64,000 nucleotides of DNA from Victivallis sp. Marseille-Q1083 (GTDB lineage: Bacteria > Verrucomicrobiota > Lentisphaeria > Victivallales > Victivallaceae), in the NCBI RefSeq assembly GCF_903645315.1, contig NZ_CAHJXL010000001.1:1-64000 (forward strand), read 5' to 3'. The notes under the pieces were generated by a model. The model was not told where the DNA came from. It saw only the letters and a list, made by a program, of their open reading frames with translations, and searched no databases. Positions 1 to 64,000 of the stretch are shown here, one piece after another. The position numbers and the translations under genes are program-made. Within the stretch, counting starts at the first letter, position 1; the number at the start of each line of letters is the position of its first letter.

Positions 1-148
1 TTACCCGAAAATTCTCATACTTCGTAACTCGCTTGGAAAGCGGATGATCACAAGTCGGCGGATTGTTGTCATTAGCTCCATACACGCCACTGCAGCTTGC
101 CAGCACCACCAACAATGGCAGCAGCTTTTTTCCCAATCTCATTCCCAT
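1..148 (-). CDS. Secreted protein of unknown function (N-terminus only)
   Basis: An open frame starts at ATG 148 (a second in-frame ATG is at 142) and leaves the window at base 1 without a stop, so only about 49 codons are visible. The N-terminus is two basic residues followed by KLLPLLVVLASCSGVYGA, a typical signal peptide; the Cys in LASCS could also be a lipobox-like site. The mature start is polar (NDNNPPTCDH). A purine-rich AAGGCGAAGGGA lies just before the ATG. Nothing in the visible part identifies a family. The style of leader matches the secreted enzymes elsewhere in the window. Confidence 0.6.
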   Translation of the reverse strand, partial: MGMRLGKKLLPLLVVLASCSGVYGANDNNPPTCDHPLSKRVTKYENFRV

Positions 149-412
149 TCCCTTCGCCTTGAGTTGCCCCGTCAATGCATTACTATAATAACATGAAATT
201 TTAAATTTTCCTTCAATCAAAACATTTTTTTCTATTTTTTTCCCATATTCCATGGGCTTTATCGCACTTTTTTCGATAAAAAGGTGGATTTCAAGGTTTA
301 AAATGCTAAATTTATTCCAAGAGAACAATAACAGACTAATAGCTCATTAATTGATAAAATCATAATGCCGCTCCTGCAGTCACTGTTGCGACGCTGAGCC
401 GGCAGCCAAACG
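149..412. other. A/T-rich intergenic stretch
   Basis: No gene is supported here. The DNA is much more A/T-rich than its surroundings and lies upstream of the minus-strand gene starting at 148, so it probably contains that gene's promoter. A TATTAT-like box is visible near 180-190 on the minus strand, but no convincing -35 at 17 bp was found. Confidence 0.4.
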
Positions 413-690
413 GTGACGCAGTGTTGGAAGCCCGGCGAACGGCCTGATGAACCGAATATTCCAATTCATCCTCGCGTATTGGGGAAGCAGTATCGCCGTA
501 AGCCTGATGGAGGCAAGAAGTCCCGCTATCGCGACCAGCTTTATTTTTCGGCCATCGTTTATGTGCTCCGAACCGGGATTATTGGGAATGGCAATCCGCC
601 GACGGTACGCAGAGCAAAGCCCCGCTCGCCTTGGAAGCTGTCGGCCCCAATCCCACGGACAGGGGAAAAAACGAGTCTGCCAGATTCTTT
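413..690 (+). pseudogene. IS5-family transposase remnant
   Basis: Plus-strand fragments of an IS5/IS402-type transposase are readable in two frames. The first (frame of 413) gives RRKPDGGKKSRYRDQLYFSA followed by IVYVLRTG, which matches the N-terminal domain pattern 'RKPGGGR...ILYVLRTG'. The second (frame of 583-660) gives WEWQSADGTQSKAPLALEAV followed by GPNPTDRGKN, the strongly conserved block around the first catalytic Asp of this family. In intact relatives these blocks are separated by about 40-60 residues, so an internal deletion plus frameshift has joined them. Beyond GKN the similarity is lost and no C-terminal DDE region is present. It is certainly non-functional. No terminal inverted repeats were recognised. 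Confidence 0.65.
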
Positions 691-827
691 TCTGCCGTTT
701 CCTTTCGGTTTCATGGTTACCACGGTTCGGTTGATCGACAAACTTCAATTGCCGCCCTGCACGACTTCCAGATTTTCCTCTCCGGAACCGCTGACATCCT
801 TCACTTCACGGCGTCCGCCATTGACCG

Positions 828-3029
828 CTATCTTAAATGCGACGGCCGGTTTTCACGCCGGAATTCAACCAGAATATAATCTTTCAAAATGCCGGGCGGC
901 AAGGTCAATTTCAACCAGCCTTCCGCTTCCGTCACCGGCACGGTCAGCGTTTCCGCCCCCAGGCGGTGGAAGCTGGCTTGCGGATATTTGACGGCGGCCA
1001 ACGCCGCCGGTTTCCGCAGCGCGATTTCGATCGAATTTTCAATCACCGCAAACGGCGCCGGGTCATTTTCTCCGAACAATTCCTCATCCGGCTTCGCCAG
1101 CGTACCGGCGGCGTTAACCAGGTGCATGACCAGCGTTCCGGCCGGGTCGTAATAACTTGATGCCAGCAGGCCTTCCGGTGCGCTTTGCAGCCGAATGACC
1201 GAACCGTCCGGCAGCCATTCGTCCAGCCGCTCCAGCAGCTGCCGCTGTCTGACCTTGTCCGCTTCGGTCGGCAACTGAAACTCCACCCGCTTGCCGGAAC
1301 CGTCCCAGGCGACACAGCGGCCGCTGTACGGCGCCAGCAGCCGGTCATATTCTTCCACTGCAATCCTCCCTCTGCCATGCGGCAAAACAGCGGGCGGCGC
1401 CGGCAATTCCGTCTCCCCAAGTCCCAACAGCTCAGCCAATACCCGCCCGGAGCGGTGACGCTCCAACGCTTCCGGGTCCTTCATGCCGCTGCCAAGCGTC
1501 CACAGCAGCGTGCCGCCGGCAGCGGCAAAACGGCCCAAATCGACGATTTCCGCATCGGTCAGGAATACCGTATCCGGCACGATCAATAATTTGATCTCCT
1601 CCAAACCGGCCACCAGCTCGGGGCCGCCCACCACCCGGAACGGCAGATTGCCATGCAGCATGCTGTGCGCCAACCCGCAGGAAAGCACATTGCCGCGCCC
1701 GTTGTATCGACTGTAGAGTTCCCGGTTCGCCGCGCTGTCGAACAGCGCCACTTCGGCATGAGGCATCAATTCATTCAACAGTTTGAAATGTTCTTTTTCA
1801 AAAGTGCGCAACCCCTTTTCCGACTCGAGCGTCAACTCACTGCCGCCCGGCGCCCCGACGCCGCCGTTCAAATATTTGTGGTTGGAATAGAGCGACATCG
1901 CCCAGGTCAGACGCTGCAGATTTTCGGTTCGCGGATACCACAGCGACATCGCCGGAATAGCACGCCGGTCGCAAATCATGCTGCGATGCCGGGCCTCGAA
2001 CAGGAATTCCGGCCAGGAATAACGCACCGCGCCGCCGAAACACTCCTGGAAGCCCCAATCCAGTTCCGGCAGTTCGTCGAATACGAATCCCCACGGCGCC
2101 ATCCAGGTAATCGATGTGGCGCTGTAATTCGGCCGCAATAAATCCAGATTCAGCGAACGGTAATGGGCGACCACCGCCCGATGGAAATCGAGGATGCTGT
2201 CGTGACGGAATTTTCTCCAAGCTAGATAACGCGGCGCATCGCGGTCGGCCAGAAATGCTTTCCACGCCTCCCCGTCGCCGCCGGGCGGCAGCTCGAAACC
2301 GGTCCGTTCATGAAACAATTTCCGGCAGTGCCGGCAGGCACAGGAGTCTTCACTGAGGAACTGGGCATCGTCGGTCATGATGCCGTCGACGCCGGTCGCG
2401 TAAACATCTTCCAGATATTTGAAGTAACTGCGGCGGTAATCGGGATTGTTCGTACACATCGTAAAGGCGGTATAGAAGTTATAGAACGGCTTGCCGGTCG
2501 ATCCGGCATACTGCAGCAAATCCTCAAGCGGTACGCCGTCGATCCGGCTGTCCAGCGCCATATCGGCCGCATAGCCCGGCCACAGTTTGCCCTCGTTGGC
2601 CAGATGCGCCTGCCGGCCGGCTTCATCGGCGAAATTGAACAGCAGATTGCAGGAGTGGTGCTCGACCACCCGGATGCCCCGGGCGTGACAGGCGCGCACC
2701 ACCTGGGCCAGCGCGTCATTGATCCGATCGAAGTGCCGCCGGAAACTCCAGCGGAAATGAGTGTTGCTGAAGGTCATCACGTGGGTGATGCCGGCATCGG
2801 CGAACTGCTGCGCCCGTTGGTCGTACCACTCCGGCTGCGCATACCAGATTTCCTGTTCGTTGAACCAGAAAAATCCCCATTGGGCATGATAAGGGCGATT
2901 TTCGAAACGCGGAATTTCCGGCCAGACGACATATCCCTCCGGCCGCTGAACCTCCCCTCCGCCCCAAGCGCCTCCGACCAGCAGCGAGCCGGCCAGCAGA
3001 CCACAACACCATTTTTTGTTTCGTCTCAT
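828..3029 (-). CDS. Secreted GH-A-type glycosidase with C-terminal GATase-like domain, paralogue 1
   Basis: Predicted exported enzyme of about 733 residues. ATG 3029 follows GGAGAAGTTG; the residue before it is a TTG. A signal peptide (WCCGLLAGSLLVGGAWG) is followed by a barrel-like domain with the markers QWGFFWFNEQE, EHHSCNLLF, GIMTDDAQF and CRHCRKLFHERTG, the last resembling the Cys-rich stretch of GH42-like enzymes. A class-I-GATase/A4-type domain follows (LLIVPDTVFLTDAEI, FAAAGGTLLWTLGSG, about residues 470-530), then a short sandwich domain. It is about the same length as, and clearly related to, the product of 3926-5968. Family membership in clan GH-A is inferred; the substrate is unknown. 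It is last in the minus-strand pseudopilin operon, behind a ruined esterase gene. Confidence 0.75.
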   Translation of the reverse strand: MRRNKKWCCGLLAGSLLVGGAWGGGEVQRPEGYVVWPEIPRFENRPYHAQWGFFWFNEQEIWYAQPEWYDQRAQQFADAGITHVMTFSNTHFRWSFRRHFDRINDALAQVVRACHARGIRVVEHHSCNLLFNFADEAGRQAHLANEGKLWPGYAADMALDSRIDGVPLEDLLQYAGSTGKPFYNFYTAFTMCTNNPDYRRSYFKYLEDVYATGVDGIMTDDAQFLSEDSCACRHCRKLFHERTGFELPPGGDGEAWKAFLADRDAPRYLAWRKFRHDSILDFHRAVVAHYRSLNLDLLRPNYSATSITWMAPWGFVFDELPELDWGFQECFGGAVRYSWPEFLFEARHRSMICDRRAIPAMSLWYPRTENLQRLTWAMSLYSNHKYLNGGVGAPGGSELTLESEKGLRTFEKEHFKLLNELMPHAEVALFDSAANRELYSRYNGRGNVLSCGLAHSMLHGNLPFRVVGGPELVAGLEEIKLLIVPDTVFLTDAEIVDLGRFAAAGGTLLWTLGSGMKDPEALERHRSGRVLAELLGLGETELPAPPAVLPHGRGRIAVEEYDRLLAPYSGRCVAWDGSGKRVEFQLPTEADKVRQRQLLERLDEWLPDGSVIRLQSAPEGLLASSYYDPAGTLVMHLVNAAGTLAKPDEELFGENDPAPFAVIENSIEIALRKPAALAAVKYPQASFHRLGAETLTVPVTEAEGWLKLTLPPGILKDYILVEFRRENRPSHLR

Positions 3030-3076
3030 CAACTTCTCCGAATAGATTTGGTTATCGATTATTTTCCCCGTTCAAA

Positions 3077-3788
3077 TCAACAAAAAAAACAACCCAGCGG
3101 CAAGCCGGATTCAGCAGCCTTGACACTGGCGGTCGCAGCAGTGTGCCAGCCGTAGCACACCATGGCCGGCGATTCAACGCCGCCGGCACGGAGCCGGATT
3201 TGCGCACCGGCCAACTCCGGAGCGGCCACGACCCACCGGCCGTCGGTACCGGCCACTTCAAAGACGGCGGTTCCGACGCCCGCAACCAGTTCTGCCGTAT
3301 TATCAAAGGTCATGACCACCTGATCGCCTTCCGTCGCCGCCGTCGAGAAAATAGCTATTCCGGTCGCCGGCCGCCCGGCAGGCCTCGACGGTATTTTTCT
3401 GGATATCCCGGTAGCGGATCATCCAGTCACTCAGCGAATTGCCCTCTTCGCACCGCTGGCCGTTGCCGGAAAAGCCGTAATTGAGGAGCGGCCGGTTGAG
3501 TTTCCGGCTGAGGATGTTCGTATAGCAACTGCCCGGCCGGGAGGCGCAGCCGCCCTGGGTGATCGAAGTGCCGTAGACGATGACCGGCCGGTCGCTGACA
3601 TACGGCTGCGGCGCCATATGCGGCATGAATTCGGAAATTCCCAAATCGGCCTTGAGCACCAGCTTGCGGCAGTTGGAGCGGAAACGAATCTGGCCGCCGG
3701 CAGTATGGTTGGCCAGATAATCCACCCCTTCGCTGATTTCAACCTCCGGCTTATCGGCCATATTCGGGTCGAGTTCTTCGATTTTCAT
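3077..3788 (-). pseudogene. Collapsed SGNH hydrolase / sialate O-acetylesterase pseudogene
   Basis: The frame from ATG 3788 shows an SGNH_hydro_3-like N-terminus (TAGGQIRFRSNCRKLVLKA), then VIVYGTSITQGGCASRPG with the catalytic GxS block and NYGFSGNGQ. The roughly 65 residues normally between them are missing, and the frame then runs into SLSDWMIRYRDIQKNTVEA, which looks like a sialate O-acetylesterase (DUF303) segment. That frame stops at 3303. The C-terminal esterase domain continues in another frame (3077-3370: TEGDQVVMTFDNTAEL, FEVAGTDGRWVVAAPELAG, VCYGWHT). The simplest reading is two neighbouring esterase genes fused by deletion and then frameshifted. It lies between the two paralogous glycosidase genes and shows that this operon once carried deacetylases. 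The Asp-His catalytic block is absent. Confidence 0.6.
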
Positions 3789-3925
3789 CTGTTTTCTCTC
3801 GCTGCATTTTTTTGTGCGTCGAATCCGGGCCAATGATAAAATCAGCCATTCAAATAAAATGTCTACCTTCTTCCTCGCCACTTCCGGACACATGCGTTCC
3901 GGAAGCGGCAAGAATCTTTATTTGC

Positions 3926-5968
3926 TTATTGCAATTCGATCACCAGATGCGTCTTGAGCGTATCAGCCGGCACGGACAATGTAATCGTTTCCCCCTCGTC
4001 CTTTACCGGCAACTCCACGGTTTCACCATACAGCGAATTACCGACTGCTGAAGCAATCACCCGGTCGACCGGCTTGCGCAATGTGACGGAAAACGCCCCG
4101 ATCGGCGGATACGGAACCGGATCGGTCGACCGGTAAACATCGGAATTTTCCGGATCATTGAACGTATCGACCGCATTCAACAAATGAACCGTCCAGCCGC
4201 CATTGTCCGGATTGATCAAACTTGAAATCAGCAAATTTTCCGGCACATCGGCAACAATATCCCTCGGCCCGGTCAGCAGTCCCTGCAAATAGGCGACTAC
4301 CTCTTTGCGTTTGGCAATCTCTTCCGGCGTCGGCCGCTGCCAATCGGCCAATGGAATCGGCGGCGCCCAGACCACCAGCACCCGCGGGATAAAACGTACG
4401 TTCAAAGCGTCGGAATCCAGGAATACGACCTCGTTCTTGTCCGTTTCGAGCAACTGCTCCAATTGTTCCTTCGAACGGCAGGCGTAATGATCGTAGGAGC
4501 GAATCCCGGACTCGCCCAGCCACAGCAGTCTGCCGCCCCGGGCGGCAAATCGACGGAAATTCTCGATCTCCTCGTCGCGCAGGAAACGAATCTCCGGCAC
4601 GATCAACACTTCGTACTGTTCCGGTAACTCCGGAGCAAAATCGCGAAAGCCGACATAGTTGAACGGTACATTTTCAAAAATCAGCGCTTCGCCGATGCCG
4701 GCGGACAGGGCGGGAAACTTCAAATCAAGATGGCGCCCCTGCGCCGAATCGTAAATGGCGATCCGGGCCGGCATCTCATAGCCGGACAACGCATCGCCGT
4801 GCGCCTTTTCGAAATCACGCATCGGACGTTCCGGAAAACTATCGTTGGCGCGGCTTTCGGCAAAAAACAGATGACCGCTGTACAGACAAAGCATCCAGGC
4901 AAATTCGGCCTGCTGCTGGTCTTCCGGATAATATAAACTCATCGTCGGCGCGTTGTTCCAACGGCCGATCATCGTCCGCTGCCGGGCATCGGTGACGTAC
5001 TCCGGCCACGAATAACGGATCGCGCCGCCGCAACACTCCTGAAAGATGAAATTAAGGTCGGGATATTCATCGACGACATGCGGATTCGGACAACGCCAGG
5101 CAACGCCCCAGGCCGAATAGATCGGATCGACCAGCTGCAAGCCAAGGTCTTTGTAGGTGCGGGCGATCTTCCGGCGCGTCTCCAGGATCGAAAGATAACG
5201 GAAATGCTGCCAGGCCAGATAAAGTTCGGAATCGGTATCGGCCATCACCTCGTCCCACTGCTCAGGCGGCGGCAGCGTCAGGCCAGTCCTCTCATGGAAC
5301 AGGCGGCGACAGTGTTCACAGCCGCAACCGTCGTTGTTGTAACCGAGATCGTCGGCCAACAGGCCGTTGATGCCCTCGGCGTAGAGCTGCCGCAGAAAAT
5401 CAAAATAGATGCGCCGCCAATCCGGATTGTTCGGACACATGTTGAAATTATGATAAATATCAAAAAACACCGGCTCGCCGGTTCGGACGGAAACCTGCAA
5501 CAGCGAGCCGAGTTCCACGCCGTGGCAGTCGGAATCCAGAGCCATGTCGCGTTCGTAATTTTTCCAATACTGAAGCGCCAAATTTTTGCCGCGTTCCGAA
5601 TCGTTCTCTCTGAGCGTATAATAAAGAATGATACTGGAATGGTGCTCGGTGAAGCTGACGCCGTATTTGTTGAAAGCTTTGGCAAATTTGCCGCAGACTT
5701 CCGCCAGCTTGTCAAAATGGTTGTAATAGTTGAAAACATAATGCCAGGAGTTGAAACTCATCGCATGAGTGGTGCCGTTTTCGGCAAATCCCCGGGCAAT
5801 TTTATCGAAATCCTCGTCGGTATAACTGAAAGCCTCTTCGGTAATCCAAACGAAACGCCAAGCAGCTTTGAACGGATCGGATTGAATCGGAGTAAACGCT
5901 TCGGCCCCAATCGCCCAAAGGCCTGTCAACAACATTCCGCCCGCAATTAATTTTTTCAAGATCGACAT
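3926..5968 (-). CDS. Secreted GH-A-type glycosidase with C-terminal GATase-like domain, paralogue 2
   Basis: A 680-residue exported protein starting at ATG 5968 after AGAAAGAAAGAG. The leader is LKKLIAGGMLLTGLWAIGAEA. Barrel markers parallel the downstream paralogue: WRFVWITEEAF, EHHSSIILYY, GLLADDLGYN, CEHCRRLFHERTG, FIFQECCGGAIRYSWPEYV. The latter two motifs recur almost unchanged in the 828-3029 product, so the pair arose by duplication. A GATase/A4-like domain (VLIVPEIRFLRDEEIENFRR, ARGGRLLWLGESG) and a C-terminal sandwich follow. It is the first enzyme gene after the pseudopilin at 6118-6909, about 150 bp downstream. Expression is probably controlled by the LacI-type protein encoded at 7225-8259. 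The substrate is unknown. Confidence 0.78.
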   Translation of the reverse strand: MSILKKLIAGGMLLTGLWAIGAEAFTPIQSDPFKAAWRFVWITEEAFSYTDEDFDKIARGFAENGTTHAMSFNSWHYVFNYYNHFDKLAEVCGKFAKAFNKYGVSFTEHHSSIILYYTLRENDSERGKNLALQYWKNYERDMALDSDCHGVELGSLLQVSVRTGEPVFFDIYHNFNMCPNNPDWRRIYFDFLRQLYAEGINGLLADDLGYNNDGCGCEHCRRLFHERTGLTLPPPEQWDEVMADTDSELYLAWQHFRYLSILETRRKIARTYKDLGLQLVDPIYSAWGVAWRCPNPHVVDEYPDLNFIFQECCGGAIRYSWPEYVTDARQRTMIGRWNNAPTMSLYYPEDQQQAEFAWMLCLYSGHLFFAESRANDSFPERPMRDFEKAHGDALSGYEMPARIAIYDSAQGRHLDLKFPALSAGIGEALIFENVPFNYVGFRDFAPELPEQYEVLIVPEIRFLRDEEIENFRRFAARGGRLLWLGESGIRSYDHYACRSKEQLEQLLETDKNEVVFLDSDALNVRFIPRVLVVWAPPIPLADWQRPTPEEIAKRKEVVAYLQGLLTGPRDIVADVPENLLISSLINPDNGGWTVHLLNAVDTFNDPENSDVYRSTDPVPYPPIGAFSVTLRKPVDRVIASAVGNSLYGETVELPVKDEGETITLSVPADTLKTHLVIELQ

Positions 5969-6055
5969 ACTCTTTCTTTCTATATAATGGATATGCGAAA
6001 TTCAATCTGTCTCAGACAATTTCTTCTCCGGCAGCCGCCAGTCAACAAACGAAAT

Positions 6056-6070
6056 GCCGGGAGAACCGGC
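6056..6070 (-). other. Stem-loop between pseudopilin and glycosidase genes
   Basis: GCCGG/CCGGC with a 5-base loop lies in the gap between the minus-strand pseudopilin (stop at 6118) and the glycosidase start (5968). On the plus strand it is followed by five T, but the transcript here runs on the minus strand, where no U-tract follows. It is more likely an mRNA-processing or attenuating hairpin than a terminator. Similar hairpins lie in the equivalent position in the four giant-enzyme cassettes. Confidence 0.35.
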
Positions 6071-6117
6071 TTTTTCAAGCGGCCGCCAGTCCGGAGAGAA
6101 AGGCCTGTTGTTTTTTC

Positions 6118-6909
6118 CTACGGATACCACAGACCGCCGCGGGTGTCCGGGCGTGGATCGCTGAAACCGGACAGATACGGATTGCGGGAACTCGAATAAG
6201 GAAAGTTGCCGCAGGCAGTCTGTTTCGCTTCCGCATGACCATCCAGAAAAGCGGTATTGGCGACGCCGTTATGCCTCCCGTAAACCGTTCCGGCCCAGCC
6301 GGCATCCACCCAATAATGATAAATCCAGGTTGTCCGGGTGTTGCCGTCGGCACTGCCGATTGTCGTGGCATCGACGATATACACGGTAGAACTCGGCGAC
6401 ACCGCCGCGGACAGTTTCCGGTCGGGATGATTGCCGGCTTCCGAATTGCGGTACAGAGATTGCGGCGTTCCATAGCTGCTCGCATAGAGAAATTCACCGT
6501 TTCCGGTACATGGCGTCTGGGTCCGCAGGTGGGCCAGTGACGGGTAAGAGCCCCAGTCCTGGCTCGGACAGACGAATGCATCGATCGTCAGGCCGTCAGT
6601 CATCAACAATTCGTTCCAGTAGGCCGTCGCAGTGCCGCCGTAGCTGCCGACATCACTCAGCGGCGGAATATAATCGCCGTAATCGTTGGCATAAACCATT
6701 GTCGCCAGACCGATTTGTTTCAAATTATTGATGCAGGCGACCGCTTGCGCCTTGGCTTTCGCCTTGGCCAGGGCCGGCAGCAGCATCGAAGCAAGAATGG
6801 CAATAATCGCAATCACTACCAACAATTCTATCAGTGTAAATTTTCTATTCGCCTTCCAAACATTCCGGGATAGGCTGGAATCGATGGCTTGGTGCAACGT
6901 GGTTCTCAT
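6118..6909 (-). CDS. Pseudopilin-like protein (type II secretion / DUF1559-like)
   Basis: 263 residues from ATG 6909, preceded by GGAAAGGAAGAAAAC. After a 23-residue basic leader comes [20 protein letters not shown], the class III (type IV pilin) hydrophobic helix with Glu at +5, then [13 protein letters not shown] and a soluble domain ending in FLDGHAEAK. The residue before Phe is Lys, not the Gly expected by prepilin peptidase. It is first in the minus-strand operon with two glycosidases and has a consensus-like promoter at 7020-7048. Family knowledge suggests an inner-membrane-anchored pseudopilin; a role in exporting or displaying the neighbouring enzymes is inference. Confidence 0.85.
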
Positions 6910-6954
6910 GTTTTCTTCCTTTCCTGTTAAAATCTTCGGTCCATGACATCAACA

Positions 6955-6964
6955 TTAACGTTAA
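6955..6964. promoter_or_regulatory. LacI-type operator, copy 1
   Basis: The perfect palindrome TTAACGTTAA (followed by AG) lies downstream of the pseudopilin promoter, in its 5' leader. An identical 12-base copy is at 7123. Palindromes with a central CG are typical of LacI-family sites, and the lacI-type gene is adjacent. Confidence 0.7.
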
Positions 6965-7019
6965 AGTAAATAATTTTTAAATCCGCCGTCAGCGGTGTGA
7001 CAAGGGATAACAATGGTTA

Positions 7020-7048
7020 ATTATAGCAAATTTTTCCTGCAAAGGCAA
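7020..7048 (-). promoter_or_regulatory. Promoter of the pseudopilin-glycosidase operon
   Basis: On the minus strand TTGCCT (7048-7043) is followed after 17 bp by TATAAT (7025-7020), preceded by an A/T-rich AAATTTGC. Transcription would start near 7013, giving a leader of about 100 nt that contains operator copy 1. Confidence 0.7.
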
Positions 7049-7122
7049 GAGGCAAAGATAAAAAAAGTGAAAATTATTTCTCCGCAAGGTCAAATCTGCG
7101 GCAGAAAATTCTTTTTGTTATT

Positions 7123-7132
7123 TTAACGTTAA
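7123..7132. promoter_or_regulatory. LacI-type operator, copy 2
   Basis: A second TTAACGTTAA, again followed by AG. Its centre is 168 bp from the centre of copy 1, and it lies about 75 bp upstream of the pseudopilin -35 and 30 bp upstream of the -35 of the lacI-type gene. The pair could therefore control both divergent promoters. Confidence 0.7.
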
Positions 7133-7162
7133 AGTTTTTTATGACAAAAACTGCACCGGGAC

Positions 7163-7191
7163 TTGATTTTATCAGAAAATTTTGGTATAAT
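7163..7191 (+). promoter_or_regulatory. Promoter of the lacI-type regulator
   Basis: TTGATT (7163-7168), 17 bp, TATAAT (7186-7191). Start of transcription near 7198, 27 nt before the ATG at 7225. Confidence 0.75.
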
Positions 7192-7224
7192 ACTGTAAGA
7201 TAATTACCGGAAGAGATCATCATA

Positions 7225-8259
7225 ATGAACAAGCACAGTCGCAACGTGACCCTCAAGGATATCGCTCAGGTCCTGGGGCTTTCGGCCAATGCCATCTCAA
7301 TGGGCCTGAACGGCACCGGCCAACTGGCGCCGCAGACCCGGGCCTTGATCCGGGAGACCGCCAAGAAGATGAATTACCGCCCCAATTCGGCGGCACGGTC
7401 GCTGGTTTTGAAAAAGAGCATGCTGATCGGTGCGGTGCTGCCGTATGTCAACCAGAGTTTTTTCTGCAAGATCGTTGCCGGCATCGAGAGCGTCGCCCAG
7501 GAGCACGGCTTCGCGCTGCTGCTGTGTAACGCCGACGGCGGCCGCGAAGGCGAAATCAGGGCGCTGGAACAGGCGGTCTGGCGCAAAGTCGACGGCATCA
7601 TCACCTTCCCGACCTTCGACCTGGCGGAAATTTACAGCGAGATTGCCGATGAACAGAAAGTTCCGCTGGTGCTGCTGATGTCGTCCCTGCCGGGCTTCCG
7701 GCGCGACTGCGTCATCGTCGACAACCAGTTGGGCGGCAGCCAGGCGGCCGGTCATCTGTTGAAGCTCGGCCATCGTCATATCGGATTGATTTATCACGGC
7801 AATTCTCCGGCCTTCGCCGAACGGCGCCAGGGTTTTCTTGACGTCTGCGCGGCAACCGGCGCCCCGGTCCGCGGCGACCACCAGCGCTGCACCTCCAGCT
7901 CGCCGGAGGACGGCGAATCGGCCGCTCTGGATCTATTGACCAATTATCCGGAAATCACCGCGATCGCCGCCTGCAGCGACTATGCGGCAATCGGCGTGCT
8001 GCGCGCCGCCTTCCGACTCGGTCGCCGGGTGCCGGAGGAGCTGTCGGTCATCGGCTACGACGATCTGGACGTCGCCGGCATGCAGGCCGGCCACCCGCTG
8101 ACGACGATCGCCCAGCCGCAAACCAGAATCGGCCAGACCGGCGCCGGAATGCTGATCCGGATGATTGACGGCCAGCCGGGCGAAATCGTCAAACTGAAAA
8201 CTCAGTTGATCGAACGGGCGACGACCGGCGTCCCGCCGGCTGCCGGGCGCGCCGGCTGA
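7225..8259 (+). CDS. LacI-family transcriptional regulator
   Basis: 344 residues. The N-terminal HTH reads VTLKDIAQVLGLSANAISMG with the hinge-type MNYRPNSAARSL at about 47-58. The rest is a periplasmic-binding-protein-like effector domain (MLIGAVLPYVNQSFFCKIVA, VDGIITFP, IGLIYHGNSPAFAERRQGF, ELSVIGYDDLDVA, PLTTIAQPQ), full length for the family. A weak GAAGAG-type ribosome site precedes ATG 7225. It is divergent from the pseudopilin-glycosidase operon, with two identical TTAACGTTAA palindromes in the 316-bp gap. It probably represses that operon and itself until a sugar released from the substrate binds. The next gene (8273-10678) is convergent. Confidence 0.92.
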   Translation: MNKHSRNVTLKDIAQVLGLSANAISMGLNGTGQLAPQTRALIRETAKKMNYRPNSAARSLVLKKSMLIGAVLPYVNQSFFCKIVAGIESVAQEHGFALLLCNADGGREGEIRALEQAVWRKVDGIITFPTFDLAEIYSEIADEQKVPLVLLMSSLPGFRRDCVIVDNQLGGSQAAGHLLKLGHRHIGLIYHGNSPAFAERRQGFLDVCAATGAPVRGDHQRCTSSSPEDGESAALDLLTNYPEITAIAACSDYAAIGVLRAAFRLGRRVPEELSVIGYDDLDVAGMQAGHPLTTIAQPQTRIGQTGAGMLIRMIDGQPGEIVKLKTQLIERATTGVPPAAGRAG

Positions 8260-8272
8260 TTCGGCTTCGGTT

Positions 8273-10678
8273 TCACTGCAATTCCGTCTGCCAGGACGGC
8301 TCATCCGCCGTTATGGAGGCGTTTTCACCCGGGACGGCCGGGACGACCGCATTGCCGGCCAGCAGAATATTCCGGGTCGTTTCCGGGTCGCAAAGGAGAC
8401 GCGGTTCCACCCACGGTGAAGCTTCCCAGCGGTTGTTCACCACCGTTACGCCATCGGCATAGGCCGCAAAAATCGCCGCCCGGTAGGGCTGATTGCGCCG
8501 GCGGGAGGTCGGGTTGCGGAAGCTGTTGCCGCGAAAGGTCACATTGGCGGCACTCGACACGTAGGCGACCAAACCGAAGGAATCGCTGAAACGATTGTTT
8601 TCGAACAGGATATCTCGAATGATCGGATAGTTGGTCCGTTCCAGCGTCGGGTCCTGTTTCAGATAGACGCCGATGTAAATATCGCGTTCTTTGCCGCCGT
8701 AGGCGGTCCCGGACGGATTGACCGTATCGAACGAGTTGCCGCGCACGACGATATTCCGCGCGCCATATCCTTCGCTCCAGAGATTGAAGGTATAACCGGT
8801 TTCGATCTTGATCGCTCCCATCTGGTTGTGGACGAAGCGGCAATTCTCGACAGTGATGTTCCGGCCGAGCAGCAGCAGGCCGCGCGCCCGGTTGTCGTGA
8901 AAAAAGCAATCCCGGATCAGGATATTCGCCGTGTCGTATTTCCAGTTGAACGCCACGAAGCCGTCCGTCGGCTGCGCCGGCAGCTCGCGGTCAAACACCA
9001 GATAAGCGCCGGTTTCGTCGCGGCGGGTGCCGGCCAGCGGCGCCCGGAATCCGGTCGGCGCATAATCGGCATGGCGCAATTCAATCGGGTCGCCGATTTG
9101 AAATTCCTCCAGCATGCCGTCACGCCACAGCTTCACTTCCCGTTCCGAATGCCGGGTGACGAAGGCGGAATTGTCATGCACGTTCAGGCAGTCGTCGCCG
9201 CCGAGGGTGAATTCGCAGCCGATCATCTTGAAATACCCCCGCGAGTTGGCGACATGGCAATGGTCGGCAGTCGAAGTGACCGGCCGGCGGCGCCCTTCCC
9301 GCGGCGGCCGCACATGGGTGCGCAGGAACTGCCAGTACTGTTGTTTGCCGCCGATCAGAAAGGCGTGCCCGGGCGCCGAATGAACCGTGACATTCTCCAG
9401 CGTCAAGTGACGGTTCTGCCACAGAACGATACCGTTCATATCATAAACGGCATGCCGCATCCGGAACAGTTGCCCGACCCGGAGCCGGTCGAGAAAACCG
9501 GGTTGTCCGGCCAGGTTCACCCGCAGCAGATTGCCCGACAGCCATCGCTTGCCAAATGCCGGACTGACACCGCGCGTCCACTCGAAGCCGGCATTCAAAC
9601 CGTTCTCGACGCCGACCGACATCGTGCCGGGGTCGAGTTCCTCGAGATCGGCAACCCGGACATCGCGCCGCGGAAATTCGTCGTAATCGATAAAATGGAG
9701 ATCAACCCATCCGGCTGCGGCATTCACCGCCTCCACCCGGACAAAGCTGGCCAGCGGGTCCGTTTCCCAGTCCCAGTCCACCTGGAAATCGGCCAATCTG
9801 ATCCGTTCGCATTCGTCGACATGAATCAGATCTCCGGTTTTTTTATGCCAGACCAGCGTCGCCCCGTTACCGGCCAGCGTGAAATCCTTCAAGCGTTCCA
9901 GATGGATGAAGTCGTCCGACGTAAAGCGGTAGATGCCCGGCGACAACTCCAACCGCGCCGCCCCGGTCTCCCGGCAATAGGCCAGCGCCCGGTTCAAAGC
10001 GGCGACATTGTCGGCCGCCGCCGGCGAAACGCCGAAATCGGCGGCCCTGACCGTCGCCGCCGCCCCGCCGGGACAGGGCAGTTCAATTTCAAACTCCGGC
10101 GCCCCGGTCGGCAAGCCGGCCAGTTCGCCGGCAAACGGCTCGACCGGAGCCGCCGGGATCGGATACTCTATTTCACAATTTTCCATTTCCGTTATCTCGA
10201 TTCGATCGATTTGCGCCAGAATTTGTTTCCTGGCATGAAGCTGCAACTGATATCCGGTGCCGTCGGCCGGGACCTCCACGGAAAACTCCAGGTGTTCCAA
10301 TGGCAATTTGGTATCATAACGTACCAGGTCCGGCCGGTCCGGCTGCCGGACCAGCACCTGCAGCAGCGAATCCTCAGCCGCTTCCAGCACCCGCAGCGAC
10401 AACGCCACCCGGTAACGTTTGCCGGCACTCAGAACACCGGCGGCAATCCGCCAGACGCATTGCCATTCCCGGTCGGAAGTGCGCGTATTGATTCGCAAAT
10501 TCCCGTCCTCCGGATTCCGGACGGCAAACGGCGCAATACACTCCTGCATTTCATGATTGGAAGCTACGAAAGCATTTTGCTCCTGACCAGACAGTACTCC
10601 CGACCAGAATGATATAATCATTACTCCGTTCAATAACCAATGCCAGCAGTGACTTCTCACGGCAGCAGTCACCATCAT
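8273..10678 (-). CDS. Secreted right-handed beta-helix enzyme, GH110-like
   Basis: About 801 residues. The frame is open to 10714, but ATG 10678 (or 10675) overlaps the stop of the upstream pseudopilin gene as ATGATGG, suggesting translational coupling. A signal-like segment ([15 protein letters not shown]) is followed by a sandwich region, then a beta-helix from about residue 220 ([32 protein letters not shown]). The helix contains [20 protein letters not shown] and [10 protein letters not shown], which fit the conserved 'DD.NVH' region of GH110 alpha-1,3-galactosidases, and tandem rungs such as ILFENNRF and [12 protein letters not shown]110 is the best guess; a generic polysaccharide lyase-like helix cannot be excluded. 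It forms a two-gene operon with the pseudopilin, controlled probably by the divergent AraC-type protein. Confidence 0.78.
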
Positions 10679-11406
10679 TTCAGCCACATGCCTAATTGAC
10701 CGGCTCCAACCCAATTATTACACGGATTAAAGCTTTCCACTTCAATCATGACCAACGGCTCCACTGCGGCTGCATGACCATCATGAAATACGGCATTGAC
10801 TCGATTATTATGTCGGGCATGGGCAGCATTCTGATTCTCCATATAGCCCCAACGGGGATAAACTTTACCATAACAAAGAGCATGGCCTGTAGAAGAGCTG
10901 CCGGAGGAAATATTCTCATTGACGCTGTCGGCCACCATCACCAGTCTGCTGTCGTTGCCGAAGCCGCTGATGGCGCTGTGCTTGTTCGGGTGCCAGTTCG
11001 GCTCATTAAATAGATAGGGATTGTAACCGAAGGTGGTCATATGCATGCCGTAGGTAGCGGTAACTCCCCAGAACCAGTCACTCCACGCCTTGGAATCGTC
11101 CGGCTTGACATCGACGGCCAGCAACGGGCACTGCATCGCCTTCCAGGCAGCCAGATAACCGCCTTCATACAGCGCCACCGGCCACGGCTTCGTCCAATCT
11201 TTGCTGATATTGGCAGCCAGCGACCAGTCGTCGTTGTCGTCGGCATACATGAAACAGCCGAGTCCGACCTGTTTCAAATTGGAAATACAGTTGATGCCCT
11301 GCGCGGCGGCTTTCGCCCGGCCCAGCGCCGGCAGCAGCATGCTGGCCAGAATGGCAATGATCGCGATCACGACCAGCAGTTCGATCAAGGTGAAAACTCT
11401 TTTCAT
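10675..11406 (-). CDS. Pseudopilin-like protein of the AraC-controlled locus
   Basis: 243 residues from ATG 11406, with AAAGGACGGAACG upstream. [20 protein letters not shown] begins at residue 1, with only three residues before the Phe and Val instead of the usual Gly at the cleavage position. [13 protein letters not shown] follows, then a soluble domain with a late FHDGHAAAV motif typical of this family. Its TGA overlaps the ATG of the beta-helix gene (ATGATGG), so pilin and enzyme are likely made in coupled fashion. The promoter at 11461 has a good -10 but no recognisable -35, consistent with activator dependence. Confidence 0.85.
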
Positions 11407-11460
11407 CGTTCCGTCCTTTCATTAACTTGGCGAATGAGATTGATAGTGTCGATAAAGAGT

Positions 11461-11489
11461 AGTATAGCAAAAATAACCGCGAAATGGAA
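11461..11489 (-). promoter_or_regulatory. Probable activator-dependent promoter
   Basis: On the minus strand TTTTTGC runs into TATACT (11466-11461). The hexamer 17 bp upstream is TTCCAT, a poor -35. The divergent gene encodes an AraC-type protein, whose targets typically lack a -35. Transcription would start near 11454, 47 nt before the pseudopilin ATG. Confidence 0.5.
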
Positions 11490-11572
11490 TGTATGAATAT
11501 CCCTTTTTCATGTAAAAACTGGCATTTCTTTATTTTTTGCGATATATTTACCGGCGAAAGGAGCGCGGAGCG

Positions 11573-12364
11573 ATGGATTACAGTGTCAATTTCGAGGTGA
11601 TGAAGGAACTGATGGGACTGGTCGCCGGCTTGCTGCAGGTCCACATCGGCGTTTTCGGCTTGGAAGGCACCCCGCTGGACGGACTGGGGCTGCCGGGAAT
11701 GTCTGAATTTTGCGAATCGAACCGGCGGCGCGATCCGGCATTCTGGGAACGCTGCACCCAATGCGACCGGGACCACCTCCAACAAGCCTGCGCCACCGGC
11801 ACGGCGGTCATCTACCGCTGCCACGCCGGGCTGTACGAATGCGTCATTCCACTGCTGAACCGGCAGAACGTCTACATGGGCGCCATCACGCTGGGCCAGA
11901 TGCGGCCGGCCGGGCTGGACACCGCCGGCGATCCCCTGCTGCAGCAGTTGCGTCCGACCACCGAGGAACAGATGAGGGCGATGGCGCAACTGCTGAAAAT
12001 CGTCAGCGAATACGTCATCCGCCACGACCTGATTCAGTTCCGCCGCCGCAACTGGAGCGTACACGCGGAAAAATACCTCGAAGCACACTGGCGGCAGAAG
12101 ATCACCCTGGCCGAGCTGGCCCGCCACCTGGGCTGTTCGGCCTCCTATTTATCCCATCATTTTTCGAGGGAATTCGGCATGCCGCTGCGCTCCTACCTGC
12201 GCAATTTGCGTCTGACCAAAGCCCGGGAGATGCTGAAGAACGGCCAGTCGGTCAAGGAAACCGCGCAGCAAGCCGGTTTTTACGATGAGTTCCATTTCGC
12301 CAAGGCGTTCAAAAAGGAGTTCGGCTTTCCTCCCGGCCGTCTCACCCGCGAAGCGCAATACTGA
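11573..12364 (+). CDS. AraC-family regulator with PocR-like sensory domain
   Basis: 263 residues from ATG 11573, chosen because GAAAGGAG sits 9 bases upstream; the open frame reaches further. The N-terminal half resembles the PocR ligand-sensing domain: CESNRRRDPAFWERCTQCDR, CHAGLYECVIPLL and YMGAITLGQMRP, with several Cys that could bind metal or a small ligand. The C-terminal 100 residues are a double HTH: ITLAELARHLGCSASYLSHH, FSREFGMPLRSYLRNLRLTK, then VKETAQQAGFYDEFHFAKAF and KKEFGFPPGRLT. It is divergent from the pseudopilin/beta-helix operon and very probably its activator. The effector is unknown. Confidence 0.9.
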   Translation: MDYSVNFEVMKELMGLVAGLLQVHIGVFGLEGTPLDGLGLPGMSEFCESNRRRDPAFWERCTQCDRDHLQQACATGTAVIYRCHAGLYECVIPLLNRQNVYMGAITLGQMRPAGLDTAGDPLLQQLRPTTEEQMRAMAQLLKIVSEYVIRHDLIQFRRRNWSVHAEKYLEAHWRQKITLAELARHLGCSASYLSHHFSREFGMPLRSYLRNLRLTKAREMLKNGQSVKETAQQAGFYDEFHFAKAFKKEFGFPPGRLTREAQY

Positions 12365-12375
12365 GCGTCCCGCTT

Positions 12376-13164
12376 TCAACGGTCCGGACGGACGCCCGGC
12401 GATATGAAGTGGTCGTTCTCCGGAGCGGAAACGGTATTGCAGAACAGCAGCGTCCCGGCCAGCGTAAAACCGGGCAGCAGAAAGATGGCGGCAAACGGGA
12501 TCAACAGCAACAGATAGGCGGTCACCCCCAACCCGAGGACTTCCCAGCGGCAGGACTTCATGCGGCGGCGCAAGGCCGGCACGCCGATGCCGTGATTGAA
12601 GGAGCTACTGAACAAATAGGTCAGACCGAAACGATAACCGACCACCGTCACCGCCAGCAGCGGTCCGACCACCGGAACCAGCAGCCCGAGAATCCCCAGG
12701 CCGATTCCCCAGACAAGCGTGCCGGCCGAAAAGCAGACGCTTTGCAGCATGAAACGCATTCCCTGCCGCCAGCCGGGCACTTCGACCCGGTTCCGGCAAT
12801 GCAGTTCCTCGAATTTTGCCGCCAACTGGTCGAAAAACAGCGAACCGAACATCTCATATACCGTACTGACCAGCAGCAGCATCAGCAGAATCACCGTCAG
12901 CAGCAACGTTCCGCCGACCAGCCAGCGCAAAACGTTGAAAAGCAACTGCAGAAAAGTGCCGGTTTCCCGCCCTTCCGGCAGCAGGGCCAGCACCTCCGGC
13001 AATCCCCAGCCGATCAAACCGGCCAGCCCGAGCGTATACAGCAACAGCAGCAATGCCATCGGCCACAGCGCATAAGGCCAGTAATGCCGGTTGCCGTAAA
13101 ACAGCCGGATGCCGCGCGGCACCAGACCGGCACCTCGACGGAAACGTTCGACAGCAGAATACAT
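12376..13164 (-). CDS. EI24/CysZ-like integral membrane protein
   Basis: 262 residues from ATG 13164, with AAGGAG 7 bases upstream and a promoter at 13205-13233; the open frame extends upstream of this start without ribosome-site support. Four or five long hydrophobic segments are visible (ALWPMALLLLLYTLGLAGLI, VGGTLLLTVILLMLLLVSTV, IGLGILGLLVPVVGPLLAVT, LLLLIPFAAIFLLPGF). The layout, with FFDQLAAKFEELH after the second helix and FNHGIGVPALRRRMK late, is that of EI24-domain proteins. In proteobacteria this family includes CysZ, a sulfate transporter, but a transport role cannot be read here. It is convergent with the araC-type gene, 11 bp apart. Confidence 0.72.
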   Translation of the reverse strand: MYSAVERFRRGAGLVPRGIRLFYGNRHYWPYALWPMALLLLLYTLGLAGLIGWGLPEVLALLPEGRETGTFLQLLFNVLRWLVGGTLLLTVILLMLLLVSTVYEMFGSLFFDQLAAKFEELHCRNRVEVPGWRQGMRFMLQSVCFSAGTLVWGIGLGILGLLVPVVGPLLAVTVVGYRFGLTYLFSSSFNHGIGVPALRRRMKSCRWEVLGLGVTAYLLLLIPFAAIFLLPGFTLAGTLLFCNTVSAPENDHFISPGVRPDR

Positions 13165-13204
13165 GCCATTCTCCTTCGTTGCGTTCTCAAGATGTCCGGG
13201 AGAT

Positions 13205-13233
13205 ACTATACTCTCAACGGACGGGCAATGCAA
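13205..13233 (-). promoter_or_regulatory. Promoter of the EI24-like gene
   Basis: Minus strand TTGCAT (13233-13228), 17 bp, TATAGT (13210-13205). The leader to ATG 13164 is about 35 nt. Confidence 0.6.
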
Positions 13234-13239
13234 CGCTGT

Positions 13240-13268
13240 TTGTCTTTTTCGCGGAACGGAATTATAGT
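13240..13268 (+). promoter_or_regulatory. Promoter of the GNAT-GrpB / methyltransferase pair
   Basis: TTGTCT (13240-13245), 17 bp, TATAGT (13263-13268). Together with the EI24 promoter it forms a compact divergent promoter pair. Confidence 0.6.
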
Positions 13269-13300
13269 ACTTTGCCGTTTCAACATACGAGGACAAGCTT

Positions 13301-14398
13301 TTGAAAACAATTCTTCAAACCGAACGATTGCGGTTACGCCAACTGGAACAGACCGATCATGCCGCGGCGGCGGCCATGCTGCAGGATATTCGCACCATGT
13401 ACGCCTGGGAACGCACTTTCAGCGAGGCGGAAGTCACCGGCTGGATCGAGCGGATGCAGAACAACTACCGCCGGTACGGTTACGGCTACTGGCTGGCCGT
13501 CGAACGATCCAGCGGTCAGGCGGTCGGCCAGATCGGTCTGCTGCCGGAAACGATCGACGGCCGCCGCCACCTCGGGGTCGGCTATCTCCTCCGGCATGAC
13601 TGCCGCAACCGGGGCTACGCGACCGAAGGAGCCCGGGCCTGTGTCGATTACGCATTCCGCCAACTGGCGGCCAACCGGGTCATCGCCGACATCCGGCCGG
13701 AGAATCACCCTTCCCGCCGGGTTGCCGAACGGCTCGGCATGCGGGTGATCGGTGAATACGTCAAACAGGTTTACGGCAAACCGATGCTTCACCTGATTTA
13801 TGAAAAATCGACGCCGCTGGTCCGGGTGCTGCCATATGATCCGCAATGGCAAACGGATTTCCGGGCGCTGGCCGATCATCTGGCGCCGTTACTGGCGGGT
13901 TGTCCCCTCCAACTGGAACACGTCGGCAGTACCGCGGTCCCGGGCCTGGCCGCCAAACCGGTCATCGACGCCGACCTGATCCTCGCCGACTGGAGCCGGC
14001 TGCCGGAAGTCATCGCCCGGCTGCAGGAATTGGGGTTCCGCCATGTCGGCGACTACGGCCTGCCGGGCCGGGAGGCTTTCACCCGAAGCCTGCAGCTTGA
14101 TTTCATGCACAACCTCTACGTCTGCCGGGCCGGCAGTCAGCCGCTGCTGAATCATCTGCGTTTCCGCGATTATCTGCGCCGGCACCCGGCGGCAGCCGGA
14201 GAATACGGCGACCTGAAACGGCAGTTGGCCCGGGAGTTTCCAGACGACATCGACGGCTACTGCCGGCGCAAATCCGATTTCATCGCCGAATGCCTGCTGA
14301 ACGCCGGCCTCGACGGCGGCGACGTGGCCGAAATCCGGCAACTCAACCTGCAGCCGGCCAACTCCGCCTCCGGCGCCGGTCCGGGAGAAACACGGTGA
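13301..14398 (+). CDS. GNAT acetyltransferase - GrpB (UPF0157) fusion protein
   Basis: 365 residues from a TTG at 13301 (GAGG 9 bases upstream). Residues 1-168 are a RimJ/RimL-type GNAT domain: TERLRLRQLEQTDHAAAAAM, GVGYLLRHDCRNRGYATEGA (acetyl-CoA loop) and NHPSRRVAERLGMRVIGEYV. From about 170 to 345 it is a GrpB/UPF0157 domain of the nucleotidyltransferase fold: LEHVGSTAVPGLAAKPVIDA, DFMHNLYVCRAGSQPLLNHL and FRDYLRRHP. Both halves appear complete. The GNAT half probably acetylates an amine or N-terminus; GrpB domains are suspected nucleotidyltransferases with no settled substrate. Its stop overlaps the GTG of the next gene, so the two are translationally coupled. Confidence 0.88.
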   Translation: MKTILQTERLRLRQLEQTDHAAAAAMLQDIRTMYAWERTFSEAEVTGWIERMQNNYRRYGYGYWLAVERSSGQAVGQIGLLPETIDGRRHLGVGYLLRHDCRNRGYATEGARACVDYAFRQLAANRVIADIRPENHPSRRVAERLGMRVIGEYVKQVYGKPMLHLIYEKSTPLVRVLPYDPQWQTDFRALADHLAPLLAGCPLQLEHVGSTAVPGLAAKPVIDADLILADWSRLPEVIARLQELGFRHVGDYGLPGREAFTRSLQLDFMHNLYVCRAGSQPLLNHLRFRDYLRRHPAAAGEYGDLKRQLAREFPDDIDGYCRRKSDFIAECLLNAGLDGGDVAEIRQLNLQPANSASGAGPGETR

Positions 14399-15183
14399 AG
14401 CGCACCGCCATCGATCAAGGCCAACCGTTCGATTTCGGCCGTACCGCTGCCGACTATGCCCGCTACCGGGACATCTATCCGGCCAGCTTGTATGCCAGGC
14501 TGCTGCATTTCGGCATCGGGCGAGCCGGCAGCGAAGTGCTGGATCTCGGCACCGGCACCGGCGTCATCCCCCGTTTCATGGTTCAATACGGCGCCCATTT
14601 TACCGGCATCGATATTTCTCCCGAACAGATCGACGCGGCCCGGCAACTGTCGGCCGGACTGCCGATCGACTATCTGGTCACTCCGGCCGAACAAACGCCA
14701 TTTGCGCCGCACGCGTTCGACGCGGCGACCGCCTGCCAGTGCTTCCATTATTTCGACCGGCCGCGTCTGCTCCGGGAATTGCAGCGCCTCCTGAAGCCGG
14801 ACGGCAGATTCTGCAAAATTTTCATGGAGTGGCTGCCGCGGGAAGACCAAGTGATCGCCGCTACCGAACAACTGGTTCTGACTTACAATCCGGCCTGGAG
14901 CGGCGGCGGTTATCAAGTCGATGACTACCGCCTGCCGGATTGGACGGAGGAGGTGCTGGAATTGGAAACCCTGCACCGTTACCGTGAAACGCTGCCGTTT
15001 TCGGTCGACGGTTGGTGCGGCCGCATCCGGACCTGCCGCGGCATCGGCGCTTCGCTGCCGCCGGAAAAAGTGGCGGCCTTCGACCGGGACCTCCGGCAAC
15101 TGTTGCGGCAATTCACCGCCGACACATTGCAATTGCGCCATGAAATTCAAATCGAGATCTTCCGGTTCCGGCCGTCCCCGTAA
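14395..15183 (+). CDS. Class I SAM-dependent methyltransferase
   Basis: 262 residues from GTG 14395, which overlaps the previous stop (GTGA) and follows GGGAG; the frame is open further upstream but that stretch is Arg-rich read-through of the previous gene. Domain signs: FDFGRTAADYARYRDIYP, motif I VLDLGTGTGVIPRFM, acidic GIDISPEQIDAAR, and FDAATACQCFHYFDRPRLLR with LLKPDGRF. This is the Methyltransf_11/25 pattern of small-molecule methyltransferases. The C-terminus (LPFSVDGWCGRIRTCRGIGA) resembles that of UbiE/YcgJ-type enzymes. The substrate is unknown; the coupling with the GNAT-GrpB protein suggests a shared small-molecule modification task, which is inference. Confidence 0.87.
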   Translation: MKRTAIDQGQPFDFGRTAADYARYRDIYPASLYARLLHFGIGRAGSEVLDLGTGTGVIPRFMVQYGAHFTGIDISPEQIDAARQLSAGLPIDYLVTPAEQTPFAPHAFDAATACQCFHYFDRPRLLRELQRLLKPDGRFCKIFMEWLPREDQVIAATEQLVLTYNPAWSGGGYQVDDYRLPDWTEEVLELETLHRYRETLPFSVDGWCGRIRTCRGIGASLPPEKVAAFDRDLRQLLRQFTADTLQLRHEIQIEIFRFRPSP

Positions 15184-15318
15184 GAGTATTTCGTCCCGCC
15201 CCCCAAAAAAGGCTGCCGGAAATCGCCCCGCCAGGCGGGCGGCGTCATTTGGCCGTCTGCCCCGGCAAAAACTTTTCGACAAAAATCGACAAAAATGCCA
15301 TTTTTTTTCTCCGGGGTA

Positions 15319-15347
15319 TTGACTTTTTCCGAATTTTTCGCTATAAT
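15319..15347 (+). promoter_or_regulatory. Promoter of the GntR-pseudopilin-DUF6259 cassette
   Basis: TTGACT (15319-15324), 17 bp, TATAAT (15342-15347), preceded by TTTTTCGC. The start site would be near 15354. A short inverted repeat GTAAT (15359-15363)/ATTAC (15374-15378) lies at the start of the transcript and could be an operator for the encoded regulator. Confidence 0.75.
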
Positions 15348-15408
15348 ATCAGCAAGAAGTAATCCATATAAGAATTACAATAACAATTTCTCGAATGGGA
15401 ATACCGCA

Positions 15409-16500
15409 ATGTTTGGTGAAAATCTGGGCAGGCAAACCGAATCGATCAAACAATCGATTCTCAGTTATCTGTGGGACAACCAACTGGCCGTCGGCGACAA
15501 AATTCCGGCCCAGGCGGAGTTGTGCCGGCGTTTCAACGTCGGCTCCACATCGGTTCACCGGGCGGTTCAGGCGCTGGGGGCGGACGGCGTGCTGGAGCCC
15601 CGCCGCAATGTCGGCGTCTTCGTCAGGGAAGCCCGGCCGACCAGCCATCCCGGCCGCTCAATCGCCCTGCTGGTTCTTCAATTTGATCAGTTGTATATGT
15701 TTCACTGGACTCTGGCGCACATGCTGCAAAATATTCTGCGGCAAAACGGCTGCCTGTGCACGATGTATCCCTGCCGCCATAACTCGACTCCGCCTGAAAA
15801 TTCAGATTTTTTCCCCGGCCTGAAATCAGCGATCGGCAAAGGGGCGATCGATGGAGTCATTACGCTGCTTGAACTCGATCCGAAATTGTTGGACGAGTTA
15901 CGGCAAGCGGGACTTGAAGCGTTTTTTGTCGGTTCGCCGATGAAAATGCCATCCGGCGTCTTCATCGATGTCGGCGATTTTATCCGGCGGGCCCTGGAGG
16001 AGCTGCTGGACAACCAGGCCAAGCGCCTGGCGGTATTAGGCTGGATCGGCGAAGTCAATTTCCCGCTGGAAACAATCCTGCAGGAGTTCAATTCCCGCCA
16101 CCGCGACCTGCCGGAAATCATGCTCTACAAGGCTTACGATTTGGAGGGCGGTCAAAAATTTGCCCGTACGCTGCTGAATTTGGCTCCGGAAGAACGTCCC
16201 GACGGCGTGGTGCTGTGTGATGACATCATGGCATTGGGATTCACCTCCGAATTGATCAGACAGCAATGGCGGCGGCAGGAATATCTGCCGCAGATCGTTG
16301 TAATGCGGAACCGGCAGATCAAAGTGAATATGCCCTATCGGGAAACCGGTATTTATGAAGTGGACATCCAGGCGTTAAGTGAGCTTGCGGTTTCCACTTT
16401 GTTACGAAAATTCCGCGACGGCGATCACTCCGATCACACGATCTGGCTTCATACGGAAAGACTGAAATCCCAGGAAACAAACGAATTCCTGATTTTTTAA
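15409..16500 (+). CDS. GntR-family regulator with periplasmic-binding-like effector domain
   Basis: 363 residues from ATG 15409; the frame is open upstream, but those codons overlap the promoter and read like untranslated DNA. Winged HTH at about residues 8-75 (ESIKQSILSYLWDNQLAVGD, QAELCRRFNVGSTSVHRAVQ, GVLEPRRNVGVFVRE). It is followed by an AraR-like LacI-type ligand domain (SIALLVLQFDQLY, GAIDGVITLLELDPK, FIDVGDFIRRALEELL, PDGVVLCDDIMALGFTSELI). It has no CPxCxHV motif, unlike the three GntR-type proteins at 34-56 kb, so it is a separate lineage. It is first in a plus-strand operon and probably controls it, including itself. Confidence 0.87.
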   Translation: MFGENLGRQTESIKQSILSYLWDNQLAVGDKIPAQAELCRRFNVGSTSVHRAVQALGADGVLEPRRNVGVFVREARPTSHPGRSIALLVLQFDQLYMFHWTLAHMLQNILRQNGCLCTMYPCRHNSTPPENSDFFPGLKSAIGKGAIDGVITLLELDPKLLDELRQAGLEAFFVGSPMKMPSGVFIDVGDFIRRALEELLDNQAKRLAVLGWIGEVNFPLETILQEFNSRHRDLPEIMLYKAYDLEGGQKFARTLLNLAPEERPDGVVLCDDIMALGFTSELIRQQWRRQEYLPQIVVMRNRQIKVNMPYRETGIYEVDIQALSELAVSTLLRKFRDGDHSDHTIWLHTERLKSQETNEFLIF

Positions 16501-16527
16501 CCATCAACCATCGAAAGGAAACAAACG

Positions 16528-17250
16528 ATGAAAAAACACAAATTCACATTGATTGAATTGCTGGTCGTAATTGCGATTATTGCTATTCTTGCCAGCATGC
16601 TGCTGCCGGCGCTGGGCAAAGCGAAAGCCGCCGCCCAGGGAATCAAATGCATTTCCAATTTAAAACAGATCGGACTGGCCGCCCGTTTTTATTCCAACGA
16701 TTTTGACGACTACGTCATGCCGGTACTGTGTCCGGTCACCTGGTCGTACTGCATCGGGCCGGGGGCTCCCGGCGATAACGCCTCCTACCTGCAGGGATAT
16801 GTCGGGTACGAGGTCCTGTTCTGTCCGAGCGCTCCGATGAATTACGCCACCATCTGGGAGGCGATCGACGCCTGGAACCCGACTTACGGCATCAATCACT
16901 GTTCCGTCGGCATGGGAGAAGGCTTCGGCAATCCCTGCTATCGGAAAGAGTCCGAGTTCATCAATGCCGGCGGACAACTTTCCCAATTGATCAATTTTGC
17001 CGATTCCACGAAACAATTGTTCGTTTCGGTCTGGGGCGGCGTTGATCCGCAGGCTCCCGGTACGGCGCCGGAACAGGCGGTCGGAGCCCGTCACAATCTG
17101 CGCGCCAACGCGGTCATGTTCGACGGCCACGCCGAAGCGCTCAATGCCGGAGAATTTGCCAGTTGGACCGACGACGATCCGAATTATCACTGGGTGCCGT
17201 GGTCCGGCGACGGTTACTCGCGGCCGCTCTTCCTGACCCGGTGGTGGTAA
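16528..17250 (+). CDS. Pseudopilin-like protein of the DUF6259 cassette
   Basis: 240 residues; GAAAGGAAACAAACG precedes ATG 16528, and the gene follows the regulator by 27 bp. [20 protein letters not shown] is at the very N-terminus, with Lys in place of the prepilin -1 Gly, then [20 protein letters not shown]. The soluble domain ends with [16 protein letters not shown], the family's C-terminal hallmark. The enzyme gene starts 3 bp after the stop, so the pair is tightly coupled. The first 35 residues are nearly identical to those of the pseudopilin at 10675-11406. Confidence 0.87.
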
Positions 17251-17253
17251 GCG

Positions 17254-19404
17254 ATGAAGAAACTGTTGATGCTCGGTTTGTCCCTGTGCTGTACCACCGG
17301 TTTGCTCGCCGCCGTCGAATTCAGCACTGAAAAGTTGAAACTCGAATTCGCCGCACCGGAAGCCGGCATGGGCCTCACCGGCGTTACCGATCTGGCCTCC
17401 GGCCAGAAATTCTTTCCGGCGCCGGCGGCAAACGCCCCGTTGTGGCAACTGGAATTCGCCGGCGGCGAACCGGCGGCAATCAGGCCGCATTCCCACACCG
17501 CAGCGGTCACGCTGGCCGTCGACAATCACACCCCGGCGGTTTGCAGCAGCCGGGAAACGGCAATCGACGGCCGGCGCGGCCTGGAGTTGGTCTGGGACCA
17601 GATTGACCTCGGTCCGGAAAAAGACGCGCTGCAGGTCGTCTGCCGGATTCGGGAAACCGATGACGGCGAAGTGGAAATGACGCTGCACCCCACGTTGAAG
17701 AGCAAAGTGCACACCTTCAATTCCCAGTTCTTCCCGCGCTTCGCCAACGCCCTGGCGACACCAGAAGACGAAGTGCTCTTCCCGCGCGGCACCTTCGGCA
17801 GCCGGCTGGTCAGGTCAGCGGAACACGGCACTTATCCATCCGTGGAGTCGCAACTGCAATTTTTCGGCTTCTACCGCGACGGCGCCGGGCTTTACCTCGG
17901 CATCCATGACGGCGGGGCGGCCTGCAAATATTTCAAGCTGGACGACGACGGCAGTTTGCAGGTGCAGACCTATGCGGAAAATACGCTGCTGCCGGGCCAG
18001 TCGCGCCTGCCCGCCTTCGCCGTGCAACTGGCCGGCAGTCCGACGCCGTGGCACGCCACCCGGCGCTACCGGCAATGGGCGCTGCGGCAGCCGTGGACCC
18101 GCAAAGGCAAGCTCAAGGAGCGCCGGGACGTTCCCGCCGCCGCCCGAAACATCGCGTTGTGGGTCTTGATCTGGGGCGATCCGGAGGCGGTCGCCGCCGG
18201 CTTCCAGGCTGAACAGCAACATCAGGAGGGAACCCTGGCGCTGCACTGGTATTTGTGGAACCGTTATCCGTTTGATCACCATTATCCCGAATATTTTCCG
18301 GTCAAGGACCGCTTCACCGACACGGTGGAGCAATTGCAGCAGGACGGCGATATCGTCATGCCGTACATCAACGGGCGGCTCTGGGATACGACGCTGCCCA
18401 GCTACGCCGCCACCGGCCGGCGGGAAGTGACCGTACAGGCGGACGGCACGCCGCGCGAGGAGGATTACAATTCCGGCATCCGGCTCGGCGCCGTCTGCCC
18501 GACCCAGCCGAATTTCCGCCGGCTGATCCGGGAGACTTTTGCAACGCTGGTCGAACAGCACAAGGTCAAAGCCGTCTATCTGGATCAGATTGCCGCCAGT
18601 GCGCCGGTATTGTGCTTCAATCCGGAGCACGGCCATCCGCTCGGCGGCGGCACCTGGTGGGTGGAGGCCTACCGCGAAATGCTTGAACCGCTGGTCGCCG
18701 CCTACGGCGCGGATACGCTGATCACCAGCGAATGCGCCGCCGAACCTTATCTGGATGTCATCAGCGGCTACCTGACCTGGTTTCCGGCCTACAGCAACGA
18801 TTTCCCGTCGCTGATGGGAACTTACCAGCAATACGCCATCTATTTCTGCTCGCCGGTCACCGCCGAAGATCCCCTGCCCACCTTCCGGGCCGCCGTCAGC
18901 CGCTGTTTGCTGTGGAACATCCAACCCGGCTGGCTCGGCTGGCTGCATGGCAATCCGGCCACCGTCGACGACAACCCGGAACGCCGCGGCTATCTCAGCC
19001 GGGTGATCGCCTGGCGGCGCGCCGCGGCCGATTTCATCCTGGACGGCGAGCTGCTCGATGCCGTTACGTTTACGCCGGCTTCACCGGAACTGGAGCTGGC
19101 ATTTCAAACGCCCGGCTACCTGTCGTCACTGCCGCCGGATAAAGTCGGAAAACATCCCGCTTATTACGGGACGCTGTGGCGTTCGGAGAACGGGCAACGG
19201 CTGGCGGCGGCCATTGCGAATGTCGCCGACCAGGATTACCGGACCACTTTCCGCTTCAATGCCGAAGCATATGAGGTTATGCCGGAAGGCAAAAACGTCT
19301 ACGAGCTGAACCAGGACGGCAGTAAAAGGCTGCTGGGGCCGGCCGCAGCTCCGGTCGAACTGGAACTGCCGGGCGGGTGCCTGAAGGTTTTTGTCCTGGA
19401 ATAA
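17254..19404 (+). CDS. Secreted DUF6259-like glycosidase candidate
   Basis: 716 residues from ATG 17254. The signal peptide is KKLLMLGLSLCCTTGLLAAV. An N-terminal galactose-mutarotase-like sandwich (about 20-290) precedes a TIM-barrel-like half with LHWYLWNRYPFDHHYPEYFP, MPYINGRLWDTTLPSY, VKAVYLDQIAASAP, HPLGGGTWWVEAY and LITSECAAEPYLD. The Asp of YLDQI and the Glu of TSECAAE sit where retaining barrel enzymes of the GH36/GH101-like clans keep catalytic acids. I recognise it as DUF6259-like rather than a numbered GH family; the substrate is unknown. It is the last gene of the cassette and is followed by a strong terminator. Confidence 0.8.
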   Translation: MKKLLMLGLSLCCTTGLLAAVEFSTEKLKLEFAAPEAGMGLTGVTDLASGQKFFPAPAANAPLWQLEFAGGEPAAIRPHSHTAAVTLAVDNHTPAVCSSRETAIDGRRGLELVWDQIDLGPEKDALQVVCRIRETDDGEVEMTLHPTLKSKVHTFNSQFFPRFANALATPEDEVLFPRGTFGSRLVRSAEHGTYPSVESQLQFFGFYRDGAGLYLGIHDGGAACKYFKLDDDGSLQVQTYAENTLLPGQSRLPAFAVQLAGSPTPWHATRRYRQWALRQPWTRKGKLKERRDVPAAARNIALWVLIWGDPEAVAAGFQAEQQHQEGTLALHWYLWNRYPFDHHYPEYFPVKDRFTDTVEQLQQDGDIVMPYINGRLWDTTLPSYAATGRREVTVQADGTPREEDYNSGIRLGAVCPTQPNFRRLIRETFATLVEQHKVKAVYLDQIAASAPVLCFNPEHGHPLGGGTWWVEAYREMLEPLVAAYGADTLITSECAAEPYLDVISGYLTWFPAYSNDFPSLMGTYQQYAIYFCSPVTAEDPLPTFRAAVSRCLLWNIQPGWLGWLHGNPATVDDNPERRGYLSRVIAWRRAAADFILDGELLDAVTFTPASPELELAFQTPGYLSSLPPDKVGKHPAYYGTLWRSENGQRLAAAIANVADQDYRTTFRFNAEAYEVMPEGKNVYELNQDGSKRLLGPAAAPVELELPGGCLKVFVLE

Positions 19405-19412
19405 CCAGAGCG

Positions 19413-19437
19413 GCAGCCCGGCGGTGCGCCGGGCTGC
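19413..19437. terminator. Bidirectional intrinsic terminator
   Basis: Perfect 11-bp stem GCAGCCCGGCG/CGCCGGGCTGC with a 3-base loop, followed by TTTTGTTTTATT on the plus strand. It lies between the convergent DUF6259-like and acyltransferase genes. Confidence 0.9.
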
Positions 19438-19452
19438 TTTTGTTTTATTCTT

Positions 19453-20769
19453 CTACAACTTCAGGCTGAATCCCGAACGTTTGCATAGGATCGTCACCCC
19501 GCAAAGCAATATCGTCACGACAACCGACAGCAACGCGGAACTCCACATCGACATATAAGCCGGATTGTGGCGGAACACCCCGACGCCGATCGTCGTCAGC
19601 ACCGCAAAGAACAGAAACTGGAAAAGATAGGCGGTCAGCGAAACCGAACCCAGTTCGCGCAGCCAGCGGATCAGGATGAAATCACTGTTGCGAATATCGC
19701 AGAGATAATAAAACGGCGCCCACAGCAGGGCAAAAATCGCACCGGTCATGAACATCCACCCCAGCGTGGCGACATTCTTGTTCAAGCCGAACAGGAAACA
19801 ATAATCGGAATATTCCTTGAGTCTGGCGAACTCTTCCGGATTCCGCTCCAGGCCGCAAATCGGCGTCAGCAGGCAGGTGCACAACGCGCAGAGCAGAAAG
19901 AAATGCAGCGTCATTTTCAACATCGCCTTATGATCGCCGCGCCGCGCCAGCATCATCACCCCGACACCGACGCCCAGCAGCGTGATGATCGAACAGCCGC
20001 CGACGAATCCGTAATATTCATTGACGATCGGAATCGCGCTCAAATGGCCGGCCCGGCCGACCAGCGTCAGGGCGATCATCGCAAACAGCGCCAGATAGAT
20101 CATTTCCGGATACTTGCGCAGCCACAGGTAAATCAGACCGGCGCTCATGTAGGCCCACCCCAGCAAACCGATGATCTCCCACCAGCCGGGCGTCAGCCAG
20201 CCGCCGTCACTGTTCCGGAAAATCGCCATATAGGCAATCAGGATGGCCGCACCGAGCAACCGCAACAGCAGCGACAAATATTTCGGCGCCTTCTCGTTGC
20301 GGATGGTTTGAAACAGCAGGATGATGCCGATCATCACCACCACCCGCCACGTCGCCCAGGCCCCTTCCCCCGGTGCCACGCCGAGCCAATTCCAGAAACC
20401 GTGCAGCAGACCGAAATCCCCCATCCTGCCGCCGTCCGGCCCGTTGATCAGCAGGACGCCGATAAACAACATCGAACAGCCGCGCAACAGAATATGCCAC
20501 AGCAGCCTGAGCCTGCCCTGCGGCATCGCATCGTACTTGCGGAACGCCAGCGGAATGGAAATGCCGATCAGCAGCAGGAACATCGGAAAAATGAAATCGA
20601 CGTAAGTCACGCCGAAAAATGCGTCATACGGATAAAAATGCCGCATATACCACGGCGCGTCCATGAAACCGAAATTGGCGAAAATCATCAGAACCATCGT
20701 CAAGCCGCGCAGCAGGTCGATTGATTCCACCCTCGGCAGTTTCGCCGAACTTTTCTTCTCCTTACTCAT
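19453..20769 (-). CDS. DUF5009 / HGSNAT-type membrane acyltransferase
   Basis: 438 residues from ATG 20769, with AAGGAGGAGGG just upstream; the frame is open seven codons further. The N-terminus PRVESIDLLRGLTMVLMIFA starts the first of about ten membrane helices. This 'SIDxxRG' opening and the later FIFPMFLLLIGISIPLAFRK are characteristic of DUF5009/heparan-alpha-glucosaminide N-acetyltransferase-like proteins. Relatives acetylate sugars across the membrane using cytosolic acetyl-CoA. It follows the Gfo/Idh/MocA gene by about 83 bp on the same strand, which suggests, but does not prove, joint work on an amino sugar. Confidence 0.85.
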   Translation of the reverse strand: MSKEKKSSAKLPRVESIDLLRGLTMVLMIFANFGFMDAPWYMRHFYPYDAFFGVTYVDFIFPMFLLLIGISIPLAFRKYDAMPQGRLRLLWHILLRGCSMLFIGVLLINGPDGGRMGDFGLLHGFWNWLGVAPGEGAWATWRVVVMIGIILLFQTIRNEKAPKYLSLLLRLLGAAILIAYMAIFRNSDGGWLTPGWWEIIGLLGWAYMSAGLIYLWLRKYPEMIYLALFAMIALTLVGRAGHLSAIPIVNEYYGFVGGCSIITLLGVGVGVMMLARRGDHKAMLKMTLHFFLLCALCTCLLTPICGLERNPEEFARLKEYSDYCFLFGLNKNVATLGWMFMTGAIFALLWAPFYYLCDIRNSDFILIRWLRELGSVSLTAYLFQFLFFAVLTTIGVGVFRHNPAYMSMWSSALLSVVVTILLCGVTILCKRSGFSLKL

Positions 20770-20852
20770 TGAACTCCCTCCTCCTTGCACTGTTGAATTT
20801 CACGGTGCGCAAAGGCGCCGGTTCCGGCGCCTTTGCCAATTATGCCACTCAC

Positions 20853-22016
20853 CTATTTCCGGCACTGTCCCGCTTCAAAATAACGAACCAGCGCTTCCGG
20901 CAGCGGCGGAATGTCCCGCCGGCCGTTGTCGGTACGCATCGAATCATGGGCGAGCACGCCGACCGCCACGACATTGCGGGCCGCCACCGGCGAAACGTTG
21001 GTCGGTTTGCCGTCGCGGACGAAATCGATGAAATTCTGCACCGCCTCCGGGTCGGAACCGCCGTGATTGCCGCTCTTTTCCTTGAGATTGTAAATGATAT
21101 CCGGCGTCGAGCGAGGCCCGCGCCGCGTCCAGACATGCACCTGGCAATTGCCGCTGTCGCCGATGTTTTCCACCCGGCCCCGCGTGCCGATAAACGTGTA
21201 GTTCCGCTCGGCATCCGGCGCATAATGGCATTGCAGGTAAGCCGCCTGCGCGCCGCTGGCCAACTGCATCAAGACCATGTTGTGGTCTTCAACGTCGATG
21301 ACCGGCGACATCTCGGTCTGCGCCAGCGGCGGCCAGTTCTCATCCGACCACTGGGCGCAGCCGGGCTGGTCCGGGGAACGGCGCTGACATTTGTCATAAA
21401 CGGACAATGAACCCATGCCGACCACCGATTGAGTGTAAGAACCCATCAGCCAGTGCATGACATCCATGTCGTGCGCCCCCTTCTGCAGCAGCAGCCCGGT
21501 GGTATTGCGCCGTTCCGAATGCCAGTCATGGAAATAGGCGTCGCCGCCGTAATTGATGAAATGACGGCACCAGCCGGCCCGGATTTCACCGATCAGACCG
21601 GAATCGATGATCTCTTTCATCTGCAGCACGACCGGGAAATAACGCATATTGTGGCCGACGAACAGCTTCGCGCCGGTCGCCATCGCCGTCTCCAGCAGCC
21701 GGTCGCACCCTTCGATCGTAATCGCCATCGGTTTTTCCAGATAAAGCGCTTTCCCGGCATTCAACACCGCCAGGCCGTGTTCCTCATGCAGGAAATCCGG
21801 CGACATGACGAAAACCGCATCCAGCGGCAGCGCCAGCATCTCCTGATAATGCTCGAATGCCTGCGCATCCGGAAATTTTTCCCGGAAAGCGGCAAGCGCC
21901 TTTGAACTGACATCCGCTCCGGCGACAATTTCCACGCCCTGTTCCGGATGGTGCGCGTTGAATGCGTGCGCGCCGCGGCCGCCGACACCGATGATGCCGA
22001 TCTTCATCGTTTTCAT
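20853..22016 (-). CDS. Gfo/Idh/MocA-family oxidoreductase
   Basis: About 387 residues from ATG 22016 (KTMKIGIIGVGGRGAHAF); another Met nine bases on (22007) or the upstream one at 22061 is possible, but only 22016 has a nearby AAAGGA. Rossmann NAD(P) site GIIGVGGRG, LDAVFVMSPDFLHEEHGLAV, and the family's catalytic-Lys motif GKALYLEKPMAI. GLLLQKGAHDMDVMHWLMGS matches the substrate-side His/Asp region. The length is normal. Members oxidise or dehydrogenate sugars or their derivatives; the substrate is undetermined. It lies between murC and the DUF5009 gene, all on the minus strand, probably cotranscribed. Confidence 0.88.
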   Translation of the reverse strand: MKTMKIGIIGVGGRGAHAFNAHHPEQGVEIVAGADVSSKALAAFREKFPDAQAFEHYQEMLALPLDAVFVMSPDFLHEEHGLAVLNAGKALYLEKPMAITIEGCDRLLETAMATGAKLFVGHNMRYFPVVLQMKEIIDSGLIGEIRAGWCRHFINYGGDAYFHDWHSERRNTTGLLLQKGAHDMDVMHWLMGSYTQSVVGMGSLSVYDKCQRRSPDQPGCAQWSDENWPPLAQTEMSPVIDVEDHNMVLMQLASGAQAAYLQCHYAPDAERNYTFIGTRGRVENIGDSGNCQVHVWTRRGPRSTPDIIYNLKEKSGNHGGSDPEAVQNFIDFVRDGKPTNVSPVAARNVVAVGVLAHDSMRTDNGRRDIPPLPEALVRYFEAGQCRK

Positions 22017-22096
22017 TTCTGCTGTTTTTCCTTTGCGTTTTCTTTCAATGATATTTTTCATGACGATTGGTCAAACATCCGTCTTTCAAACCGCCG

Positions 22097-23395
22097 TCAC
22101 TGCCCCGGCGGCAGCCATTGCAGCACCCCGTCGACATCGCCGGCGCCGATCACCGCGATCACCAGCGGCCGGGCCGGTTCGTCCAGCAGCCGGGCGGCCA
22201 CCGCCGGCCAGTCATTCGACACCGCCTGCGCCTTGCCGCCGATCGCTTCGGCCAACTGCCGGCTGTCCAGCGGACCGCTTTCGGTCCAGGCGGCAAAGAC
22301 CGGGGCGATCAGGCAACTGTCGCAATCCCGGCGCAATACTTCGGCAAACTCCCCGAAATACTGTTGCAGTCGGGCAAAGCGGTGCGGCTGGAACAAAATT
22401 CGCAGGTGATGCGCCGGATACCGTTGCCGCAACCAGGCCAGCGAAGCCGCCAGTTCGACCGGATGATGGGCGTAATCCTCGATGACCGCCAGCGCACCGC
22501 TTTCAAAATGGCATGTCATCCGGCGGGCGACGCCGGGAAAATCCCGCAACGCCGATGCCGCCGTTTCCGGAGGAATGCCCAGCTCCAGCGCGGCGGACAG
22601 CGCCAGACCGGCGTTCCAGGCCTGAAAGCCGGCAAATTTTCCGGCCAATCCCAATTCCGCGACCAGTTGTTCACACCGCTCCGGCCGCAATACCAGCCGG
22701 TTGGGATGTCCGGCAAACAACCGGGCAGTCAACGCCGATTCCAGGCAGATCAACCGGCCGGCCCGGCCGGCAAAGGTTTGAAAATTGCGATGCAGCGCCT
22801 CCACCCCGCCGACGCTCCAGGCATGATCGCTGTCGACGTTGCTGACGATGCCGATTGCCGCCCGGAAACAGGTATGGGTTCCGTCGCTTTCATCCCCCTC
22901 GGTGACGAAAATATCGCCATTGCCGGCCGGGGAAGCCGGCGCCGAGGCGTCATGCAACGCCCCGCCGATCAGATAACCGGCCCCGTCGCCGTAAACTTGG
23001 CGGACGATCCAACTCAATTGCGCCGTGATGCTCGTCTTGCCGTGCGCGCCGGAGATTGCCACCGGCCGCCGGTACCAGCGGCCGATTTCTCCAAGAAATT
23101 CACCGCGCCGCAGACAACGCAGGCGGCGCCGGCGCGCCAACGCCAACTCCGGGTTATCGGCCGTCACCGCCGAGGAATAGACCGCCAAACCGGCATCGGC
23201 CGGCAAGTTTCCGGCGGCGTGCCCCGGCGGAGCGATTGCCGCGCCATGCCGTCTCAAATGGCGCGTTTTTTCGTTTTCGACCAAATCCGAGCCGCTGACC
23301 GCCGCACCGCGGGCCAGGCAGATTTCCGCCAGCGGCGCCATCCCGGCGCCGCCGATGCCGATAAAGTGAATCTGTTGTTCGCTGAGCGCTTCCAT
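22097..23395 (-). CDS. murC: UDP-N-acetylmuramate-L-alanine ligase (MurC), divergent
   Basis: 432 residues from ATG 23395. It would add L-Ala to UDP-MurNAc using ATP, the first amino-acid step of peptidoglycan synthesis in the cytoplasm. Motifs in order: IHFIGIGGAGMAPLAEI (N-terminal Rossmann), ATP site ISGAHGKTSITAQL, EGDESDGTHTCF, SNVDSDHAWSVGGVEALHRN, EDYAHHPVELAASL and ILFQPHRFARL. The order and spacing are MurC-like, but the P-loop differs from the usual GTHGKTTT, and EGDESDGT replaces EADESDxS. No strong ribosome site was seen. It stands outside any mur/fts cluster here. A MurC-related ligase with altered specificity is an alternative. Confidence 0.82.
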   Translation of the reverse strand: MEALSEQQIHFIGIGGAGMAPLAEICLARGAAVSGSDLVENEKTRHLRRHGAAIAPPGHAAGNLPADAGLAVYSSAVTADNPELALARRRRLRCLRRGEFLGEIGRWYRRPVAISGAHGKTSITAQLSWIVRQVYGDGAGYLIGGALHDASAPASPAGNGDIFVTEGDESDGTHTCFRAAIGIVSNVDSDHAWSVGGVEALHRNFQTFAGRAGRLICLESALTARLFAGHPNRLVLRPERCEQLVAELGLAGKFAGFQAWNAGLALSAALELGIPPETAASALRDFPGVARRMTCHFESGALAVIEDYAHHPVELAASLAWLRQRYPAHHLRILFQPHRFARLQQYFGEFAEVLRRDCDSCLIAPVFAAWTESGPLDSRQLAEAIGGKAQAVSNDWPAVAARLLDEPARPLVIAVIGAGDVDGVLQWLPPGQ

Positions 23396-23554
23396 TTTTT
23401 CGTCACTGTTGCTGAAATATCTTCCATATACCTAAATAACATACATGACCGCCGCCGATTTAAAAGCGCCCGCCGTGAGGAAAACAGCAAAAAAAGTCAA
23501 AGCCGGCCAACCGCCCCCGATCCATATTTCACCTTAAAAATACCTTTTGCCCGG

Positions 23555-23583
23555 TTGAAAACCGATGAACCGCTGGCTACATT
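23555..23583 (+). promoter_or_regulatory. Possible promoter of the M16 peptidase gene
   Basis: TTGAAA (23555-23560), 17 bp, TACATT (23578-23583), 43 bp before the ATG. Moderate match only. Confidence 0.4.
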
Positions 23584-23625
23584 TATTCCGATGATTTGTC
23601 AATGACTCATTCACGAGGAAAAAAC

Positions 23626-26601
23626 ATGAATAGAATTTTCAAGTTCTTCGCCGCCTGGCTCGCCGTCCTGACCCTGGTACCAGCGGCAATCGCGGCGGAC
23701 GAAACGACCGCCTGCTGGGCAACGCCGCTGGCCAACGATCCGATCAAAGCGCAAATTTACCGGCTGCCGAACGGTTTGACCGTCTGTCTCTCCGTCAACA
23801 AGGAGACGCCGAACCTTTACACCTATATCGGCGTCAGGACCGGCTCGATGAACGATCCGCTGGATAAAACCGGCCTGGCCCACTATCTGGAGCATCTGTT
23901 GTTCAAAGGTTCCAACGACCTCGGCACCATCGACTATGCGATGGAAAAACCGCTGCTCGACCAGATCGACGCGCTTTACGACCGGCATGAAGCCACCGCC
24001 GATCCGGCCGAACGCGAAGCGATTTACACCGAAATCGACCAACTCTCCGGCGAAGCCGCCCGGTTCATCATCCAGAGCGAATTCGATCAGGCGCTGAATC
24101 AGATGGGCGCCACCGAAATCAACGCCTACACCAGCCTGGACCGCACCGTCTACCTGACCAGTTTGCCGGGCAATCAACTGGAAAAGTTTCTCAAACTGCA
24201 GTACGACCGGTTCCGCTCACCGGTTTTCCGCGGCTTCCATACCGAGCTGGAAACCGTTTTCGAAGAATTCAATATGGCGGCCGACCGCCCCGGCTCCCGC
24301 TTTTACAGCCTGATCGCCGACAAGCTTTATGCCGGCCATCCTTACGCCCGGCCGGTCATCGGCCTGCCGGAACACCTGAAAAATCCGTCGCCGCGCCGGG
24401 TGATGGAGTTTTACCGCCAATGGTACGTCCCGAACAATATGGTCATCGTCCTGGCCGGCGACTTCAATCCGGAACAGGCCCTGAAATGGATCGAGGAAAC
24501 GTTCGGACAATTCGAAGCCAAGCCGCTGCCGGACCGGAATATTCCGATGCCGCCGCCGATCCGGGGCGAAACGGTCACCACGCTGACCGCGCCGGATTAC
24601 GAAATGTGCGTGCTGGCCTGGCGAATCGACCGGCCGGACCAGCATCAACTCGACCTGCTGTCGATGGTCAATCAGATTTTGTCCAACGGTTCCGCCGGTT
24701 TGCTGGACCAGGATATCACCATCCCGCAAAAAGCGGCCGGCGCCTTCGCCTCCGCCGACGGCAAACCCGGTCTGTTCGGCACTCTGATGGTCGGCGCCGT
24801 GCCCAATTCCGATATGACGCCGGAAGCGGTCAAAACCCTGCTCGACGCCGAACTGACCAAACTGAAAAACGGCGATTTTCCGGACTGGCTGCCGGAGGCG
24901 ATCGTCAAACACATGCGCCTCAAGCTGATCCAGGCGGAACGCAACAACCAATTCCGCGCCGACTGGCTGCTCGGCGCTTTCCTGGACAACATCAGCTGGC
25001 CGGACGCCGTCGCCGAAATCGACCGGCTCGGCCAATTGACCAAGGCGGATATCGTCGCCTTCGCGCAACAGCACCTGAACGACGACCGGCTGGTCTTTTA
25101 CCGTACCGCCGGTCCGCTGCCGCCGATGGAGAAACTGGCCAAACCGCCGCTGACGCCGCTGGCCTTCCAGCCGCACCAGCCGTCCAGATTTTTCCTCGAA
25201 CTGCTCAATATGCCGGTCGAAGAAATCAAGCCGGAATTTCCCGACCTGGTCAACGGCATCGTCCGCAGCGAATTGGAATTCTCCGGTCAAATTCCCTATC
25301 AGGATACCGAATTGACGGTCAAACGCCATGTGCCGGTCCAGAGCGTCGCCAACGTCGACAACGACTTTTTCACGCTGCATTACGTTTTCGCCGTCGGTTC
25401 CGACAACGACCGCCGCTGGCCGCTGGCCGCCGCTTACAGCGATGTCGCCGGAACGGAGCGGCTGTCCGATGAAGAATTGAAAATCGAGCTGTACAAACTG
25501 GCCGGATCGATTTCGCTTGACGCCGGCCGGGAAAAAGTCACGCTGACCGTCAGCGGCCTGCAGGAGAATTTCGACGCAATCCTGGCGCTGGTCAAGGAAA
25601 AACTCACCACGCCGCGGATCAACCAGACTGCGCTGCAGCTTCTGGTCCAGAACATCCTGCTGGAACGCAAGGTGGCTACCGAAAAACCGCAGCAGATTCT
25701 CTTCGACGGCATGATGAACTATGCCAAATACGGCCCGAATTACAGCAAGGAGTCCGAGTTGTCCGCCGCCGAACTGCAGGCCATGCCGGCCGAAACGCTG
25801 ACCGGAATGCTGCAGGAGCTGGCCGGTTATCCGGTTCGCATCCTCTATTACGGACCGGAAGCCGACGGCCAGACCAACGACAAGCTGGATGCGCTCCTGG
25901 CGGCGGCCTTCCCGCTGCCGCTGCCGGAAAAGCGGCCGCCGGTCCCGGTCGAATGGCCGGAGCTGGCCACCTCGCAGCGGCAGGTGTACTTCTTTCCGCT
26001 GCCCAACCTGCGGCAGGTTCATATGCTGTTCATGAGCCGCTGCCGGCCGTACAATCCCGACGACATCGGCACCCGGCAACTGTTCAACCAATATTACGGC
26101 AGCGGCATGTCGTCGGTAACCTTCCAGAAGCTGCGCGAAGAAAATTCGCTCTGCTACAGTTGCGTTTCCAGTTACAGCACTCCGGCGACGCCGCGCCGGC
26201 GGCATTATTTCTTCACCTACCTGACCACCCAGGCCGACAAGCTGCCGGAAGCGATCAAGGCGGTGGAGGCGCTCGGATTCCCGATGAACCTGACCGCGCT
26301 GGAACACGCCCGCAACACGCTGCTCAAAGCGCAGGCCGCCGAACGCTGGCAGGATGAAGCGCTGCTGGAGCTGGCGGAAACCTATCGGCAGATGGGCCTG
26401 CCGCCGGACTACCGGCAGGAGACCTATCAGCAACTGCAGGAGGTGTCCGCGCCGGAGCTGGATGAATTTTATCGTCAGGAAATCGGCAGCGTGCCCAACG
26501 TACTGCTGATCGTCGGCGATGAAAACATCGTCGACCTCAAGGCGCTGGAAGCCTTCGGCCCGGTCAAGAAACTCAGTGTGGAAGATATTTTCCCGCAATG
26601 A
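23626..26601 (+). CDS. Secreted/periplasmic M16-family metallopeptidase, four-domain form
   Basis: 991 residues from ATG 23626 (ACGAGG upstream; the frame opens ten codons earlier). Leader FKFFAAWLAVLTLVPAAIAA. The active half begins at about residue 30: RLPNGLTVCLSVNKETPNLY, then the zinc motif HYLEH (HxxEH) in GLAHYLEHLLFKGSN, and the distal Glu in ELETVFEEFN. About 60 residues rich in charged helix are inserted before that Glu. A second inactive M16_C half follows (YYGSGMSSVTFQKLREENSL, CYSCVSSYSTPATPRR), giving the pitrilysin-like double-unit length. It probably degrades peptides in the cell envelope. Its stop overlaps the ATG of the next gene (ATGA). Confidence 0.88.
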   Translation: MNRIFKFFAAWLAVLTLVPAAIAADETTACWATPLANDPIKAQIYRLPNGLTVCLSVNKETPNLYTYIGVRTGSMNDPLDKTGLAHYLEHLLFKGSNDLGTIDYAMEKPLLDQIDALYDRHEATADPAEREAIYTEIDQLSGEAARFIIQSEFDQALNQMGATEINAYTSLDRTVYLTSLPGNQLEKFLKLQYDRFRSPVFRGFHTELETVFEEFNMAADRPGSRFYSLIADKLYAGHPYARPVIGLPEHLKNPSPRRVMEFYRQWYVPNNMVIVLAGDFNPEQALKWIEETFGQFEAKPLPDRNIPMPPPIRGETVTTLTAPDYEMCVLAWRIDRPDQHQLDLLSMVNQILSNGSAGLLDQDITIPQKAAGAFASADGKPGLFGTLMVGAVPNSDMTPEAVKTLLDAELTKLKNGDFPDWLPEAIVKHMRLKLIQAERNNQFRADWLLGAFLDNISWPDAVAEIDRLGQLTKADIVAFAQQHLNDDRLVFYRTAGPLPPMEKLAKPPLTPLAFQPHQPSRFFLELLNMPVEEIKPEFPDLVNGIVRSELEFSGQIPYQDTELTVKRHVPVQSVANVDNDFFTLHYVFAVGSDNDRRWPLAAAYSDVAGTERLSDEELKIELYKLAGSISLDAGREKVTLTVSGLQENFDAILALVKEKLTTPRINQTALQLLVQNILLERKVATEKPQQILFDGMMNYAKYGPNYSKESELSAAELQAMPAETLTGMLQELAGYPVRILYYGPEADGQTNDKLDALLAAAFPLPLPEKRPPVPVEWPELATSQRQVYFFPLPNLRQVHMLFMSRCRPYNPDDIGTRQLFNQYYGSGMSSVTFQKLREENSLCYSCVSSYSTPATPRRRHYFFTYLTTQADKLPEAIKAVEALGFPMNLTALEHARNTLLKAQAAERWQDEALLELAETYRQMGLPPDYRQETYQQLQEVSAPELDEFYRQEIGSVPNVLLIVGDENIVDLKALEAFGPVKKLSVEDIFPQ

Positions 26602-27137
26602 ATAAAACCGCTTTGTCCAGAATGATTTTGCGCCGGCTGCTGATGATCGCCCTTCCGGCGGCGGCGGCCGGCATCGTCTTCTATTTTACCCAACCCCGGC
26701 AATTCCGGCCGGAACCGGTCGCGCCTTCCCGGCCGCCAACCGTGCCGAGCCATACCGAGTTGACCGCCAATCGCCCCGTTTGGCAGCCGGGAATTTATCG
26801 GGCAACCGCTGAATTCGAAGGGCGAACCCTGACGGCAACGGTGACCATCGCCGCCGACGGCAAAATTTCCGGCCTCGCTTTCGCCGGATTAACGCCGGAA
26901 GAGCAGTCCGAAGAAGCGGTTCAATCCCTGATCCGCAATGCCGTCGACCGGCAGCTGGCGGCGACCGACGTCTCCCGGGCTCCGGCGCTTTCCCAAGCTC
27001 TGCTCCAGGCCATTCGGCGGGCGCTGCATCAGGCCCAATACAACCCTGCCCGGGGAAACGCCGCCGGCGGATCGTCCCCAGGCCGCCAGGAAGAGCCGCT
27101 CCGGTATTGCCGCCGGAGCGGTCAACTTGACGGTTGA
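26598..27137 (+). CDS. Membrane-anchored FMN_bind-like protein lacking the flavinylation motif
   Basis: 179 residues; ATG 26598 overlaps the M16 stop codon, so the two are translationally coupled. One N-terminal transmembrane segment (LLMIALPAAAAGIVFYFT) leaves a periplasmic domain. The segment GIYRATAEFEGRTLTATVTI, DGKISGLAFAGLT and the final VSRAPALSQALLQAIRRAL follow the FMN-binding domain (PF04205) pattern, in which this last stretch normally reads like VSGATxTSxAL and carries the Thr that accepts FMN. Here SGAT is replaced by SRAP. Flavin is therefore probably not attached covalently. The last 40 residues are low-complexity and may be poorly conserved. Assignment is tentative. Confidence 0.55.
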   Translation: MNKTALSRMILRRLLMIALPAAAAGIVFYFTQPRQFRPEPVAPSRPPTVPSHTELTANRPVWQPGIYRATAEFEGRTLTATVTIAADGKISGLAFAGLTPEEQSEEAVQSLIRNAVDRQLAATDVSRAPALSQALLQAIRRALHQAQYNPARGNAAGGSSPGRQEEPLRYCRRSGQLDG

Positions 27138-27159
27138 AAGCGAAACCGCATTTCCCGCC

Positions 27160-28563
27160 CTATAACGCTTGTCCGCCTTTCGGCGCCGCCCGCAATACAA
27201 TCTCCTGTCCCGGCGCCAAAAACTGCCGCAGGGACAAGTTGCCGTTCTCCTCCACTTTGCCGGCAAGCGGCACTTCACCGCCTGCACGATACCAGTCCCG
27301 GCTGAAAAATTCCATCGAGCCGGGCCCGGCCAGCTCCACCACCACCTGAATATTGTTGACCGGAGAATTATTGACCAGCATCAGGTATTCTATGCCGGCG
27401 GCGTCGACGAATTCGCCGATCATCAACGAATCGGACAGTTCGGCGCTGCCGTCATGACCGTCAAACCGAATGTTTTTCACCAGATGGTCCGGCTGGAAGG
27501 CGTCAAAACCGCCCCGTCCTTCCGGGAAGAACATCACCCGGGTCGACACCAGCCGGTTGAACAAGTCGCCGTAAAGCCGGTGAAACATCCGGTGGACCCG
27601 GCGGATATCGTAGAAGCGCGGAGTCGGCTCCCAGAATTCGTCGATCGGAGAAAGGCGGTAATTTTCGTGCGGCGCGCGCATGTAATAGAAAAACCACAAT
27701 ACCCCGCCGGCTCCGGCGCAAACGGTGGTGTTGAACTGCCAGCGCAGATCGTTGTAATCCGGTTCCCGGTAGAACCAGTGCCCCACGCTGCACAAAGTAT
27801 TCCAGAACGGCACGGCATGACGCATTGCCGCATCGCGACAGAGTTTCAGGTTCCGGAAATAACCGACGACGCCGTTGGCGTCGGTCAATTGCGCATAATG
27901 ATCGTAGCAAAGCAGTTTGACCTCCCCTTCCCGGACCACCCGGTCGAGGTATTCCGGCCAGTCGGCGGCACCGACCCGCTGTTCGGCGCCGTCCCACCAC
28001 GGCAGCAGGTTGATGAACGGCACCAGCTCCGGCGCCAACCGGCGCTGTTCCCGGCTCGTCCACAGGAAGCGGGCGTTGGCGGCGGCATCCGGTTCATCGC
28101 CGATGTGAAAGCCGAAAACCGCCGGGTGACTGCCGAACTCATCGACCGCTTTTTGAAAGCCGGCCAGATAACTTTCCCGCGCCGCGCCTTCCGCAACCGC
28201 TTCGCCGCGCGGGTCGACCAGGATCAACTTGATGTCGCGCTGCCGCGCCCAATCGAGCAACCGGTGCATCTGGGCAAGCTGTCTTTCATCCGCCGGCTGA
28301 AAAGACGGCCCGAAGGTCAGCGTGAAACCGGCATCGCGCCACTGTTCGACATCGCTTTCCTGCTGGTGGGCGGCATGCGCCGGATTGGCCAGATCCAGAT
28401 AATTCCAGAAACCGATCGGATAACCTGTCACCCGCCAGGCTTCCTTCGCCGCCAAAATCTTTTGTTCGGTTGCCGTCACTTCCCGTCCCTCCAGCCGGCC
28501 GGCGGCGCCGAGCCCGATTTCCAGACCCAGCAAGCCGATCGCCAGCCATTGTTTTTTATTCAT
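27160..28563 (-). CDS. Secreted TIM-barrel glycosidase candidate
   Basis: 467 residues from ATG 28563 with a signal peptide (LAIGLLGLEIGLGAAG). Barrel features: VTGYPIGFWNYLDLANP, WRDAGFTLTFGPSFQ, DIKLILVDPRGE, then FGFHIGDEPDAAANARFLWT. The Glu of GDEP is the expected acid/base at strand 4 of clan GH-A enzymes. VLWFFYYMRAP and a C-terminal sandwich (LMLVNNSPVNNIQVVVEL) follow. I cannot place it in a numbered family. It starts 65 bp after the stop of the giant enzyme at 28629-33302, with no terminator between, so it is probably the last gene of that cassette. Confidence 0.72.
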   Translation of the reverse strand: MNKKQWLAIGLLGLEIGLGAAGRLEGREVTATEQKILAAKEAWRVTGYPIGFWNYLDLANPAHAAHQQESDVEQWRDAGFTLTFGPSFQPADERQLAQMHRLLDWARQRDIKLILVDPRGEAVAEGAARESYLAGFQKAVDEFGSHPAVFGFHIGDEPDAAANARFLWTSREQRRLAPELVPFINLLPWWDGAEQRVGAADWPEYLDRVVREGEVKLLCYDHYAQLTDANGVVGYFRNLKLCRDAAMRHAVPFWNTLCSVGHWFYREPDYNDLRWQFNTTVCAGAGGVLWFFYYMRAPHENYRLSPIDEFWEPTPRFYDIRRVHRMFHRLYGDLFNRLVSTRVMFFPEGRGGFDAFQPDHLVKNIRFDGHDGSAELSDSLMIGEFVDAAGIEYLMLVNNSPVNNIQVVVELAGPGSMEFFSRDWYRAGGEVPLAGKVEENGNLSLRQFLAPGQEIVLRAAPKGGQAL

Positions 28564-28628
28564 ATCATTTTCCCGTCGTTTTTTCAGGTCCCTTTGCCAG
28601 AAAGCATCTGATTTTCAAACCCGACTTC

Positions 28629-31600
28629 TTAAAAGACGATCTTTTCTTCCGTCGCCGTATTGTCCAGCAAATTGATGAGCCGAACCGTCCATTGTCCCGG
28701 CCGCGGTTCGATGCCGTCGTCGATGACGATTTCGGATTCGGACCCCGACTCGCTGAGGCGGTTGCCGGTCGCCGGCTTGAACACCGTTCCATCCGGGCGG
28801 CTGACTTCCAGCCGGAATATACCGTCCGGACCGGGATTGGCGATCGTCGCTTTCCAGCCCCGCCCGTCCCGCTTGAGGGTCAATTGATAGGGCCGGGTCG
28901 GCGCCGGCAGCAGCGCGAAATAACGGACCGCCGATTTTTCCAACGGAAATTCCAATTGGTCGGTTTGACCGACGAACTGCCGCTGCAGCAGGTCGTAACA
29001 GTAATATTTCCGGTCGAAACCGAGGTTCGCCACCCCGCTCCGGTCATTCTCGCCGACCGGCCGGGTGAACCCCAGATAGCGATTCCCGCCATGCCGATAG
29101 CGGGCCGATTCGGTACCGGACGGCAGCCGGATATCCCACGGTTCCGGGACCCGGGCCGCTGCCAGCGCCTGCCGGAACAACGCCATGACCGGTTCGGCAA
29201 CGGCGATCTGGCCGCGCACCGTCCGGTACAGATCGGGCAACACGTTGATCAGCACGTGACCGTCGTGAACGAACAGAATCTCCGGTTCCCCGGCGAGCGC
29301 CGCCCGCGCACCGGCCGCTTCCAGGTCCGGGTCGGCCAGTTCCACCCGCAAAGTCCGTCCCTGGAATTCGGCCGGTACACCGCCCCGGACCGGGGAACCG
29401 GCATTCCGGACGCCGAACAGCTCCGCCAGCGGATTGTCGGCGCGCGGCACGCCGTCGCTGTCATAAGTGCCGGGCAGCGCGTCGGCAATCAGCTGGCCGC
29501 CGGCCTGCACGAACCCGACGACCGCCCGGAGCTGCGCTTCGCTCAACGCCTGCGCCAACGGCAGGATCAGATAAGGCGTGACAGCCGGGTCCAGCGTCTC
29601 CAGCTCATCCTGCGACAGGACGGTCGGCGCCTGCTGACCGAGGTCGGCCAGCAGACTGGTCCAACTGCCGAAATTGCTGCGATATCGCCGCAGACGCGAC
29701 TCGCACTCCTTCTGGTCGCCGGCATCGCTCAGCAGCATCGACGGCAGTGAGAACAGGATCGCAAAACGGCTGGGTTCCCGGTTGGCCGGCAGGGTGGCCG
29801 CGTCGACGCCCGACGCTTTGATTTCCTGCAATACCTCCCGGAGCGATTCACCGTACGAACACAGCTTCATATCGCCGTGGCGCAACAGATAACCGTTGGC
29901 CCAGTGGCCGTTGGCCCGCAAACCGAGCATGATTTCCCGGTAGAATTTCTCCCGCACCTCCCGGATCGGATTCATATAGCCGGTCCAGTCGCCGATCTGG
30001 CTGTGCGGCTGAGTCTGGCTGCAACGCCAGAGATCGTCCATACCGCTCTCCGGCTGGTCGTAACCGGTCACCCGGGCCAGGTATTTCAACGTCTCCTTCC
30101 AGTCAAAGCCGGTATAGGGATTGGTCATGATCATGCCGGAAGTCGCCAGCCGTCCGGCGGGGTCCGCCGCTTTCATCGCCTCGAACTGCGTTTTGACCAC
30201 GCCGGTGAACGGCTGAAACATAAAGACCCGGTGAGCGATCCACGAATTGAAATTCCGCCGCTCCACCGATTCTTCATAAGTAAACGGCCGCACCTCGTCC
30301 CAATTCTTGAATTCGGTGCCCCAGACGGCATTCAGGCGGTCAACCGAATCGTACCGTTCGCGCAATTGCCGGCGGAACTGATCCAGGCACCACGGCGAAA
30401 AACAGTAATCGGTCCGCCAGTCGCCGATGCCGAGCGATGCTTCGTCCGAAACGTAATAGGCGTTCGGATGGAAATCCCGCAGATTCGCCACACCGCGATA
30501 GGTCTTGTCGTAGACCTCCTTCAAATGTTCCGGATCGTTCATGCACGGTTCGCGTACCGGGTTGGTCTGAATTTCCTCCACCGACCAGCCGGACTCCTTG
30601 AATAAACCGATCGGCAGATAATTCAAACCGGCCCGCAGGCACGACTCCGCCGAAGCCCGCTGCTCGGCCAAATTGTTCAATTCGGCGTTGTAGCCGATCA
30701 CCTCGTCAAATCCCATCGCGGCGATGCGGGCATGATAGGCGTCGGCAAAATAATTGGACTGGGTTCCCCAGGCGATCAGGACGATGTCGTCGGTCGGCGG
30801 CAACGGCGTCGTCCAGCTCTCTTCCCGCCGGTCGACCAGCTTGCCGTCCCAGGACAATTCGGCGGTAATCGTGCTCAGCACCGTTTCCGGCAGCGCTTCC
30901 AGCGCCGCGCGGAACTCGAACTCCGGCGACAAATCCTTCAGTACCTGTTTATAAAGCAGCCGGCCGAGACGGTCCTGAATACGAAGCGACAGTTGCGCGC
31001 CGGCCAGGTCGCCGCGCAATCGGAACCGCCCGGTCACCGGTTGACCGGAATCGAACGATTTCTGCGTCAACGTGAAATCGGCAATCGCGCAATGCGCCGG
31101 CCGGTTTTGAACCGCCGTGTACCAGTCGGCGGTATGGCCGTCCACTTTCAGCCACAGATTGAAGAAATAATCGCCGTCCAGCAACAACTTTTCCGCCGGC
31201 AGTGCCAGTTCCAGCGAATTGCTTCCGGCCTGCAAAGCGACCGGCTGACCGAATTCGGCGACCGCCCGGCCGTATTTATCGCGCGCCTGGCAGAACAGCG
31301 TTGCGCCGGTCGCCTGCCCGGCTTGAACCGTACCGGTCAGCCGGTCGCCGTCCGCCGTCAATTCAGTGATTTCCGGCTCCGGACGATCCTGTCCCGCCCA
31401 GCGCAACGCCCGCAACAACTGCGAAAAGTGATAATCGTAATAATTGAACCGGCAATCGGTTCCGAATTCCGGCCCCGGAATCAGGCCGTAGCTGTCGATC
31501 ATCCACTCCAGCGGATTCTGATTGAGACAGTAGTTGATTGAAACGACCGTCCCCTTGCCGCTGCGATAGACCGACAACGGCAGCCCGTCCGGCGCCGATT

Positions 31601-33302
31601 CCCGGATGATGGCCGGCAGCTTCCGGCAGGGAACCGCCCGGTTGAGCGCCTGCGACGCGGCAGGGTCGTATTCCAGCGGCAAACCGGTCTCGGCCAAACC
31701 GTCCGGCGGATCGATATAAATGAAACCGGTTCCCGCCGCCACCTTCTGCCGGATCGCCTCCTTGACTTCGTCCGGTACCGCATACCAGCGGATCGCCGAA
31801 GAGATGACGATGACGTCGTAGTCGTTCCGGATGACTTCCCCGGCATATTCCTCCGGCGGCGGCGCCATCCAACTGCGGTTGTCGGAGGCATCGAAACCGA
31901 ACCAGGTCGGATAACCGACTTCGACCAGCTCCAGGTCGATGTTGCCGCGCAGCGCCAGTTGGCCGTTGTCGTAATGGCTCCAGGCGGTGGCGAACAGCAA
32001 GACCTTCAACGGCCTGGCGACATCCGCCGCCCAGCGGATGTAATCAGCCGGATAATCGGTAAAAAATTCCGCCGAACCGGAAACCGCGGCGAATATCTTA
32101 TCCTTTTCGCCCTTGGCGGCCGGCGGAGCGGCCGGATCGAAGTTGTGTTCCAGCGTCGCCACCGGCGCGCCGGACGGATCGCTCAAAACAACCGTCAACG
32201 TCTCCTGGGCCCCTTCTGCCGGAAATTCCAGAATCGCCGGCGCCAGCGCCTTCAAGCTGACCTCCCGGACCGTTTCACCGCTCCGGGCAACCAGCCGTTC
32301 GTAATCGCGGTCGCTCTGGAGCCGGATCCGCCATTTCCCGTCGGCCAGTTCGAACGCAGCGGCGATGTGGTTGTCCGCCGCGGTGACCGCCGGACAATCA
32401 TAAAGCGGCGTCAGCGTGTAATAGGTGCGGAAGATGTAATCGAACAACGGATCGGCCCGCTCGCCCCGGTTCTGGGCGAGCGCCCTGCCTTCCGACAACG
32501 GTTTGATCTTCAGCGGCGCGGTAAGATGCTCCAGCGTACTCTGGACCGGCGCGCTCTTCGGCATGAAATGATAGAAATTCTGCAATTTGCCATAATCGGT
32601 TTCCAGCAGCAATCCTTCGTTGCGGTCATTCAGGGCGGCACACCAGTCGGAGACCGGGGCGTTAACTGTAAAGTCGCCGTTGAGCTGCGGCCATGCCAAT
32701 GGCGCAGTCAGCGGCGCACCGCCGTAAGCATCCGGCCAGGAACTGCGCAGGGCGTAGGAATGATAATAGCGCATCGCCGCCGTTCCGGCCGGATACGGCG
32801 CATTGACGAACCAGAGCTGGCAGAAGAAAGGCTCCTCGCCCGGATTGTCGACGGCATACTCCACCCGCAGGGAAGCGGAACGGTCGTCCAGGCGATAAGT
32901 TTTCACCCAGTGGAGCGAGGTCTCGTTATTTTCCAGCGTCAGCGAACTCGCGCCGTCGTCCTCTTCCACCTTGACCACCCGCCACGGTGAAGTTTCCGCC
33001 TGGCCTTCGGTCAATCCCATCGACACGGTGGTATTGATCACCCGCTCCAGCCCGCCGCCGCTGCCGCCGGGTGAAACTTCCCGCTCCACCGCCGTCAGCA
33101 GGTCGTTTTGGCCGGGCTGCCGGAAACTGACAATCCGGCCGCCTTCCGACGGGTCGATGCGGACACTCACATAAGCGTTGGACAACTCATACAATGTCTT
33201 TCCGTCTTTCTCAAGTTCGGCGACGGCGGCCTGGTTTGATCCGGCCATCGCCACCCCGAAGGCCAGAACAAGGAGAGTTTCAAATTTCTTTTTCTTCATC
33301 AT
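28629..33302 (-). CDS. Giant secreted GH42-like multidomain enzyme, paralogue A
   Basis: About 1,557 residues from ATG 33302 (AGGGTG upstream; ATG 33299 is also possible). A signal peptide is followed by a mutarotase-like sandwich (LSNAYVSVRIDPSEGGRIVS), a GATase/ThuA-like domain at about 440-560 (LLFATAWSHYDNGQLALRGN, DYDVIVISSAIRWY), and an Ig-like domain ending KVDGHTADWYTAVQNRP. A GH42-like barrel occupies about 845-1200 (YYVSDEASLGIGDW, SPWCLDQFRRQLRERYDSVD, LNAVWGTEFKNWDEVRPF). A second GATase-like domain near 1,240 (YLILPLAQALSEAQLRAVVG) and a C-terminal sandwich complete it. The Glu of SDEASL is the candidate acid/base. The function, degrading a glycan, is inferred from fold. It lies downstream of regulator and pseudopilin genes and a stem-loop. 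Confidence 0.8.
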   Translation of the reverse strand: MMKKKKFETLLVLAFGVAMAGSNQAAVAELEKDGKTLYELSNAYVSVRIDPSEGGRIVSFRQPGQNDLLTAVEREVSPGGSGGGLERVINTTVSMGLTEGQAETSPWRVVKVEEDDGASSLTLENNETSLHWVKTYRLDDRSASLRVEYAVDNPGEEPFFCQLWFVNAPYPAGTAAMRYYHSYALRSSWPDAYGGAPLTAPLAWPQLNGDFTVNAPVSDWCAALNDRNEGLLLETDYGKLQNFYHFMPKSAPVQSTLEHLTAPLKIKPLSEGRALAQNRGERADPLFDYIFRTYYTLTPLYDCPAVTAADNHIAAAFELADGKWRIRLQSDRDYERLVARSGETVREVSLKALAPAILEFPAEGAQETLTVVLSDPSGAPVATLEHNFDPAAPPAAKGEKDKIFAAVSGSAEFFTDYPADYIRWAADVARPLKVLLFATAWSHYDNGQLALRGNIDLELVEVGYPTWFGFDASDNRSWMAPPPEEYAGEVIRNDYDVIVISSAIRWYAVPDEVKEAIRQKVAAGTGFIYIDPPDGLAETGLPLEYDPAASQALNRAVPCRKLPAIIRESAPDGLPLSVYRSGKGTVVSINYCLNQNPLEWMIDSYGLIPGPEFGTDCRFNYYDYHFSQLLRALRWAGQDRPEPEITELTADGDRLTGTVQAGQATGATLFCQARDKYGRAVAEFGQPVALQAGSNSLELALPAEKLLLDGDYFFNLWLKVDGHTADWYTAVQNRPAHCAIADFTLTQKSFDSGQPVTGRFRLRGDLAGAQLSLRIQDRLGRLLYKQVLKDLSPEFEFRAALEALPETVLSTITAELSWDGKLVDRREESWTTPLPPTDDIVLIAWGTQSNYFADAYHARIAAMGFDEVIGYNAELNNLAEQRASAESCLRAGLNYLPIGLFKESGWSVEEIQTNPVREPCMNDPEHLKEVYDKTYRGVANLRDFHPNAYYVSDEASLGIGDWRTDYCFSPWCLDQFRRQLRERYDSVDRLNAVWGTEFKNWDEVRPFTYEESVERRNFNSWIAHRVFMFQPFTGVVKTQFEAMKAADPAGRLATSGMIMTNPYTGFDWKETLKYLARVTGYDQPESGMDDLWRCSQTQPHSQIGDWTGYMNPIREVREKFYREIMLGLRANGHWANGYLLRHGDMKLCSYGESLREVLQEIKASGVDAATLPANREPSRFAILFSLPSMLLSDAGDQKECESRLRRYRSNFGSWTSLLADLGQQAPTVLSQDELETLDPAVTPYLILPLAQALSEAQLRAVVGFVQAGGQLIADALPGTYDSDGVPRADNPLAELFGVRNAGSPVRGGVPAEFQGRTLRVELADPDLEAAGARAALAGEPEILFVHDGHVLINVLPDLYRTVRGQIAVAEPVMALFRQALAAARVPEPWDIRLPSGTESARYRHGGNRYLGFTRPVGENDRSGVANLGFDRKYYCYDLLQRQFVGQTDQLEFPLEKSAVRYFALLPAPTRPYQLTLKRDGRGWKATIANPGPDGIFRLEVSRPDGTVFKPATGNRLSESGSESEIVIDDGIEPRPGQWTVRLINLLDNTATEEKIVF

Positions 33303-33343
33303 GACATACACCCTGCGCAAGACTCATTCATCAATAATGGCAA

Positions 33344-33378
33344 GCATTTTCCCGGAAATCCCATTTCCGGGAAAATGC
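33344..33378 (-). other. Perfect 16-bp intercistronic stem-loop
   Basis: GCATTTTCCCGGAAAT pairs perfectly with the sequence at 33363-33378 around a CCC loop. It lies between the pseudopilin stop (33410) and the giant enzyme start (33302) and has no U-tract on the transcribed strand, so it is unlikely to be a full terminator. It may protect or separate the pilin mRNA. Confidence 0.7.
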
Positions 33379-33409
33379 CAGCGATACAATACCGTTGCCG
33401 GCTCCGGCG

Positions 33410-34084
33410 TCATTCCTCCCCGATCACCCCCCAATGGCAGTCATCGGCCAGCACCCCCCGCGGGTCCGTCTGTTTGTAGGCGAACGGTTCCGCATGGCCA
33501 TCGACATGGGCAACGTTGAGATGAAGATCATGCCGAAACGCCTCCAGTGCCCAATACCATTCGTCTTCACCGCCGACGCCGATCCAGCCGTATCCGTAGG
33601 CGGTGTCGGTAAACATGACCGCCCGGCTCGGATTTTTCACACTGCTGAACTTGCACGGCCGGAAATTTCCGTTCGTATCGACGGGCTTGTTGTTGTCCAT
33701 GTCCCAGTAACCGCCGAACCACATATTCAATCCATAGGTGAACCAGGTCTTGTCGCCGGAATAACTCGAACAATCCAGCACGCCGTGATCGCCCTGGACA
33801 TACTCATTCCACGGCACGAGCGTCACTCCGGTATAATTCATCAACTGATAGAGCCAATCCCCATCCGCGCCCCAATCGTAAGCGGCATAGGCAATCGGCG
33901 GATAATCTTCATTATCAAGGCCGTACATCGTCGTCGCCAACGCCATCTGCCGGAGACCGCTGGTGCATTTGATCGACATCGCCTTGCTCTTCGCCTTGCT
34001 CAAAGCCGGCAACAGCATACTGGCAAGAATGGCAATAATCGCAATTACCACCAACAATTCGATAAGTGTGAATTTAGTCCTCAT
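33410..34084 (-). CDS. Pseudopilin-like protein of giant cassette A
   Basis: 224 residues, starting [20 protein letters not shown]: the hydrophobic helix begins at residue 5 and Lys occupies the prepilin -1 position. [20 protein letters not shown] follows. The soluble domain has [26 protein letters not shown] and [19 protein letters not shown]; this set recurs in the other giant-associated pseudopilins, so they coevolved with the giants. A ribosome site AAGGGAGAAAG-like stretch precedes ATG 34084. The gene follows the regulator by 27 bp and lies in the same transcript. Confidence 0.87.
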
Positions 34085-34111
34085 GTTCTTTCTCCCTTGC
34101 TGCTTGTTGTT

Positions 34112-35221
34112 TTATTTCGAAAACCTGGTAGAAATTCCGGTGACGACGCGGGAATGCAGCATGATTCGCCGCACCGGCACCGGCCGGTGGTCCCGGCAAC
34201 ACTTCACGATTTCAGTGATGATCCGCCGGCCGATATCGACGAACGGCGGCTCGACATGACTGCACATCGGACAGATCGGCGTCGTGCCGATATACATGAA
34301 ATCCAGATCTTTTCCCGGCTGCATGCACAGCCGGGCCAGCGCATTGTAGAGCAATTCCAGTTTGTCGCCGTTGAAAAAGATGAAATCCGGCTTTTCCCGC
34401 TGCAGAAACGTCATGATTCTTTCTTCGGCATCGGACGCATTCAAACTCAATTCGAGGAAGGCGGCCGCCGAAAGCGGCAGACCGGCCTCCCAGCCCAGCC
34501 GGCGATATTCGGCAGCGCGCCAGCCGAAAAATGCAATATCATCTTCCACCCCCGGCACAATGATGCAGCCGCAGCGACGATAATCCTGCTGTTTCAGGCA
34601 ATCGACCAGACATTGAATCGTCTCGGCATCGCTGAAGCCCACTTTCAATTCGTTGCCGTAATTTTTGGCCGGGCGGCCCCACTGGATTACCGCAATAACC
34701 GGCACTTCGCTGCGGGCCAGCATCCGCAGTTCCCGGCATTGGTCGCCGTAAAAAACCGCCGCATCATAACCGGCCAGGCGCTGCAGCTGGCTGCTCAGCT
34801 CCAGCGAATCGGAAGTTTCCGGGAAATACTCCAAATGAATGCTCGTATTGTTCAAAAAACCAGTATCCAGCATCCCCCGGTAGATATCCGCGTCGGTATA
34901 CCAGTCGCTCAATGACAGCACCTCCGGTGAAATCGCCGGCTCCGGAAATACCAGAATGACCCGCAACAGCTTGGTGGGAACGGCATGTTTCCGACTGACA
35001 AAAATCCCCTTCGCCGGCAGCCGGACGATCAATTGATCTTTCTCCAGCAGATCCAAGGTCTGCATCACCACGGTGTTGCTGACCTTGAATTCGTGGCGCA
35101 GGCTTCGTACACTGTCCAACTTGCCGCCGGGCGGATAATGCCCGGAAGTCATGCGCTGAACCAGTACATCGTAAAGCTGCCTGGCAACCGGAGTTGAAAT
35201 GTCTTTTTCTAACGCGTACAT
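34112..35221 (-). CDS. GntR-type regulator with LacI-like sensor, giant cassette A
   Basis: 369 residues from ATG 35221, chosen because AAGG lies 8 bases upstream and the open frame before it covers the promoter. Winged HTH at 5-75 (LARQ-like VARQLYDVLVQRMTSG, GGKLDSVRSLRHEFKVSNTV, IVRLPAKGIFVSR). Then a LacI/AraR-type ligand domain (LLRVILVFPEPAISPEVLSL, YDAAVFYGDQCRELRML, DFIFFNGDKLELLYNALARL) ending in ICPMCSHVEPPFVDIGRRI. The CPMCSHV motif replaces the usual 'TTI.QP' stretch and recurs in two paralogues. It probably binds the GTTCCAGAAC site in its own promoter and, by similarity of sites, those of the sister cassettes. Confidence 0.88.
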   Translation of the reverse strand: MYALEKDISTPVARQLYDVLVQRMTSGHYPPGGKLDSVRSLRHEFKVSNTVVMQTLDLLEKDQLIVRLPAKGIFVSRKHAVPTKLLRVILVFPEPAISPEVLSLSDWYTDADIYRGMLDTGFLNNTSIHLEYFPETSDSLELSSQLQRLAGYDAAVFYGDQCRELRMLARSEVPVIAVIQWGRPAKNYGNELKVGFSDAETIQCLVDCLKQQDYRRCGCIIVPGVEDDIAFFGWRAAEYRRLGWEAGLPLSAAAFLELSLNASDAEERIMTFLQREKPDFIFFNGDKLELLYNALARLCMQPGKDLDFMYIGTTPICPMCSHVEPPFVDIGRRIITEIVKCCRDHRPVPVRRIMLHSRVVTGISTRFSK

Positions 35222-35243
35222 AATGTTAACCTTAACATGAACT

Positions 35244-35253
35244 GTTCCAGAAC
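35244..35253. promoter_or_regulatory. Operator of the giant-cassette regulon, site A
   Basis: GTTCCAGAAC, one mismatch from the perfect palindrome GTTCCGGAAC found at three other cassette promoters. It lies 12 bp downstream of the -10, about at the transcription start. Confidence 0.75.
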
Positions 35254-35265
35254 GTCTACAATAGA

Positions 35266-35294
35266 ATACTAGCAAAATTTTTTCCTAAAGTCAA
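35266..35294 (-). promoter_or_regulatory. Promoter of giant cassette A
   Basis: Minus strand TTGACT (35294-35289), 17 bp ending in ATTTTGC, TAGTAT (35271-35266). It drives the regulator, pseudopilin and giant enzyme genes. Confidence 0.75.
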
Positions 35295-35350
35295 TCCCTT
35301 TTCTCAAAAAACCGGCTTTTTTCCCGTCTTTCGCCTCGAAAGGCAAAAAA

Positions 35351-35386
35351 AATTTCTCCGCCTTCGCCGATCCGGCCGGAGAAATT
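35351..35386 (-). terminator. Terminator of the pectate-lyase-like cassette
   Basis: AATTTCTCCG pairs with CGGAGAAATT (35377-35386), and the minus strand continues into eight T. It follows the minus-strand gene that stops at 35448. Confidence 0.8.
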
Positions 35387-35447
35387 TTTCGGAAAATGCG
35401 CCGTTCCCGCTCCGCGTACGCGCCCCGGAGCGCGGCAATCGCGCATT

Positions 35448-37769
35448 TTACGGCTCGTGCATCAGAAGATTTGAAACATAGAGTGGAATTCCCGCCGCAC
35501 TCTCGGCTTCAGAACCGTCGGGCAGCCGTTGGCTGATTCCGGCGATATGGCCGGCATCGCGGGCTTCGGCGCCGCAGGAAAGGTCTTCAAGCACCAACAG
35601 CCGGGGTACGGCTTCGCAGTGGACGATGACCTGCCGGATATTACGGTTGCCGTGGTAGGAAAATCCTTCGGTTATATAAATACTGCCCGACGCCGAGAAG
35701 TTATAAACCGGACTCATGCCACAGAATTCACCGCCGTAACGCGAACCGGAACTCTCGAATTTGCCGTAATTATCGAACCAGCGCACGTTGTTGCCCCAGG
35801 GCCTGTCCTCGAATTTGCCGGTAGAGACCCGGCCGTCGTTCAATTCGGTGCGGGGCAGAATCGGTACCGCCAGTAAATGCCGGGCCAGCAATTCGCCGCC
35901 GAGATTGCCCGCAAAGGCCGAATCGTTCAACCGTGCGTCACTGTAGAGCCAGCTCGCACTGAACTCCTTGTGCGCCAGGTTGCTTTCCAGCGCCCGCATC
36001 GTGATGAAGCGACTGCGGGTCAGCTTGAGCCTGGAATCATCCTTCGCCCCATCCGGTCCCATGCCCCGGACGGCGCAGTCGGTCTGGTCGTAGAAAGTGC
36101 AGTGGTCAAAGAGATATTCGCCGTCGCCCGGCGACTCCACCGCCACCGCGACCGAACCGTTCACAAAGCCCAAATTTTCCCAGACATTGACCCGGTTGCC
36201 CGCCGCCCGGAAAAGCGGCTGCCGGCAATCGGGATCCATCGTGAAAAGATTGGAGCCGCGGCAGGTCAACCGCACTTGATCCGGCACGGAAACGGTACGG
36301 GTCAGCCGAATGGTCCCGGCCGGAAAGATCACGGTGGCCGGCGCCCGGCGAGCCGCCTCGGCGAGAGCGGCTTCGACCGCGGAGCACTGATCCGTTACAG
36401 ACTCCTTCCCTACGCCGAAGGCTTCCGCGTCGATCATCGCCGGGAAAGCTTCATCGAGATCGGAAAATGACAGTTCGACTTCCGGCACCGTGACCGCCGA
36501 AAGAACCCCGGCCGGAATCGGCTCCTGCCGGAAAGCCGCTGCGCCTCCGGCCAATTCGGGCGAAATATTGGCGGAACAATCCGAGACCCCGAAACCGAAA
36601 TTGATCCGGGGACGGTTGAAATGTTTATAATGGCAGAGCTTCTCCCCGAATTCCCGCTCGCTCAGTTCCCGGCCGTAAGCGACGGCCCGTACCGGCTCCC
36701 CGGTAGGATCGACCACCCGCCGCAGGCTTAAAATATTGGGCGTCGTTCCCTCCGCCAGATAGACGATTGCCGCTTCGGGCGAACCCGCGCTTCTGACCGT
36801 GGTATCGGCAATGCGGATGGCGCTCGGGATATACCCCGGAGTCACCGTCGAGCGGACCAGGCACCACCCCGCGTCGCCGGTGTTGGCAAATTCACATTGG
36901 TCCACGAAGAGCAGCGCTTTGTTTTCGCAGGTGACGGAGAGATCGATCCAGTAAGGATGGCCGGCCGGGCGGCCCGAGCCTTCCGCGCTCACCCGGTACA
37001 GGTAAAGGTGGTTCTTGACGTTGAAGACCGGCCCGGTCTGATGTTCCGGGGTTCTGATCGTCGAATCCCGGACCACCGTGAGGTCGCACGAAGTATTCAT
37101 CACCTTACCGCAGTCGTTGAATTCACAGTGTGAAATCTCCAGCAAAGTCGAGTTATAGAATTCCTCCTGCCACGGCAAAAGCACGGGCACGCCTTCCCGC
37201 CACCTGACCCGGTAGGGCGCCGGCTTTCCTGCGGTCTCGGCCGGCACCCGGCAGCAGACCGCATCCTGCAAGGCGCCTTCGAAGCGGCAGCGATCGATGA
37301 AAATGGTCGTCATATCGACATTATCGGTCCAACAATTCAACTGGATTCTGCCGCCGTCCAGCAACAGCCCGGAAAGGCGCAGCCGCATGATTACATTGAA
37401 GAAAAAGATATCCGCCCCGGGGTCACTCTGGATGATCGCCGCCCCCTCTGCGCCGGTCAGGGCAAGTTTGCGCGCCCGGGAGTTTTCGGACGGATAAACC
37501 AGGGTGCGGCTGATCCGGTAGGTTCCTGCCGGGAAATAAACTTCACCGAAGCAGCCGTCCCCGCCCCAGCCATGCCAGGCGCCGTCCATCCGTCCCACCA
37601 TGACGAACGTCTCGTCCCCGGCGGCCGCGTTCAGGGTTTTCTGGATCGCGGCAGTATCATCGGCGACGCCATCGCCCCGGGCTCCGAAGTCCCGCACATC
37701 AAAGCGCGCCGCCCAAACAGCTCCCGCCAGGCAAACGGTCAACAGCGCAGCAATCGTTATCTTAACCAT
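35448..37769 (-). CDS. Secreted pectate-lyase-superfamily beta-helix protein
   Basis: 773 residues from ATG 37769, with GGGGAGG 8 bases upstream; the open frame reaches into the upstream pseudopilin gene but has no better start. Signal VKITIAALLTVCLAGAVWAA. It then opens with FDVRDFGARGDGVADDTAAI, the PF12708 (pectate lyase 3/rhamnogalacturonase-like) signature, and VYFPAGTYRISRTL. A second copy of this opening is visible about residue 465 (FGVGKESVTDQCSAVEAALA, VIFPAGTIRLTRTVSVPDQV), so the protein contains two beta-helix units in tandem. The substrate is probably an acidic or branched plant or mucosal glycan, by inference. It is the last gene of the LacI cassette, 20 bp after the pseudopilin. 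Confidence 0.82.
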   Translation of the reverse strand: MVKITIAALLTVCLAGAVWAARFDVRDFGARGDGVADDTAAIQKTLNAAAGDETFVMVGRMDGAWHGWGGDGCFGEVYFPAGTYRISRTLVYPSENSRARKLALTGAEGAAIIQSDPGADIFFFNVIMRLRLSGLLLDGGRIQLNCWTDNVDMTTIFIDRCRFEGALQDAVCCRVPAETAGKPAPYRVRWREGVPVLLPWQEEFYNSTLLEISHCEFNDCGKVMNTSCDLTVVRDSTIRTPEHQTGPVFNVKNHLYLYRVSAEGSGRPAGHPYWIDLSVTCENKALLFVDQCEFANTGDAGWCLVRSTVTPGYIPSAIRIADTTVRSAGSPEAAIVYLAEGTTPNILSLRRVVDPTGEPVRAVAYGRELSEREFGEKLCHYKHFNRPRINFGFGVSDCSANISPELAGGAAAFRQEPIPAGVLSAVTVPEVELSFSDLDEAFPAMIDAEAFGVGKESVTDQCSAVEAALAEAARRAPATVIFPAGTIRLTRTVSVPDQVRLTCRGSNLFTMDPDCRQPLFRAAGNRVNVWENLGFVNGSVAVAVESPGDGEYLFDHCTFYDQTDCAVRGMGPDGAKDDSRLKLTRSRFITMRALESNLAHKEFSASWLYSDARLNDSAFAGNLGGELLARHLLAVPILPRTELNDGRVSTGKFEDRPWGNNVRWFDNYGKFESSGSRYGGEFCGMSPVYNFSASGSIYITEGFSYHGNRNIRQVIVHCEAVPRLLVLEDLSCGAEARDAGHIAGISQRLPDGSEAESAAGIPLYVSNLLMHEP

Positions 37770-37788
37770 GAATCGACCTCCCCGCCAT

Positions 37789-38529
37789 TCATTCATGTTC
37801 CGGATTCTGGTAATAATGGATATTATCGGAAACCAATTCATTTTTGGCGTTTTTCATTGCCTCGACGAGCCCGTCCATCCACAGATTGTTGCTGGCGTTA
37901 TTGTGCGGCGTTTCGATATAACTCCACGGCGAGTTGAACCAGCAGAAGAAGCTGACGCCGTCTCCCCCGTCGCCTTTCACCTCGGAGAGCACCAATTTGC
38001 GGGCGGGAGCTTTGGCATTGGAAGCCTTCGCGGTAAACAGATAGCGAACCGGACTGTATCCTTCTCCGCCTCCCAGGTAGGCCCGATTGTATCCGTAGCT
38101 CAATCGGCCAAATGTCCACGGATTGTCCAGATCGGCGGCGACGGAAACGTCACAGCCTTCCACTTTGGTCACATTCCCCCAGCCGGTCGGGCAGGTGAAC
38201 AGCAAATTGGCGGTGACATAAGCGCCATCCCATAAGATCCAGCTCCAGTTGTAGCCGTAGGGATTGTCGCCGTCAAACCATTTCTGCCACGGCACACACT
38301 GGTCGTTGTGATCATTCTGGTACATGATGTGGGCAAAGCCCAGTTGCTTCAGGTTCGAGATGCATTTGATCGACTGGGCCGCGGCGCGCGCCCTGGACAG
38401 CGCCGGCAGCAGCATGCTGGCAAGTATTGAAATAATAGCAATAACTACCAGCAATTCAATCAAAGTGAAAATTCCTTCCGGCTTTGCGCTCCCCGCTTTG
38501 CTTCCCAACGGCATTCTCCGGACATTCAT
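37789..38529 (-). CDS. Pseudopilin-like protein of the pectate-lyase-like cassette
   Basis: 246 residues from ATG 38529 (GGAGG 9 bases upstream). It has a longer basic leader than its relatives, then [20 protein letters not shown]; the residue before Phe is Ile, and a Gly is one position further out. [20 protein letters not shown] follows. The C-terminal motif is altered: [12 protein letters not shown] in place of DGHAE. It lies 16 bp after the LacI-type gene and 20 bp before the enzyme gene, so all three form one transcript. Confidence 0.85.
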
Positions 38530-38545
38530 GCTTCAAATCCTCCTG

Positions 38546-39604
38546 TTAATTGGCGGCCAGTTCGACCTGAGGCCGGACCGGACCGATTGAATTGCGCAAC
38601 ACCACTTCGCTCGACAGAACAATTCGATCGCCAGGCGAACGGGTTGACGGTTTTTTCAGCTTCCTCTGCAGCATCCGGCAGCCCAGAACGGCAGCTTCGC
38701 GATATTTGATGTCGATCGAGGTCAGCGGAACCTGACAATAGTCCGCCTGGGCCAGATTGTTCGAGCCTAAAATCGAAATATCCTCCGGCACCCGCAAGCC
38801 GGCGGCAAAAACTGCGTGCATGAAACCGATGCCGAAGAGATCGTTGGGACATTCCACCGCGGTGATCCGGGAACGCCTGTCGATCAATTCCCGGGCACAG
38901 CGGAAGCCATCCTGCAGGTCGTTGCCGTCCGGAGAATAAAGGAAACGGTACTCCGGGTCCCAGTCGTCGACGCCAGCGGCGCGCAAGGTTTCCACGATTG
39001 CCGCATGGCTGTCCTTTTCCGACGGCGTCATCGGCGTATGCACCACGTGGGCGATGCAACGATGTCCCTGCTCCAGCAGCAATCGGGTTGCCGACCGAAC
39101 CGCCCGGCCGCCGTCGATGCACACTTCCATCACCCCCGAATCGTCCGGCAGATCGTGCGGCGGACCGATTACCACCATCGGCTTCCCCGAATCTACGAAT
39201 TTCCGGACCAGATCGCGCAACGGCGCATAAGCGTACATCATCACCAACGCCGCATCGAAAATTCCCTGGGTCAGCAGGCCGAAAATCCGGCGCTGATCCT
39301 CCAGCTCCGGCGTCAAATTCTGCCACACCACGTGATAACCGCTGGCCAGGCATTGCTGCTGGATAGTCAGAACCAGTTCACTGGACGGCTGCGCGTTCAA
39401 CGGCATCACCGCCGCAATGATCTTGGTGTCGGCACTTTTCAAGCCGCGGGCAAAAAAATTAGGCTGGTACCCCATCGCCTCCGCCAGCGCCCGCACCCGC
39501 AGCCGGGTAGCCTCGCTGACCCGGGTCGAGCCGCGCAACGCCATACTGACCGCCGAATGACTCAGATTCGCCCGCTGGGCAATGTCATAAATCGTAACCG
39601 CCAT
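38546..39604 (-). CDS. LacI-family regulator of the pectate-lyase-like cassette
   Basis: 352 residues from ATG 39604 (GGGAAG upstream; ATG 39616 is possible). The HTH opens VTIYDIAQRANLSHSAVSMA with LRGSTRVSEATRLRVRALAE and MGYQPNFFARGLKS. The ligand domain includes GIFDAALVMMYAYAPLRDLV, PMVVIGPPHDLPDDSGVMEV, CIAHVVHTPMTPSEKDSHAA, ITAVECPNDLFGIGFMHAVF and the C-terminal VPLTSIDIKYREAAVLGCRM. Full length. Unlike the locus at 7 kb, the regulator here is first in the operon instead of divergent. No clear palindromic operator was recognised upstream. Confidence 0.9.
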   Translation of the reverse strand: MAVTIYDIAQRANLSHSAVSMALRGSTRVSEATRLRVRALAEAMGYQPNFFARGLKSADTKIIAAVMPLNAQPSSELVLTIQQQCLASGYHVVWQNLTPELEDQRRIFGLLTQGIFDAALVMMYAYAPLRDLVRKFVDSGKPMVVIGPPHDLPDDSGVMEVCIDGGRAVRSATRLLLEQGHRCIAHVVHTPMTPSEKDSHAAIVETLRAAGVDDWDPEYRFLYSPDGNDLQDGFRCARELIDRRSRITAVECPNDLFGIGFMHAVFAAGLRVPEDISILGSNNLAQADYCQVPLTSIDIKYREAAVLGCRMLQRKLKKPSTRSPGDRIVLSSEVVLRNSIGPVRPQVELAAN

Positions 39605-39730
39605 CGTTCTTCCCATAAGTTTATCGAGAAAGCATGTGAAAAATCGAAGCGGATTATTTCCAGATGAAACGTCTTCCCCCTGTTTTGCAAGCAAACGGCG
39701 GCCTGTGCCGCGATGTCGAAGACGAAAAAA

Positions 39731-39765
39731 GCCGCGGCCGGCTCGTCAAGTGAGCCGGCCGCGGC
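39731..39765 (-). terminator. Terminator of giant cassette B
   Basis: Perfect 14-bp stem GCCGCGGCCGGCTC with a 7-base loop and its complement at 39752-39765. On the minus strand six T follow (39730-39725). It lies just behind the stop of the giant enzyme gene at 39800. Confidence 0.92.
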
Positions 39766-39799
39766 ATGAACGCCCGCCAACTGCGAGCGGCGATTTCCA

Positions 39800-42700
39800 T
39801 CAGAAATCGATGACCTCCTCCATCGTCGTGCCGTCCAGCAGGTTGATCACCCGGAACGTCCATTCGCCCGGCGACGGCGTCAAGCCGGGATCGACGACAA
39901 TTTCACCCCGTTCCCGGATGCCGTGATTGCCGGTGGAAGGCCAATAGGGCGTACCATTCGGCTCAAACACTTCCAGGCGGTAGATCCCGGCCGGTCCCGG
40001 ACTGGTAATGACGGCCTTGACGCAGCGGCCATCCCGTTCCAGCTCCAGCGAAAACGGCTGCGTCGGCTCCGGCAGCAGCGCCAGCACTTTGACGCCGAGC
40101 GGTTCCAGCGTCAAATCCAGCCGGTCGGCAACCGCCAGTTCCTGGTGCGCCAGCAAGTCATAAATATAATACTGGCGGTCGAATTGCAGCACGGCATCGT
40201 TGCGTTCCCGTTTGTCGCCCTCCATGCGGGTCAGACCGAGGTATTCATTGCCGTCGAGCCGGTAGCGCATCGCTTCCGTCGCCGGCGGCAACCGCAGCGA
40301 CCAGTCATCCGGCACGCCGGCAAGTTCGAAAGCCTGCCGGAAAAATTCGACGGCAGGATCGGCTTTCCGGCCGTCGGCCCGGATCGCTCCGTAATTGCCC
40401 GCCAGCACATTCAACAGCAGATGGCCATTCCGGCCGATCAAAATACGCTTTTCCGCCGCATCGGCCGGCACTCCGCCCTTCAGGACGATGGCCGGATCGG
40501 CCAGTTCCAGCACCGATTGACTGCCGTCAATCTTCAAGTTTTCCCCGGCGGCAGCCGGCCGGAAGGCGGCTTCGACGCCGAAAAGTTCCGCCAGCGGATT
40601 GTCTTCCCGCCTGGTCCCGTCGTCGTCGCAGACGCCCGGCAGGGAATCGGCAATCAACCGGCCGCCGCGCTCGACAAACGTCAGGATATTCTGCAAATCG
40701 GCATCGCTCAGTCCCTGGGCCAGCGGCAGGATCAGGAACGGCGTTTCCGCCGGGTCCAGCTTGTCCAGGTCAAGCGGATCGACGACGCGGGGGCCCTGGA
40801 AACCGATATTGCCGATCAGCGCGGTCCAACTGCCGAAATTCCGCGGATAAAGGCGGAAACGCGATTCCGTCTCCTTCGTATCCCCCGCGCCGCTGATCAC
40901 CAGCGACGGGATCGAAAAGAGGATGGCGAACGGCGACGACCGCCGGTTGGCCGGTTCGGTGATCACGTCCAGACCGGAGGACTTGATCTCGGCGATCATC
41001 GCCGCCGTTTCCTTGCCGTAATCGGTCAATTTCATATCGCCGTGGCGCATCAGGAAACCGGAGGCGAAATTGCCGTTGCCGGACAATCCGGACAGAATTT
41101 CCCGGTAGGTCATCTCCCGGACATAAGGAATCGGACGGTTGTAACCGGTCCAGACGCCCAACTGCGTTCCCGGCCTTTCAAAGCTGCGCAGCAGATCGTC
41201 AGTGCCGGAATTGTCCTGGTCGTAAGCGATGACCCGGGACAGGTACTTCATGCTGTCGTGCCAGTTGTAGCCGACATACATATTGGTTATCGTCATGCCG
41301 GAGATCGCCAGATTGCCGGCCGGATCGACCGCCTTCATCGCCTCATACTGATTTTTGACCGCGCCGGAAAAAGCGCCGAACATAAAAATCCGGTGAGCGA
41401 TCCACGGCAGAAAGTTGTCCTGCGCCGTCGCTTCGGCATGGGTGAACGGCCGTACCGCTTCCCAATCGGCCAATCGGGTATTCCAGGCCGCGTTGAGCAC
41501 TTCAACCGTACCATAGCGTTTCTGCAGCATTTCCCGGAAGGCGGCCAGACACCACGGCGATTGGCACAGATCGTGCGACCAGTCGCCGATTCCAAGCGAA
41601 TTTTCATCGGCGATGAAATAGGAATTCGGTCGATAGTCGGCCAGCAATTTCACGCCTTCGCCGACGTTATGGTACATTTCAGTCAGATACTCCGGATTGC
41701 GGAGGCACGGATTGCGTTCGACCCATTTCAACTCTTCGAGATTGTGCAGCGTCAGCCAGTGAATCCCGAGCGGAATATAATTCAAACGGCTCCGCAGCGC
41801 CGATTCGGCGCTTTTTTTCTGCTGTTCCGGATTGGTCAGCAACACATTGTCGCCGATCACCTCATCGAAACCGGCATCGGCCAGAATCCGGTAGTATTCA
41901 TCACTGTAATAATTGGCATTGCACCCCCAGATGGTAAAGGTCAGCCGCGGCCGCTCCGGCAGCGGCAAGGTGACGCTGGCGGCGGCCCGGTCGAGCATGA
42001 CGCCGTCGCGCCGCAATTCCGCCGTCACTTCACTGAGCACGGTCGCCGGCGCCGTTTCAAACTCGATGGCGACCTTCTCCTCCGGCCCGGCAGGGATGAT
42101 CTTCTGCGTACCCAGCGTCCGGCCGTAACGGTCTTTCGCCACCAGGCTGACTTCCGTATTGTTCCAATCGCCGCGCAGCCGCAACCGGCCGGTGACGGTT
42201 TCTCCCGGCTGCCAGGCCAGTTTATCCAGCGCGAACTCCTCCATGGCGCAAACGGCCGGACGGTTTTCCACCGCGGAGAACCAGTCGGCGGTATGGCCGT
42301 TCCGTTTCAGGAAAACATCGTAAAAGTAATCGCCGTCCAACTGCATTTTTTCCGGCAGCAATGCCAACTGGAATTGCGATTCCGGCGCCTGAAGCGTCAC
42401 TTCCTGCTGCTGTTCGGCCACTTTCCGGCCGAATTTATCGCGCGTTTCCCAGACCAGTTCGGCCGGAGCGGCCTCATCTGCCGCCACCGTTACGGTCAAA
42501 GTGTCTTTTTCCGGCGCCACCGCCACCAGCCGGTCCTCCGGACGGTCGCCGGCAGCCAGCCGCAACGCCCGCAGCAGTTGAGAAAAATGATAGTCATAGT
42601 AATTGAAGGTGCATTCCGTCCCGAACTTCGGAGCCGGGATCAGACCGAAACTCTGAATCTGCCATTCACGCGAATTCTGATTCAGACAATATTCTACCGA

Positions 42701-44434
42701 AATGACCTTGCCCTTGCCGCTGGAGTAAACTTTCAACGGCATCGCCTCCGGCGACGGATCGCGACGGATCGCTTTCAAATGGTCGAACGGCACCGCCCGA
42801 TTCAGTTCCAGCGTCGCCGCTTCATCGTATTCCAGCGGCAAACCAAGCTGGTCGACGCCATCGAGCGAATCGACATACACCAGTCCGGTTCCATCCGCCA
42901 CCTGCTGCAGGATCTGTTCCCTGGTGTCCTCCGGAAACGCATGCCAGCGGCACGACGCCCCGATCAGGATGACATCGTGCTCCTTCTGGAGAACCCGGCG
43001 CAAATATGACAGGGACTCCGGCGCGACCCAGCCGCGGTTGTCGTGCTGATTGAAAACGAACCAGTCCGGATAACCGACCTCCACCAAATCCATTTCCAAA
43101 TTGCCGCGCACTTCCAGTTCGCCGATATCGTGATGGCTCCAGGCGGTGGTGACGATCAAAATCTTCAACGGCCGTTCGGTATCGGCCGCCCAGCGGACGA
43201 TTTCCGGCGAGAATTCCTTGAAAAATCCGGCATGCTCCACGATATTGACAAAAAGTGAATTCTTGGCCGTCTTCGGCTGCTGCCGGACGGCGGGATCGAA
43301 ATTCTTCGTCAATTCGGCCACCACGACTCCGGACGGATCGTTCAGCGTCACCGCCACCTGGTCCTCCTCGGTCAGCGGCATGGCAAATTCGGCCGGCTCG
43401 AGCGCTTTCAACGCGATATTCCGCTCCGCACCGCCGCAACGCAGCGTCAGCGCCGGATAATCGCGGTCACTCAGCAGCCGTATCGTCACCGTCTCCCCGT
43501 CGCGCCGGAACATCGCCGCGATGCGGTTGTCCGCCGCGTCGACCGTTTCCAGACCGGCCAGCGGCATCACCGTATAACCGGTCCGGTAGATGAAATCGAA
43601 CAGCGGATCCTTCATTTCCGGCCGGGTATTCATCATCGCTTTGCCGACCGACAGCGGCCGGATCTTCAATTCGGGCGTCAGGAACTCCAGCGTGCTCTGG
43701 CCGGGGCCATCGTTCGGCAGAAAGTTGTAAAAACTCAACAAATCGGCGTAATCCGGCTCCAGCAATATACCGATCCCGGCGTCATTGATGCCGGCAGCCC
43801 AGCCGGCGGCGGTTTCGTTGGTCAAGATATCGCCGGTCTGTTCCGGCCAACGGACCGGCTCCAGCGCCGGACGGCCGGTGAAGAAATCCGCCCAGCCGGC
43901 CCGCAAGCCGCGGGGATAATAGTAACGCATCTGCTCCGTACCGGCCGGGAACGGCACGGTAACAAACCAGAGTTTGCCGAAGAAATTCGTGTCGGTCGGA
44001 TTGTCGACCGCATAATCCACCCGCACCGAGGCGGCATCGTGGGGCAGACGGTAAGTCTTGACCAAATGCAGCGGCGAATCATCATTTTCCAGCGTGATGG
44101 AGCTGTACACACCATCGTCCGCCGTCGCCGTCACCCGCCAGGGAGCGGCTTCGGTCTGCCGGACGTTGCCGTGCCCCACCATCACCAGCCGTTCCTGGCC
44201 GATGCCGCTGCCGGCCGGAGTCCGTTCCGGCGTATCCGCCGAAAGCAATTCCGGATGCCCCGGCTGCTTCATCGATTCGATCCTGCCGCCGCAGGCCGGA
44301 TCGACAATCACTTCCAAATATTCGTTGGCCAGACGATAACGCGGACCTTCCGCCGTTTCGATCTTCGCAACCTCCGCCCGGCCGGTCAGGCAAAGGCCCG
44401 ACAGGCCGAGCAGCAAGATAGTAATTTTCTTCAT
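39800..44434 (-). CDS. Giant secreted GH42-like multidomain enzyme, paralogue B
   Basis: 1,544 residues from ATG 44434 (AGAGGGGTT directly upstream); the frame is open over the preceding pseudopilin, but that part is not coding. Signal KKITILLLGLSGLCLTGRAE. Same domain order as the other three: mutarotase-like sandwich (LANEYLEVIVDPACGGRIES), GATase-like domain at about 430 (TTAWSHHDIGELEVRGNLEM), Ig-like domain (GDYFYDVFLKRNGHTADWFS), GH42-like barrel at about 835-1,200 with YFIADENSLGIGDWSHDLC and SPWCLAAFREMLQKRYGTVE, second GATase-like domain (FLILPLAQGLSDADLQNILT) and C-terminal sandwich. It is the most divergent of the four, for example RNGHTADWFS against VDGHTADWYT. Glycosidase function is inferred. 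Confidence 0.8.
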   Translation of the reverse strand: MKKITILLLGLSGLCLTGRAEVAKIETAEGPRYRLANEYLEVIVDPACGGRIESMKQPGHPELLSADTPERTPAGSGIGQERLVMVGHGNVRQTEAAPWRVTATADDGVYSSITLENDDSPLHLVKTYRLPHDAASVRVDYAVDNPTDTNFFGKLWFVTVPFPAGTEQMRYYYPRGLRAGWADFFTGRPALEPVRWPEQTGDILTNETAAGWAAGINDAGIGILLEPDYADLLSFYNFLPNDGPGQSTLEFLTPELKIRPLSVGKAMMNTRPEMKDPLFDFIYRTGYTVMPLAGLETVDAADNRIAAMFRRDGETVTIRLLSDRDYPALTLRCGGAERNIALKALEPAEFAMPLTEEDQVAVTLNDPSGVVVAELTKNFDPAVRQQPKTAKNSLFVNIVEHAGFFKEFSPEIVRWAADTERPLKILIVTTAWSHHDIGELEVRGNLEMDLVEVGYPDWFVFNQHDNRGWVAPESLSYLRRVLQKEHDVILIGASCRWHAFPEDTREQILQQVADGTGLVYVDSLDGVDQLGLPLEYDEAATLELNRAVPFDHLKAIRRDPSPEAMPLKVYSSGKGKVISVEYCLNQNSREWQIQSFGLIPAPKFGTECTFNYYDYHFSQLLRALRLAAGDRPEDRLVAVAPEKDTLTVTVAADEAAPAELVWETRDKFGRKVAEQQQEVTLQAPESQFQLALLPEKMQLDGDYFYDVFLKRNGHTADWFSAVENRPAVCAMEEFALDKLAWQPGETVTGRLRLRGDWNNTEVSLVAKDRYGRTLGTQKIIPAGPEEKVAIEFETAPATVLSEVTAELRRDGVMLDRAAASVTLPLPERPRLTFTIWGCNANYYSDEYYRILADAGFDEVIGDNVLLTNPEQQKKSAESALRSRLNYIPLGIHWLTLHNLEELKWVERNPCLRNPEYLTEMYHNVGEGVKLLADYRPNSYFIADENSLGIGDWSHDLCQSPWCLAAFREMLQKRYGTVEVLNAAWNTRLADWEAVRPFTHAEATAQDNFLPWIAHRIFMFGAFSGAVKNQYEAMKAVDPAGNLAISGMTITNMYVGYNWHDSMKYLSRVIAYDQDNSGTDDLLRSFERPGTQLGVWTGYNRPIPYVREMTYREILSGLSGNGNFASGFLMRHGDMKLTDYGKETAAMIAEIKSSGLDVITEPANRRSSPFAILFSIPSLVISGAGDTKETESRFRLYPRNFGSWTALIGNIGFQGPRVVDPLDLDKLDPAETPFLILPLAQGLSDADLQNILTFVERGGRLIADSLPGVCDDDGTRREDNPLAELFGVEAAFRPAAAGENLKIDGSQSVLELADPAIVLKGGVPADAAEKRILIGRNGHLLLNVLAGNYGAIRADGRKADPAVEFFRQAFELAGVPDDWSLRLPPATEAMRYRLDGNEYLGLTRMEGDKRERNDAVLQFDRQYYIYDLLAHQELAVADRLDLTLEPLGVKVLALLPEPTQPFSLELERDGRCVKAVITSPGPAGIYRLEVFEPNGTPYWPSTGNHGIRERGEIVVDPGLTPSPGEWTFRVINLLDGTTMEEVIDF

Positions 44435-44458
44435 AACCCCTCTTGAGATTCCTTTCAA

Positions 44459-44492
44459 AACGAGCCGGGCAGCTTGCACTGTCCGGCTCGTT
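44459..44492 (-). other. 14-bp intercistronic stem-loop, cassette B
   Basis: AACGAGCCGGGCAG pairs with CTGTCCGGCTCGTT (44479-44492) with one G-U pair and a 6-base loop. It lies between the pseudopilin stop and the giant enzyme start. A stretch TTTT lies 3' on the minus strand only after the stem (44458-44455), so partial termination is possible. Confidence 0.65.
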
Positions 44493-44526
44493 CCGGTTGT
44501 CTTGTCATGCCGTAATCCGGTCACTT

Positions 44527-45216
44527 TCAGCGAATGTCGTAGCTGCCCCACCACAACGGCGAATATACATACATTGCCGCGGTTTCCGGCGATTTCGCCA
44601 GCCACTCGTTGTACGATAGGCTGCGGGCCGAGGCGTCCAAAAACACCGCGCAACGATTCTTGCCGTGTTCCAGCGTCTGCCAGCGATCGTTGTCGCCGCC
44701 GTACGGAGAATCGGCAATATACTGATTGTAGCAGAGAAAATGAGCGGTATTGCTCGGCTGCTCGATATAGGAAGCGGTCAACTTCTGCGGCTCCGGCTCT
44801 TTCCAGCCTTTCGTCTGGTGAATATGATAGTTCAACCCGTAACCGACCCAGTACTTGATGCCGCCGATATCGGTGCCGCCGGTGATGGTGCTGGCCGGGC
44901 AAACGAAAACATTGTCGCGATTGTTCTTCAGGTCTTCCATCCCGCCGGTATATTCCGCCAGCATCATCTGAGCAATCTGGTCAGCCGGCGCCACCCAGTT
45001 GATCGTAAAACTGTTCCACGGCCGGTTGACGAAATAATCGTCGTAATCGCCGGCATAGAGCTGATTCGCCAAACCGATCTGCTTGAGATTGCCGACACAT
45101 TTGATTTCCAGCGCCTTGGCTTTCGCTTTGGCCAGCGCCGGCAGCAGCATGCTGGCAAGAATCGAGATTATTGCGATTACGACCAAGAGTTCAATCAACG
45201 TAAAATTCTTCTTCAT
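44527..45216 (-). CDS. Pseudopilin-like protein of giant cassette B
   Basis: 229 residues from ATG 45216, with AAGGAGG about 7 bases upstream. [20 protein letters not shown] at the N-terminus, Asn at the prepilin -1 position. [20 protein letters not shown] follows. The C-terminal motif of the family is replaced by [16 protein letters not shown]. It differs most from the other giant-associated pseudopilins in its soluble domain, in step with the divergence of giant paralogue B. It follows its regulator by 28 bp. Confidence 0.86.
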
Positions 45217-45244
45217 TTTGTTCCTCCTTGGATAGTTTGTTTTT

Positions 45245-46363
45245 TCAACTATTTATCGACCAACCGGTTGAATTACCGGAGACAATTCGCGGCGGCAAAA
45301 ATATTCTTTCCGACGGTATCGGCCGTTCCCGGCGGCAGTAATCGACGATCCGGCTGATCATCTCCCGGCCGATTTCCCGGTAGGACGGCGCCACATGGCT
45401 GCAGACCGGGCAGAGCGACGACGCTCCGATGTACATGAAATCGATATCCCTGCCGGGCAGCAGACTCAATTTCGAAACCGCGTTGTACAACAATTTCAGA
45501 TCATCGCCGTTGTAGAACAGGAAATCAGGCTTTTCCCGCCGCAGGAATTCGACAATCTCGTCCTCCGCCGTCACGGTCGGCAAAGCCACCTCCAGCAACG
45601 CGTCCTCCGGCATTTCCAAACCGGCCGCCTGCCCCAACCGGCAATATTCCATCATCCGCCAGTGGAGAAAGGCGACGTCATCTTCCCAGGCCGGCACCGA
45701 AATACATCCGCATTTGCGATAACCGCGCCCTCTTATACCATTGACCAGGCATTCGACCAGTTCCTCATCACTGTAACCGACCGCCAGCTCATGCTCATAA
45801 TACTCCGCCGGACCGCCGAACTGGACCGCCGCCACCACCGCCACCTCGTTGCCGGCAATGGAACGCAGCTTGCGGCGCTGGTCGCCGTAGAAGATCGCCG
45901 CATCGTAGCCGGACAGCCGCTGCAACTGGCCGTTCAGCGCGAAGCTGTCTTCCGGCTCCGGAAAATATTCCAGATGGATATGGGTGTTGTTCGCAAACCC
46001 GACCTCCAGCATGCCGCGATAAATTTCATTGTTGGCATGCCAGTTGCCGACCGGCAGCACTTCCGGCAGAATCCCCACTTCCGGGAAAACCACGATCACC
46101 CGCAACGGCTTGTTGGCCACCGTATTGCACCGGCTGATGAAGATTCCCTTGGCCGGAACCCGGACGATCAGTTGATCGCGTTCCAGCAAATCCAGCGTCT
46201 GGTTGATCACCGTGGTGCTGACTTTGAACTCATCCCGCAGATTGCGGACGCTGTCCAGCTTGCGGCCGACCGGATAATAGCCGGAAGCGATACGACCGGT
46301 CAAAATATCGTACAACTGCCTGGCCAACGGAATGGCGATGTCTTTTTCCAAAACTTCCATCAT
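45245..46363 (-). CDS. GntR-type regulator with LacI-like sensor, giant cassette B
   Basis: 372 residues from ATG 46363 (ATG 46360 also possible; both have weak ribosome sites). [43 protein letters not shown] and [15 protein letters not shown]. The ligand domain has [60 protein letters not shown] and ends [19 protein letters not shown], keeping the CPxCSHV motif. It is clearly paralogous to the regulators of cassettes A and C but less similar to them than they are to each other. Its promoter site (GTTCCGATAC) is also the most diverged operator, which fits co-divergence of protein and site. Confidence 0.88.
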
Positions 46364-46394
46364 CAATCTACTTCTGTTTTTTCTGTAACGAACT

Positions 46395-46404
46395 GTTCCG
46401 ATAC
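46395..46404. promoter_or_regulatory. Operator of the giant-cassette regulon, site B (diverged)
   Basis: GTTCCGATAC within CTGTTCCGATACAG. The left half matches the GTTCCGGAAC consensus; the right half differs at two positions but the outer CTGT/ACAG arms still pair. It lies 15 bp downstream of the -10. Confidence 0.6.
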
Positions 46405-46419
46405 AGCTTTCATGCACAT

Positions 46420-46448
46420 AGTATATCAAAAAATTCGGTAAAAGTCAA
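46420..46448 (-). promoter_or_regulatory. Promoter of giant cassette B
   Basis: Minus strand TTGACT (46448-46443), 17 bp, TATACT (46425-46420). The group II intron ends 47 bp upstream of this -35. Confidence 0.75.
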
Positions 46449-46495
46449 TCCCCCCTTGACAGAAAAATCGAAAATTACCTGAAATTATATTTGAA

Positions 46496-46573
46496 ATCGA
46501 GTAGGAGCCCGGTCATTAGTTGGCCGGGCGTCCTCTCACACCACCGTACGTGCCGTTCGGCATACGGCGGTTC
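46496..46573 (-). ncRNA. Group II intron domains V and VI
   Basis: On the minus strand, immediately after the maturase stop, CCGCCGTATG(C) pairs with CGTACGGTGG around a central CCGAACGG hairpin (46541-46570): domain V. Domain VI is GCCCGG/CCGGGC (46507-46529) with an unpaired CTAAT region that should carry the branch-point A. The element ends CCTACTCGAT at 46496. These parts form the catalytic core and lariat site. Confidence 0.75.
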
Positions 46574-47960
46574 AGCAGCTTGAGTGCAACGCTTTGTACC
46601 GAAGTAGGATATCGTCATACCCTATTTCGGCAATGCGTTGAGACGGCAATACACGATGTAAAATCCAACTACGGGCAATATGCCAGTAGCCTTTCCTCGT
46701 ATTCGCCCATTCCCACGCTTTTCCCTCGGAAATACCCAACGATTGCAGTCGCGTAAATCGTGTCCGTACTCGTTTCCACTGTTTCCAAACATACGTCCGA
46801 ATTTTCCGTTGAATCCATTCATTCATGTTTTGCATAAACATCTTCATGTCCGCAATCGCATAGTATCCGAGCCATCCGACGGTATATTGCCGAAGTTTGT
46901 ACAGCATATATTCCACCGAATTTCCCTGATTCCTTCGGGTCAGCTCGCGAACCTTGGCTTTGAAGCGGTCTATAGACTTCTCGTGTATTCGAATTCCGGC
47001 CTGTCCTTTCGTCGTACTTCGCAGTGCGAAGCCGAGAAACTTCAGCTTCAGCGGACTTCCCGCTTTACTTTTGGATTCGTTTACTTTGAGTTTCAATTTC
47101 GCTTCAAGAAACCGTCTGCTGCTCGCAAGTACGCGTTCGGCGGCGCGTTGACTTCTGACGTAGATGTTGACATCGTCCGCATATCGTACGAACTTGTGTC
47201 CACGGCGTTCCAATTCCCGGTCGAAAGCGGTCAGGTAGATGTTGCTCAGCAATGGCGAAAGATTGCCGCCCTGTGGACTGCCTTCTTCCGTTCGCGTCAC
47301 CACGCCATTGATCATGACTCCGCTCTTCAAGTAGCGTTTAATCAGGCACAAAACTCGTTGATCAGAGATTTTGGCCCGCAACATTTCCATCAACAGCTCA
47401 TGGTTCATGGTGTCGAAATACTTGCTCAAGTCAAGATCGACAACCCGCCGATAGCCTTGATTGTAGTATTTCCGTGCTTGCCGGATGGCCTGATGAGCGC
47501 TACGCCCCGGTCGGAAACCGTAGCTGTTTTCTGAAAATTCCTCCTCGAATATCGGGCAGAGGACCTGCGATATTGCCTGTTGAATCATCCGATCCATGCC
47601 CGTTGGAACACCAAGCATCCGTATCCCCCCGTCCGGTTTCGGGATTTCAACCCGGCGCACCGGTTGCGGGCGATACGTTTCGGTTCGGAGATTTTCAAGG
47701 AAACTTTCCTTGTGTTCGCACAGATACGCCAACAGGTCGTCAACGGTCATTCCGTCCACGCCCGGCGCTCCGCCGTTTCTCTTGACTTGCTTGTACGCAC
47801 GGTTGAGGTTGTTACGCTCAAGGATGCGTTCAAACAAATCAGCACCGTCTTTCGCTTCAGTTTCCCGCGTAAGCATGCTCCGCACTCCCGGATTCTCTTC
47901 GGCTTCCAGCCTATCCATCCCCGGGCAGTTCCGTTTCCGGATTTTCTGCTCTCTACACAT
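46572..47960 (-). CDS. ltrA: Group II intron reverse transcriptase/maturase
   Basis: 462 residues from ATG 47960 (GAAAGGTG upstream), encoded inside the intron. The reverse transcriptase domain has APGVDGMTVDDLLAYL, IRMLGVPTGMDRMIQQAISQ, YGFRPGRSAHQAIRQARKYY, VVDLDLSKYFDTMNHELL (first catalytic Asp), EGSPQGGNLSPLLSNIYLTA and the active-site FVRYADDVNIYVRS. A maturase region follows (LKFLGFALRSTTKGQAGIRI, LRQYTVGWLGYYAI). No HNH endonuclease domain is visible at the C-terminus, as in the endonuclease-less bacterial classes. The frame is intact, so the element may still be mobile. Confidence 0.93.
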   Translation of the reverse strand: MCREQKIRKRNCPGMDRLEAEENPGVRSMLTRETEAKDGADLFERILERNNLNRAYKQVKRNGGAPGVDGMTVDDLLAYLCEHKESFLENLRTETYRPQPVRRVEIPKPDGGIRMLGVPTGMDRMIQQAISQVLCPIFEEEFSENSYGFRPGRSAHQAIRQARKYYNQGYRRVVDLDLSKYFDTMNHELLMEMLRAKISDQRVLCLIKRYLKSGVMINGVVTRTEEGSPQGGNLSPLLSNIYLTAFDRELERRGHKFVRYADDVNIYVRSQRAAERVLASSRRFLEAKLKLKVNESKSKAGSPLKLKFLGFALRSTTKGQAGIRIHEKSIDRFKAKVRELTRRNQGNSVEYMLYKLRQYTVGWLGYYAIADMKMFMQNMNEWIQRKIRTYVWKQWKRVRTRFTRLQSLGISEGKAWEWANTRKGYWHIARSWILHRVLPSQRIAEIGYDDILLRYKALHSSC

Positions 47961-48009
47961 GCTGCACCTTTCACTTGCGAAAGATCGACTACTGTTCGGC
48001 CCTTCCCGT

Positions 48010-48025
48010 AAAAAAAAAAAAAAAA
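48010..48025. repeat. Homopolymer of 16 A inside the intron
   Basis: Sixteen consecutive A on the plus strand (T on the intron strand) in the linker between domain I/IV RNA and the maturase start. Such a long run is unstable and the longest in the window. Confidence 0.85.
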
Positions 48026-48403
48026 CACGGTACTATGGCCTCTGCTGACTTCTCAACGTTCAGCCGCACATCACTGTACGGGTTGAAATTACCATGCATT
48101 CACGGCTTCATTCATACCGTTGAGATCTCCCCGGATAAGAGCGATAACTTTCATCCCAGGCGCCTGGTACATCTACACCACAAGGTTCGGGCAGTATTGG
48201 ACTTCGCTTTGTTGTGCAAGCTCGTCCGCCTTGCAAATGCCTTATATGTACTTTCTGTTCGTCAGGCCGGGAATTTGCCGCCGACTTCCTTCAGATTCCA
48301 CCTCGCGGTGGACACCCTTGCCTTAAGCTAACAGTTCCTACTGCCAAGTCTGTAACGGACTTTCACCGTCAAGTTATCACCCATGCCGGGCGTACATAAA
48401 AAG

Positions 48404-48436
48404 ATTCTCCGGCCAAATTTCCATTGGCCGGAGAAT
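48404..48436 (-). terminator. Terminator of giant cassette C
   Basis: ATTCTCCGGCCAA pairs with TTGGCCGGAGAAT (48424-48436); on the minus strand the stem is followed by CTTTTTAT (48403-48396) and then the group II intron. It lies 20 bp after the stop of the giant enzyme gene. Confidence 0.9.
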
Positions 48437-48455
48437 TCGCGTTGAAAACATTCCC

Positions 48456-51400
48456 TCAGAAACCGGTTGCCGCTTCCGCCGTCGTATTGTCCAGAAGATT
48501 GATCACCTTGAATTTCCACGCGCCCGGCATCGGTTCCAACCCGGGATCAACGAGGATTTCAGTCCTGTCCCTGCCGGCGTGGTTGCCGGTCGCCGGCCGG
48601 TAGAGCGTGCCATCCGGCTGATAGACTTCCAGCCGGAACAGCCCGGCGACGCCCGGATTGGCGACCACCGCCCTGACGCGGCGGCCGTCCCGTTCCAGGG
48701 TCAGCGAATACGGCTGCGCCGGTTCCGGCAGCAGCGCCAGCAGCCGGACGCCGTACGAGTCCAGCGCCGTTTCAAACCGGTCGGCCCGGCCGAGCGGCCG
48801 CCGTTCCAGCAGATCGTAGAGATAATACTCCCGGTCGAACTGCAGAACGGCATCCTTGCGTTCCTCCCGGCCGACTTTGGCGCGGGTCAAACCGACGTAT
48901 TCATTGCCGTCGAGCCGGTAACGCCCCAGTTCGGCGTTCGGCGGCAGCCGGACCAGCCAGTCAGCCGGTACGCCGGCATATTGCAGTGCCGTCCGGAACA
49001 GTTCGACCGCCGGGTCGCCGGCCGCCGCCTTATCCCGGATGTAGCGGTAATTGTTCGGCAGGAAGTTCAGCAGCAGATGGCCGTCCTTGCCGATCATCAG
49101 CCGCCGGTCGGCGGCGAACTGCGGCCGGCCGTCAAGCACTTCGAGGTCCGGGTCGCCGATTTCCAGCTCGACGGTCCGGCCGTCGATGGTCAGGAATTCG
49201 CCCGGCTTGCCGCCGAAAGCGCTGCGAAACTTCGCATCGACCCCGAAAATCTCCCGGAACGGATTGTTTTGCCGTACCGTGCCATTTTCGTAGCAGCCGC
49301 CCGGCAGCACGTCGGCGATCAATTTGCCGCCGGCAGCGACATAACGCTCGATCGCCTCGATGTCGGCGTCGCTCATCGCCTGGGCCAGCGGCAGGATCAG
49401 GTACGGCGACACCGCCGGATCGAGTTCCGGCAATTCCTCCGGTCCGACCACCAGCGGGCCCGGATAGCCGAGGTTGGCCAGCACGGCGGTCCAGCCGCCG
49501 AAGTCGCGATGGTAATTGCGTTTGTGGGCGACGATATAACCGAGAAAATCGGAAGCGTCGCTGGTCAGCATCGCCGGGATCGAAAAATACAGCGCAAACG
49601 GCGAAGCGACCCGGTTGGCCGGCCCGGTGATGACGTCGAGGCCGGACTGCCTGATTTCGGCGATCATCGCCTTGAGCTGCAAACCGTAATCGACAATCTT
49701 CAAATCGCCGTGGCGCAGCAGATAGCCGTTGGCCCAGTTGCCGTTGGCCCGCAGGCCGTTCAGGATTTCCCGGTAATTTTTCTCCCGGATTTCCGGAATC
49801 GGCATCAGATAACCGGTCCAGTCGCCGAGACCGGCGCCCGGGGCGGCAAAGCTGCGCAGCACGTCGTCCAGGCCGGTATTGAGCCGGTCATAAGCCACCA
49901 CCCGGGTCACATAATTCAATGCGTCATGCCAGTCGAAGCCGGTGTACAAATCGGTCAGCTCCATGCCGGAAATCGCCAGCCTGCCGTCTGGATCGGCGGC
50001 TTTCATCGCCTCATACTGGGTTATGACTGCGTTGGTGATCGCCGAAAACATGAAATGGCGATGGTCGATGAACGAGGCGAACCGCTGTTTTTCAATCGCT
50101 TCGGCTGCCATATCCGGTTTCACCTCGTCCCAGGCGGCGAACTCGGTCCGCCAGGCGGCGTTCAACTCGTCCAGCGACGCATAACGCTGCTGCAGCCACT
50201 GGCGGAATGCCGCCAGGCACCACGGCGACCGGCAGTAATCGTGCGGCAGATCCCAGCGGAACAACGAATTTTCATCGCCGACAAAGTAGGAATTGGGATG
50301 GTAATCGGCCAGTTGTTCGACGCGTTCACCAATGCCGTCCGACAAATATCGCAGGTATTCCGGATCACGCAGGCAGGTCGGCCGAACGCCGTTGCTCTCC
50401 GGCTGGTCCGCGCCGGTCCAGCCCAGCAACCGGCAAATTCCCATCGGAATATAATTGATATTGCTGCGCAGCGCCGCTTCAGCCGCGGTCCGCTGCAGAT
50501 CAAGATTGGCCAACTCGCCGTCATAACCAGTCACTTCGTCGAACCCCATCTCGACCAGCGCCCGATGGTATTCGTCGGCGAAATAGTTCGAACAGGACCC
50601 CCAGCAGGTGAAAGTCAAGCCGGACCGCGGCGACAGCTTCGTCGTCCAGGTCGCTTCGGCCCGGTCCAGCACCCGGCCGTCCCGGCGCAGCGTCGCCGTC
50701 AGGGTGCTCATCGTCGTTTCCGGCCGCACTTCCGGCTCAACGGCAAAGGGCAATTCCGGCGGCAAGTCGTCGAACAGCCGGCGATACAGCACCCGGCCGT
50801 AACGGTCCACGCTTTTCAGTTCCAGCTCGGCCCCGGCGACGTCGCCCCGGAACCGGATATTGCCGGCGACCGGTTCGCCGCTGCCGAAAGATTTTTTCAC
50901 CAACGCGAACGCTTCCAGCGCCGCTGCCGCCGGCCGGTTCTGCACGACGGTATACCAGTCGGCGGTATGGCCGTCGACTTTCAGAAAAACGTTGTAAAAG
51001 TAATCGCCGTCCAGCGTCATCTTTTCCAGCGGCAGCGCCAGCGGCAATTCGTTGCGGCCGGCCGGCAGCGCCGTTTCCGATTCGGCGCGGTCGACCACTT
51101 CGCCGTATTTGTCCCGGACTTCCAGCGTCACCGTTCCTTCGGCGGCGGCGACTGCCGCGACTTCCAGGGTCAGTTGATCCTCCCCGGCGGCCAGGCCGGT
51201 GATTTCGGCCGGCAGAGCCGTCTGCGCCGCCAGCCGGACCGCCCGCAGAATCTGCGAAAAGTGATAGTCGTAGTAATTGAACCGGCTGCCGACGGCGAAA
51301 TCGGGATTCGGGATCATTCCGTAGCTGTCGATTTCCCACTCCAGATCGTTCTGATTCAAGCGATAATCGACCGAAACCACCTTGCCTCTGCCGCAGTCGT

Positions 51401-53111
51401 ACACCTTCAACGGCATCGCCGCCGGATCCGCGTCGGTCCGGATCGCCGCCAGCTTGTCATAGGGCACCGCCCGGTTCAATTTGACCGTCTCCGCTTCGTT
51501 GTACCGCAGTTCCAGGCCGGTCGAATCGATGCCGAACGGCGGATCGACGAAAACCAGACCGACGCCCGATTCAATTTTCGCCTTGATCTTTTCCTTGACT
51601 TCGTCCGGCAGGATTTCCCAGCGAATCGCCGAGGAAATCATGATGACGTCATAATCGGCGTCGATCACCTGCCGCGCATAGGCGGCCGGGTCCGGCGCGA
51701 TCCAACTGCGGTTGTCACTGATATCGAACGCCAGCGAGAACGGATAGGCGACTTCGACCAGTTCGAGGTCGAAGTTGCCGCGCACCGTCAGCTCGGCGCT
51801 GTCGTGATGGCTCCAGGCGGTGGCGAACAGCAGCAATCTGGTTTTCGCTGCCGCGTCGGCGTCCCAGCGGATGATTTCCCGCCGAAAATCGGTGAACAAT
51901 GCGGCATATTCCGGCGTGAAGGTGAATATTTTGTCCTTCTCCGCCACCGGCGCCGGCCGGTGGCCGGCATCGAAACTTCTGGTCAGAACGGCGATTCGGC
52001 GGCCGTCGGCCGCCGTCAGCTCCAGAGAAACGACCGGCTCATCATCCGGGCACGGCAATTCCACTGCGACCTCCCGCAATGCCGGCAGCGTAATCCGCCG
52101 GCTTTCCTCGCCGCAGCGCACCGTAATTTCGCCGTAATCGCGATCGCTCCGCAACGCCGCCGTCAGTTTTCCGTCCGCCCGCTTCAAACCGGCGGCGATA
52201 TGGTTGTCGGCCGCCTCCACCGACCGGCAGCCGTACAGCGGCGTGACACAATAAGAGAAGCGGAAGATGAAGTCGAACAACGGGTCCTCCCGTTCCGGCC
52301 GGGCCTGTGCCAGCTCCCGGCCCTCCGCCAGCGGCCGGATTTTCAGATCGGAAGTCAGAAATTCCAACGTACCCTGGTTGTTGCCGGCCGGCAGCCAGTT
52401 GTAGAAATTGCGCAAAGCCGGGTAATCGACTTCCAACAGCACTCCGTCGCCGGCGTCGTTCAGCGCCGCCGCCCAGCCGGCCGCCGGCTGATTGGTGACG
52501 ATATCGCCGGTCGTCTCCGGCCAGCGGAGCGGCTCCAGCACCGCTTCGCCGCCGCTGAAATCCGGCCAGTTCGAACGCTGCGCGAACGGATAATAGTAGC
52601 GCATCGACGTCGTGCCGGCCGGGAACGGCACGGTGACGAACCAGAGGTTGCCGAGAAAGTCCCGGGAGCCGGGGTTGTCGGCCGCATAAGCGACCTCCAG
52701 GCTGGCGGCATCCTCCCGCAGGGTGTAGGTTTTGACCAGGTGCAGCGGAGAATCGCCATTTTCCAGCGTGATGAAACTGCCGCCGTCCCGGTCTCCGAAG
52801 TCGACGACCTGCCAGGCCGCGCCGGAAGTCTGTTCGGCATCGACGGTGACGCCGTGATCCCGTAGCCGTTCGAGCCCGAAGCCGCTGCCGCCGGGCGACG
52901 TTCCCTCCGAACCGGGTGAAAACAAATTCGCTTTGCCCGGCTGGCGAAAGCTCTCCACCCGGCCGCCGGCCGCCGGATTGACGACGGCGGACAAATAATC
53001 ATTGGATAATTGATAAAGAGTCTGCTGGCCTTTTTCCAGACGGGTTACCGCCCCCTCCAGCCAACCGGCAGCCAGGAGGAAAACCGCCGTCAAAGAGAAA
53101 ATTTTATTCAT
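48456..53111 (-). CDS. Giant secreted GH42-like multidomain enzyme, paralogue C
   Basis: 1,551 residues from ATG 53111 (the codon before is GTG). Signal NKIFSLTAVFLLAAGWLEGA. Mutarotase-like sandwich (LSNDYLSAVVNPAAGGRVES), GATase-like domain near 430 (LLFATAWSHHDSAELTVRGN, YDVIMISSAIRWEILPDEVK), Ig-like domain near 710 (GDYFYNVFLKVDGHTADWYT). The GH42-like barrel (838-1,200) has YFVGDENSLFRWDLPHDYC, SPWCLAAFRQWLQQRYASLD and LNAAWRTEFAAWDEVKPD. A second GATase-like domain near 1,230-1,270 (YLILPLAQAMSDADIEAIER, GGKLIADVLPGG) and a C-terminal sandwich follow. It is closest to paralogue D; a 131-bp stretch is identical at DNA level. The candidate acid/base is Glu of GDENSL. Confidence 0.8.
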   Translation of the reverse strand: MNKIFSLTAVFLLAAGWLEGAVTRLEKGQQTLYQLSNDYLSAVVNPAAGGRVESFRQPGKANLFSPGSEGTSPGGSGFGLERLRDHGVTVDAEQTSGAAWQVVDFGDRDGGSFITLENGDSPLHLVKTYTLREDAASLEVAYAADNPGSRDFLGNLWFVTVPFPAGTTSMRYYYPFAQRSNWPDFSGGEAVLEPLRWPETTGDIVTNQPAAGWAAALNDAGDGVLLEVDYPALRNFYNWLPAGNNQGTLEFLTSDLKIRPLAEGRELAQARPEREDPLFDFIFRFSYCVTPLYGCRSVEAADNHIAAGLKRADGKLTAALRSDRDYGEITVRCGEESRRITLPALREVAVELPCPDDEPVVSLELTAADGRRIAVLTRSFDAGHRPAPVAEKDKIFTFTPEYAALFTDFRREIIRWDADAAAKTRLLLFATAWSHHDSAELTVRGNFDLELVEVAYPFSLAFDISDNRSWIAPDPAAYARQVIDADYDVIMISSAIRWEILPDEVKEKIKAKIESGVGLVFVDPPFGIDSTGLELRYNEAETVKLNRAVPYDKLAAIRTDADPAAMPLKVYDCGRGKVVSVDYRLNQNDLEWEIDSYGMIPNPDFAVGSRFNYYDYHFSQILRAVRLAAQTALPAEITGLAAGEDQLTLEVAAVAAAEGTVTLEVRDKYGEVVDRAESETALPAGRNELPLALPLEKMTLDGDYFYNVFLKVDGHTADWYTVVQNRPAAAALEAFALVKKSFGSGEPVAGNIRFRGDVAGAELELKSVDRYGRVLYRRLFDDLPPELPFAVEPEVRPETTMSTLTATLRRDGRVLDRAEATWTTKLSPRSGLTFTCWGSCSNYFADEYHRALVEMGFDEVTGYDGELANLDLQRTAAEAALRSNINYIPMGICRLLGWTGADQPESNGVRPTCLRDPEYLRYLSDGIGERVEQLADYHPNSYFVGDENSLFRWDLPHDYCRSPWCLAAFRQWLQQRYASLDELNAAWRTEFAAWDEVKPDMAAEAIEKQRFASFIDHRHFMFSAITNAVITQYEAMKAADPDGRLAISGMELTDLYTGFDWHDALNYVTRVVAYDRLNTGLDDVLRSFAAPGAGLGDWTGYLMPIPEIREKNYREILNGLRANGNWANGYLLRHGDLKIVDYGLQLKAMIAEIRQSGLDVITGPANRVASPFALYFSIPAMLTSDASDFLGYIVAHKRNYHRDFGGWTAVLANLGYPGPLVVGPEELPELDPAVSPYLILPLAQAMSDADIEAIERYVAAGGKLIADVLPGGCYENGTVRQNNPFREIFGVDAKFRSAFGGKPGEFLTIDGRTVELEIGDPDLEVLDGRPQFAADRRLMIGKDGHLLLNFLPNNYRYIRDKAAAGDPAVELFRTALQYAGVPADWLVRLPPNAELGRYRLDGNEYVGLTRAKVGREERKDAVLQFDREYYLYDLLERRPLGRADRFETALDSYGVRLLALLPEPAQPYSLTLERDGRRVRAVVANPGVAGLFRLEVYQPDGTLYRPATGNHAGRDRTEILVDPGLEPMPGAWKFKVINLLDNTTAEAATGF
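50931..51061. repeat. 131-bp exact repeat shared with 58510-58640
   Basis: This stretch of paralogue C is identical base for base with 58510-58640 of paralogue D, and near-identity continues for about another 100 bp. Flanking coding DNA of the two genes differs clearly. It encodes the Ig-like KVDGHTADWYTVVQNRP region. Confidence 0.85.
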
Positions 53112-53173
53112 CACATTGTCTCAGTAGTTACTTCGTTCTTCTTTCTTCATCGCTGAAAATATCGAAACAAAAC

Positions 53174-53193
53174 CCGGCCCCGGAAGGGGCCGG
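53174..53193 (-). other. GC-rich intercistronic stem-loop, cassette C
   Basis: CCGGCCCC/GGGGCCGG with a GGAA loop, between the second pseudopilin (stop 53233) and the giant enzyme start (53111). On the minus strand GGTTTTGTTTC follows the stem, so partial termination is possible. Confidence 0.6.
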
Positions 53194-53232
53194 ACACACG
53201 CAACGCTTCCAAGTTGAATCGGCCTCGAACCT

Positions 53233-53904
53233 TTACGGAATATCAAGGCCGTACACCGGATAATAGCACAAGTCATACAGGCGCTGCTGCGGTTCGATCG
53301 CCTGCCGATACGAGATCCCCTCGCAGTGGCCGTCCGCAAAGACGGCATTCAGAAAACTGGCGTGACGGAACGCTTCCAGCGGCCACATCCATTCCCGCTC
53401 GCCCCACTGGCCAACCCAACCGTAACCGTTGTGAGTGTCGGTAAACAACAATGCCTGGGCGGGATTTTTCACATTGGAGAGTTTGCACGGTGGAAAATCA
53501 CTTGAAAGAGTGCCGTCTTCGTCCATACCGCCGCCAATAAACATATTCAACCCGTATGTGTAGTAGGTCCGATCTCCGTTGTAGCTCGGACATTCCAATG
53601 CGGCGTGGTCTCCCTGCTTGAAATCATCCCAGTTGACAATCCTGACTCCCATATAATCCGCCAATTTATCAAACCAACCACTATCCGATCCCCAACTGTA
53701 ATAAATGACGGCAAGCGGAGCGGAATCGTTATCGTCGCCGGCATACATGACGGTCGCCAACCCTGTCTGTTTGAGGTTGCTGGTACATTTGATCGCCACC
53801 GCCTTGGCTTTGGCCTTGCCCAGAGCCGGCAGCAGCATACTGGCAAGAATGGCGATGATCGCAATCACTACCAACAGTTCAATCAACGTAAATTTCGTTC
53901 TCAT
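53233..53904 (-). CDS. Pseudopilin-like protein 2 of giant cassette C
   Basis: 223 residues from ATG 53904 (AAGGAG 8 bases upstream; the frame opens 23 codons earlier). [20 protein letters not shown] at the N-terminus with Lys at the -1 position. It shares [60 protein letters not shown] and [20 protein letters not shown] with the pseudopilin of cassette D, and ends with [11 protein letters not shown]. It is the second of two adjacent pseudopilin genes and the one next to the giant enzyme gene. Confidence 0.87.
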
Positions 53905-53980
53905 GGTCTTTCTCCTTGTTTTCCGGTGTTTTTTATTTTGGAAATCCCGTCGATATTCTTTATAAAACCGCAATGGCGGC

Positions 53981-54676
53981 TCACCAGTCGATTTCCTTTC
54001 CGGCGATCATCGGGAAGCAATACTCGCCCTGCAGGACGTGCAGCGGGTCCACCCCCTCTCCCTGGTCGTAGCTGAACGGTTCGACATGCCCGTCCACACA
54101 GGCGATATTCAGCCGCCGGTCATGCCGGAAGGCTTCCGACGGAATCGTCTCCGCCATGAATTCCCATTGCCCGATATAGCCGTTCTGCTGCACGTCGGCA
54201 TATGCCGCCAGCCGGCTCGGATTGCCGATGCTGCTGGTCCGGCAGGGCCGGAAGGCGCCGCCGGTCACATCTTCCATCGTATGGGCGTCGCCATCCCATT
54301 TGCCGCCGAACCAGGCGTTCATGCCGTAACTGTACGGTTGAACTTCTCCGAAATAATCCGGACACTCGAGCACGCCGTAATCTCCCTGGCGATATTCGTC
54401 AAGCGGCACCCGCTTCACCCCGACATAGGCCATCAATCCATAAATCCATTCGGCTTCGCCGCCCCAACTGTAACTGGTGAAGGCCAGCGGCGGATAATCC
54501 TTGTTGTCGATGGCGTACATCGCCGTAGCGGCGACCAGTTGTTTGCTGTTGCCGGTACATTTGATCGTCATCGCCTTCCCCCGCGCCTTTCCCACCACCG
54601 GCAGCAGCAAACCGGCCAGGATCGAAATGATCGCAATCACCACCAGCAATTCGACAAGTGTAAATTTCCGTCTCAT
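53981..54676 (-). CDS. Pseudopilin-like protein 1 of giant cassette C
   Basis: 231 residues from ATG 54676 (GGAAAGGGAG upstream). [20 protein letters not shown] at the start, Arg at the -1 position, then [20 protein letters not shown]. Compared with its neighbour, the helix exit reads [10 protein letters not shown] where most relatives have LLPALxKAK. It ends with [12 protein letters not shown]. The soluble domain ([40 protein letters not shown]) is closer to the cassette A pseudopilin than to the gene 76 bp downstream. So cassette C combines two pseudopilin types, by fusion of cassettes or a duplication. Confidence 0.87.
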
Positions 54677-54707
54677 TTTTCTCCCTTTCCTGTTTCGGCA
54701 CTGCCGT

Positions 54708-55811
54708 TCAAACACCGGTGGAACTGCCGCCGATGATTCGTGACTTCAAAAAAACCGGCTCTTTCGGCAGCGGCCGATGCTGGCGGCGGCAGTTGACCAC
54801 CTCGGCGATGATCCGCCGGCCGATCTGCACAAAAGGCGGTTCGACATGAGTGCACATCGGGCAGATCGGCGTCGTGCCGATATAGATGAAATCCAGATCC
54901 CGGCCGGGCAGCAGGTGCAGGCGGGCCAGCGCATTGTACAGCAGTTCCAGCTTGTCGCCGTTGAAAAAGACAAAATCCGGCTGCTCCCGACGCAAAAACG
55001 CCATGATCCGCTCTTCGGCGTCGGCCGGATTCAGGCCCAACGCCAGCACCGCCGACTCCGGCATCGCCAGCCCGGCCGCCCGGCCCAACCGGCGATACTC
55101 GGCAGCGCGCCAGCCGAAAAAGGCGATGTCATCCTCCATCCCCGGCACGATGATGCAGCCGCAACGGCGGTAGTCGCGCTGCTTCAGATAGTCGACCAGG
55201 CAGCGGATCGTCTCGGCATCGCTGAAGCCCACTTTCAACTCCTCGCCGTAGCGTCTGGCCGGACGCCCCCACTGGACCACCGCGATAATCGGCACTTCAC
55301 AACGGGCCAGCAGCCGCAGATGGTGACACTGATCACCGTAAAAGACCGCCGCGTCATAGCCGGCCAGCCGCTGCAACTGACTGTTCAGCTCCATCGAATC
55401 CGCCGTTTCCGGGAAATATTCCAGATGAATACTCGTATTGTTCAAAAAACCGGTGTCCAGCATGCCCCGGTAGATATCCGCATTGGTGTACCAATCGCTC
55501 AGCGTCAGCACCTCCGGCGAAATGGCCGGCTCCGGAAAGACCAGAATCACCCGCAGCGGCCTGGTGGCGACGGTATTTTTCCGGCTGATGAAGATGCCCT
55601 TGGCCGGCAGTCGGACCACCAGTTGGTCTCTCTCCAGCAAATCCAGCGTCTGCATCACCACCGTGTTGCTGACTTTGAACTCATTGCGCAGCGCGCGGAC
55701 GCTGTCCAGCTTCCCGCCGGGCGGATAGTGCCCGGCAGCAATGCGTTGAACCAGTACATCATAAAGCTGCTCGGCCATCGGCGCGGCAACGTCTTTCTCG
55801 AGAACATCCAT
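54708..55811 (-). CDS. GntR-type regulator with LacI-like sensor, giant cassette C
   Basis: 367 residues from ATG 55811, 23 bp after the operator. [58 protein letters not shown]. Sensor: PLRVILVFPEPAISPEVLTL, YDAAVFYGDQCHHLRLLARC, DFVFFNGDKLELLYNALARL, and ICPMCTHVEPPFVQIGRRI at the C-terminus, again with CPxC[ST]HV. Very similar to the cassette A regulator over its whole length, so the two should recognise the same operator. It is followed after 31 bp by the first pseudopilin. Confidence 0.9.
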   Translation of the reverse strand: MDVLEKDVAAPMAEQLYDVLVQRIAAGHYPPGGKLDSVRALRNEFKVSNTVVMQTLDLLERDQLVVRLPAKGIFISRKNTVATRPLRVILVFPEPAISPEVLTLSDWYTNADIYRGMLDTGFLNNTSIHLEYFPETADSMELNSQLQRLAGYDAAVFYGDQCHHLRLLARCEVPIIAVVQWGRPARRYGEELKVGFSDAETIRCLVDYLKQRDYRRCGCIIVPGMEDDIAFFGWRAAEYRRLGRAAGLAMPESAVLALGLNPADAEERIMAFLRREQPDFVFFNGDKLELLYNALARLHLLPGRDLDFIYIGTTPICPMCTHVEPPFVQIGRRIIAEVVNCRRQHRPLPKEPVFLKSRIIGGSSTGV

Positions 55812-55834
55812 AAGAGTTCAACCTCAACTTAACT

Positions 55835-55844
55835 GTTCCGGAAC
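55835..55844. promoter_or_regulatory. Operator of the giant-cassette regulon, site C
   Basis: Perfect palindrome GTTCCGGAAC in the context AACTGTTCCGGAACGT, 14 bp downstream of the -10 and 23 bp before the regulator ATG. Confidence 0.8.
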
Positions 55845-55858
55845 GTCCTTTTGTAGGA

Positions 55859-55887
55859 ATAATAGCAAAAAAATTACTGAAAGTCAA
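55859..55887 (-). promoter_or_regulatory. Promoter of giant cassette C
   Basis: Minus strand TTGACT (55887-55882), 17 bp ending TTTTTTTGC, TATTAT (55864-55859). Confidence 0.78.
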
Positions 55888-55992
55888 TCCCCGAAACCGA
55901 AAAAAACAGAATTTCATGAATAAATTCTGTCAGAATACCCAGATTTCCTGCCTTTTTCCCATTCCGGCCGGCAAACAACGCCGGCTTTCCCC

Positions 55993-56022
55993 GCCGGACC
56001 GGGAAAATTTCCCCGGTCCGGC
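55993..56022 (-). terminator. Probable terminator of giant cassette D
   Basis: GCCGGACCGGG pairs with CCCGGTCCGGC (56012-56022) just behind the giant enzyme stop at 56032; inner A/T pairs extend the stem. There is no good U-tract after it on the minus strand, so efficiency is uncertain. Confidence 0.55.
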
Positions 56023-56031
56023 CAAAATTTT

Positions 56032-59000
56032 CTACCACCGGATGCTCCGCTCCGTCACCTGATCATCCAGCAGATTGATGACCCGTACCCGCCATTCACC
56101 CGGATGCGGTTCGATTCCGTCATCGACGATGATTTCGATCCCGGCAGAACCGGCGCCGAAATGGTTGCCGGTCGCCGGTTTGAACAGCGTTCCATCCGGA
56201 CGATAGACCTCCAGCCGGAAAATTCCATCCGCCTCCGAACCGCCGATTCTGACCTTCAGCAACCGCCCGTCCCGCTCCAAATGCAGCGAATACGGCTGCG
56301 TCGGCTCCGGCAGCAGCGCCAGCAGCCGCACGCCGTACGATTCCAACGCCGTTTCGAGGCGGTCGGACCGGGCGAGCAACCGCCGTTCCAGCAGATCGTA
56401 GATATAATACGGCCGTTCGAACTGCAATACGGCGTCTTTCTTTTCCTCTTTGCCGGCCGCCATCCGGGTCATCCCGACAAAGCGGCAGTCGCCCCGCCGG
56501 TAACGGCCGGCCTCGGCCGCCGCCGGCAACTGCAGTTGCCACTCATCCGCCACCCCGGCGGCCTTGAACGCCGTCCGGAACAGCGCCAATACCGGTTCGG
56601 CCAAAGCGTCCCTGGTACGAATCCGTCCGTAACGGTTCGGCAGAAAATTCAACAGCAGGTGGCCATCCCTGCCGATCATGATCCGCCGGTCGGCGGCGAA
56701 CAGCGGCCGGCCGCCGGTCACCGTGACGGCCGGGTCGCCAAGTTCGATTTCCACTTCCCGGCCATCGACGGCCAGCAACTCGCCCGGCTGACCGCCGAAC
56801 CCGCTGCGGAACTTCGCATCGACGCCGAAAATTTCCCGGAACGGATTGTTCTGCCGCACCGTGCCGTTGTCGTAGCAGCCGCCCGGCAGCACATCGGCAA
56901 TCAACCTGCCGCCGGCAGCGACATAACGTTCGATCGCTTCGATGTCGGCATCGCTCATCGCCTGCGCCAGCGGCAGAATCAGATACGGCGATATTACCGG
57001 ATCAAGCTTCGGCAGTTCTTCCGGCCCGACCACCAGCGGCCCCTGGTAACCGAGGTTGCCCAGCACGGCGGTCCAGCCGCCGAAATTGCGGTGATAGTTC
57101 CGCTTGTCGGCGACGATGTAGCCGAGAAAATCGGAGGCGTCGCTGGTCAGCATCGCCGGAATCGAGAAATAGAGCGCAAACGGCGAAGGCTCCCGGTTGG
57201 CCGGTTCGGTGATGACATCGAGACCGGACTGCTTGATTTCAAAGATCATATCCCGGAGCTGTTCGCCGTAATGGTTCAGCTTCAGGTCGCCGTGACGCAT
57301 GAAATAGCCGTTGGCCCAATTGCCGTTGGCCCGCAGACCGGCCAGAATCTCCCGGTAGGTCTTTTCCCGGATATCCCGGACCGGCATATTGTAACCGGTC
57401 CAGTCCCCCAGGCCGGTGCCCGGCCGGGCGAAACTGCGCAGCACGTCGTCGACGCCGGTGTTCGGCTGATCGTAGGCCACGGCGCGGGTCAGATACTTCA
57501 ACGCTTCGTGCCAGTCGAAGCCGGTGTACAAGTTGGTCAACACCATGCCGGAAATCGCCAGATTGCCCTGCGGATCGCCGGCTTTCATCCCGTCGTATTC
57601 CGCTTTGATCGCCCCGGTGACCGTCGTGAACATGAAATGGCGGTGGTCTATAAACGACGCGAACCGTTGTTTTTCGATCGCTTCGGCCGCGGTGTCGGGC
57701 TTCACGTCCTCCCAGGCAGCAAAATCGGTCCGCCAGGCGGCGTTCAACTCGTCCAGAGAAGCGTAGCGATCCTGCAGCCAGCGGCGAAAAGCCGCCAGGC
57801 ACCACTGCGACTGGCAGTAATCATGCGGCAGATCCCAGTGGAACAACGAACACTCGTCGCCGATAAAGTAAAGGTTCGGACTGTAATCGGCCAAATTGGC
57901 GGCGACGGTTTCGGCGGTATCGCGCAACTCCTGCAAATACGCCGGATTGCTCAGGCAAGTCGGACGGCTGGTCGATTCCGGGCGCTCTTCGCCGATCCAG
58001 CCGAGGATGGTGCCGATGCCGAGCGCCACATAATTGACATCGTTGCGCAGCGCCGCTTCCGCGGCGGTCCGCTGCAGCGCCAGATTGGCATACTCGGCGT
58101 GGTAGCCGACCGTCTCGTCGAATCCCGTCTCCGCCAGCACCCGGTAATAATCGTCGGCGAAATAATTCGAACAGGCTCCCCAACTGGTGAAGGTCAACCC
58201 GGAGCGCGGCGGCAGTTTCGTCGTCCAGAACGTTTCCGCCCGGTCCAACTGCCGGCCGTCTTTGAACAAGGCCGCCTCGACCGTGCTCAGGTTGGTTTGC
58301 GGCGGCGTTTCCAACGTGGCGGCAAACGGCATTTCCGGCTGCAGACCGGTCAGCGTCCGGCGGTAGAGCACCCGGTCGTAAATGTCCCTGACGACCATGA
58401 CGAGCTCCGCCCCGTCCAGGTTTCCGCGCAGCCGTATCGTCCCGGCCACCGGTTCGCCGGCCTGAAAGGTTTTCCGCGCCAGCGACAACTGTTCCAGCGC
58501 GCAGTCGGCCGGCCGGTTCTGCACGACGGTATACCAGTCGGCGGTATGGCCGTCGACTTTCAGAAAAACGTTGTAAAAGTAATCGCCGTCCAGCGTCATC
58601 TTTTCCAGCGGCAGCGCCAGCGGCAATTCGTTGCGGCCGGTCTGCAGCGCCGCTTCCGATTCGGCGCGGTCGACCACTTCGCCGTATTTGTCCCGGACTT
58701 CCAGCGTCACCGTTCCCTCGGCGGCGGCGACCGCCGTGACCGCCAAGGTCAGTTGACTTTCCCCGGCGGTCAGGCCGGTGATTTCAGCCGGCAGAGCCGT
58801 TTGCGCCGCCAGCCGGATGGCACGCAGAATCTGCGAGAAATGATAATCGTAATAGTTGAACGGACACCCCAGTTCGAAATCGGGATTCGGAATCATCCCG
58901 TAGCTGTCAATCATCCATTCCATCGGATTCTGGTTCAGGACATAATCGACCGAAATCACCTTCCCCGCGCCGCAGTCGTAGACCTTCAGCGGCATCGCCG

Positions 59001-60690
59001 TCCGGTCGTCACCGGCCGGGAGCGCATTGAGCTTGTCATAAGGCACCGCCCGATTAAGTTTGACCGTCTCCGCTTCGTTGTAACGCAACGCCAGACCGGT
59101 CGATTCGATGCCGTAAGGCGGATTGACGTAAACCAGTCCGGCGCCCGCTTCCACCTTCGCCCCGATTTTTTCCCGCACCTCCTCCGGCAGCACCTCCCAG
59201 CGGATCGCCGACGAAATCATGATGGCGTCATAATCGTTCTCGATCACGCTCCGGGCATAGCTGACCGGCTCCGGCGCCACCCAACTGCGGTTGTCGCCGG
59301 CATCGAAAGCAAGCTGATGCGGATAAGCGACTTCCACCAACTCAAAGTCGAAGTTGCCGCGCTTCGTCAGTTCGGCACTGTCATGATGGCTCCAGGCGGT
59401 CGCAAACAGCAGCAGGCGGGTTTTTTCCGCCGCATCGGCATTCCAACGGATAATTTCCTTTGAAAAATCAGTAAAAAATTCGGCATACGCCGGTGCATAG
59501 GCGAAAATCTTATTTTTCTCCGCCGCCGGTTCCGGGCGGAGTTTCTCGTCAAAGCTCCTGGTCAACGCGGCGATTTTCCGACCGTTTTCACCAGTCAACT
59601 CCAGCGTGACGAGCGGTTCATCGTCCGGCAGCGGAAATTCCACGTCAACCTCCTGCAATGCCTTCAAAGCGACCTTCCGCATCCCGCCGCCGCAGCGAAC
59701 CCTGACGTCGCCGTAATCGCGATCGCTCCACAGCGTCGCCTTCAAACGGCCATTTTCCCGCGTCATCGCCGCGGCGATGTGGTTGTCGGCCGCCTCGACG
59801 GACCGGCAGCCATACAGCGGCGTGACCGTGTAGGAGGTCCGGAAGATGAAGTCGAACAGCGGGTCCTCCCGCTCCGGACGGGCCTGAATCATCGCCTGTC
59901 CCATCGCCAGCGGACGGATTTTCAACTCCGCAGTCAAATATTCCAAAGTCGGCTGGTTGACCGTTTCGCCGGGCAGCCAGTTGTAGAAACTGCGCAAATC
60001 CGGATAGCTGGTCTCCAGCAGAATGCCGTCGCCGGCATCGTTCAGCGCCGCCGCCCAGCCGGCCACCGCGTTGTTGACGGTGATGTCGCCGCTCGTTTCC
60101 GGCCAGTTGACCGCTTGCTGCGTCGTCCGGCCGGAAACGAAGTCCGGCCAGAAAGCATGCTCGGCAAACGGATAAAGATAACGGATGTTTCCGGTCCCTT
60201 CCGGGAACGGTACGGTAATAAACCAGAGCGCACCGAAGAAATCCTCCTTGCCGGGATTGTCGATCGCATAATCCACCTGCAAACTGGCCGTATGATCCTT
60301 CAGCGTATAAGTTTTGACCAGATGCAGCGGCGAATCGCCGTTTTCCAGCGTCACGAAACTGCCCCCGCCGTTATCGCCGCTGGCAACGACCTGCCATTTC
60401 GCTTTGGAAGTGAGGTCGATGGCGGCACCGCCGCAACGCAGCCGCTCCTGGCCGATCCCGCTGCCGCCCGGCGCCACATCGTCGCCGCGGGCTTCAACCA
60501 GATTGCCGCGGCCATTCTGACAAAACTGCTCCACCCGGCCGCCGTAATTCGGATTGATGAGTACCGTCAAATATTCATTGGACAATTGATAAAATGTCTG
60601 TCCGCCCCGGTCCACCGTAACGACCTCGGCGGCCACCGCCCAGCCCAGCAGCAAAGAGACGAGTGCGAAAATCTTCTTTTCATAAGTCAT
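56032..60690 (-). CDS. Giant secreted GH42-like multidomain enzyme, paralogue D
   Basis: 1,552 residues from ATG 60690. Signal YEKKIFALVSLLLGWAVAAE. Domains as in the other three: sandwich (LSNEYLTVLINPNYGGRVEQ), GATase-like at about 433 (LLFATAWSHHDSAELTKRGN), Ig-like (KMTLDGDYFYNVFLKVDGHT), GH42-like barrel from about 837 with YFIGDECSLFHWDLPHDYC and QWCLAAFRRWLQDRYASLDE, second GATase-like domain (YLILPLAQAMSDADIEAIER), C-terminal sandwich. Where the other three have SPWCL, this one has SQWCL. The candidate acid/base Glu is in GDECSL. No regulator gene accompanies this cassette; its pseudopilin promoter carries the shared operator. It is the closest paralogue of C. Confidence 0.8.
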   Translation of the reverse strand: MTYEKKIFALVSLLLGWAVAAEVVTVDRGGQTFYQLSNEYLTVLINPNYGGRVEQFCQNGRGNLVEARGDDVAPGGSGIGQERLRCGGAAIDLTSKAKWQVVASGDNGGGSFVTLENGDSPLHLVKTYTLKDHTASLQVDYAIDNPGKEDFFGALWFITVPFPEGTGNIRYLYPFAEHAFWPDFVSGRTTQQAVNWPETSGDITVNNAVAGWAAALNDAGDGILLETSYPDLRSFYNWLPGETVNQPTLEYLTAELKIRPLAMGQAMIQARPEREDPLFDFIFRTSYTVTPLYGCRSVEAADNHIAAAMTRENGRLKATLWSDRDYGDVRVRCGGGMRKVALKALQEVDVEFPLPDDEPLVTLELTGENGRKIAALTRSFDEKLRPEPAAEKNKIFAYAPAYAEFFTDFSKEIIRWNADAAEKTRLLLFATAWSHHDSAELTKRGNFDFELVEVAYPHQLAFDAGDNRSWVAPEPVSYARSVIENDYDAIMISSAIRWEVLPEEVREKIGAKVEAGAGLVYVNPPYGIESTGLALRYNEAETVKLNRAVPYDKLNALPAGDDRTAMPLKVYDCGAGKVISVDYVLNQNPMEWMIDSYGMIPNPDFELGCPFNYYDYHFSQILRAIRLAAQTALPAEITGLTAGESQLTLAVTAVAAAEGTVTLEVRDKYGEVVDRAESEAALQTGRNELPLALPLEKMTLDGDYFYNVFLKVDGHTADWYTVVQNRPADCALEQLSLARKTFQAGEPVAGTIRLRGNLDGAELVMVVRDIYDRVLYRRTLTGLQPEMPFAATLETPPQTNLSTVEAALFKDGRQLDRAETFWTTKLPPRSGLTFTSWGACSNYFADDYYRVLAETGFDETVGYHAEYANLALQRTAAEAALRNDVNYVALGIGTILGWIGEERPESTSRPTCLSNPAYLQELRDTAETVAANLADYSPNLYFIGDECSLFHWDLPHDYCQSQWCLAAFRRWLQDRYASLDELNAAWRTDFAAWEDVKPDTAAEAIEKQRFASFIDHRHFMFTTVTGAIKAEYDGMKAGDPQGNLAISGMVLTNLYTGFDWHEALKYLTRAVAYDQPNTGVDDVLRSFARPGTGLGDWTGYNMPVRDIREKTYREILAGLRANGNWANGYFMRHGDLKLNHYGEQLRDMIFEIKQSGLDVITEPANREPSPFALYFSIPAMLTSDASDFLGYIVADKRNYHRNFGGWTAVLGNLGYQGPLVVGPEELPKLDPVISPYLILPLAQAMSDADIEAIERYVAAGGRLIADVLPGGCYDNGTVRQNNPFREIFGVDAKFRSGFGGQPGELLAVDGREVEIELGDPAVTVTGGRPLFAADRRIMIGRDGHLLLNFLPNRYGRIRTRDALAEPVLALFRTAFKAAGVADEWQLQLPAAAEAGRYRRGDCRFVGMTRMAAGKEEKKDAVLQFERPYYIYDLLERRLLARSDRLETALESYGVRLLALLPEPTQPYSLHLERDGRLLKVRIGGSEADGIFRLEVYRPDGTLFKPATGNHFGAGSAGIEIIVDDGIEPHPGEWRVRVINLLDDQVTERSIRW
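58510..58640. repeat. 131-bp exact repeat shared with 50931-51061
   Basis: Second copy of the identical stretch, in paralogue D, same orientation, offset 7,579 bp. Confidence 0.85.
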
Positions 60691-60739
60691 GAATCACCAT
60701 TCCGTTCCAAAGGTTTGTCAGCTTGATACAATCAATATT

Positions 60740-60765
60740 CCGGGAGCGGAGCCGTCCGCTTCCGG
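60740..60765 (-). other. Intercistronic stem-loop, cassette D
   Basis: CCGGGAGCGGA pairs with TCCGCTTCCGG (60755-60765) with one G-U pair and a 4-base loop, between the pseudopilin stop (60807) and the giant enzyme start (60690). Confidence 0.6.
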
Positions 60766-60806
60766 AGTACGTCATCATTTTTTATGGCAAGAGAATTGGC
60801 GGAGCT

Positions 60807-61484
60807 CTACGGAATCGCCTCGCCTTTCACCGGGTAATAGCACAGATCCCATACGCGCTGCCAGGCATCGTCCGTCGGCTGCCGGACGGAAAGCGACTCA
60901 CAGTGTCCGTCCGCAAAGGAGGCGTTGAGATAATTGCTGTGACGGAATGCTTCATCCGGACACATCCACTCCATCTCGCCCCATTGGCCAATCCAGCCAT
61001 AGCCGTTGTGGGTATCGGTCATCAGCAGGGCCTGGCCGGAATTTTTGACATTGGAGAGCTTGCACGGCACGAAGTCGGTCGCCGAACCGTCCTCATTGAT
61101 ACAGCCGCCGATCCACATGTTCAAGCCATAGGTATTGTAGGTCTTGTCGCCGGAATAACTCGGGCACTCCATCGCGGCGTGATCGCCTTGCTTGAAATCA
61201 CTCCAGGCAACAAGCTTGACGCCCATGTATTCCGCCAGTGGGGCAAACCAGCCGGTGTCGGATCCCCAACCGTAATAGATGACGGCGAGCGGCGCCGAAT
61301 CATTGTTATCGTTGGCATACATATTGGTGGCCAGAGCCAATTGTTTGAGGTTGCTGGTGCATTTGATCGACACCGCTTTGGCTTTGGCTTTGCCCAGCGC
61401 CGGCAGCAGCATGCTGGCAAGAATCGCAATAATCGCAATCACGACCAGCAATTCAATCAGTGTGAATTTCATGTTGTGTTTCAT
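60807..61484 (-). CDS. Pseudopilin-like protein of giant cassette D
   Basis: 225 residues from ATG 61484 (TAAGGAAAAAA directly upstream; ATG 61472 is possible). [20 protein letters not shown] with Lys before Phe, then [20 protein letters not shown]. The soluble domain shares [38 protein letters not shown] and [17 protein letters not shown] with the second pseudopilin of cassette C, and ends with [13 protein letters not shown]. It is first in its transcript; the leader from the promoter at 61645 is about 150 nt and contains a small GGCTTCGCC/GGCGAA stem (61517-61534). Confidence 0.87.
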
Positions 61485-61621
61485 TTTTTTCCTTACTTTG
61501 GTTGTTTTGAACATTTTTCGCCGGTGTTGGCGAAGCCTTTTCATTTTCAGCCAATCAAATCGGTTCCGGCAGCAATCGGCACAATTCCAATCAAGCGACA
61601 GAATTCAACCAAGACTTAACT

Positions 61622-61631
61622 GTTCCGGAAC
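61622..61631. promoter_or_regulatory. Operator of the giant-cassette regulon, site D
   Basis: Perfect GTTCCGGAAC in the context AACTGTTCCGGAACG, 13 bp downstream of the -10. Here it controls a pseudopilin gene directly, with no regulator gene in the cassette. Confidence 0.8.
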
Positions 61632-61644
61632 GGAATCTATAATA

Positions 61645-61673
61645 ATTATAGCAAAAAATTTTCCGAATGTCAA
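61645..61673 (-). promoter_or_regulatory. Consensus promoter of giant cassette D
   Basis: Minus strand TTGACA (61673-61668), 17 bp ending TTTTTTGC, TATAAT (61650-61645): a full consensus match at both boxes, predicting very strong transcription unless repressed at the adjoining operator. Confidence 0.85.
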
Positions 61674-61907
61674 TACCTAAAATAAAAAACCGGAAATTTT
61701 TTTGCCTTTCCATCGTTTTTGAACGAGAAAATTCTCTGAAAAAATTTTTTTCCCTCGGAAAATCCAGGCTGAAACACTCATTCCGGCAGGCTGGATGCCC
61801 TAGCGGCTTGAGATTGCCGGTGCAGTCGATCGACATCGCTTTGGTCTTTGTTTTGCCCGGCACCGGCAGCAGCATACCGGCAAGAATTATGATAACAGCA
61901 ATCACTA

Positions 61908-63019
61908 TAGATTCGGCAATTAACATACGTGCAATATTTGCTTGATGGTGTATATTATCATCATGGAAACTCAAGATGCCCGAAAACTCGATAAGGTCGC
62001 TCTTGAAGAGCGGCGCAAGCAGGCCGTGAGATTGTATCAAAGCGGCAAATGTAATAATTGTACGGAAATCGGAAAAATCGTCGGAGCGCACCGCAACACG
62101 GTGGGCAAGTGGATAAGCAAGTGGAAAAAAAGCGGCTTGTCTGCTTTGAAAGTAAAGAAATGCGGTCGTCCAGTCGGCTTTGGACGCCGTCTGCTTCCGC
62201 ATGAAGAGAGTAAGATACGGAAAGATTTGGTCGACCATTGTCCGGATCAGTTAAAATTGCCATTTGCGCTCTGGACTCGTCAGGCGGTACGGTTGCACAT
62301 CAAGATTTCCTTTGGAATCGAAATACCAGTCCGAACCATGGGGGAGTACTTGAAACGCTGGGGATTTACGCCGCAAAAACCAGTTAAGAAAGCTTATCAG
62401 CGCAATGAGGCGCACGTTCAAAAATGGCTGATTGAGGAGTATCCCCGAATCAAAAAGCTGGCAAAATCAGAAGACGCGGATATCTTTTGGGGGGATGAAA
62501 CAGGAATTCGCAATGACGAGGCCAAGGGCCGCAGTTATGCGCCGAAAGGCAACACTCCGGTGCAAGCAGTCAATCCGGTACGCGAAAAAGTTAATATGAT
62601 CAGCGCGATTACCAACCAGGGGAAAACTCATTTCATGTTTTACAGCGAAACGATGACGGCTCAACTCCTGATCCAATTCATGGAACGTCTGATTCGTCAA
62701 AATGAGCGGAAAGTGTATTTGATTCTGGATAACCTGCGGGTTCACCACAGCAAAACGTTGACTGGCTTTCTGCAGGAAAACGCGGCTTTCATCAAGTTAT
62801 TTTTCTTGCCGAGCTACAGTCCCGACCTGAACCCGGATGAATATCTCAACCGCGACTTGAAATCAAATCTGAACAACAAGCCCTTGGGACGCGCCAAAGG
62901 AAAAATAACCGAACATGCCAAGCAACATATGGAAATGATAGCTGAACAACCGGAACGAATCAAGAAATTATTCCATTCCAAGACTGTTTTATATGCAAGT
63001 TAGTTAGTTGCCGGTACAA
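61908..63019 (+). mobile_element. IS630-family insertion sequence
   Basis: A 1,112-bp element flanked by TA (61906-61907 and 63020-63021), the target duplication typical of IS630/Tc1 relatives. Imperfect terminal inverted repeats are visible: left TAGATTCGGCAATTAAC... and right (reverse strand) TTGTACCGGCAACTAAC..., matching at 18 of the first 26 positions. The single transposase frame is intact. Confidence 0.88.
61963..63003 (+). CDS. IS630-family transposase
   Basis: 346 residues from ATG 61963 (an in-frame ATG at 61945 and TTG at 61942 could add six or seven residues). The N-terminal HTH region (CNNCTEIGKIVGAHRNTVGK, WISKWKKSGLSALK) is followed by a winged part (FGIEIPVRTMGEYLKRWGFT). The DDE catalytic domain shows DIFWGDETGI (first Asp), VYLILDNLRVHHS (second Asp) and LPSYSPDLNPDEYLNRDLKS (third acidic residue). 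It is a single full-length frame, with no frameshift. It would move the 1.1-kb element by cut and paste at TA sites. Confidence 0.93.
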   Translation: METQDARKLDKVALEERRKQAVRLYQSGKCNNCTEIGKIVGAHRNTVGKWISKWKKSGLSALKVKKCGRPVGFGRRLLPHEESKIRKDLVDHCPDQLKLPFALWTRQAVRLHIKISFGIEIPVRTMGEYLKRWGFTPQKPVKKAYQRNEAHVQKWLIEEYPRIKKLAKSEDADIFWGDETGIRNDEAKGRSYAPKGNTPVQAVNPVREKVNMISAITNQGKTHFMFYSETMTAQLLIQFMERLIRQNERKVYLILDNLRVHHSKTLTGFLQENAAFIKLFFLPSYSPDLNPDEYLNRDLKSNLNNKPLGRAKGKITEHAKQHMEMIAEQPERIKKLFHSKTVLYAS

Positions 63020-63153
63020 TATCAACAATTCAACCAATGTGATTTTTTTTCGACTTCTCATTTTTTCCCTGGAGTTAGTCGATTCAGACATTTTCCGCCG
63101 CTGCAACGGCAAATACAAAGGCAACTGTTTACCGTTTCAAACCATGCTAAACT

Positions 63154-63163
63154 GTTCCGGAAC
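63154..63163. promoter_or_regulatory. Operator of the giant-cassette regulon, site E
   Basis: Perfect GTTCCGGAAC in the context AACTGTTCCGGAACGTCCT, identical to site C over 17 bases. It precedes the broken pseudopilin. Confidence 0.8.
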
Positions 63164-63178
63164 GTCCTCTTATTAGAA

Positions 63179-63207
63179 ATAATAGCAAAAAATTTTCCAA
63201 ATGTCAA
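63179..63207 (-). promoter_or_regulatory. Promoter of the ruined fifth giant-type cassette
   Basis: Minus strand TTGACA (63207-63202), 17 bp ending TTTTTTGC, TATTAT (63184-63179). Apparently still functional, now reading into the split pseudopilin and the IS630 element from behind. Confidence 0.75.
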
Positions 63208-63455
63208 TAGCCAAAGCAAAAAATGGAAATTTTTTTTGAAACCTTTCACCTGCAAGCCCCCCAGATAAGCCCGGCAAAAGTTTGCCTAAAACTTCCGGGA
63301 ACCTTCCCCCAAAGAAGGAACCGCCTTCCAGGAGAAACTCCACCCTGTTGAGAACTCGGCAGGAAATCACCCAGGCCAGCCGCTCCTCCCTCCCCCCGGG
63401 GGAGAATGCGAAACTGCAACGGTCATTTCAACCATGACCGCCTCTCCTTGATAAT
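63208..63455. other. Intergenic DNA without recognised gene
   Basis: Between the promoter of the ruined cassette and the lexA terminator. Only short frames without ribosome sites or recognisable similarity were found on either strand. Confidence 0.5.
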
Positions 63456-63462
63456 AAAAAAA

Positions 63463-63493
63463 GCATGAGTCCGGTCCACGACCGGACTCATGC
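63463..63493 (-). terminator. Terminator of lexA
   Basis: GCATGAGTCCGGT pairs perfectly with ACCGGACTCATGC (63481-63493) around a 5-base loop; on the minus strand seven T follow (63462-63456). It lies 57 bp after the lexA stop. Confidence 0.92.
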
Positions 63494-63550
63494 CTGATTC
63501 AACCAATTCGTTCAAGTTTCCGGGTCAATCTCAATTTCCCCGGCGCGTCT

Positions 63551-64000
63551 TCAATATTCACGCTGCAGGAAAATAACCTTGCCCTGAATCTTGATTTGGG
63601 ACGCGGGATAGACCTGGGTGGAGAAATCCGGATTGGCCGGGCGCAATTCCACCCGTCCGCCCCGCAGCGGGAAATAACTCTTGATCGTCGTCTCGTTGTC
63701 GACCATGCCGACAACGATATCGCCCGGACGAATGTTTTCGGTCTGCTTGACGATGACAATGTCGTCTTCGTAAATCCCCAGATCGCGCATGCTCTCTCCG
63801 GCCACCCGCAATGCGAAAAGCTTGTCATGGTCCGCCCGGTCCACCAGGGCGGCGTCGACGAACACTTCGCCTTCCTTGAATTCCAGGTTGTCCGCCGGCA
63901 AACCGGCATTGATCCGGCCCAGCAGCGGAATCGGCAGCACGAAAGACATATGCTTGATCGGACGCCTGGTCTGGCTCAAGCTGATGCTGCGCGCTTTGGA
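63551..64000 (-). CDS. lexA: LexA repressor, C-terminal part
   Basis: The frame enters from the right edge and encodes the last 149 residues, so the N-terminal winged helix that binds SOS boxes is outside. The visible part is the S24 autoprotease domain: IPLLGRINAGLPADN with the Ala-Gly cleavage site, FALRVAGESMRDLGI with the catalytic Ser, DNETTIKSYFPLRG with the catalytic Lys, and PANPDFSTQVYPASQIKIQG. LexA represses DNA-damage genes and cleaves itself when activated by RecA. The visible part starts in the normal linker (SKARSISLSQTRRP). A phage-type S24 repressor is less likely given the LexA-like cleavage region. Confidence 0.9.
   Translation of the reverse strand, partial: SKARSISLSQTRRPIKHMSFVLPIPLLGRINAGLPADNLEFKEGEVFVDAALVDRADHDKLFALRVAGESMRDLGIYEDDIVIVKQTENIRPGDIVVGMVDNETTIKSYFPLRGGRVELRPANPDFSTQVYPASQIKIQGKVIFLQREY

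Follow-up and report, generated by a model that had tools for sequence, protein, structure and literature searches.

Five minus-strand promoters in the window, by which we mean the whole stretch analysed here (bases 1-64000 of contig 1, in a genome of 4.82 Mb and five contigs), carry a shared palindromic site just beyond the -10 box. These sites are probably autorepressor operators of GntR-LacI hybrid repressors that cassette duplication, together with recombination, would have spread. In the model that we favour, each regulator would repress its own promoter by binding as a dimer to a 16-18 bp palindrome of the form (A)CTGT-N6-ACAG(T). The site would cover about +5 to +22, assuming that +1 lies ~7 nt after the -10, and the bound dimer would hinder RNA polymerase, by occluding it or by blocking its escape. 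A sugar would then release the repressor, and regulator, pilin and large GH42-like enzyme would come on together. We infer repression and sugar induction because the regulators are of the AraR/LacI type. Through several duplications of the cassette, the same operator would now precede a number of cassettes, including regulator-less ones that would probably depend on a paralog encoded elsewhere. Promoter, operator and reader domain may have travelled as one unit that recombined with other sensor domains.

All five promoters, with -10 boxes ending at 35266, 46420, 55859, 61645 and 63179, could be re-found in the sequence as originally predicted (Table 1). The -35/-10 spacing is 17 in 5/5, and the distance from the -10 to the GT of the site is 12, 15, 14, 13 and 15 nt, respectively. 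The promoter formula given in the original prediction fits four of them, the -10 of 46420 (TATACT) being looser. What lies behind the promoters had also been read correctly: regulator genes follow three (35266, 46420 and 55859), 61645 leads to a pilin gene with no regulator before it, and 63179 heads a ruined cassette whose pilin is interrupted by an IS630-type transposase gene. The site reads GTTCCAGAAC at 35244-35253, GTTCCGATAC at 46395-46404 and GTTCCGGAAC at 55835-55844, 61622-61631 and 63154-63163. When the five promoters are aligned, GGAACAGTT is invariant; promoter and site are kept, while the stretch from the -10 to the site differs in sequence and, within class A (defined below), in length too.

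Table 1. Promoters, predicted operators and genes of the cassettes in the window.
Feature	Positions	Strand	Basis or remark
Large GH42-like protein, 1563 aa	28629..33320	-	A2 cassette
N-methylated pseudopilin	33410..34084	-	Pfam N_methyl 3.4e-4, just under cut-off
GntR-LacI hybrid regulator A2, 369 aa	34112..35221	-	Pfam GntR 1.7e-12, no Peripla_BP_3 match; 79% aa to 54708
Predicted operator, class A, GTTCTGGAACAGTT on minus strand	35240..35253	-	14-mer scan, promoter alignment
Promoter TTGACT-17-TAGTAT	35266..35294	-	pattern scan
Large GH42-like protein, open frame 1700 aa, start uncertain	39800..44902	-	B cassette
Pseudopilin	44527..45216	-	B cassette
GntR-LacI hybrid regulator B	45245..46360	-	Pfam GntR 4e-12; Peripla_BP_3 2.8e-4, below cut-off
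Predicted operator, class B, right part of CTGTATCGGAACAGTT	46391..46404	-	14-mer scan
Promoter TTGACT-17-TATACT	46420..46448	-	sequence reading
Large GH42-like protein, 1552 aa	48456..53114	-	A1 cassette
Two pseudopilin genes, 53981-54715 and 53233-53973	53233..54715	-	Pfam N_methyl just under cut-off
GntR-LacI hybrid regulator A1, 367 aa	54708..55811	-	Pfam GntR 2.3e-14; Peripla_BP_3 2.6e-6, above cut-off
Predicted operator, class A, GTTCCGGAACAGTT	55831..55844	-	14-mer scan
Promoter TTGACT-17-TATTAT	55859..55887	-	pattern scan
Large GH42-like protein, 1552 aa	56032..60690	-	61645 cassette
Pseudopilin without regulator before it	60807..61484	-	behind 61645 promoter
Predicted operator, class A, regulator-less promoter	61618..61631	-	14-mer scan
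Promoter TTGACA-17-TATAAT	61645..61673	-	pattern scan
Pseudopilin gene split by insertion, then truncated	61790..63061	-	approximate limits, by eye
IS630-type transposase gene (DDE_3) inside split pilin	61942..63003	+	Pfam
Predicted operator, class A, ruined cassette	63150..63163	-	14-mer scan
Promoter TTGACA-17-TATTAT	63179..63207	-	pattern scan

What is the extent of this operator? The bare 10-mer GTTCCGGAAC was rejected as such: it occurs at 13 places in the genome, against 3 for a control pattern, and its ten copies outside the window all lie within stop-free frames of 304-899 codons. A genome scan for this 10-mer near -10 boxes, put forward in the original prediction as a check, gave none of the ten non-window copies among the 107 promoter-profile matches listed. 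Near copies are no evidence by themselves, because near matches to the 10-mer are over-represented in the window generally (70 with up to two mismatches vs 40.6 expected). The 14-mer GTNNNGGAACAGTT is found 10 times in the 4.82 Mb (control pattern, 2), and seven copies stand at regulator-family promoters, namely the five of the window, C1:2747331 and C1:2947465. Of the three off-family copies, two are in frames that run without a stop for 265 and 561 codons; the third, C2:839579, lies outside genes, just before a likely start codon. A strict -35/-10 pattern followed by ACAGTT has five matches in the genome (control, 0), four in the window (46420 is not among them) and one at C1:2955885. A sequence-only profile of the five window promoters yields further full-length matches at C1:2947455, C1:2747322 and C1:228228, together with weaker ones at C1:2955880 and, in the promoter part only, C1:3524727. 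Because the regulator promoters show symmetric forms of the site (GACTGTAGTACAACAGTT at 2954752, ACTGTGTTACAACAGT at 3524802, GCTGTATCGGAACAGTT at 45245 and 2746204), the predicted operator is best written in the form given above, an imperfect GntR-type palindrome whose arm GGAACAGTT is strongly kept. The window sites fall into two subclasses, cGTTCyGGAACAGTT (class A; 35266, 55859, 61645 and 63179) and CTGTATCGGAACAGTT (class B; 46420), which correspond to two regulator subgroups; class A sites (54708, 34112) have a poor left arm, GTT only. Palindrome strength alone is a weak test of a single promoter, and the operator case rests on recurrence: single promoters of classes A and B were not significant against shuffles (p 0.06-0.74), a shuffle test on 30 promoters gave 4/30 at p 0.05, and a second palindrome-strength test gave p 0.60-0.66 for 54708 and 45245. 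Upstream of 34112 the best palindrome is a different one, ATGTTAAGGTTAACAT (p 0.022).

The genes behind these promoters belong to a cassette, present in several copies in the genome, that joins a GntR-LacI hybrid sensor to a pilin-like protein and a large GH42-like enzyme. The GntR winged helix (PF00392) is found at the N-terminus of 3/3 window regulators, and Peripla_BP_3 is above the cut-off in one of them, below it in another and absent from the third. A C-terminal LacI-type periplasmic-binding-protein domain is weakly indicated by a match of the C-terminal part of the family profile to the LacI-family structure 3e3m (E 1e-4); the AlphaFold model, which is of low confidence (mean pLDDT 52), shows alternating strand and helix in the sensor part. 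The genome holds six near-full-length paralogous regulators of this type and one remnant (C1:228438). Sites are present at the promoters of all six whole-length paralogs, one of which has an internal stop, and no such palindrome was seen by eye at the promoter of C1:2500167, the own paralog that comes next in similarity (28% identical). At C1:228228-228758 the remnant regulator has beside it a promoter (C1:228228) whose site, GTTCCGGATCAGTT, resembles class A but for one base; the products of the small open frames behind this promoter look, by eye, like secreted ones. A gene with a peptidase S24 (LexA-like) domain (63551-63979) is located just upstream of the ruined cassette.

One of the six paralogs, C1:2746204 (E), is a mosaic. 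Its codons 1-62 are 97% identical in DNA to 45245 (B), and its codons 80-360 are 99% identical to 2954752 (C). The sites that distinguish B from C favour 45245 up to nt 189, except nt 129, and 2954752 from nt 196 onwards (compared site by site to nt 330 and in blocks for the rest), which places the switch within 7 nt at the end of the reader domain. The mosaic has an internal TAG at codon 29. Its homology to 45245 starts 131 bp upstream of the start and so takes in promoter and operator, and its homology to 2954752 continues downstream, at the same offset, across a 426-aa open frame that appears to be an insertion-sequence-like gene. In the window, a group II intron with a reverse transcriptase (46572-47960) occupies 46496-48312, with the 48456 enzyme gene on one side and the 46420 promoter on the other, and ends a few bases upstream of 46492, where the homology to the mosaic's promoter starts. 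The regulator 2954752 itself looks like an older mosaic, with a reader domain nearest to that of 3524802 (D; 73% aa vs 61% to 45245) and a sensor that, among intact paralogs, is nearest to that of 45245 (80% vs 37% to 3524802). The reader tree joins C+D (support 99/98) and B+E (99/99), and the sensor tree joins C+E (100/100) and B+C+E (100/100). These trees conflict: forcing on one half the clades of the other gave AU p values of 0.012, 2.3e-4, 1.5e-5 and 6.3e-5, for clades named after the identities had been seen. Enzymes seem to have been exchanged between cassettes too, because the genes at 48456-53114 and C1:2947570-2952147 (behind 2954752) are 93.7% identical in DNA over 4.6 kb while the regulators 54708 and 2954752 share only 56% of residues. 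In the mosaic and in the paralogs the operator class goes with the reader domain. This joint inheritance would support recognition of the site by that domain without proving it, because operator and reader domain are physically linked.

How much of the likeness among sites is due simply to the copying of cassettes? The class A operator of 18 bp is much better conserved than the sequence on either side (identity 0.87, 94/108, across the four promoters, regulator-less 61645 included, vs 0.42 in the 60 bp upstream and 0.33 in the 60 bp downstream); such islands would speak for selection on the site, with a weight that depends on the age of the copies. In class B (operator 0.96, 60 bp downstream 0.44) descent may explain more, because the flanks are still alike (0.71 in the 60 bp upstream). 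The mosaic's promoter is also homologous over 115 bp to the regulator-less promoter C1:2947455, which heads a pilin gene and whose leader aligns with the last ~60 nt of the 45245 regulator and with the intergenic stretch (score 81 vs shuffle maximum 25). Because ~60 nt of a regulator tail are kept there, the regulator was probably deleted at this place. The leaders of 61645 and 63179 gave no regulator remnants beyond shuffles, the score of the 61645 leader against the tail of C being 28, equal to the shuffle maximum. The promoter at 63179 heads a split pilin, as a decaying leftover might, whereas 61645 heads unbroken pilin and enzyme frames. Of seven relatives searched, five have a single copy each of the exact sister operator TGGACTAGTCCA, located at its own regulator, a distribution that suits descent; exact matches number 0 in the other two, and a control for this search gave one match, in one of those two genomes. 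We consider it rather unlikely that the sites are alike through cassette copying only, a reading in which every regulator would act solely on the promoter of its own gene, and promoters without a regulator would be decaying leftovers free of trans-control. Under the autorepressor-operator model, it is plausible that the regulator-less cassettes are controlled by another cassette's regulator.

Evidence on which protein reads the site comes from related genomes. A profile search at E 1e-25 found homologs in 14/78 genomes, our own included, and a stricter one at E 1e-60 matched in the own genome only (1/61). We compared 24 upstream regions, six own (the remnant left out) and 18 from other genomes. 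A G[GT]N6[AC]C palindrome with at least 4/6 pairs lies within 45 nt after the -10 in 17/24 of them (shuffles: mean 0.9, maximum 4); a clear site is missing in the other seven, six of which show none and one of which (L079) falls below the pairing threshold. With the GT..AC trait of GntR sites, 6/6 own regulators and 3/18 homologs pass the threshold, and one more homolog has it below the threshold. Regulators with an SRGT recognition helix have GG..CC sites in 8/8 cases, either TGGACTAGTCCA-like or TGGTTCAAACCA, and those with other helices have GT..AC in 10/10 cases that show a site (L079 included, below threshold), six showing none. The chance of this association is 2.3e-5 if rows are independent, but the rows are related, and on a sensor-domain tree of the 17 rows with both traits there are three independent changes, all concordant (p 0.25). 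One relative, L094, carries TCTGTACCGGTACAGA, which is perfectly palindromic and has the same centre as class A. Because the palindrome stands at 6/6 near-full-length paralogs, has the GT..AC form, recurs before homologs and follows in its class the DNA-binding domain among own paralogs, this GntR subfamily very probably recognises it as its site. The original prediction was right about the kind of site; its extent had to be widened from a 10-mer to 16-18 bp, and its single site divided into two subclasses. The motif does fall within the transcribed leader, as it would if it were a leader element or the site of some other, global regulator. We nevertheless regard such an origin as very improbable: site classes differ among paralogs and track the reader domain, in relatives a different recognition helix goes with a different site, and AACAGTT follows within 45 nt only 4/83 non-family promoter matches, two of which look like the site (C2:298648, and C1:2739219, the latter without a good promoter).

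Most of the profile matches, about a hundred or more (150 of 1200 candidates scored, at least 107 matches, 93 analysed), contain the -35/-10 part with a T-rich spacer and TGn. Yet the site is almost certainly not just a piece of some strong promoter common in this genome: what follows the -10 changes from one promoter to another, the AACAGTT arm is as scarce as just described, and GGAACAGTT does not stand after most promoters of this type. For the 78 open frames behind non-family promoters, Pfam gave N_methyl 21, GntR 20 and LacI 18 among the matches listed. Exact 12-mers within 45 nt after the -10 are common to 19 pairs of promoters when the regulator family is included (1.5 in shuffles), and to 8 pairs among 79 non-family promoters (1.1, maximum 6 in 200 shuffles), a count that left out second promoters of the same gene. 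Sharing of 10 bases among non-family promoters is in slight excess (25 vs 16.4), reached by 8/200 shuffles. A palindrome, TTCTACGTAGAA, lies at or near the -10 end of four promoters (C1:1339580, 1340748, 1341668 and 353903), three of which head pilin genes, and may be a second shared operator; no regulator was identified for it. The five-promoter set is thus one case of what appears to be a wider layout in this genome. Other promoters of this kind show similarities of their own. C1:747010 (before a pilin gene) and C1:1751197 (before a GntR regulator gene), 1 Mb apart, both have TTATACTCAGTT after the -10. C1:1209106 and C1:1213864, ~5 kb apart, one before a pilin gene and the other before a 487-aa open frame, are largely the same over the 45 nt that follow the -10. 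Behind the pilin promoter C2:298648 stands TCGGCGAACAGTTCG, which may be a weak class B site into which a base has been inserted.

How do these regulators compare with known systems? AraR of Bacillus subtilis has an N-terminal GntR winged helix and a LacI-type sensor. The regulators described here are like it in this architecture, in the palindromic GT..AC site and in their proposed role as sugar repressors. They differ in spacing, which is GT-N4-AC in the AraR consensus At(T/A)tGTaCGTAcaa(A/T)T, as given in an excerpt of PMC4218819, and GT-N6-AC at 6/6 own regulators, and in their targets, which are pilin and GH42-like enzymes in several paralogous cassettes. A search of solved structures only, at E up to 1, gave 27 distinct sequences with no AraR entry among them, the best match to the family profile being a PLP-dependent (MocR-like) protein, 7pq9 (E 7.5e-7). 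A separate sequence search listed one sequence, again not an AraR structure. The winged helix of NagR/YvoA (HutC subfamily) matches profile positions 4-79 (E 2e-5 to 3e-5), but its recognition helix differs, as does its sensor domain from the LacI-type sensor here. According to excerpts of PMC4494728, an analysis that took in FadR, HutC and YtrA only, GntR family sites follow NyGTNxACNy, with bases that change together with recognition-helix residues; the GT-AC spacing is 3 or 2 nt in FadR and 4 in most HutC sites. The palindrome found here is likewise of the GT..AC form but has a spacing of 6. So wide a spacing is not unheard of, because YtrA sites, too, have their GT and AC at a distance from the middle. 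Paralogous LacI/GntR sugar regulons combine local autoregulation with a few extra targets. Local autoregulation is proposed here too, whereas the multiplication of cassettes in one genome and the natural mosaic regulator, whose break falls where the reader domain ends, set the present case apart. A literature search found nothing, among the matches listed, on the GntR-LacI subfamily in such cassettes. The kind of system is already known; what makes it interesting is its mosaicism and the wider class of promoters.

It is possible, though somewhat short of an even chance, that promoter and operator are exchanged together with the reader domain, as one unit. Cassettes recombining where the reader domain ends could then swap the operator class and keep sensor and enzyme, and wiring could evolve apart from sensing. 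The hundred or so promoters of one type in this genome, many of which precede pilin or GntR/LacI regulator genes and several pairs of which have a site in common, would offer places for this. If the autorepressor-operator model is true, the GntR-LacI subfamily gains a testable operator, with class A sites expected for 54708 and 34112, class B for 45245, and weak or no binding at TACAACAGT sites. Paralogs B, C and D together with the mosaic E make up a natural domain-swap series in which operator class, reader, sensor and enzyme appear to have been recombined, and this series opens the insulation and rewiring of duplicated sugar-sensing circuits to direct test.
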